Of a stretch of DNA of 23,322 nt, positions 1 through 23,322 are shown piece by piece. The notes under the pieces are model-generated. The model had not been told where the DNA came from. It saw only the letters and a program-made list of their open reading frames with translations, and searched no databases. Within the stretch, counting starts at the first letter, position 1. Every line of letters begins with the position of its first letter. The position numbers and the translations under genes were made by a program. Source of the DNA: a virus; the IMG/VR virus record IMGVR_UViG_3300034105_002992, positions 1-23,322 of that record; one strand, 5' to 3'.

Positions 1-16
1 ATTTCACGGGATATAT

Positions 17-236
17 CAAACCACCTATCATAAATACCCCTATATAAAACATTACGAAATATAAATCTTTTTCCCTGATTATCAAACCTTTATATAATTT
101 TATTACGAAATACTTTAAAATATCCTGAAATTTGTTACCAAATTGTTATACATATTTGGCAACTTGACAAACCTTTATATCTGTGATATGGGGGATATGG
201 GGTTTGGGATATGATGGTTTGGGGTTTGAAGGTTTG
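17..236. repeat. CAAACC / GGTTTG iteron-like hexamers
   Basis: CAAACC occurs at 17-22, 83-88 and 168-173, with another copy at 367-372 outside this span. The complement GGTTTG occurs at 201-206, 216-221, 223-228 and 231-236, so four copies fall within 36 nt. The copies are in both orientations around an AT-rich core, as expected for iterons or operator sites. Confidence 0.5.
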
Positions 237-336
237 GTAAAAGATATTATGATCTTATATTAAAATGTTCTATACTCCATTGTCCTCCACTTTGCTCCAC
301 TACAAAACCATATTTCCCCACTTAGTAAGATTTAAT

Positions 337-402
337 TGTGGATAAACCTGTGGATAACTATCATATCAAACCATATTTCCAACGGTATTGACTTGTGGAT
401 AA
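337..402 (-). promoter_or_regulatory. Three perfect DnaA-box-like sites
   Basis: TGTGGATAA occurs at 337-345, 349-357 and 394-402, so the minus strand reads the classical DnaA box TTATCCACA three times. The first two start 12 bp apart. The second and third sit in a longer shared word, TGTGGATAACTAT. The third lies between the -35 and -10 of the promoter for the gene at 423, so a bound DnaA-like protein would probably block that promoter. Confidence 0.55.
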
Positions 403-416
403 CTATGTGATATCAT
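388..416 (+). promoter_or_regulatory. Leaderless promoter for the gene at 423
   Basis: TTGACT (388-393), a 17-nt spacer, then TATCAT (411-416) preceded by TGA (408-410). Six nt separate the -10 from the ATG at 423, so transcription should start at or next to the A of the start codon. No Shine-Dalgarno sequence is present. Confidence 0.65.
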
Positions 417-422
417 GAATAT

Positions 423-542
423 ATGGCACACCAATGTAACTTTGAATTAGACCTCGATGGACAAATCACCTGCTCTCTATGTGGGGCTATGGATGATGAC
501 ATGAAGCCAAGTATATTTGAATCACAAATAGACTTTGAGTAA
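423..542 (+). CDS. Small zinc-binding protein, 39 aa
   Basis: A 39-residue frame starting MAHQCNFELD. It has H3, C5, C17 and C20 (C-x11-C then C-x2-C-G), a likely zinc-binding set, followed by an acidic tail. The start is supported by a near-consensus promoter whose -10 ends 6 nt before the ATG. It is the first of several Cys-rich microproteins in this window. Function is unknown; a nucleic-acid-binding or adaptor role would be typical for phage zinc ribbons, but nothing here proves it. Confidence 0.6.
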   Translation: MAHQCNFELDLDGQITCSLCGAMDDDMKPSIFESQIDFE

Positions 543-576
543 GTCTATGTTCTTATAGGGGTAATGTGGGTCTTTC

Positions 577-605
577 TTGACTTCCCCCGAAAAATTTGAT
601 ATGAT
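577..605 (+). promoter_or_regulatory. Leaderless promoter for the operon at 612
   Basis: TTGACT (577-582), a 17-nt spacer, TATGAT (600-605) with TGA just upstream, then 6 nt to the ATG at 612. Near-consensus sigma-A-type promoter; the mRNA is expected to be leaderless. Confidence 0.7.
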
Positions 606-611
606 TAAACA

Positions 612-836
612 ATGATAACTAAAAAAAATAAAAAGCAAATGCACCAATACGAAGAGGATTTCATGTTTGCCTTAGAAAACCTCAAAAACGACATATCCAG
701 ATACCTGGAAGTTGCCAAGTCAGAGTTTGCATCTCATAATGACATCACTAGAACTATCGCTCTTATTAACTGGACTTCTCGAACTGTAGCAGAGAATAAA
801 GATGAACTAGAAGTTAAGATATTGGCAGCAGAGTGA
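612..836 (+). CDS. Hypothetical helical protein, 74 aa
   Basis: A 74-residue, lysine- and glutamate-rich protein, predicted by eye to be almost all helix, with no cysteines and no membrane segment. I do not recognise the family. The start is fixed by the leaderless promoter at 577-605. It heads a set of four genes (612, 838, 1115, 1351) separated by 1 nt or overlapping by 4-14 nt, which suggests one transcript. Its hydrophobic spacing would allow dimerisation. Confidence 0.65.
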   Translation: MITKKNKKQMHQYEEDFMFALENLKNDISRYLEVAKSEFASHNDITRTIALINWTSRTVAENKDELEVKILAAE

Positions 837-837
837 T

Positions 838-1128
838 ATGATTAAACAAGTCAGAACAAAGAACAATGCCTATAGTACTGTAAAGTATGACAAAGATGGA
901 AACATATTAACTCCGTCTAGGAAAAGGGAACTTAAGAAAGCAAAAGAGGAACCTATAAAGGGTCCTGAATCCATTAAGATTATAAGCCAGTATCCTAGTA
1001 TCTGCTCTGCTTGTAATGTTAGAATATCAGTTGGTACAAAGATATTATGGAACAAGAAAAGTAAAAGCACAAAGCATGTAAATTGTGTGTCTAAGTATAA
1101 AAAAGGTCCAAATAATGACAGAAGATGA
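838..1128 (+). CDS. Zinc-finger-like protein, 96 aa
   Basis: The first half is basic and probably flexible. The second half has C56-x2-C59 and H80-x2-C83 around I-S-V-G-T-K-I-L-W, a treble-clef or PARP-like zinc finger layout often seen in small phage proteins. The C-terminus is basic (KYKKGPNNDRR), which suits nucleic-acid binding. It begins 1 nt after the previous stop and overlaps the next gene by 14 nt, so the genes are probably translationally coupled. The specific role is unknown. Confidence 0.65.
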   Translation: MIKQVRTKNNAYSTVKYDKDGNILTPSRKRELKKAKEEPIKGPESIKIISQYPSICSACNVRISVGTKILWNKKSKSTKHVNCVSKYKKGPNNDRR

Positions 1129-1354
1129 AATTCTTTTAAAGATTAAAAATTTACGAACACCCAAAGGTGGCTTTACAAAAGCAGGCTTAGCATCAATAGG
1201 AGTTCCTTGGCCTCCTCCTAAAGGATGGAAACAACGATTATTGGATAAGGCAACAGATAATAAGTGTAGCCATACTTGGTATATGAGAGATCCAGGCATT
1301 CAGTGTAGTAAATGTTTTGTTCTTTGGGATAAATCTGATAGACTTAATGCATGA
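1115..1354 (+). CDS. Small phage protein with GVPWPPPKGW motif and zinc ribbon, 79 aa
   Basis: The ATG at 1115 is chosen because AAAAGG lies about 8 nt upstream; the same frame is open from 1085 but that start has no ribosome site. The N-terminal half contains TPKGGFTKAGLASIGVPWPP, a motif I associate with small uncharacterised phage proteins. The C-terminal half has C51-x-H53-x10-C64-x2-C67, a zinc-ribbon arrangement. It overlaps the next gene by 4 nt (ATGA). No function is assigned. Confidence 0.65.
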   Translation: MTEDEILLKIKNLRTPKGGFTKAGLASIGVPWPPPKGWKQRLLDKATDNKCSHTWYMRDPGIQCSKCFVLWDKSDRLNA

Positions 1355-2037
1355 ATGTTCCAAAAGTAATTAGACAACCATTGGCATACAATGAAGAAAA
1401 AATGTATAAAGTCTATGAACTTGAAGAAGCACATGCTATATCTAAAGATCAATTAAATAATGCAAAACTATTTAGTTCAAGAAAAGATTACGTAGAAACT
1501 TTAAGTAAAAATATATCATATTTAGAGGTAGGGGTCCTTTGGGGTAATTCCGCTAAAATGATTATAGACACAACAAACGCTAAAAATGCTGACCTTTTAG
1601 ACTATTATAATGGTGCACCAGGTATTCTACAGGATAGAGTCAGTGCTCCAAAAAATAGTTCCATAACACATGAACAGCATATAAAAAATAAATTTGCTTA
1701 TCATCCTAATGTAAATACCATAAAAGGAGATGCAATAGAAATATTATCTACTTTAGATAAAAAATATGATTTTATTTTTTTAGACATAGACAGAGATAGG
1801 CTTTTAGCAAGAAAACTTTTATTAGATTCTTCTAAGTTAACTAATGTTGGTGGAGTTATAGGATTAACCTCTTATCTAAATTATGACAGTGTTTTATATG
1901 AAGGTCATGTAGGGATATATCAAAGCGTAAATGAATTCTTATATTATAACCAAAATTGGTCTGTTGATGGATTGCTTCTAAATACTCTTGGATTTCATGA
2001 TATATACATCAAGAAGAATAAGGATAGTAACCAATAG
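1351..2037 (+). CDS. Class I SAM-dependent methyltransferase-like protein, 228 aa
   Basis: After about 55 residues comes the SAM-binding motif YLEVGVLWGNSA (E59, G61, G65), then NTIKGDAIEIL and YDFIFLDIDRDR, matching motifs I, II/III and IV of Rossmann-fold methyltransferases of the Methyltransf_24 type. Members of that family methylate sugars or small metabolites, but the substrate cannot be read here. The gene overlaps its neighbour by ATGA and ends just before a hairpin at 2038. It lies upstream of the halogenase and may belong to the same tailoring programme. A catalytically changed Rossmann protein is possible. Confidence 0.65.
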   Translation: MNVPKVIRQPLAYNEEKMYKVYELEEAHAISKDQLNNAKLFSSRKDYVETLSKNISYLEVGVLWGNSAKMIIDTTNAKNADLLDYYNGAPGILQDRVSAPKNSSITHEQHIKNKFAYHPNVNTIKGDAIEILSTLDKKYDFIFLDIDRDRLLARKLLLDSSKLTNVGGVIGLTSYLNYDSVLYEGHVGIYQSVNEFLYYNQNWSVDGLLLNTLGFHDIYIKKNKDSNQ

Positions 2038-2052
2038 TGCCCTTGTAGGGCA
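2038..2052 (+). terminator. Hairpin after the methyltransferase operon
   Basis: TGCCCT-TGT-AGGGCA forms a perfect 6-bp GC-rich stem with a 3-nt loop directly after the stop at 2037. The downstream sequence is only moderately T-rich (GGTTTCTTACTTC), so it is a plausible but imperfect intrinsic terminator. A new promoter follows at 2098. Confidence 0.4.
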
Positions 2053-2097
2053 TAGAATGGTTTCTTACTTCTACTTCGCGCCGAACTTTAAAGAAAT

Positions 2098-2106
2098 TGG
2101 TATACT
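2098..2106 (+). promoter_or_regulatory. Extended -10 leaderless promoter for 2113
   Basis: TGG-TATACT with 6 nt to the ATG at 2113. There is no good -35 at the 17-nt position, as is common for extended -10 promoters. Confidence 0.6.
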
Positions 2107-2112
2107 TAATAC

Positions 2113-2196
2113 ATGAAACTATTAATCAGCATTTCAGCCGTAGCCTTGCTCACAACCATAATTGGAATTACTCTACAGATAGTGGTGTTTAAATGA
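2113..2196 (+). CDS. Single-pass membrane microprotein, 27 aa
   Basis: MKLLISISAVALLTTIIGIT followed by LQIVVFK: 27 residues, almost all forming one transmembrane helix, with a positive N-terminal lysine. The start is set by an extended -10 exactly 6 nt upstream. It overlaps the next small gene by ATGA. The function is unknown; it resembles other one-helix phage peptides such as the one at 9559. Confidence 0.5.
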   Translation: MKLLISISAVALLTTIIGITLQIVVFK

Positions 2197-2321
2197 TAAC
2201 TGGCGTATCCTGTAAGTTCTGTAACGAGCCTAATGCCACACAAGTAACCATTAAAGGGGCTTATTGCCTTAATTGTTATATAGGGATTACGAACGCTTCT
2301 TTAAATTCCCTGGAAAATTGA
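2193..2321 (+). CDS. Four-cysteine zinc-ribbon microprotein, 42 aa
   Basis: A 42-residue protein with C7-x2-C10 and C25-x2-C28 (CKFC ... CLNC), the classic two-knuckle zinc ribbon. The start overlaps the previous stop (ATGA), and its stop shares one nt with the halogenase start (TGATG), so it is co-translated with the halogenase. It may be a regulator or an unrelated passenger; there is no direct evidence for a role in halogenation. Confidence 0.55.
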   Translation: MITGVSCKFCNEPNATQVTIKGAYCLNCYIGITNASLNSLEN

Positions 2322-3913
2322 TGAAAACAGACAAAATAGTCATTGTTGGTGGAGGCTCTGCAGGTTGGATGACTGCCACAACTTTAATTAAAGAATTTCC
2401 TACAAAAGAAATTATGCTAATTGAATCTAAAGATGTTCCAACTGTTGGTGTTGGAGAATCAACAATTGCAGGTATTAGACAATGGGCACAGTTTATAGGA
2501 TTAAAAGAAGAATCTTTCTTTAAAGAAACAGATGCTACTATTAAAATGAGCATTAAGTTTACAGACTTTTATAAAAAAAATTCAGGTAGTTTTCATTACC
2601 CATTTGGTGCTCCAGTAGTAGATGGCAATAGGAATCCTTTTGCTGATTGGCATTTAAAAAAGTATTTAAACCCAGAAACTCCTGTAGAAGATTTTGTAAA
2701 TTGTTTGTTTCCATCTGCTGCATTATTCAATAATGACAAATATTCAGAAAACCTATATAGTGAATTTCATAATTTTAACCCTAAGAATGACATTGCATAC
2801 CATTTTGATTCCACCAAATTTGCTATATGGCTTAGGGATACATACTGTAAGCCTGCTGGTGTAACTCATATAGTTTCAACTGTTGTATCTGTTAATAAAG
2901 ATAAGGATGGAGTTAAAGATTTAGTTTTAGAAGATGGAAGTTTAATTGAAGCAGACTTATTTATTGACTGTACTGGTTTTAAAAGTTTATTATTGTCAGA
3001 GTCATTGTTAGAGCCTTTTATATCATACTCTGATATGTTGCCAAATAATCGTGCATGGGCTACTAGAGTTCCGTATATTAATGATGATGTAGAGATTCAA
3101 GGGTACACAAATTGCACTGCAATATCTAATGGTTGGTGTTGGAATATCCCATTGTTCTCAAGATTAGGTGCTGGATATGTATATTCAGATAAACATATCA
3201 CTCCAGAAGATGCCAAAGAAGAGTTCAAGCAGTATTTAATGTCTAATAAAATGACTATACCTCGCTCAAGAGAAGATGTTGAAAAATTAGAATTTAAAGA
3301 TATTAAAATGAAAGTTGGCATCCATGAAAGAACATTTGTTAAAAATGTAGTAGCAATAGGTTTGTCTGCTGGTTTTATAGAGCCACTAGAAAGCAATGGT
3401 CTTTTTACTGTTCATGAATTTCTCTTTAAACTTATAGATATTCTTCAAAGAGGAAGTATTTCTCAATTTGATAGAGATATGTATAATGTTTCAGTAAAAG
3501 ATTTATTTGATAGATTTGCTAAATTTGTTGCCTTACATTACGCACTTTCTCATAGAGAAGACAGTGAGTATTGGAAAGAAATAAATGATAAAGTTTTTAA
3601 AGATGGAAATGGCGATCCACACAGTCAGCATCACAATCGTACTGACACATTTTATAACATAATGTGGAGATATATGGAAAATAAAGGACATACATTGGGA
3701 CCTTCAGGTATTACATATATTGCAACTGGAATGAATCTTAACATGATAAATGACTATAGATTTATAGATATTAAAAATAGGATTAATCCTGAAATAATAG
3801 AAGATATAAATAAAGTTGTTCGTTTATGGGAAGAAAGAAAATTAAAGTGGAATGTCGCTTCAGGTAACTCTAAAACAATGAAGCAATACTTGCTAGAAAA
3901 GTATCATCAATAA
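2321..3913 (+). CDS. Flavin-dependent (tryptophan-type) halogenase, 530 aa
   Basis: The N-terminus VIVGGGSAGWMTA (G10-G15) is the FAD-binding dinucleotide motif. VGVGEST follows at 42-48. ATIKMSIKF (K75, K79) covers the region of the catalytic lysine. WCWNIP at 272-277 is an exact WxWxIP signature, which separates flavin halogenases from monooxygenases, and IEPLES at 353-358 corresponds to the conserved Glu-Ser beside the active site. These enzymes use FADH2, O2 and halide to form HOX, which passes to the lysine and halogenates an electron-rich substrate. A separate flavin reductase is needed and none is seen here. The start at 2321 is preferred because TGGAAAA lies upstream; the frame is open from 2273. 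Family assignment is firm; substrate (free or peptide-bound Trp, phenol, other) is unknown. Confidence 0.93.
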   Translation: MKTDKIVIVGGGSAGWMTATTLIKEFPTKEIMLIESKDVPTVGVGESTIAGIRQWAQFIGLKEESFFKETDATIKMSIKFTDFYKKNSGSFHYPFGAPVVDGNRNPFADWHLKKYLNPETPVEDFVNCLFPSAALFNNDKYSENLYSEFHNFNPKNDIAYHFDSTKFAIWLRDTYCKPAGVTHIVSTVVSVNKDKDGVKDLVLEDGSLIEADLFIDCTGFKSLLLSESLLEPFISYSDMLPNNRAWATRVPYINDDVEIQGYTNCTAISNGWCWNIPLFSRLGAGYVYSDKHITPEDAKEEFKQYLMSNKMTIPRSREDVEKLEFKDIKMKVGIHERTFVKNVVAIGLSAGFIEPLESNGLFTVHEFLFKLIDILQRGSISQFDRDMYNVSVKDLFDRFAKFVALHYALSHREDSEYWKEINDKVFKDGNGDPHSQHHNRTDTFYNIMWRYMENKGHTLGPSGITYIATGMNLNMINDYRFIDIKNRINPEIIEDINKVVRLWEERKLKWNVASGNSKTMKQYLLEKYHQ

Positions 3914-4185
3914 TGCAATGGGTTTTAGCAATTAAAACTATGTTTCATAAAGAGTATTGGAATAAAGCAAATACTATTGAATTTTTTGCGTTTATGGTTA
4001 AGTTAATGATTATATTCCCAGGCTTAATATTTGGAAAACAATTTTGGTGGCTATATATTTTTGCCTTACTGTCCAGTTTATCTTTAATCTGGTCGTCAAC
4101 AGTAAAAACTCTGCCTACTATAATTTGGTTTAATATTGGCTGGTCTATCCTTGCTATTGCTGCGATATTAAAATATTGGCTATGA
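3913..4185 (+). CDS. Small multi-pass membrane protein, 90 aa
   Basis: Starts on the A of the halogenase TAA (TAATG). Hydropathy by eye gives about three membrane helices: FFAFMVKLMIIFPGLIFG, WWLYIFALLSSLSLIW and IIWFNIGWSILAIAAIL. It is unusually rich in Trp and Phe (eight Trp in 90 residues). The family is not recognised. Tight coupling to the halogenase suggests it could anchor or supply that enzyme, but this is only inference from position. Confidence 0.6.
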   Translation: MQWVLAIKTMFHKEYWNKANTIEFFAFMVKLMIIFPGLIFGKQFWWLYIFALLSSLSLIWSSTVKTLPTIIWFNIGWSILAIAAILKYWL

Positions 4186-4226
4186 GTTACATTGTATACA
4201 CATAAATTCCTTGAAAAATTAGGCTA

Positions 4227-4235
4227 TGCTATAAT
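4227..4235 (+). promoter_or_regulatory. Extended -10 leaderless promoter for 4242
   Basis: TGC-TATAAT, perfect consensus -10 with TGn extension, then AGATCT (6 nt) and the ATG at 4242. TTGAAA lies upstream at 4211 but too close to act as a normal -35. Confidence 0.7.
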
Positions 4236-4241
4236 AGATCT

Positions 4242-4853
4242 ATGGGATATATAGTTAATAATATAGCAGTTGGTAATAATCCACAAGACATAGAGAGAAC
4301 TGAATCTTACAATAAGTTTTTTGAAACAGTTGGATCTTCTACAGATAACATAAAAGTTATTCCTAATTTTTTGTCTGAAGAACAGATTAAACATTTAATG
4401 GATTCTTCAGAAAAAGCACCAATGCTAAGTTTTGCATCTCAAAAAGATGATAAAGGTGAGCCTCTTAATTGGATGCATATGCATACAGGTATATTTGATA
4501 AATTTAAAATAATAGGTAAGATTAAAGAAGAATTAATTAAGGCATATGGATTTACCAATATAGTAGAAAAAGAACCAAAATTTCTTAAAGTTGTTAAATG
4601 GGAAAAGGGGTCTAGGTTAAATTTACATGTCGATGATCTTGGCTACATTACAGATAATGAAATAGCAACATTAGTATATTTAAATGATGATTACGAAGGT
4701 GGAGAAATAAGTTTTGAAACTCATGGAATATCAATGAAACCAAAAGTTGGAGATCTCTTATTCTTCCCTGGAAATTTACATTACCCTCATGAGGTTAAAG
4801 AGGTATTATCTGGAACTAGATACACCTTGCCTGTTTGGTTTACAATAGTATAG
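4242..4853 (+). CDS. 2OG-Fe(II) oxygenase (prolyl-4-hydroxylase-like), 203 aa
   Basis: The double-stranded beta-helix core carries the iron triad H129-V-D131 and H183 plus R193, which holds 2-oxoglutarate (GTRY). YLNDDYEGGEISF and KPKVGDLLFFPG are hallmarks of the P4Hc/PKHD branch. Such enzymes hydroxylate or otherwise oxidise protein side chains, nucleobases or small molecules using O2 and 2-oxoglutarate. The N-terminus holds VGSSTDNIKVIPNFLSEE, a pattern shared with all the other oxygenase domains of this window. All catalytic residues are intact. It has its own leaderless promoter; the substrate is unknown. Confidence 0.9.
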   Translation: MGYIVNNIAVGNNPQDIERTESYNKFFETVGSSTDNIKVIPNFLSEEQIKHLMDSSEKAPMLSFASQKDDKGEPLNWMHMHTGIFDKFKIIGKIKEELIKAYGFTNIVEKEPKFLKVVKWEKGSRLNLHVDDLGYITDNEIATLVYLNDDYEGGEISFETHGISMKPKVGDLLFFPGNLHYPHEVKEVLSGTRYTLPVWFTIV

Positions 4854-4855
4854 TG

Positions 4856-4861
4856 TATAAT
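4856..4861 (+). promoter_or_regulatory. -10 box of leaderless promoter for 4868
   Basis: TATAAT spanning the end of the upstream gene, then TAAAAC (6 nt) and the ATG at 4868. The preceding bases are GTG, so the TGn extension is off by one. Confidence 0.55.
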
Positions 4862-4867
4862 TAAAAC

Positions 4868-5134
4868 ATGGATTATACAGGTTCAGATAAACAAAATAAA
4901 ACAAGAAAATTATTAGATGGATCTGAAGTAAAAGATTATGATCACCCTATAGATTTAATATTGCACACAAAAGCACCAGGAAAATGGAAATTAATTGATC
5001 TTGAAACGGGACAAGAGTATCTTGGATCAGAAATATCTCATGAAACATTTGGAGAACTTCTAAGAAGCAAGGTCGCAAAGGCCAAGATAGGCTCTTGGTT
5101 TAAAACAAAGGGAAGAGTAATAAAAAATGCATAA
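4868..5134 (+). CDS. Conserved-looking phage protein, 88 aa
   Basis: Contains GKWKLIDLETGQEYLGS then ISHETFGELLRSKVAKAKIG and SWFKTKGRVIKNA. This W-x-x-I-D-L-x-T-G-x-x-Y pattern resembles a small uncharacterised family I recall from marine and T4-like phages, where function is unknown. The C-terminus is basic. It lies between two oxygenase genes, overlaps the next one by 8 nt, and is read from its own leaderless promoter. Confidence 0.6.
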   Translation: MDYTGSDKQNKTRKLLDGSEVKDYDHPIDLILHTKAPGKWKLIDLETGQEYLGSEISHETFGELLRSKVAKAKIGSWFKTKGRVIKNA

Positions 5135-6554
5135 TACTAATAAGCCTATAACTTTTCATTGGATGTGGAGAAGACATTGGCAAATAAATGATAGCGTTGA
5201 TCATTTAGATCTTAAAGGAATTATGCAGATGGCAAAAGAGTTAGATGGTGTAGGAGTAAAATCTGTTTTGCTTCCGTATGGTCCAGGAGGCATAGATTTT
5301 TCTTTAGTTATTGCAGACTCATTAAAAGCAACAAATCAACTAATTATGACAATTGCTTTACCAGCATACGGTACAAGTCCAGATTATGCTGCAAAAATTG
5401 TTGACACATTAAACTGTTTTGCTCCTGGAAGAATTGGAGTAAACCTTGTTGCTGGAAGGTGGGGAGATGAGGGAAATGGTCATAGCGAAAGAATAGTTAT
5501 AGAACACTATATGCATGACTCATCACTTATTGATACGCTTGAAAAAAGAGTTGCGATCTCAAAGGTTTGGATGGAAAATTTTGTTAAGTTAATGGAGAAG
5601 CATCAACATAAAACTCATTTGGCTGTAGTTGGATCTTCAGACACAACAATTGAAATAGCAAATAATCATACAGAATATATATATGTTGATGATAATTTAA
5701 TATATAAGGAACAGTTTAAAAAAGTTGATCTTAGTCGTGTAAAACCAATACTTATCATTGATCCACTTATTATTAATCATCCAGATGATGAAAAAAATGT
5801 TAAGTATGATAAAAATGCTGCGCCAAGAAAACAACATCATCACGTAAAGGGTTCAATGTTAGATGTTGTTAAACAAATAAGAGAACTATCAAACCAATTT
5901 AATATATATGATTTTATGATACATACTGATCAAGAAGATATTAATCAATTGTTACAATTAGTAAAAGATTTTAATAATATTGTAGTGCCTGAACAAAAAC
6001 AAATTGTAATATCTGAACTAACCAAGGAAAATTTTAATAATATTGGAAGCAGTCCTAACAATATAAAAATATTTAATAACTACCTCAGTAAAAAAGAATG
6101 TGAAAATATTATAGGATTAATTAATAAAACAGAAATAAGCAATAATCGTCCTCTGCAACCCGACAATAATGGCAAGCCTACTCTGTCTTTATTGTATTAC
6201 GACTCACTTAATTATTCAGAAAAATATATTCCTCAAATTCAGGGTATTATAGAAAAAGAATATAAAGTAAAATTAAAACCAAGAAATTCTCGTTTTGCTC
6301 AATGGGTGCATAATGATAGCCTATTGATACCAATAGATGACTTGGGGCATAAAGATGGAAATCACTTAGCAGGTTGGGTATATTTGAATGATGATTATGC
6401 TGGTGGAGAACTATCCTTTGTTCATCAAGGTGTATCATTTAAACCAAAGGCTGGTGATTTAGTCTTATTCCCTGGAAATATTCACTATTGGTACCATGTT
6501 GCCCCTGCAAATGGATCAAGGTATATTATGCCACTTTGGTTTGATTTTATTTAA
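5127..6554 (+). CDS. Luciferase-like monooxygenase fused to a degenerate 2OG-oxygenase domain, 475 aa
   Basis: Residues 1-290 match bacterial luciferase-like (SsuD-type) flavin monooxygenases: FHWMWRRHW near the start, VKSVLLPYGPGG, and FAPGRIGVNLVAGRWGDEGN, where SsuD-type proteins have G-R-x-x-x-N-L-V. From about 300 a P4Hc-like domain begins with NNIGSSPNNIKIFNNYLS and continues with VYLNDDYAGGELSF and KPKAGDLVLFPGN. Ungapped alignment with the intact oxygenase at 4242 places P402 where the first iron His should be (P-I-D404 instead of H-V-D) and Y456 where the distal His should be; the 2OG arginine (R465) remains. The second domain therefore probably does not bind iron normally and may act in binding or dimerisation. 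It has a GGAAGAG ribosome site inside the preceding gene. The fusion is one continuous frame. Confidence 0.88.
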   Translation: MHNTNKPITFHWMWRRHWQINDSVDHLDLKGIMQMAKELDGVGVKSVLLPYGPGGIDFSLVIADSLKATNQLIMTIALPAYGTSPDYAAKIVDTLNCFAPGRIGVNLVAGRWGDEGNGHSERIVIEHYMHDSSLIDTLEKRVAISKVWMENFVKLMEKHQHKTHLAVVGSSDTTIEIANNHTEYIYVDDNLIYKEQFKKVDLSRVKPILIIDPLIINHPDDEKNVKYDKNAAPRKQHHHVKGSMLDVVKQIRELSNQFNIYDFMIHTDQEDINQLLQLVKDFNNIVVPEQKQIVISELTKENFNNIGSSPNNIKIFNNYLSKKECENIIGLINKTEISNNRPLQPDNNGKPTLSLLYYDSLNYSEKYIPQIQGIIEKEYKVKLKPRNSRFAQWVHNDSLLIPIDDLGHKDGNHLAGWVYLNDDYAGGELSFVHQGVSFKPKAGDLVLFPGNIHYWYHVAPANGSRYIMPLWFDFI

Positions 6555-6563
6555 TGGTAAAAT
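6555..6563 (+). promoter_or_regulatory. Extended -10 leaderless promoter for 6570
   Basis: TGG-TAAAAT, then AATTAT (6 nt) and the ATG at 6570. A weaker -10 than its neighbours but with the same geometry. Confidence 0.5.
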
Positions 6564-6569
6564 AATTAT

Positions 6570-7571
6570 ATGACTTATTTAACAAGGGATATTTTAGACT
6601 TTTATAGATTTGATAAAGAAAAAAACAAAGAATATTTGACAAAACATTTTTCAAACACTAATATTGTTGGACTGCACAATCCTAATTCCACAATAGTTTT
6701 TGACAGCATTAATGTTTTTGACAAGGCCAACGTTGTAACTGTTGATGATGACAATACATACGAAATTAATAAATATGGTTTTCGTGGAGAAATTTATGAA
6801 AATTCAGACGCAATAGCATCTGGTTGTTCTATAACTTTTGGACTTGGCGTTCCAGAGGAGGCAAGATGGACAAATATTTTAAGCAACCAAATTAATAAAA
6901 ATATCATTAATTTAGGCGTTGAAGGAGCATCTGTAAAAAATGTTTGTACTAATATTATTAAATATTGCATGAATAATAAAATGCCAAAAGAAATTTTTTG
7001 TTTATTTCCAGATTTTTTTAGAAGCATGGTTGTAATAGACAAAGAGTTTTATAAATCAGGATTAAGTAAACGGTATTGGGATGAATCAGATAATTTAATA
7101 CTAACTTTTTGCAATCCAAAAGTTAGCCAGTATAGTAAAGATCGTGTACATATGGAAATAAAAGATAAAAAAAATATAGAAGACTCTGTTTCTCCACATC
7201 AGTTAATATTAGATTCTATAAATTTTATTTATATTCTAGAATCATTTTGTTTAACAAATGGCATAAAATTATATTGGACAACATGGGATAATCCTAGTTT
7301 TAGAATTTTGAAAGAAATGTCCAAAATTAAAGATTTTAAATTAAAAAATTTTTCACAGTCTAATCCAGGTTATTCTCCTTCTGAATGTATTTTACACGAG
7401 AACTCTGAGTTTAACGATCATCCACAGTGGGAAAGAGGGTCTGATTACTCAATTATAAATAATAAAAAGACAAAAGATTATTCTCATCCAGGCATTCATT
7501 ATCATAATCATATTGCAATTTTATTTGATAATTTACGTAAACAAAAAAATTATGATATGATAGGTATATGA
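6570..7571 (+). CDS. SGNH/GDSL-like hydrolase, 333 aa
   Basis: ASGCSITFGLGV (S87) matches block I of SGNH hydrolases (G-x-S-x-T-x-G), NLGVEGAS matches the following Gly/Asn region, and D303-Y-S-H306-P near the end is the D-x-x-H that completes the catalytic set. These enzymes remove acyl groups from sugars, lipids or peptidoglycan, or act as acyltransferases. No signal peptide or membrane segment is seen, so it works in the cytoplasm or as a virion part. It lies between oxygenase genes and overlaps the next start by ATGA. A deacylase or acyl-transfer role in the same tailoring pathway is a reasonable guess. Confidence 0.75.
   Translation: MTYLTRDILDFYRFDKEKNKEYLTKHFSNTNIVGLHNPNSTIVFDSINVFDKANVVTVDDDNTYEINKYGFRGEIYENSDAIASGCSITFGLGVPEEARWTNILSNQINKNIINLGVEGASVKNVCTNIIKYCMNNKMPKEIFCLFPDFFRSMVVIDKEFYKSGLSKRYWDESDNLILTFCNPKVSQYSKDRVHMEIKDKKNIEDSVSPHQLILDSINFIYILESFCLTNGIKLYWTTWDNPSFRILKEMSKIKDFKLKNFSQSNPGYSPSECILHENSEFNDHPQWERGSDYSIINNKKTKDYSHPGIHYHNHIAILFDNLRKQKNYDMIGI
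7553..7561 (+). promoter_or_regulatory. Extended -10 leaderless promoter for 7568
   Basis: TGA-TATGAT inside the end of the SGNH gene, then AGGTAT (6 nt) and the ATG at 7568. The AGG in the spacer could also act as a weak ribosome site on the read-through transcript. Confidence 0.5.
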
Positions 7572-8236
7572 TGATTGATCGCCCAGACGAAATCTATTTA
7601 GCAAATGCCGCTAAATTAGGAAGTTCTGCAAAAAACGTATATGTTATAGATAATTTTTTACCTAATGAAGAGTATCAAACATTATCTAATTTTGTAAATA
7701 ATTCTGATCAAATCCCTTGGATTAAAGAGCCTTGGACTACAGACAGAACTGCCCCAAATTCAATTCCGGAAGATTACGTTAAAATTATAAAAAAAATATA
7801 TCCACTTGCTAGATTAAATTGTATGGATTATTATGATGTAAAAGTAAATGATTATCCAGAAATTAGAGACGTTCTTTTAAGAAGGTGGAGTCCTGGAAGT
7901 AAAATGAACCTTCATATAGACATACAGGCTCAAAAAAATCTACATATTATAGGTATGTATTACCTTAATGATGATTATGAAGGTGGAGAAATATTTTTTC
8001 CAGATTATAATTTAAAAATTAAACCAAAATCAAATAGTTTAATTATGTTTCCTGGTAACGAAAACTATGCTCACGGAGTACATGAAGTTACAAAAGGATT
8101 TAGGTATACTTACCAGATAAGTTTTGTTTTTAAAGGCTCTACATTTGTAGGAGAAACAAAAGATAATCTAGAAAAATATAAAAAGATCAATTATGATCCA
8201 AAGAATTTTATGAATTATGATCCAAAATCATTCTAA
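7568..8236 (+). CDS. 2OG-Fe(II) oxygenase, paralogue A, 222 aa
   Basis: Complete active site: H116-I-D118, H169 and R179 (GFRY), with MYYLNDDYEGGEIFF and FPGNENYAHGV. The N-terminus DEIYLANAAKLGSS is shared with the next protein. It is the first of three oxygenases encoded back to back (7568, 8217, 8812) that look like tandem duplicates. The C-terminal tail holds a repeat, NYDPKNFMNYDPKSF, where the next gene starts. It overlaps the SGNH gene by 4 nt and the next gene by 20 nt. The substrate is unknown. Confidence 0.9.
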   Translation: MMIDRPDEIYLANAAKLGSSAKNVYVIDNFLPNEEYQTLSNFVNNSDQIPWIKEPWTTDRTAPNSIPEDYVKIIKKIYPLARLNCMDYYDVKVNDYPEIRDVLLRRWSPGSKMNLHIDIQAQKNLHIIGMYYLNDDYEGGEIFFPDYNLKIKPKSNSLIMFPGNENYAHGVHEVTKGFRYTYQISFVFKGSTFVGETKDNLEKYKKINYDPKNFMNYDPKSF

Positions 8237-8828
8237 AAAAGATGAAATCTATTTAGCAAATGTTGCAAAAATAGGAAACTCTATAAATAACATACAATAT
8301 ACTGAAAATGTGTTATCTCAAGATGAGCATAAACAAATACTTGATTTTGTAAAAACCCGTGAATCTTGGACAATTCAACCTTGGGATAGTAAAGTTATTA
8401 TATTTCATGAGATGCCTAAAGAAATTCTTAATTCATTAAATAAAGTTTTTACGCTTGCTTATGAAAAATCTAAAAATTTTTATGATATAAAAATTAATTT
8501 TTTTGAAGATTTGTCATTAAATTTGCTTAAATTTGAAAAAGATTTTTATTTAAAACAACATATAGATACTGAGTCAAGTGAATCAAATCATATTGCATCA
8601 GTATATTATATTAATGATGATTACACAGGTGGAGAAATTAATTTTCCAAATTATAAATTAAAGATTAAACCTAAACCAAATAGTTTAATTGTTTTTCCTG
8701 GAAATGAAAACTATTTGCACGAAGTAGTTGAAATTACAAGTGGAGACCGATATAGTTCATCTTTGTGGTTTCAGTATACTGGGTCTACTTTTAATAAGAA
8801 AAGCGAGTGGTATGATGATCCAATCTAA
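8217..8828 (+). CDS. 2OG-Fe(II) oxygenase, paralogue B, 203 aa
   Basis: H115-I-D117, H168 and R178 (GDRY) form an intact iron and 2-oxoglutarate site, in the same order and context as its neighbours (YYINDDYTGGEINF, FPGNENYLHEV). It starts MIQNHSKKDEIYLANVAKIG; a 19-nt run (GAAATCTATTTAGCAAATG) is identical to the upstream gene, showing recent tandem duplication. The start overlaps the previous gene by 20 nt with no strong ribosome site, so it may rely on translational coupling. Confidence 0.87.
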   Translation: MIQNHSKKDEIYLANVAKIGNSINNIQYTENVLSQDEHKQILDFVKTRESWTIQPWDSKVIIFHEMPKEILNSLNKVFTLAYEKSKNFYDIKINFFEDLSLNLLKFEKDFYLKQHIDTESSESNHIASVYYINDDYTGGEINFPNYKLKIKPKPNSLIVFPGNENYLHEVVEITSGDRYSSSLWFQYTGSTFNKKSEWYDDPI

Positions 8829-9372
8829 TTTAGGAAACTCTATAAATAATATACAGGTTACAGAAAATGTTTTGTCTAAAGAAGAACACAAACAACTGCT
8901 TGATTATACAATAAGTGTTGATTCTTGGCAAACTCAACCTTGGGGAGTTAAGTTTCTTTTATCAAAAGAAATGCCAGAAGAAATTGTTGATTTGTTAGAA
9001 AAAATTTTTAGAACCGCTTATCAAAAATGTACAAATTTTTATAATGTAAAACTTTATGCTTTTGAAAAAGGAACAGTTCCTTTAATTAAATTTGAAAAAG
9101 GATATAAGATGCATGAGCATGCGGATACTGCAGGAGATTTTGCAGTAATATATTATATCAATGATGACTATGAAGGAGGAGAAATTAATTTTATGGATCA
9201 TAATTTGAAGATTAAACCAAAGGCTAACAGTTTTATTACATTTCCTAGTAATGCAGACTATTGGCATGAAGTACTTGAAAATACTGTAAAAGAAAGATAT
9301 TCTGCTACTCTCTGGTTTAAGTATGAGGGCTCTGATATGTCAAGGCCAGCATTAGGTTTAAATCGTAAGTGA
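8812..9372 (+). CDS. 2OG-Fe(II) oxygenase, paralogue C, 186 aa
   Basis: H103-A-D105, H152 and R162 (KERY) keep the iron and 2-oxoglutarate site, with YYINDDYEGGEINF between. I place the start at the ATGATG of 8812/8815 because the protein then begins MMIQSNLGNSINN, parallel to the upstream paralogue, and overlaps that gene by 17 nt; the frame is open further back to 8728 but that part lacks homology to the paralogues. Compared with paralogue B it lacks about 15 N-terminal residues (the D-E-I-Y-L-A-N segment). The run TAGGAAACTCTATAAATAA is shared by the two genes apart from the base before it. Confidence 0.85.
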   Translation: MMIQSNLGNSINNIQVTENVLSKEEHKQLLDYTISVDSWQTQPWGVKFLLSKEMPEEIVDLLEKIFRTAYQKCTNFYNVKLYAFEKGTVPLIKFEKGYKMHEHADTAGDFAVIYYINDDYEGGEINFMDHNLKIKPKANSFITFPSNADYWHEVLENTVKERYSATLWFKYEGSDMSRPALGLNRK

Positions 9373-9393
9373 TTACAAATGAAATTAGCCATA

Positions 9394-9402
9394 TGCTATA
9401 AT
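9394..9402 (+). promoter_or_regulatory. Extended -10 leaderless promoter for 9409
   Basis: TGC-TATAAT, then TGAAGT (6 nt) and the ATG at 9409. TTACAA at 9373-9378 could serve as a weak -35 with an 18-nt spacer. Confidence 0.65.
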
Positions 9403-9408
9403 TGAAGT

Positions 9409-9552
9409 ATGATTGCCGTATACTCTGATATTATGAAAAGGCTTAATGGTGAAAAATGCCATTTCTGCAGCGAGGTTGCCCTATATAACGATATGGCTGG
9501 CTATAAACTTATCGGTGTATGCAAGAAACATTTAAACTATCACACAAGTTAG
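9409..9552 (+). CDS. Zinc-ribbon microprotein, 47 aa
   Basis: C17-x2-C20 and C38-x2-H41 (CHFC ... VCKKH) form a likely zinc site, with the spacing C-x2-C-x3-A-L-Y that also recurs in the duplicated protein at 11596. The start is fixed by a consensus extended -10 six nt upstream. No function can be assigned. It is followed 6 nt later by a membrane microprotein. Confidence 0.6.
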   Translation: MIAVYSDIMKRLNGEKCHFCSEVALYNDMAGYKLIGVCKKHLNYHTS

Positions 9553-9558
9553 GACAAT

Positions 9559-9645
9559 ATGCCACTGCTTAAATTCTACAAACCAGCAATACTTCTTTCA
9601 TGTATGCTGGTTGTAGCGTATGTTTTAATATATTTATTTTTATAA
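9559..9645 (+). CDS. Single-pass membrane microprotein, 28 aa
   Basis: MPLLKFYKPA then ILLSCMLVVAYVLIYLFL: a short basic N-terminus and one transmembrane helix reaching the C-terminus. AGGA lies about 5 nt before the ATG. It ends 1 nt before the pstS stop on the other strand, so the two units converge. It is similar in design, not in sequence, to the peptide at 2113. Evidence is modest because of its size. Confidence 0.4.
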   Translation: MPLLKFYKPAILLSCMLVVAYVLIYLFL

Positions 9646-9646
9646 G

Positions 9647-10690
9647 TTAAGGCTTAGATCCAATTAATGCAATCTGTGCTTTTGCTATAGCCAATGCTGA
9701 TCCTGTAAGTGGAGAGTATTCCAATTTTTTGGCTGAAAGACTAGCGCATGAAGTGGCAGTATACTTAAAGAATCCTTTAATGATGTTTGCCTTATCACTT
9801 GCTTGCGTTGGTGCTAGGCCATAAGAGAACGAGGATATGTTGTAAGCCTTCTTATCCTTGTTGTTATAGTTTGGAACAATGATGCCATTTCCTTCAGGCT
9901 CAAAGTCACTTAAGAACGCAGATGCTGCCTCAGATGTAGGCTGCATAAATACACCAGCACCATTTTCAATAGATGCTTTAGCAAGATTTTGATTTGTAGC
10001 ATAAGAAGATTCCATATAGCCTAATGCACCATTTGTACGTGCAACCTGAGATGCCATAAGATTAGTTCCAGCAACAGAACTAAAAGTTCCCATAGGTAGT
10101 TGGCTTTTTGGAAATACCTGTGTAAAGGCTTTGTTTGGTGTTTTGGTCCAGATTGATGGAGCAATAGCACTAAGATATTCTGTTAATACCTGTGTAGTTC
10201 CAGAACTATCTGCACGATAGAAAACCATAATCTGCAAGTTTGGAAGTTTTGGCTTTACTTTCTTTATAGTATTATCTTTAACTATTTGAGGATCATTCCA
10301 TTTTGTTATATCCCCTGCAAAAATTTTAGCCAATGTTTCTTTCTTTAGTTGAATTTTACCTTTGTATCCATCAATTCTATATGCAATTGCAATAGGGCCT
10401 GCGACTAATGGAACATATACAAAATCTTTTGCTTTATTAATTTGTGAAGCAGCCACATCACTTGCTGCAAAATCAACAGTACCTTGCATAAACATATTAA
10501 TTCCAGCACCTGATCCCAGTGGTGTGTATTCTATGTTATGTCCAGAGGCTTTTCCATATTGAACACGGCATTCATTAATAAAGTTAGCAATGAATGATGA
10601 ACCAGAACCCGTAATTTGATCTGCATGGGCTGGTTGGGCGATGAGTAAAGATACAGCGATTGCTGCTACGATAAATCTAGAAGTCTTCAT
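9647..10690 (-). CDS. pstS: PstS-like periplasmic phosphate-binding protein, 347 aa
   Basis: A signal peptide (K2, R5, hydrophobic 6-19, A21-H-A23 before D24) suits signal peptidase I; there is no lipobox cysteine. The mature part shows TGSGSSF (27-33), GSGAGI (59-64), DFAASD (73-78), IFAGDITKWNDP (123-134) and YRADSSGTT (158-166), the phosphate-contacting motifs of PstS. The length is typical of the family. In the host it would feed phosphate to a PstCAB transporter; no transporter genes are in the window, so the phage protein would have to join host parts. Phage pstS is known from cyanophages as a starvation gene. It is alone on this strand with its own promoter at 10697. Confidence 0.93.
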   Translation of the reverse strand: MKTSRFIVAAIAVSLLIAQPAHADQITGSGSSFIANFINECRVQYGKASGHNIEYTPLGSGAGINMFMQGTVDFAASDVAASQINKAKDFVYVPLVAGPIAIAYRIDGYKGKIQLKKETLAKIFAGDITKWNDPQIVKDNTIKKVKPKLPNLQIMVFYRADSSGTTQVLTEYLSAIAPSIWTKTPNKAFTQVFPKSQLPMGTFSSVAGTNLMASQVARTNGALGYMESSYATNQNLAKASIENGAGVFMQPTSEAASAFLSDFEPEGNGIIVPNYNNKDKKAYNISSFSYGLAPTQASDKANIIKGFFKYTATSCASLSAKKLEYSPLTGSALAIAKAQIALIGSKP

Positions 10691-10696
10691 AATTTA

Positions 10697-10705
10697 ATAA
10701 TATCA
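10697..10705 (-). promoter_or_regulatory. Extended -10 leaderless promoter for pstS
   Basis: On the minus strand TGA-TATTAT is followed by TAAATT (6 nt) and the ATG at 10690. It shares a 79-nt divergent spacer with the promoter at 10755. No convincing Pho-box was found. Confidence 0.6.
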
Positions 10706-10754
10706 GGAGTATTTTGATTTAGGGTAAATAGAAAAAGAACAGTTAGTTAATTTA

Positions 10755-10763
10755 TGGTATTAT
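10755..10763 (+). promoter_or_regulatory. Extended -10 leaderless promoter for 10770
   Basis: TGG-TATTAT, then TATCAT (6 nt) and the ATG at 10770. Divergent from the pstS promoter. Confidence 0.6.
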
Positions 10764-10769
10764 TATCAT

Positions 10770-10967
10770 ATGTATTTTGCTAATCACGCTGCTGAGAAAA
10801 TATTTCAAATTCAAGACCTTCATAGAAAGTATGAAGAAAATACTGGCAGAAGTGCCATTCAAGATTTAATTACCATGAAAATTATACAGGGTGAAGCAGG
10901 CAGTGATTATAATATAAAAGTATATGAAAAGTGGACTACAGAGTATTATAAAAAAATAAGTGAATAG
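10770..10967 (+). CDS. Hypothetical protein, 65 aa
   Basis: A 65-residue protein starting MYFANHAAEKIFQIQDLHRK, mixed charge, probably helical, without cysteines or membrane segments. The start is supported by the leaderless promoter. I do not recognise the family. It is monocistronic as far as can be seen, with another promoter following at 10980. Confidence 0.6.
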   Translation: MYFANHAAEKIFQIQDLHRKYEENTGRSAIQDLITMKIIQGEAGSDYNIKVYEKWTTEYYKKISE

Positions 10968-10979
10968 CAATAAACCATC

Positions 10980-11008
10980 TTGACTTATATGTTAGTATAG
11001 GATATACT
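10980..11008 (+). promoter_or_regulatory. Leaderless promoter for 11015
   Basis: TTGACT (10980-10985), a 17-nt spacer, TATACT (11003-11008), then 6 nt to the ATG at 11015. Same -35 word as the promoters at 388 and 577. Confidence 0.7.
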
Positions 11009-11014
11009 TTATAT

Positions 11015-11350
11015 ATGGAATCATTACTATTAGCAATTGCATTGTTTTTGTCATCCCCCGCTGGACAAGATCCAAATAGGGAACTAATGTGGTTTGATGG
11101 ATGTCAAAATATTACAGAACAACAATTAGACAACTCAACCTGGCAATATTCTTGCGGGGATAATGATATGATAGAACCACAAACTATAGAAGAATGGGTG
11201 GAACCAAATGCGGAAATCGAACACTTTAGCCTCACAAAACAAACAAAAGCGTTACCTAAAAAACAAAAAACGTCTATCTCTAAAGCCAAGACTATCAAAG
11301 CAACAAAGACAAGAGGCATACGAAAGATTCATGCTTACAAGTCAAATTAG
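11015..11350 (+). CDS. Possible secreted or membrane-associated protein, 111 aa, overlapping the next frame
   Basis: A hydrophobic N-terminus (MESLLLAIALFLSSPAG) looks like a signal peptide or anchor, though it has Glu rather than Lys at position 2. Two cysteines in WFDGCQN and WQYSCGDND could form a disulfide. The last third is a Lys/Thr/Ala-rich basic tail. That tail (from 11208) overlaps a second frame that also looks coding. The start is well supported by a near-consensus promoter. The family is unknown. Confidence 0.6.
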   Translation: MESLLLAIALFLSSPAGQDPNRELMWFDGCQNITEQQLDNSTWQYSCGDNDMIEPQTIEEWVEPNAEIEHFSLTKQTKALPKKQKTSISKAKTIKATKTRGIRKIHAYKSN

Positions 11351-11417
11351 AAATAATAATATTTTGTTGGCGCAAAGAGAACTTGAGTCTATTCAAAAGG
11401 AAAAGTCAAATGACTAA
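11208..11417 (+). CDS. Basic helical protein in overlapping frame, 69 aa
   Basis: The frame starts at ATG 11208 with GGGTGGAACC just upstream as a fair ribosome site, and runs 67 nt past the stop of the first frame. The product is very basic in its first half (KQKRYLKNKKRLSLKPRLSK) and then forms a likely helix (QRQEAYERFMLTSQIRNNN). It overlaps the next start by 8 nt. It may be an independent gene or the product of a frameshift from 11015. Confidence 0.5.
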   Translation: MRKSNTLASQNKQKRYLKNKKRLSLKPRLSKQQRQEAYERFMLTSQIRNNNILLAQRELESIQKEKSND

Positions 11418-11583
11418 TACCTCTAGTGAAGATAGAAAAGTTAGAGATAAGTCATACCATGAAATGAAACTATTTGCTAATCCAAATAGGCTTATGGGGT
11501 TTTGGGGTAATTTATGTGGTCTTTTTGCTACCTTTTTTTCAAGCCAGGCAGCAAAACATGGAGATTATTTTGAAAATGATTAA
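11410..11583 (+). CDS. Hypothetical protein, 57 aa
   Basis: The ATG at 11410 is chosen because AAAAGGAAAAG lies just upstream; the frame is open to a TTG at 11383. The product starts MTNTSSEDRKVRDKSYHEMK and has a short glycine/phenylalanine-rich segment (LMGFWGNLCGLFATFF) that may touch a membrane. The family is not recognised. Confidence 0.5.
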   Translation: MTNTSSEDRKVRDKSYHEMKLFANPNRLMGFWGNLCGLFATFFSSQAAKHGDYFEND

Positions 11584-11595
11584 TGGTGGGAAAAA

Positions 11596-12207
11596 ATGAT
11601 AACAAAAATACCAGAAGGACAGATTTGCCAATCATTTGATACAAAAATGCATTTGCCTAAAGAAATACTAAACTCAAGTGGTGTTACTCAGAATTGTAAT
11701 TTATCTTGTGTTGCTCCCGCATTTGTTTATATAGAGGGCATACATGGTAAAAAATTTTTATGTGACTATCATTATTACTTTGAAATTTATATGACTAAAA
11801 GTTCATATTCAGAACCTAATGTTTCTTGGAAAAATATTCAAAATTTTCTAATAGATGAAACAGAAAGAGTAAAAGAAACATTTGCAAAAAATGTAACAAC
11901 CACAGAAACATTTGGACATAAATGCTCACTAATCAATACATATACCCCAGGCCATAACTGCACTGGTGATGCCTTTGTAAAGGTTACACCTACTGGTATT
12001 GTTCCTGGTAAAATAAATTTTACAGCAATAAAAGATAGAAATAATATTTCAGAAGGTATTTTTTATTGTAATTTTCATTTTAGAAGAGAGTACTATCGAT
12101 ACTATAGTAATGGGGTTATTTATGAAGATTTTCATCAAATATTGGACGAAAGATCTAGAATGACAATTACTCTTGCTGAAGAATTCTCAAAACTTACATA
12201 TGTCTAG
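11596..12207 (+). CDS. Internally duplicated zinc-ribbon-like protein, 203 aa
   Basis: Two copies of one pattern are visible. Copy 1: C-x3-C-V-A-P-A-F-V-Y-I ... F-L-C-D-Y-H-Y-Y-F-E-I-Y. Copy 2: C-T-G-D-A-F-V-K-V ... F-Y-C-N-F-H-F-R-R-E-Y-Y. Each would supply Cys and a C-x2-H pair for one zinc. The C-x3-A then C-x2-H layout also occurs in the 47-aa protein at 9409, so this looks like a tandem fusion of that class. TGGTGGGA precedes the start as a good ribosome site. The function is unknown; no known catalytic motif is seen. Confidence 0.65.
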   Translation: MITKIPEGQICQSFDTKMHLPKEILNSSGVTQNCNLSCVAPAFVYIEGIHGKKFLCDYHYYFEIYMTKSSYSEPNVSWKNIQNFLIDETERVKETFAKNVTTTETFGHKCSLINTYTPGHNCTGDAFVKVTPTGIVPGKINFTAIKDRNNISEGIFYCNFHFRREYYRYYSNGVIYEDFHQILDERSRMTITLAEEFSKLTYV

Positions 12208-12212
12208 AATGA

Positions 12213-12221
12213 TGGTATAAT
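12213..12221 (+). promoter_or_regulatory. Extended -10 promoter for the 12260 operon
   Basis: TGG-TATAAT. Unlike most promoters here it is followed by a leader of about 32 nt that contains AAAGGA before the ATG at 12260, so this unit is translated with a ribosome site. Confidence 0.55.
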
Positions 12222-12259
12222 AAATATCTGATTATTTATAATCACTATCAAAGGAAATC

Positions 12260-12409
12260 ATGGCAGAAGAAAAAAGTTCAAGACCTAGAGTTATAATTGA
12301 TGTAAACAAGCATGGAATTAGGCGAGAAAGAAACATAGACTTTGTTAAAAAGAAGTTTAAAGATGAGGATGAGTTAAACCCTAAAAGGAAAAAAAAGAAT
12401 CAAAAATGA
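12260..12409 (+). CDS. Basic hypothetical protein, 49 aa
   Basis: A 49-residue, strongly charged protein: MAEEKSSRPRVIIDVNKHG, then IRRERNIDFVKKKFK, an acidic patch (DEDEL) and a KRKKKNQK end. AAAGGA lies 6 nt before the start. It overlaps the next gene by ATGA. It may bind nucleic acid or anionic surfaces; the family is not recognised. Confidence 0.55.
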   Translation: MAEEKSSRPRVIIDVNKHGIRRERNIDFVKKKFKDEDELNPKRKKKNQK

Positions 12410-12615
12410 CAACGACTCCTTTTTCAGTTATAAAAAATATGTTATGGGATGATTATGGGTATACTCTTTCAGATGATCCTTCATATATGAGTAAAAAAAT
12501 TATTAGTAAATTGGAAAATAATGGATATAAAATTATTCCTTTTATTTTAAACGATAACCCTGATGGAATGAACGGTAGAGAAAGTAATCCCAATAGACAA
12601 GGGCTAGATCAATGA
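12406..12615 (+). CDS. Hypothetical protein, 69 aa
   Basis: Starts MTTTPFSVIKNMLWDDYGYT and ends in a hydrophilic tail rich in Asn, Gly and Arg. It overlaps the upstream and downstream genes by ATGA on both sides, so it is coupled to the thioredoxin-like gene. No known motif, cysteine or membrane segment is seen. Confidence 0.6.
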   Translation: MTTTPFSVIKNMLWDDYGYTLSDDPSYMSKKIISKLENNGYKIIPFILNDNPDGMNGRESNPNRQGLDQ

Positions 12616-12863
12616 AACAGTTAATGCATTTTACTGCAAAATGGTGCACTCCGTGCAAAACAATGGAGCCTGTTATTGAAGATTTCAGACGTAGGCATCC
12701 AGATGTTATTTATACTAAAGTAGATATAGATGATGATATGCAAACTGCCGTTGACTTTGCTGTAATGGGTGTTCCAACATTTATATCTATTGTTGATGAA
12801 AATTTATTTGAAAGAAAAAGTGGCAGGGCTACTATTTTTCAATTGGAGGCGTTGTTCAATTGA
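12612..12863 (+). CDS. Short thioredoxin-like protein, 83 aa
   Basis: The redox motif W11-C12-T-P-C15 follows the first strand, and MGVPTFISIV supplies the cis-proline loop that faces the active site in thioredoxins. At 83 residues it is shorter than the usual 105, apparently starting directly at the strand before the active site, as in phage and archaeal mini-thioredoxins. It would reduce disulfides, for instance in a ribonucleotide reductase encoded elsewhere. AAGGG lies about 9 nt before the ATG. The thioredoxin fold is clear; the redox partner is unknown. Confidence 0.9.
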   Translation: MKQLMHFTAKWCTPCKTMEPVIEDFRRRHPDVIYTKVDIDDDMQTAVDFAVMGVPTFISIVDENLFERKSGRATIFQLEALFN

Positions 12864-12966
12864 TTACTATATTTAAAAAAATTAAACTATTTTATTATTT
12901 ACTAAAAATAAGAAAAAGAAAAAATAATAATAGGTTTATATATTAATTTATTAGAAAAGGCATACA

Positions 12967-14403
12967 ATGATTATTCTTGGAATTAATGGAACCTCTCATG
13001 ACGCATCTATATCTTTAATAGAGGATGGAAACATACTTTTTGCTGGGCATTCTGAAAGATATAGTAAGGTAAAAAATGATTGGTACAACTGCCAAGAATT
13101 GTTTGACGATGCATTTCAATATGGATATCCAGATCAAATAGCATATTATGAAAAACCTTGGTTAAAAAAATCAAGACTATTATTTGGTGGTGCTTCAGAT
13201 TGGAAGCCAAAATTTAAAACTAAATTTGATACATCAAAAATAAAAATAACAAATTTTAATCACCATTACTCACATGCAGCAGCAGGATATTTCACAAGTG
13301 AATTTGATGATGCAGTTATTGTAGTTTTAGATTCAGTTGGAGAGTGGACAACATCTTCAATTTATACTGGAGAAAATAATAAAATTAATTTATTAGAAAA
13401 ACAAACATATCCATTTAGTTTTGGTTTATTTTATTCTGCTTTTACTCAATTGGTTGGCTTAAAACCAAATGAAGAAGAGTATATTATGATGGGTATGGCT
13501 GGGTATGGAGATTGGAAAAAATACTATAAAGAAGTTATAGAATATTTTCCAGATATAAATACACAAAAATATAATTTTCATAAAGGTATACATGATTGGC
13601 CTTATAATATTTTTGCACAAGACAAGTTTGACATAGCAGCAGCAGTTCAAAAAGTCTATGAAATTAGACTGCTTGATTTTATGTTAAAGGCTAAACGTAT
13701 TTCAGGAAAAAACAACTTAGTATTTATGGGTGGATGTGCCTTGAATTGTTCTGCTAATACACAGTTGTGGGAAGTATTTGATAATATTTGGATTATGCCA
13801 AATCCAGGAGATGCTGGAAGTTCTCTTGGTGCAGCAGCAGCATTATATGGAAAACATATTAAATGGGAAGGCCCATACTTAGGACATGATTTAGGTGGAG
13901 CATATCCAGTTGAGAAAATTTTAAAAGAATTAAAAGAAAATAAAATTGTTGCAATTGCTTCTGGTCGTGCCGAGTATGGTCCTAGGGCCTTTGGTAATAG
14001 AAGTATTTTGGCAGATCCAAGAGATCCAGAGATTAAAAACAAGGTAAATAAAATAAAACAACGAGAAGAATTTAGACCATTTGCTCCAGTGGTATTAGAA
14101 CACTTGGCAGACAAATGGTTTGAAATGCCAACGACATCTATTCCATATATGCAGTATGCCGTTAAATGTAAAAGACCAAACGAAATACCATCAGTAGTTC
14201 ATGTTGATGGGACTTCTAGAGTTCAAACAGTAAATGAAAAACAACATCCAGGACTATATAGAGTATTGAATAAATTTTATTTAGAAACTGGAGTACCAAT
14301 TCTTCTTAATACAAGTCTAAACATAAAAGGGCAACCACTTTTAAATGATGAAACAGATATAGTTAATTGGGAAAATAAATATAATAGTAAGATTATAAGA
14401 TAG
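12967..14403 (+). CDS. NodU/CmcH-family carbamoyltransferase, 478 aa
   Basis: The N-terminal ASKHA-type domain starts ILGINGTSHDASISLIEDG and has H99-H-Y-S-H103-A, typical of the carbamoyl-phosphate-processing site, then VVLDSVGEWTT and MGGCALNCSANTQLW. The C-terminal YrdC-like part has ASGRAEYGPRAFGNRSILAD and EFRPFAPVVL. Family members (NodU, TobZ, CmcH) move carbamoyl from carbamoyl phosphate, via a carbamoyl-adenylate, to a hydroxyl of a sugar or natural product. It is somewhat shorter than the usual 550-600 residues but both domains are present. GAAAAGG lies upstream as ribosome site. The acceptor is unknown; a phage glycan, a modified base or a halogenated metabolite are all possible. 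Confidence 0.92.
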   Translation: MIILGINGTSHDASISLIEDGNILFAGHSERYSKVKNDWYNCQELFDDAFQYGYPDQIAYYEKPWLKKSRLLFGGASDWKPKFKTKFDTSKIKITNFNHHYSHAAAGYFTSEFDDAVIVVLDSVGEWTTSSIYTGENNKINLLEKQTYPFSFGLFYSAFTQLVGLKPNEEEYIMMGMAGYGDWKKYYKEVIEYFPDINTQKYNFHKGIHDWPYNIFAQDKFDIAAAVQKVYEIRLLDFMLKAKRISGKNNLVFMGGCALNCSANTQLWEVFDNIWIMPNPGDAGSSLGAAAALYGKHIKWEGPYLGHDLGGAYPVEKILKELKENKIVAIASGRAEYGPRAFGNRSILADPRDPEIKNKVNKIKQREEFRPFAPVVLEHLADKWFEMPTTSIPYMQYAVKCKRPNEIPSVVHVDGTSRVQTVNEKQHPGLYRVLNKFYLETGVPILLNTSLNIKGQPLLNDETDIVNWENKYNSKIIR

Positions 14404-14421
14404 TTAATTAAAAATAATTAA
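14404..14421. terminator. AT-only inverted repeat between convergent genes
   Basis: TTAATTA-AAAA-TAATTAA is a perfect 7-bp palindrome between the carbamoyltransferase stop and the stop of the minus-strand gene. It has no G or C in the stem, so it would be weak. A bidirectional terminator is only a possibility. Confidence 0.25.
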
Positions 14422-14849
14422 TGTTTTGTAAATCTAAAAGCAGAACCATCCCATAAAGACTTTCCAAATGCAGGTTGTGCTTCATCTTGTAAACTAAAAG
14501 CACTTCCCTCCCAAATTTTTTCTTTCTTATTTTTTTCACGATTAACTATCGCACGACTCCAACTAAATCCAGCGTCTCCACCCCATGCATCCCACATAAT
14601 TCTTCCATTTGATGGGAACTCTGGGCCAGAATAAAACCCTTTCCCTTTTTTATCTACTTCATGACGGGAAAAGAAAGAATACATTCTTTTAACGGTACTA
14701 AGAGACATTGGTGAGCCATTAACAATATCTGTTGCTCTGCCCCAACCAACTGGTGTTCCTGCTCCTGTGGCTTTTCCATCTTCTTTCCATTTAAGTGCAC
14801 GTCTTGCAGCAGCCTTCATTCCAGAAGTTGGGCTATATGTGTCAGCCAT
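14418..14849 (-). CDS. Phage structural/capsid-region-type protein with W-x-G-S-A-F tail repeats, 143 aa
   Basis: Residues 1-100 (MADTYSPTSGMKAAARRALK, GTPVGWGRATDI, SLSTVKRMYSFFSRHEVDKK, then WDAWGGDAGFSW) resemble a domain I know from actinophage and cyanophage proteins near the capsid protease or portal genes; its biochemical role is not established. The C-terminal tail has two copies of a short motif, W113-E-G-S-A-F and W133-D-G-S-A-F. The start overlaps the stop of the upstream gene by 1 nt (TAATG). No capsid gene lies in this window, so a structural role is inference. Confidence 0.65.
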   Translation of the reverse strand: MADTYSPTSGMKAAARRALKWKEDGKATGAGTPVGWGRATDIVNGSPMSLSTVKRMYSFFSRHEVDKKGKGFYSGPEFPSNGRIMWDAWGGDAGFSWSRAIVNREKNKKEKIWEGSAFSLQDEAQPAFGKSLWDGSAFRFTKH

Positions 14850-15397
14850 TACTTATTAAATCCTTTTGGATCTAATAGGCTACCACTCCAAACTGATTTT
14901 GCTGCAACTGAGTCTGATTTGTATGTTCCACCACGACGCTTGTATTCTTGAACTACCCAAGAATTTGCAACGGCTGATGGATATACATCAAATTTATCTT
15001 TTGCTGCCTGTACAACTCTAGCATAAAGTTTTGGATTTGATGGAGTAGATCCACCACTTCTTGGTTTAATAAAATCAGCATAGTTTGGTTTCTTTGCCTT
15101 ATCAATTGATTCGTAATCTTCTTCCATATTAGAGTTATCCATTTCAGTATCTTTCATATCAACAACTGTAGCATCTTTATACATCATACCAATGCTGTAT
15201 GCTGTTGGTTCCCACATACCGCTTTCTTTTTCATAAATTCTAACAGACATTGCTGGATTTTCTGGTGGCATAGATTCTAAAGCATACTCTGATCCAGGTG
15301 TGCCTAATGTTCCGCCTTCATTCATGATGTGTTCTACAACTCCATGCATTACGCCTTCAGTTGTTTGCCCCATCACAAAACTTCCTTCGTATATCAT
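14849..15397 (-). CDS. Two-domain phage protein with KFDVYPSAVAN domain, 182 aa
   Basis: The N-terminal part (GVMHGVVEHIMNEGG, PGSEYALESMPPENPAMSV, WEPTAYSIGMMYKDA) resembles a domain found in actinophage proteins related to XkdF or capsid-assembly factors. An acidic linker (81-100) is followed by NPKLYARVVQAAKDKFDVYP and SAVANSWVVQEYKRRGG, a domain often appended to phage structural proteins. The family knowledge is from memory and not precise. W170-S-G-S-L near the C-terminus and Y3-E-G-S-F at the N-terminus echo the tail repeats of the next gene. A leaderless promoter sits just upstream. Confidence 0.65.
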   Translation of the reverse strand: MIYEGSFVMGQTTEGVMHGVVEHIMNEGGTLGTPGSEYALESMPPENPAMSVRIYEKESGMWEPTAYSIGMMYKDATVVDMKDTEMDNSNMEEDYESIDKAKKPNYADFIKPRSGGSTPSNPKLYARVVQAAKDKFDVYPSAVANSWVVQEYKRRGGTYKSDSVAAKSVWSGSLLDPKGFNK

Positions 15398-15403
15398 GTT
15401 TTT

Positions 15404-15412
15404 AGTATAGCA
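15404..15412 (-). promoter_or_regulatory. Extended -10 leaderless promoter for 15397
   Basis: On the minus strand TGC-TATACT is followed by AAAAAC (6 nt) and the ATG at 15397. It lies only 10 bp from the opposing -10 at 15423. Confidence 0.65.
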
Positions 15413-15419
15413 TATATTC

Positions 15420-15428
15420 TGCTATAAT
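15420..15428 (+). promoter_or_regulatory. Extended -10 promoter for the glycan cassette
   Basis: TGC-TATAAT on the plus strand. Transcription would begin near 15435, giving a leader of about 17 nt before the ATG at 15452. It is divergent from and overlaps the promoter region of 15397. Confidence 0.6.
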
Positions 15429-15451
15429 TGTAAAACTAACGATTGGATTTC

Positions 15452-16408
15452 ATGGCTCATATTGTATTTTTAGGTAACTTTGAAGTGTCATATAGTAGTG
15501 AGAATCATCATGCTAAATCTTTAGAGTCTCTTGGCCATACCGTTTGCAAATTGCAAGAAAGAACAATTAAGGATAGTTTTGTTCTTCAGCAAGCAATGAA
15601 TAGTGATCTTTTTATATGGGTGCATACACACGGCTGGGTGACTCCTGGAAGGCTTGGAATGGGTCATGTGCTAGAAGAGTTAAAGAAGGCTAATATCCCG
15701 ACAATGACATACCATTTAGACTTATGGTTTGGTTTAGAAAGACAGAAAGACTTAGAAGAAGATGATTTTTATAAAACAATTGGGCACTTCTTTGCAACAG
15801 ATAAACTAATGGCTGATTGGTTTAATAAGAACACTAATGTTAAAGGACATTTCTTACCTGCTGGGGTATATGATAAAGAGTGCTACATCCATGAGGATTA
15901 TAATAAAGATGAGTTTGACTATGATGTAATCTTTGTTGGTAGTAAAAGGTATCATCATGAACATAAATACCGTGCAGAATTAATAGACTTTTTAAGAAGA
16001 ATGTATGGTAAAAGATTTTTACACGTTGGTGGAGATGGAGACACTGGAACTGTACGTGGAAATGATTTAAATAGAATTTATGCAAAAAGTAGAATAGCAG
16101 TTGGTGATAGTCTTAACATTGATTTTAATTATCCATACTATACAAGTGATAGGTTGTTTGAAAGTACTGGTCGTGGTGGATTCACTATCTACCCTCGTAT
16201 TAAAGGCCTTGAAGAATATTTTATTGATGGAGAAGAAATTGTTTTTTATGAGCATGGCAATCTTGAAGATCTAAAATCTAAGATAGACCAATATCTTGAT
16301 GATAATTCAACAAGGGAACTAATTAGATTAAATGGTCATGAAAGAACTAAACAAGAACATACATATATTCACAGATGGGCAACTATTATGAAGGAGTTGG
16401 GATTATGA
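15452..16408 (+). CDS. CgeB-like GT-B glycosyltransferase, 318 aa
   Basis: MAHIVFLGNFEVSYSSENHH starts a Rossmann-like N-domain. The second half has YDVIFVGSKRYHHEH and, decisively, TSDRLFESTGRGGFTIYPRI, then GLEEYFIDGEEIVFYEHGN, the C-terminal pattern of CgeB/YkvP-type glycosyltransferases, where the Glu/Gly-rich segment binds the nucleotide sugar. ATG 15452 is preferred over an in-frame TTG at 15443 because the protein then starts directly with its first strand, though GGA is the only hint of a ribosome site. It overlaps the FkbM gene by ATGA. It probably transfers a sugar to a phage or host glycan; the acceptor is unknown. Confidence 0.85.
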   Translation: MAHIVFLGNFEVSYSSENHHAKSLESLGHTVCKLQERTIKDSFVLQQAMNSDLFIWVHTHGWVTPGRLGMGHVLEELKKANIPTMTYHLDLWFGLERQKDLEEDDFYKTIGHFFATDKLMADWFNKNTNVKGHFLPAGVYDKECYIHEDYNKDEFDYDVIFVGSKRYHHEHKYRAELIDFLRRMYGKRFLHVGGDGDTGTVRGNDLNRIYAKSRIAVGDSLNIDFNYPYYTSDRLFESTGRGGFTIYPRIKGLEEYFIDGEEIVFYEHGNLEDLKSKIDQYLDDNSTRELIRLNGHERTKQEHTYIHRWATIMKELGL

Positions 16409-17118
16409 CTGAAATGATTAATGCTGTTATTAACGGAGAGTTTGAGATTACTCTACCAAAACATCGTGCAGATAGACCAGATTGGTATCAACCTCATGGC
16501 TGGGAGAAGCCAAGACTAAAGCATATGTCAGAAAATATTAGATCTGGAGATGTTGTATATTATGTTGGTGCAGAAGAAGGAGAGATGCCTGCTCTATGTC
16601 AGATGTGGGGTGCTGAGGTAGTCTTGTTTGAACCTAATCCAAAGGTTTGGTCGCACTTCCCATTACTGTGGAGTGCAAATAATTTAGAGATGCCACTTGC
16701 TTGTCTTCCTGGATTTGCGTCAGACAAAGATAACAGTCTTGCAAGAATATATTATGGAGAGTTTCCACCAGAAGCAGATGCTCCTATTGAGGCAGCGCAT
16801 GGATTTAAAGAACTTCAATATGAAGCAGATAAATATGGTCAAACAAAGATTGATACTCTTGTTTATGAAAAAGGATTGAAACCACCTACAGCAATCTCAT
16901 TAGATGTTGAAGGTAGCGAATGGCGTGTACTTGGTGGTGCAGAAAAAGTTATGAGAGAATTCAAACCAAAAATCTGGTTATCTGGTCATCCAGAATTTAT
17001 GATGATGTATTGGAAAGAATACTTATATGATTTAAGACAATTTATTAAGGGTATTGGATATAAAGAAACTTTCCTTGACTATCAACATGAGGTACATTTA
17101 TTTTATGAACCAATCTAA
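16405..17118 (+). CDS. FkbM-family methyltransferase, 237 aa
   Basis: GDVVYYVGAEEGEMPALCQM holds motif I (G55-x-E-x-G-E), followed by VVLFEPNPKVW, and the FkbM signature ISLDVEGSEWRVLGGAEKVM lies in the second half. FkbM enzymes O-methylate sugar or polyketide hydroxyls with SAM. The ATG at 16405 is chosen because GGAGTTGGG lies just upstream and the start overlaps the glycosyltransferase stop (ATGA). Its place in a glycosyltransferase run points to methylation of a glycan. Confidence 0.9.
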   Translation: MTEMINAVINGEFEITLPKHRADRPDWYQPHGWEKPRLKHMSENIRSGDVVYYVGAEEGEMPALCQMWGAEVVLFEPNPKVWSHFPLLWSANNLEMPLACLPGFASDKDNSLARIYYGEFPPEADAPIEAAHGFKELQYEADKYGQTKIDTLVYEKGLKPPTAISLDVEGSEWRVLGGAEKVMREFKPKIWLSGHPEFMMMYWKEYLYDLRQFIKGIGYKETFLDYQHEVHLFYEPI

Positions 17119-17959
17119 ATGCTATTTATATTCATTTAATAAAGAAGACTGTGCTGCTGATAAGTGGGACTATGGACTTCTTAAAGAAATATTTGATAAA
17201 TATAATGTAGAACAGGTTAAGGTTAATTCTTTGCCAATAGAAGACAGAGCATTTGTTGTAATTCCTGGACCACAAAATATAGGACATGAAAAACATATAG
17301 CAAAAGAGTTACAAAATATATCTAGATTAGTTTTATTTATAACAGGGGATGAAGAAGGAGTCTTTGATATAGATAGAATAGAACATCCTAATGCAGAGAT
17401 TTGGATTCAATACCCTCATAAGAAACATGAGCAGTATAATAAATTTCCGATTGGTGTGCCACAGCATTTAAAAAATAATTTGCCTAATTATAAGACTAAA
17501 ATATATGATGCATTTTTTGGTGGACAAATTACACATCAAAGGAGACAGCAATTAGCACAAGTAATGCCATTGATTGAGAATGCCCTATACAAGCCTACAG
17601 ATGGCTTTGCTAAGGGAGATAAGCCGATTGACTACTACAACAACCTAATGAGTTCAAGAATTGCTCCTTGCCCTGCAGGGGCTGTAGTAATTGATTCTTT
17701 TAGATTGTTTGAAGCAATAGAAATGATGTCTTTGCCAATAGCAGATCTTAGAGATTCAAGTGGTTTAGAAGATGATTTTTATCAACGTCTTTTTAATGAA
17801 GTGGTTCCATTTTATAAAATAAAAAATTGGAACGACTTGCCTGTTATTGTCTCAGGTTTGTTAGAAGGCTATCCAAATAATATGCATACTGTGGTATGCT
17901 GGTGGATCAAATATAAAAGAGATTTTGGAATTAAGTTAATGAGGCAAATCAATGCATAA
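17105..17959 (+). CDS. Exostosin-like (GT47-type) glycosyltransferase, 284 aa
   Basis: The C-terminal half has SSRIAPCPAGAVVIDSFRLF-EAIEMMSLPI, matching the exostosin/GT-B pattern S-x-F-x-L-x-P-x-G ... R-x-x-E-A-x-x-x-x-x-P-I that contacts the sugar nucleotide. The N-terminal half is a plausible Rossmann domain (RAFVVIPGPQNIGHEKHIAK). The frame is open upstream to 17054, but ATG 17105 with GAGGT about 13 nt before it is more likely; it overlaps the FkbM gene by 14 nt. The family match is moderate and donor and acceptor are unknown. Confidence 0.7.
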   Translation: MNQSKCYLYSFNKEDCAADKWDYGLLKEIFDKYNVEQVKVNSLPIEDRAFVVIPGPQNIGHEKHIAKELQNISRLVLFITGDEEGVFDIDRIEHPNAEIWIQYPHKKHEQYNKFPIGVPQHLKNNLPNYKTKIYDAFFGGQITHQRRQQLAQVMPLIENALYKPTDGFAKGDKPIDYYNNLMSSRIAPCPAGAVVIDSFRLFEAIEMMSLPIADLRDSSGLEDDFYQRLFNEVVPFYKIKNWNDLPVIVSGLLEGYPNNMHTVVCWWIKYKRDFGIKLMRQINA

Positions 17960-18713
17960 GAATGATGTAACAATAATTTTAGCAACATCAATTGTTCCAG
18001 ATCATCCAAACACTGAAATGATAGAAGAAACAATCCATAGTATTAGAGCACACTTTCCAGACAATGAAATTATTATGCAAATTGATGGGTTGAGAAAAGA
18101 ACAGTTGCATAGAAAAAATGATTACGATGAATATAAAAATCGCATACTTTGGAAATGTTTACACGAATATAAAAATGTTTTGCCAGTTATTTTTGATCAG
18201 CATAGCCATCAAACAACAATGATGAGACAAACAATAAAAGAAATACAAACATCATTACTTTTATATGTTGAAGGAGATACACCTCTAACTCCAGATATAG
18301 AGATTGATTGGCAAAAATGTTTAGATATGATTGAGTATGGAAAAGCAAATACAATAAGATTTCATTTTGAGGCATCTATTCCAGAACCACACAAACACTT
18401 AATGTTTAAATTAGAAGATGAATTTTTACAAACTGCTCAATGGAGTCAAAGACCTCACTTAACTAAGGCTTCATACTATAGGAATATTATATTACCGCCA
18501 CTTGATGAATGTGCTTTTATTGAAGATAGGACTCATGGGATAATTCAAGATGACATCTTACCTTATAATGTTTTTAGTGAAGAAGGATGGGAAAAACACA
18601 AACTTTGGATATATCATCCAGAAGGAAACATTAAAAGATCATATCATCTAGATGGTCGTAAGGGTACACTTAAATATACAAGTGATGATGAGATTAGAGG
18701 ATATAAAGGATGA
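17952..18713 (+). CDS. GT-A-like glycosyltransferase, 253 aa
   Basis: Starts with VTIILATSIVPDHPNTEMIE then TIHSIRAHFPDNEIIMQIDG, the beginning of a GT2-like fold, and has LLYVEGDTPLTPD, where E-G-D-T stands in the position of the metal-binding DxD motif. The ribosome site GAGG is 7 nt upstream, within the previous gene. It overlaps both neighbours by 4-8 nt. Similar proteins exist in phage glycan cassettes. Donor and acceptor are unknown. Confidence 0.72.
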   Translation: MHKNDVTIILATSIVPDHPNTEMIEETIHSIRAHFPDNEIIMQIDGLRKEQLHRKNDYDEYKNRILWKCLHEYKNVLPVIFDQHSHQTTMMRQTIKEIQTSLLLYVEGDTPLTPDIEIDWQKCLDMIEYGKANTIRFHFEASIPEPHKHLMFKLEDEFLQTAQWSQRPHLTKASYYRNIILPPLDECAFIEDRTHGIIQDDILPYNVFSEEGWEKHKLWIYHPEGNIKRSYHLDGRKGTLKYTSDDEIRGYKG

Positions 18714-19750
18714 CACTTGGAATTATTGCTAGATCTGATAATACTGGATTGGGAAATCAAACACGGGAATTAGTTAAAATGCTTAATCCCGACAAAATAT
18801 TATTGATTGACTCAGAACACTTCAATGGCAATGAACAACACCCAGAATGGTATAAAGATTATAATGTAACAACTACATTGAGCGGGTTTCCAACAAAACA
18901 AGAATTAGTAGAATTTTTAAGAAACATAGATGTAGTGCTAAGTTGTGAAACTTTTTATAGACAAGATTTTTTACATTATGCTAAACGAAGAGGCATTAAA
19001 ACAATATTACAATATAATTTTGAATTCTTACTTAATATGTCTGTTCCAGAAGCAGAACTTCCAGATGTTTTACTTGCCCCAAGTTTATGGAACATAGAGC
19101 AAATAGAAAAAATGGTTGATGGAAGATGTAAAGTAATTCACCTCCCACCACCAACCGACCCAACCTTGTTTGAAAATGTTAGACAAAACAATATGTCAAA
19201 AGATCATAATAGATTATTGCACGTTGGTGGAAAGTTTGCAGCAAAAGATAGAAATGGAACTCAAACTGTTTTGCAAATGCTTAAGTATTCAAAAGCAAGT
19301 TATGAGTTAGTAATTACAACACAAAAGTTTCCAGAATTAGATTTAAAAGATTCAAGAGTTACCGTTAATAACAGTAATCCAGAAAATAGGGAAGAACTTT
19401 ATAATGGGTTTGATGCCATGCTTCTTCCAAGAAGGTATGCTGGTCTGTGTCTTCCAATGAATGAAGCACTCATTAGTGGACTTCCAGTATTCATGACAGA
19501 CATATCTCCAAACAATTTAATTCTTCCTAAAAAATGGTTAATAAAATCTGAACACATCAATAGTTTTCAAGCAAAATCTTTAGTAGATGTTTATGATGGA
19601 AATCCAGAACATCTAGCAAGTATTGTTGATGAGTATATGGATAACAAAGATAAGCGTGAAATGAAAGATTCTGCATTACAAATAGGACTAAATCATTTTG
19701 CTAAAAATAATCTAAAGGATAAGTATTTAGATCTTATCGCTCATATGTAG
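18710..19750 (+). CDS. GT-B (GT4-like) glycosyltransferase, 346 aa
   Basis: GIIARSDNTGLGNQTRELVK has the glycine-rich N-terminal loop of GT-B enzymes. PDVLLAPSLWNIEQIEKM and NRLLHVGGKFAAKDRNG mark the domain boundary, and RYAGLCLPMNEALISGLPVF carries the Glu motif of the nucleotide-sugar site. It starts within the previous stop (ATGA) with GAGGATATAAAGG upstream. It ends overlapping a convergent gene by 17 nt. It is the last gene of the plus-strand glycan cassette. Confidence 0.82.
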   Translation: MTLGIIARSDNTGLGNQTRELVKMLNPDKILLIDSEHFNGNEQHPEWYKDYNVTTTLSGFPTKQELVEFLRNIDVVLSCETFYRQDFLHYAKRRGIKTILQYNFEFLLNMSVPEAELPDVLLAPSLWNIEQIEKMVDGRCKVIHLPPPTDPTLFENVRQNNMSKDHNRLLHVGGKFAAKDRNGTQTVLQMLKYSKASYELVITTQKFPELDLKDSRVTVNNSNPENREELYNGFDAMLLPRRYAGLCLPMNEALISGLPVFMTDISPNNLILPKKWLIKSEHINSFQAKSLVDVYDGNPEHLASIVDEYMDNKDKREMKDSALQIGLNHFAKNNLKDKYLDLIAHM

Positions 19751-20423
19751 ATTTTTCTGAAAAGTTTGTAGTTAAATAATCTAACAAAAACATAAAAGAA
19801 CTATCTGCGCTAGACAAGTAAGGAATTTGTTCTTGGTCCTGATTATATGATAGTGCAACTAACCCACCACTTTTGTGAACCTTGACATCTTTTACTGTTT
19901 CTCCGCCAATGTTAAATGTATTTCCATACTTTGATCTCCAAAGTGTTGAATAATTTTCTTCAAGAATAGTTATTAGTTTGCTTTTTTTCATTGGCATTGG
20001 CACGTGAATTTCATAACTAATAGGGTTTGGTATATCTCTTCTTTGTAGATAAGCGTATGTTTTTCCAAGTCTGTTTAAATAAGTAGATCTTAGTCCAAGA
20101 TTATAATATTGATTTATTTGATCTTCAAGTAATCCATTGTTGTATATTTTTACTTCATTTATTTTATTTGTAATATAAAAGTCATCATTCATTAATATAA
20201 AATCTTCAGGTATTTCTTCAGAGGCACACGCAGCCCTAAGATTATTAAGTGCATTTTGATATTTATGTTGATCTTGTAATACTGAAATATAATTGCCAAC
20301 ATACCAGTCTGGTTTTCCACCAACTACCCAAATTTTCGGATCATTAGTATTTTTTACAACAGATCTAATTGAGTATCTAAGTTCTTCGTTTTCACCATCT
20401 TTACATATGTATACAAAATTCAT
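19734..20423 (-). CDS. Stealth-like / phage glycosyltransferase, 229 aa
   Basis: NEELRYSIRSVVKNTNDPKI-WVVGGKPDW and EDFILMNDDFYI resemble the conserved blocks of Stealth-type sugar-phosphate transferases and actinophage glycosyltransferases, where the N-D-D acts as the metal-binding pair. NNLRAACASEEIPEDF sits between them. The ribosome site AAAGGGA lies about 5 nt upstream. It faces the plus-strand cassette tail to tail and is probably part of the same glycan pathway. Confidence 0.75.
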   Translation of the reverse strand: MNFVYICKDGENEELRYSIRSVVKNTNDPKIWVVGGKPDWYVGNYISVLQDQHKYQNALNNLRAACASEEIPEDFILMNDDFYITNKINEVKIYNNGLLEDQINQYYNLGLRSTYLNRLGKTYAYLQRRDIPNPISYEIHVPMPMKKSKLITILEENYSTLWRSKYGNTFNIGGETVKDVKVHKSGGLVALSYNQDQEQIPYLSSADSSFMFLLDYLTTNFSEKSTYER

Positions 20424-20442
20424 AAATTCCCTTTATATAAAA

Positions 20443-20472
20443 AAATAGGGACAGAAATATCCATCCCTATTT
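20443..20472 (-). terminator. Intrinsic terminator of the holin-like gene
   Basis: A 9-bp stem (AAATAGGGA / TCCCTATTT) with a 12-nt loop. On the minus strand it is followed by a run of seven T residues, the canonical layout for rho-independent termination after the gene ending at 20484. The T-run lies right before the ribosome site of the next minus-strand gene. Confidence 0.7.
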
Positions 20473-20483
20473 ATTAAGTATAA

Positions 20484-20762
20484 TTACTTTACAGCCTTTT
20501 TAGCAACTTTCTTTTTTGCTGCTTTTTTAACTGGCTTGATATTCTTAAGCGCAACCTCTACATCTTTTGCAACTGCATCAAACTTTCCAAAAGATTTATC
20601 CTTTGGATTTGCTGCACGAAGTGCGACTGGAACTAGGGCTGCTACAAGTGCTGCCCACATATCTTTAGGATCTGTAATTCCAGCGGTATACAAAGCAATT
20701 ACTGCTGCAAGAACTGAGCGACCATAACTTGAAAGCATTGCTTTTAGTTGTTCTTTATTCAT
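20484..20762 (-). CDS. Holin-like membrane protein with lysine-rich tail, 92 aa
   Basis: SYGRSVLAAVIALYTAGI and DMWAALVAALVPVALRAA give two membrane helices, with a short soluble segment (NPKDKSFGKFD). This resembles small phage membrane proteins often labelled holins in cyanophages and actinophages. The C-terminus is an alanine/lysine repeat (KPVKKAAKKKVAKKAVK), like histone H1 tails. A strong ribosome site, GAGGTGAT, lies just upstream. It is flanked by its own promoter (20785) and terminator (20443), so it is an independent unit. A holin role is likely but unproven; no endolysin is seen nearby. Confidence 0.65.
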   Translation of the reverse strand: MNKEQLKAMLSSYGRSVLAAVIALYTAGITDPKDMWAALVAALVPVALRAANPKDKSFGKFDAVAKDVEVALKNIKPVKKAAKKKVAKKAVK

Positions 20763-20784
20763 TTAATCACCTCTTTCATATACC

Positions 20785-20790
20785 ATTATA
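20785..20790 (-). promoter_or_regulatory. -10 box for the holin-like gene
   Basis: TATAAT on the minus strand, about 22 nt before the ATG at 20762, leaving a short leader with a strong GAGGTGAT ribosome site. No clear -35 is seen. Confidence 0.5.
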
Positions 20791-20812
20791 GCGTATATTG
20801 CTATAAATCTTT

Positions 20813-21202
20813 TTATTTTTGCTCAACTATAGGCTTGAGTTTTTCTAAAATAAACTTTAATTTTGCATCTGAGTATAAGTCTGCCAACTTTGGCTGTTCA
20901 ATTTGTTGCTCACAATATAAGATAATATCATTAACAATAGCCATTGTTTCCTCAATATAATTAAAAGCCACGTCTCTAGAATCTGATAGAAATTTAATAA
21001 AATTTTCTTGAGTTTCATCTGTTTCATTTTTAATTAAATCTAATTGATCTTTTAAGGTTTCAGAAAAAGCCTTTAATATTCTTTGATCAAGAACAAATTG
21101 TTTTAATAATGTTTTTAATGTATACACTTTATAGGACAAGGATACAATAACGCACATGCTTAAAAATAATCCAGTAAACGTAATTAAATTAAAGAACTGC
21201 AT
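20813..21202 (-). CDS. Membrane-anchored coiled-coil protein, 129 aa
   Basis: One N-terminal membrane helix (LITFTGLFLSMCVIVSLSY) is followed by an extended charged helix region (LKAFSETLKDQLDLIKNETD) and FLSDSRDVAFNYIEETM. Domain order fits a bitopic protein with a cytoplasmic coiled coil. It overlaps the upstream gene by 14 nt and is the last gene of the large minus operon. A spanin or scaffold role cannot be excluded, but no lipobox or other signature is present. Confidence 0.6.
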   Translation of the reverse strand: MQFFNLITFTGLFLSMCVIVSLSYKVYTLKTLLKQFVLDQRILKAFSETLKDQLDLIKNETDETQENFIKFLSDSRDVAFNYIEETMAIVNDIILYCEQQIEQPKLADLYSDAKLKFILEKLKPIVEQK

Positions 21203-21692
21203 CTAATAACTCATTTCTTTGTGCGTGTGTTGGCCAATAATAATTGCATTTATCACAACATGGTTTATTATATGGACTAGTTACTGCATACTGATAGTCA
21301 ATATAAAAAATAGGATCTTTTTTGTATAGATTAGCCTTATGGGTTGTTGTAATACGCATTACTTTATTGTCATTAAGCCAGAACATTGGTGGGGTCTTTC
21401 CCCATCTACCCGAACATTTTGCTTTAAGATCATTAAGGTTATTCTCATTGTTTATTGTCTTAATCCCACGAACCTTAGCCTCTTCTATCATGTGCTGTAT
21501 ATAAGACCACAGACCAGCCTCATAGCCCTTCCACATAAGCACTGCAGGGTGATTACGCCATGCCCCAGACGGTGACTCTCCTGACAACACCTTGAGTATT
21601 TGATACCCCTCAAGGATTTGTTTATTAAGTCTTTTATTGTCTAAGGATTTTGCGGTATATGAAATATTACTAGATGGAAGAAATGTTTGCAT
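21189..21692 (-). CDS. Pyrimidine-dimer DNA glycosylase-like protein, 167 aa
   Basis: MQTFLPSSNISYTAKSLDNK-RLNKQILEGYQIL, followed by AWRNHPAVLMWKGYEAGLWS and THKANLYKKDPIFY, matches the family of small proteins grouped with T4 endonuclease V-type UV-damage glycosylases, common in actinophages and actinobacteria. Such enzymes would cut at UV-induced pyrimidine dimers. The C-terminus carries C-C-D-K-C, a possible extra metal site I do not associate with the family. AAGG lies about 8 nt before the start; the start shares 1 nt with the upstream stop. Biochemical function of this branch is by family label only. Confidence 0.72.
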   Translation of the reverse strand: MQTFLPSSNISYTAKSLDNKRLNKQILEGYQILKVLSGESPSGAWRNHPAVLMWKGYEAGLWSYIQHMIEEAKVRGIKTINNENNLNDLKAKCSGRWGKTPPMFWLNDNKVMRITTTHKANLYKKDPIFYIDYQYAVTSPYNKPCCDKCNYYWPTHAQRNELLDAVL

Positions 21693-21814
21693 TAAACAAC
21701 CTTAAGGGTATTGCAACGAGTACAGCCAACATATGTATTGCCAGTAAATGGACATGCTCCAGCATCTACAAAGATATGTTTTTTAAATTTACATATAATT
21801 TTTTTTATAATCAT
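21692..21814 (-). CDS. Zinc-ribbon microprotein, 40 aa
   Basis: A 40-residue protein with C8, H13, C21 and C31-x2-C34 (CPFTGNTYVGCTRC). Its start overlaps the previous stop by ATGA and its stop overlaps the next start by 1 nt (TAATG), which strongly supports it as a real gene filling an otherwise odd gap in a packed operon. The function is unknown. Confidence 0.6.
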   Translation of the reverse strand: MIIKKIICKFKKHIFVDAGACPFTGNTYVGCTRCNTLKVV

Positions 21815-22041
21815 TTTACACCAGTCCTAACTAGCATGACTATAGCCCCATTTTCTTCTAAGGCTTTTTTAACCTTTACCATATATTCTACAGCAACTCT
21901 CTTATCTCTGTCAAATAAATTCATAAAACTTTTTTCATCTGCTCTTACTGTAATGAAATGCTCATTATCAATAATATCTACACCAAATCCTTGTGGAGGA
22001 GTAATAGATCTAACTGCTCGCTTCATTGCGTCTGTATACAT
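21811..22041 (-). CDS. Small conserved-looking protein, 76 aa
   Basis: MYTDAMKRAVRSITPPQGFG then DIIDNEHFITVRADEKSF and EYMVKVKKALEENGAIVMLV: an alpha/beta protein with helix-strand-helix-strand order. I believe related small proteins occur in other actinophages but know no function. It starts 2 nt after the WhiB stop and overlaps the next gene by ATGA. Confidence 0.6.
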   Translation of the reverse strand: MYTDAMKRAVRSITPPQGFGVDIIDNEHFITVRADEKSFMNLFDRDKRVAVEYMVKVKKALEENGAIVMLVRTGVK

Positions 22042-22042
22042 T

Positions 22043-22324
22043 TTACTTCATTGTCAGATTCTGCCATATTTCAGACCATTTAGATTTTGTTTTATGGCTA
22101 TTAAACTCTCTAGATATTTTACCTTTGTCTAAATAAATACCGCCCCAAATTCCATATTCTTTCTGTGATATTCCTACAGCAAAACAAGTTGCTGCGACTG
22201 GACACTTTAGGCAAACACTGTCAACACCATGACGAATATCTGGAGTTTCTTCATACTTATCAAAGAATAGATTTGTATCAAAGTCTTTACAGGCAGCACT
22301 TTCTTTCCATAAATGTTTATTCAT
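22043..22324 (-). CDS. whiB: WhiB-family iron-sulfur transcription factor, 93 aa
   Basis: Four cysteines in WhiB spacing (C12, C38-x2-C41-x5-C47) would hold a [4Fe-4S] cluster, and Y57-G-I-W-G-G62 is the turn that contacts sigma factor region 4. A basic segment follows (KTKSKW). WhiB proteins bind the host primary sigma factor and steer promoter choice; phage WhiB proteins (such as mycobacteriophage TM4 WhiB) interfere with host WhiB2 and superinfection. The start is placed at MNKHLWKES, overlapping the upstream gene by 8 nt; the frame is open 11 codons further. A weak AT-hook-free C-terminus suggests protein binding more than DNA binding. Confidence 0.93.
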   Translation of the reverse strand: MNKHLWKESAACKDFDTNLFFDKYEETPDIRHGVDSVCLKCPVAATCFAVGISQKEYGIWGGIYLDKGKISREFNSHKTKSKWSEIWQNLTMK

Positions 22325-22532
22325 GCTGTTTGTACTTATCTGGCATAGTCCAGCCATTACGGTTTGCTACATACCTTTTTTGAATATTCCATTTATTATT
22401 TTTATATACTCCGTTTTTTTCAAAGGCAGCAGAATCTAATGGAGTTAGTTCAAGAACATCCCAACCATCCCAAGACAACTTGCTATTCATGGAAACAATT
22501 GATTCCATTTGTTTTAAATTATTTACAATCAT
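22317..22532 (-). CDS. Small phage protein with WDGWDV motif, 71 aa
   Basis: LSWDGWDVLELTPLDSAAFE, then KNGVYKNNKWNIQKRY and GWTMPDKY: a Trp/Tyr-rich beta-type small protein that resembles uncharacterised actinophage proteins. A strong ribosome site, AAGGAGTAATA, precedes the start. It sits directly upstream of whiB and overlaps it by 8 nt. No function is known to me. Confidence 0.6.
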   Translation of the reverse strand: MIVNNLKQMESIVSMNSKLSWDGWDVLELTPLDSAAFEKNGVYKNNKWNIQKRYVANRNGWTMPDKYKQHE

Positions 22533-22541
22533 TATTACTCC

Positions 22542-22892
22542 TTAGTATTGGAATGTTCCAAATTCAAAATCTTGCGCTTGTGCAAGTTTTGCTACATTTG
22601 ATAGTGCCTGGTTTGGTTTTGATAAATAGGAAAAGTAATCAATCTCATGTAAATTTTCTTCGACCCATGTATAGTGAACCTTGATAAACTTAACTTTGAT
22701 TCCTCTAGCCTTTAGATTTCGTTCTGAAACATTGCAAAACTCAGAAGCAAAATCATTTACATTTGATGGTCCTAATGAATATACAATAAACTCATGATCA
22801 GTTTCTTTTAAACCAGACATCATTACACCCATAGAACGAAGGAAAACAGAATACTCATCGAACTCATTGGTTCCCTGTACTACGACCTTCAT
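22542..22892 (-). CDS. Rossmann-like protein, possibly SLOG family, 116 aa
   Basis: MKVVVQGTNEFDEYSVFLRS starts like a nucleotide-binding Rossmann fold, with FIVYSLGPSNVNDFASEFCN, KVKFIKVHYTWVEEN and FGTFQY. I compare it with SLOG (DprA/LOG-like) proteins, which bind nucleotides, but the match is by eye. ATG 22892 with GGAAAAAG upstream is preferred over ATG 22904. It overlaps the upstream gene by 29 nt. Confidence 0.5.
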   Translation of the reverse strand: MKVVVQGTNEFDEYSVFLRSMGVMMSGLKETDHEFIVYSLGPSNVNDFASEFCNVSERNLKARGIKVKFIKVHYTWVEENLHEIDYFSYLSKPNQALSNVAKLAQAQDFEFGTFQY

Positions 22893-23277
22893 TTCTTTTT
22901 CCATTCTTTAGGTGATCTAGTATGTCTAACATCTTTGCTACTTCTTTATTGTCCATATTTGTAAAGTCAATTGGTCTTGCATTTTCCCTATCGACTTCTC
23001 CTTCTTCTACATTTGCTTGATAAAACACATTGTTATTTACCCAGTAAGCAGTTGGGCCAACAACCAAAACACGAAAGGTATTTTTTTCTTTCAGTTTTGT
23101 AGTTTGAGATACACGTTTTATCTCTATACCTTCTGGCAAAAGGCTAGAAATAATACTGTGAATCCTAGTCTGACTATATTTAATTTTTGGTAAAACTTTT
23201 TTTTCTTGTTTCTTTACTGTATAAAGTATAGCCCAAATGCCATAAATTGTCAACAATAAAAGAACAATTTGATTCAT
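22864..23277 (-). CDS. Membrane-anchored protein, 137 aa
   Basis: An N-terminal membrane helix (IVLLLLTIYGIWAILYTV) and a charged soluble part with IHSIISSLLPEGIEIKRVSQ, FRVLVVGPTAYWVNNNVFYQ and NMDNKEVAKMLDILDHLKNG. It heads the minus operon with a leaderless promoter directly upstream. I think comparable proteins exist in actinophages but know no function. Confidence 0.6.
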   Translation of the reverse strand: MNQIVLLLLTIYGIWAILYTVKKQEKKVLPKIKYSQTRIHSIISSLLPEGIEIKRVSQTTKLKEKNTFRVLVVGPTAYWVNNNVFYQANVEEGEVDRENARPIDFTNMDNKEVAKMLDILDHLKNGKRNEGRSTGNQ

Positions 23278-23283
23278 GTATCT

Positions 23284-23292
23284 ATTGTATCA
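23284..23292 (-). promoter_or_regulatory. Extended -10 leaderless promoter for the WhiB operon
   Basis: On the minus strand TGA-TACAAT is followed by AGATAC (6 nt) and the ATG at 23277. It likely drives the whole run of overlapping genes down to 20813. Confidence 0.6.
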
Positions 23293-23322
23293 CTGTTGCG
23301 ATAAAATTCTTTTGATTTCATT

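Follow-up and report, generated by a model that had tools for sequence, protein, structure and literature searches.

Extended -10 boxes at a fixed distance from the ATG point to leaderless mRNAs in a probable actinophage

Introduction

The Thermus phage phiYS40 has promoters that consist of a -10-like element only and are read by the host polymerase. Most of its middle and late transcripts are leaderless (PMC3594737). In Actinobacteria, a TANNNT hexamer about 12 bp upstream of a gene, counted from its first T, most probably marks a leaderless mRNA, a class reported for more than 20% of actinobacterial genes (PMC3160421); 26% is the figure given for M. tuberculosis, where TGn is found at 7% of TANNNT promoters and is associated with the strongest activity (PMC3898074). 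In mycobacterial hosts, SigA-like promoters predicted to be leaderless are described for cluster O mycobacteriophages such as Corndog (three named in the cited text, PMC4351075) and for Adephagia gene 90 (one, PMC11373665). Phage promoters of the extended -10 class are known to be spared by repressors that act on sigma region 4, T4 AsiA and P23-45 gp39 (PMC7403470).

Here, we compare these systems with a 23,322-nucleotide stretch of viral DNA (IMG/VR record IMGVR_UViG_3300034105_002992), hereafter the window. Its gene starts resemble the TA-led genes of Actinobacteria in having TANNNT about 12 bp upstream, no Shine-Dalgarno (SD) motif and a substantial share of the genes. They resemble the cluster O promoters in being SigA-like and predicted leaderless, with 14 such sites in 23 kb, and share the extended -10 class with the promoters spared by AsiA and gp39. 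The likeness to phiYS40 lies in leaderless expression, which we infer for the window phage; phiYS40 belongs to another phylum, and neither changed initiation factors nor a temporal class is evidenced in the window phage.

Results

The initial annotation had listed thirteen window genes at which a TANNNT hexamer ends exactly 6 nt before the ATG (spacing 6), and this was true of all thirteen (Table 1). Its reading of TGn directly 5' of the hexamer in eleven of them (all except 4868 and 11015), and of TTGACT at 388, 577 and 10980 with a 17-nt spacer, was likewise correct. Of the two boxes said to lie inside an upstream coding sequence, that of 7568 does (7556-7561), and that of 4868 (4856-4861) falls past the gene end at 4853. 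A fourteenth site, absent from that list, was found at 1351(+) (TGA-TAGACT-6 nt-ATG), its hexamer (1339-1344) also being within upstream coding sequence. TGn thus precedes 12/14 hexamers and is not universal among the members. The spacer of the 423 promoter contains a DnaA-box-like TGTGGATAA at 394-402.

Table 1 Candidate leaderless promoters and the WhiB-like gene in the window. Each hexamer ends 6 nt before the ATG; conservation gives the orthologues in which the box is kept.
Coordinates	Strand	Elements	Start (product)	Conservation
388..425	+	-35 TTGACT (388-393), 17-nt spacer, TGA + TATCAT	ATG 423	4 rows: L165, G001, G004 by script; L172 by eye
577..614	+	-35 TTGACT (577-582), 17-nt spacer, TGA + TATGAT	ATG 612	1/1 (G005); also present in G001
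1336..1353	+	TGA + TAGACT; within upstream CDS 1115-1354	ATG 1351	2/2
2098..2115	+	TGG + TATACT	ATG 2113 (27-aa ORF)	2/2, one without TGn
4227..4244	+	TATGC TATAAT	ATG 4242 (2OG-Fe(II) oxygenase-like)	2/2, one without TGn
4856..4870	+	TATAAT without TGn; intergenic	ATG 4868	no orthologue found among relatives searched
6555..6572	+	TGG + TAAAAT	ATG 6570	3/3
7553..7570	+	TGA + TATGAT; in end of upstream CDS 6570-7571	ATG 7568	3/3
9394..9411	+	TATGC TATAAT	ATG 9409 (47 aa)	6/6
10688..10705	-	TGA + TATTAT	ATG 10690 (PstS-like phosphate-binding protein)	8/8
10755..10772	+	TATGG TATTAT	ATG 10770 (65 aa)	6/6
10980..11017	+	-35 TTGACT (10980-10985), 17-nt spacer, TATACT without TGn	ATG 11015	3/3
15395..15412	-	TATGC TATACT	ATG 15397 (182 aa)	
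23275..23292	-	TGA + TACAAT	ATG 23277 (137 aa)	6/7 by script, seventh by eye
22043..22357	-		WhiB-like (Wbl) protein; actinophage marker	

Among 44 hand-curated window starts, TANNNT occurs at spacing 6 in 16 and at any other spacing from 0 to 39 in at most 7, the 7 at spacing 11 being largely of the form TATGnTATAAT. The extended box TGNTANNNT stands at spacing 6 before 12/44 starts, compared with 1/986 ATGs that are not starts. Two further starts with TANNNT at spacing 6, 21692(-) and 17105(+), were rejected as members and are probably chance occurrences, since they have no TGn and are poorly kept among the orthologue matches listed (5/14 of 37 distinct and 7/14 of 23 distinct, respectively). 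By contrast, the register is kept in 45/47 orthologous upstreams of 12 window sites, near-identical relatives included, and the remaining two fall in register once their start is re-read by eye. The 15397 gene is represented by 43 distinct orthologous upstreams: 24 have TGNTANNNT at spacing 6 or 7 by script and two more by eye, nine have an extended -10 farther upstream together with an SD motif (the script flagged ten; L141 was dropped because it looks like an alignment inside a gene), and eight could not be judged.

No near match of the window was found among annotated phages; protein searches there gave fragmentary matches (4 records, 23-26% of the query), and other protein hits were distant (90 records, about 30% identity among the 20 matches listed). 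For related genomes, the initial annotation had proposed a sharp peak at 6 nt as a check. The peak was present in the pooled relatives, where TGNTANNNT was counted at spacing 6 in 91/1,705 genes, at 7 in 10 and at no further spacing up to 30 in more than 17. These counts rest on a simple in-house gene caller, not Prodigal, with genes treated as duplicates only where their first 45 nt agree; they leave out loci L178-L186, kept as a control group, and are not sorted by WhiB. The peak was also present in G001 (13/117 called genes), and appeared only weakly in G005 and G003. In G005, 5 of 104 called genes had the box at spacing 6, compared with 7 genes at two other spacings, and the peak emerged once small ORFs were counted (12 at spacing 6). 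G003, which is WhiB-positive, had TANNNT at spacing 6 in 7/111 genes versus 9, 10 and 8 at spacings 11, 15 and 22, and TGNTANNNT three times at spacing 6 but five times at 15. The small-ORF count of G004 was higher at spacing 13 (8) than at 6 (7). Boxes 12-14 nt before an ATG might form an additional class; checked site by site, most cases look like internal ATGs or chance. At position 68848 of G005, an SD motif lies within such a 12-14 nt gap.

The sequence around these starts carries further marks of a promoter placed on the ATG. An SD motif was found at 0/101 pooled starts with the extended box at 6 or 7, versus 616/1,604 other starts; among TANNNT starts at 6 or 7 in single genomes, it was found at 0/16 in G001, 2/17 in G002, 1/10 in G004 and 1/9 in G005. 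In 66/87 pooled spacing-6 genes the base at -1 is T, which fits a +1 on the A of the ATG; among the remaining ATG starts, T is found there in 348/1,413 and A is the most frequent base. With spacers of 16-19 nt, a -35 element matching at 5-6/6 positions was detected at 17/75 sites against 1.5 expected from shuffles, with a peak at spacer 17, in a gene set supplemented with small ORFs picked up through the extended box. Because the box itself served to find these ORFs, that set overstates how frequent TGn and ATG starts are. With calls blind to the signal, TGn precedes the spacing-6 box in 13/16 cases in G001, 5/12 in G002, 6/8 in G004, 3/5 in G005 and 3/7 in G003.

These observations bear on two related alternatives, namely that the boxes are promoters whose RNA starts a few bases off the ATG, leaving leaders of 1-5 nt, or that overlapping genes are translated by coupling. 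Spacing 7 does occur, in the ten pooled genes, and 7568 and 1351 overlap upstream genes, so that coupling by overlap may contribute at these two. Against this, the sharp peak at 6, the T at -1 and the use of ATG at 99/101 pooled starts with spacing 6 or 7 indicate that RNA begins on the A of that codon, and we consider such leaders or coupling improbable as the general explanation.

Is the signal a property of the phage? The initial annotation had suggested a phage-specific system, which did not hold: the peak recurs in the bacterium Ca. Planktophila, in a proportion of genes that is comparable or higher, with the box at spacing 6 in 62/350 and at 7 in 24, and an SD motif in 1/86 genes with the box at 6 or 7 versus 83/264 others. 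Across 30 loci named as Actinomycetota groups (426 genes), 19 boxes were at spacing 6, 18 at 7 and 10 at 8; in 19 loci taken as other phyla, among them L217, named only "bacterium", the peak was absent (227 genes, 3 at spacing 6 and 6 at 7). This comparison used 49 of 57 loci, leaving out L188, L213, L226, L227, L230, L235, L237 and L241. What differs is the form of the box: TGn lies 5' of 30/48 phage boxes (five genomes, signal-blind calls) compared with 3/62 in Planktophila and the 7% given for M. tuberculosis (PMC3898074). The signal is thus a known actinobacterial habit that the viruses of these bacteria seem to share, often with the stronger promoter form.

Nor is its use uniform through the phage, as had been claimed. 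In G001, 20/64 genes of the first 44 kb carry it versus 2/60 beyond, in the supplemented gene set, which is enriched for such starts by construction. Tail-fibre region genes have the signal. The polymerase, helicase, capsid and portal genes that were identified all map to the stretch where it is rare, and the capsid, portal and polymerase genes are without it. In the same supplemented set, no support was found for leaderless starts as a mark of accessory as opposed to core genes (G001, core 8/64 vs accessory 14/60, p = 0.16; G002, 4/59 vs 5/52; G005, 4/56 vs 7/55). The proposal of two translation modes in one genome stood: the 87 pooled spacing-6 genes form 21 protein families, the relatives not being independent, and 11 of these families also hold SD members.

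A dedicated phage programme, in which leaderless mRNAs are favoured during infection through changed ribosomes or initiation factors, would have a precedent in phiYS40, where IF2 is raised and IF3 lowered (PMC3594737), and would suit the clustering of such starts in one part of G001. The similar frequency of the signal in Ca. Planktophila, a phage IF3 C-domain in 0/13 records and S21 in 0/13, and the position of the G001 polymerase, helicase, capsid and portal genes where the signal is rare argue against this programme, and we consider it quite unlikely.

Raw pattern counts over whole records, each given against a reversed control, separate the genomes poorly: 4 vs 3 and 2 vs 2 in the WhiB-positive G012 and G015, and 7 vs 3 and 6 vs 2 in the WhiB-less G007 and G008. 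In G006, the count was 4 vs 9. They are also too noisy for whole bacterial genomes (Planktophila, 11 hits vs 18), because the Planktophila boxes lack TGn; gene-based counting revealed the peak. The same gene-based count detected no peak at gene starts in G007 and G008 (37-38% GC). An artefact of AT-rich composition, for which the low GC of the window (0.26-0.37 per kb), the commonness of TANNNT and the raw excess in two WhiB-less records might speak, is rejected as practically untenable given the non-start ATGs, the lack of a gene-start peak in G007 and G008, and the -35 enrichment at the 17-nt spacer.

Discussion

We conclude that the 14 window sites are very probably sigma-A type promoters of an actinophage, whose RNA starts at the ATG and gives leaderless mRNAs that follow the ordinary actinobacterial route. 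The earlier proposal that the mRNA begins at the ATG is supported in this form, with +1 predicted on the ATG from the fixed spacing, the lack of SD motifs, the pyrimidine at -1, the -35 enrichment and the register kept in orthologues. From these patterns we infer the 5' ends, the sigma factor and the ribosome route, and from WhiB (found in 13/16 records) together with a 35-36% PstS match, the host. A phage sigma factor was not supported: Sigma70_r2 was found in 0/16 records and Sigma70_r4 only below cut-off, in 1/13.

In the mechanism that we propose, the source would be a large tailed phage infecting an actinobacterium, probably one from fresh water. The host polymerase would recognise TGnTANNNT, an extended -10, with a -35 element too in about a quarter of cases, and would start the RNA 6-7 nt past the box, on the A of the ATG, so that the mRNA would be leaderless and translated in the way usual for leaderless actinobacterial messages. 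Leadered genes carrying an SD site appear to be served by this promoter type too, placed about 24-31 nt upstream. The distance between promoter and start would therefore decide the translation mode, and related genes would swap modes.

WhiB1 and WhiB7 bind sigma-A region 4. One could imagine that the phage WhiB-like protein does the same to the host sigma-A and weakens -35 dependent host promoters, coupling host shut-off to leaderless phage expression; the polymerase would be left free for the extended -10 promoters of the phage, many of which place the ATG at +1. We hold this to be a long shot, and its link to the AsiA and gp39 type is speculation. A literature search for WhiB together with AsiA listed three papers, and in the single phage paper among them, PMC10269906, both names occur solely in the reference list. 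If the idea is true, the protein would play in actinophages the part of T4 AsiA or P23-45 gp39.

Our results extend leaderless expression, computationally, to phages likely infecting freshwater actinobacteria and to Ca. Planktophila. A literature search for leaderless expression and Nanopelagicales together found no earlier report, and the term "leaderless" is absent from the two papers on freshwater actinophages in which it was looked for. The signal-blind caller missed all 8 ORFs below 100 aa among 23 listed in G001 and 4/5 in the window; small phage genes with such starts are therefore easy to miss. The 11/21 families with both leaderless-type and SD-type members are natural experiments on the evolution of translation modes, and the extended -10 of the phage versus the plain -10 of the bacterium offers a testable lead on the phage's competition for polymerase.

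A probable promoter box lies six nucleotides ahead of many gene starts

The 13 TANNNT boxes that the initial annotation placed six nucleotides (nt) before start codons were all confirmed, as were the 11 TGn extensions directly before the hexamer and the TTGACT at a 17-nt spacer at all three sites claimed to carry it. A 14th site was found beyond that list, and the box of gene 4868, supposedly inside the upstream gene, is actually located between genes. TANNNT stands at spacing 6 (nt between box end and start codon) at 16 of the 44 curated window starts, and no other spacing between 0 and 39 exceeds 7 starts; the extended pattern TGNTANNNT stands at spacing 6 at 12 of the 44, versus 1 of 986 non-start ATGs. 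Since the curated starts had been hand-picked during sequence reading, the count was redone with a gene caller that ignores upstream signals.

With this caller, TANNNT was found at spacing 6 in 16/117, 12/108, 8/75, 5/104 and 7/111 genes of the related viral records G001, G002, G004, G005 and G003, and TGNTANNNT in 13, 5, 6, 3 and 3, respectively. The peak anticipated in related genomes was strong in G001 and moderate in G002 and G004. In G005 and G003 it was weak and was equalled at other spacings. When ORFs of at least 25 amino acids behind any extended box were counted, spacing 6 reached 23 in G001, 9 in G002, 7 in G004 and 12 in G005, the maximum among spacings 0-15 in all but G004 (8 at spacing 13). 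In a pooled set of 1,705 distinct genes (fetched viral loci L002-L187 minus L178-L186), TGNTANNNT occurred 91 times at spacing 6, 10 times at 7 and at most 17 times at any one of the other spacings up to 30. No gene-start peak was detected in the WhiB-less records G007 and G008 (TGNTANNNT at 6 in 0/94 and 1/98) or in the L178-L186 group (0/109). Raw pattern counts over 15 whole records separated less cleanly than gene-start counts: compared with a reversed control, they were 27 vs 5 in G001, 4 vs 3 and 2 vs 2 in the WhiB-positive G012 and G015, and 7 vs 3 and 6 vs 2 in G007 and G008.

The boxes have the character of sigma-A promoters

For 12 window sites, 15397 excluded, TANNNT lies exactly at spacing 6 in 45 of 47 orthologous upstreams, a set including near-identical relatives, and in the other two once the start is re-read by eye; no orthologue of 4868 was found. 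Bases change within the box and the 6-nt gap, while gap length remains constant. A -35 element agreeing at 5-6 of 6 positions, with a 16-19 nt spacer, was present at 17 of 75 sites, versus 1.5 expected from shuffled upstreams, with spacer length peaking at 17. Initiators usually combine a pyrimidine at -1 with a purine at +1. In the pooled set, T occupies -1 in 66/87 spacing-6 ATG starts vs 348/1,413 other ATG starts, in which A is commonest (777), and this T is therefore consistent with RNA starting on the A of the ATG. In Candidatus Planktophila, -1 is a pyrimidine in 41/53 ATG starts with TANNNT at 6 vs 108/221 others.

Shine-Dalgarno (SD) motifs were found in 0/101 pooled genes with an extended box at 6 or 7 vs 616/1,604 remaining genes. 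With TANNNT at 6 or 7, they were found in 0/16 genes vs 44/101 others in G001, in 2/17 in G002, 1/10 in G004 and 1/9 in G005 (p = 0.08 in G005), and in 1/86 vs 83/264 others in Planktophila. The best explanation, which we hold to be very probable, is that the boxes are sigma-A type promoters of an actinophage, with RNA made from the ATG. Phage RNA would begin on the A of the ATG, with the promoter box 6 nt ahead, and from the sequence we infer that these mRNAs are leaderless.

WhiB1 and WhiB7 bind region 4 of sigma-A. The window's WhiB-like protein has sequence matches to WhiB1, WhiB7 and WhiB3 entries in the PDB and retains the G-I-W-G-G turn, and extended -10 promoters are less affected by phage factors displacing sigma region 4 (AsiA, gp39), according to passages of PMC7403470. 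On these grounds, the phage WhiB could be imagined to steer polymerase toward extended -10 phage promoters; we consider this improbable, given a good -35 at about a quarter of sites and the lack of TGn in 18/48 spacing-6 boxes.

The window belongs to a large tailed phage of a likely actinobacterial host

The 23,322 bases of the window constitute an entire IMG/VR virus record, and alignment to its close relative G001 (IMGVR_UViG_3300009161_000003, 112,922 bases) covers most of them. G001 has matches to DNA polymerase, DnaB-like helicase, major head protein, portal and tail fibre, therefore representing a large tailed phage. Its leaderless-type starts belong to 20/64 genes in the first 44 kb vs 2/60 beyond; the way this gene set was built enriches it for such starts. 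The first 44 kb hold the tail fibre matches and auxiliary genes also seen in the window, and the identified polymerase, helicase, head and portal genes lie outside; an association of these starts with accessory vs core genes was tested and was not significant.

The window encodes a WhiB-like protein, a PstS-like phosphate-binding protein, a thioredoxin, a pyrimidine dimer glycosylase and a carbamoyltransferase, and has family matches to tryptophan halogenase, 2OG-Fe(II) oxygenase, glycosyltransferase and methyltransferase. The last four and the carbamoyltransferase are grouped in a block that might serve sugar or surface-structure modification (Table). Within it, three neighbouring genes cross-align with each other's G001 counterparts and look like tandem copies. 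WhiB, restricted to actinobacteria and a marker of their phages according to parts of PMC10202952 and PMC6802176, was found in 13 of 16 records examined, including the window. The top cellular PstS matches found were an Actinomycetota MAG, Ca. Planktophila versatilis and a Microbacteriaceae MAG (35-36% identity). The host is likely an actinobacterium, probably from freshwater; no genus is assigned.

Three perfect DnaA boxes, reached in 0/100 shuffles, lie just ahead of gene 423, one of them within the -35/-10 spacer of its promoter. The cluster may mark a replication origin or a promoter under DnaA control.

Coordinates of features in the window and its relatives
Record	Position	Strand	Feature
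Window	337-402	-	three DnaA boxes (TTATCCACA)
Window	1351	+	start of the 14th site
Window	2321-19750		enzyme block
Window	4242-4853		2OG-Fe(II) oxygenase match
Window	5127-6554		2OG-Fe(II) oxygenase match, C-terminal part
Window	7568-9372		three cross-aligning genes; 2OG-Fe(II) oxygenase match in the first
Window	22043-22357	-	WhiB-like protein
G001	19.0-44.0 kb		~88-98% identity to window in main collinear blocks
G001	19360-19562		four DnaA boxes
G001	70.0-71.5 kb		second halogenase match
G005	23693-23747		three DnaA boxes

Actinobacteria share the signal, and the phage box is more often extended

The suggestion of a phage-specific system was not borne out. The 400 kb analysed from Ca. Planktophila versatilis have TANNNT at spacing 6 in 62/350 genes and at 7 in 24, versus 1-12 per spacing elsewhere up to 30; among putative first genes, TANNNT occurs at 6 or 7 in 70/237, vs 16/68 in G001. 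Loci of 30 actinobacteria (~11-21 kb each, 426 genes) peak likewise, with 19, 18 and 10 at spacings 6, 7 and 8, and 19 loci taken as other phyla show no peak (3 at 6 and 6 at 7 of 227 genes). Passages of PMC3160421 and PMC3898074 present TANNNT at this distance as a well-established mark of leaderless genes in actinobacteria. Among phages, the portions of the sources consulted describe most middle and late mRNAs of Thermus phage phiYS40 as leaderless (review PMC3594737), and predict the same for the SigA-like promoters PL1 and PR2 of cluster O mycobacteriophages, with PL2 similarly placed (PMC4351075), and for Adephagia gene 90 (PMC11373665). A search excluding most subscription journals found no report of leaderless genes in Nanopelagicales, and a term search of PMC10202952 and PMC6802176, on freshwater actinophages, did not find the word 'leaderless'. 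The spacing-6 promoter signal is real, well supported and of a kind already known.

By contrast, TGn precedes the spacing-6 box in 13/16 cases in G001 and 30/48 in G001-G005 together, vs 3/62 in Planktophila. In excerpts of PMC3898074, TGn is reported at 7% of TANNNT promoters in M. tuberculosis and is tied to the highest promoter activity. The phage peculiarity is the box itself, which is more often TGn-extended.

In the gammaproteobacterium Moraxella bovoculi 237 (G022, L202), TGNTANNNT-6 nt-ATG occurs 120 times vs 32 in the reversed control, far above actinobacterial genomes in the same comparison, possibly owing to many leaderless extended -10 genes or to a composition effect.

Related genes appear to use two translation modes

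Gene 15397(-) has 43 distinct orthologous upstreams: 24 carry TGNTANNNT at 6 or 7 by script, two more (L127, L151) are in register by eye, nine place TGATATAAT (TGCTATAAT in L102) farther upstream and have an SD motif, for example AGGAGG, after it, and eight, in which no start marks the end of the alignment, were left unjudged. Several orthologues have unrelated upstream sequence, yet again ending TGATATAAT-6 nt-ATG. The combination of an extended -10 farther upstream and an SD motif is seen, for instance, in G005, L159 and L146. Translation mode thus appears switched between phages for this gene.

In the pooled box-density count (SD motif in 592/1,626 genes overall), extended boxes reach 48.5 per nt at spacings 6-7, with SD in 0/97, and show a lower secondary rise, to 10-12 per nt, over spacings 24-31, with SD in 51/88; remaining bins up to 89 hold 0.7-7.5 per nt. 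This second rise points to a further, leadered position for the extended -10. In a single case, G005:68848, the SD motif lies inside a 13-nt gap between extended -10 and start. Of 170 protein families, 21 include at least one gene with the box at spacing 6; SD members occur as well in 11 of those 21. The spacing-dependent SD counts, the 15397 orthologues and the mixed families therefore uphold the two translation modes initially proposed. Judging from their upstream regions, related phage genes appear to switch between leaderless-type and SD modes, as likewise described for bacteria in parts of PMC3160421.
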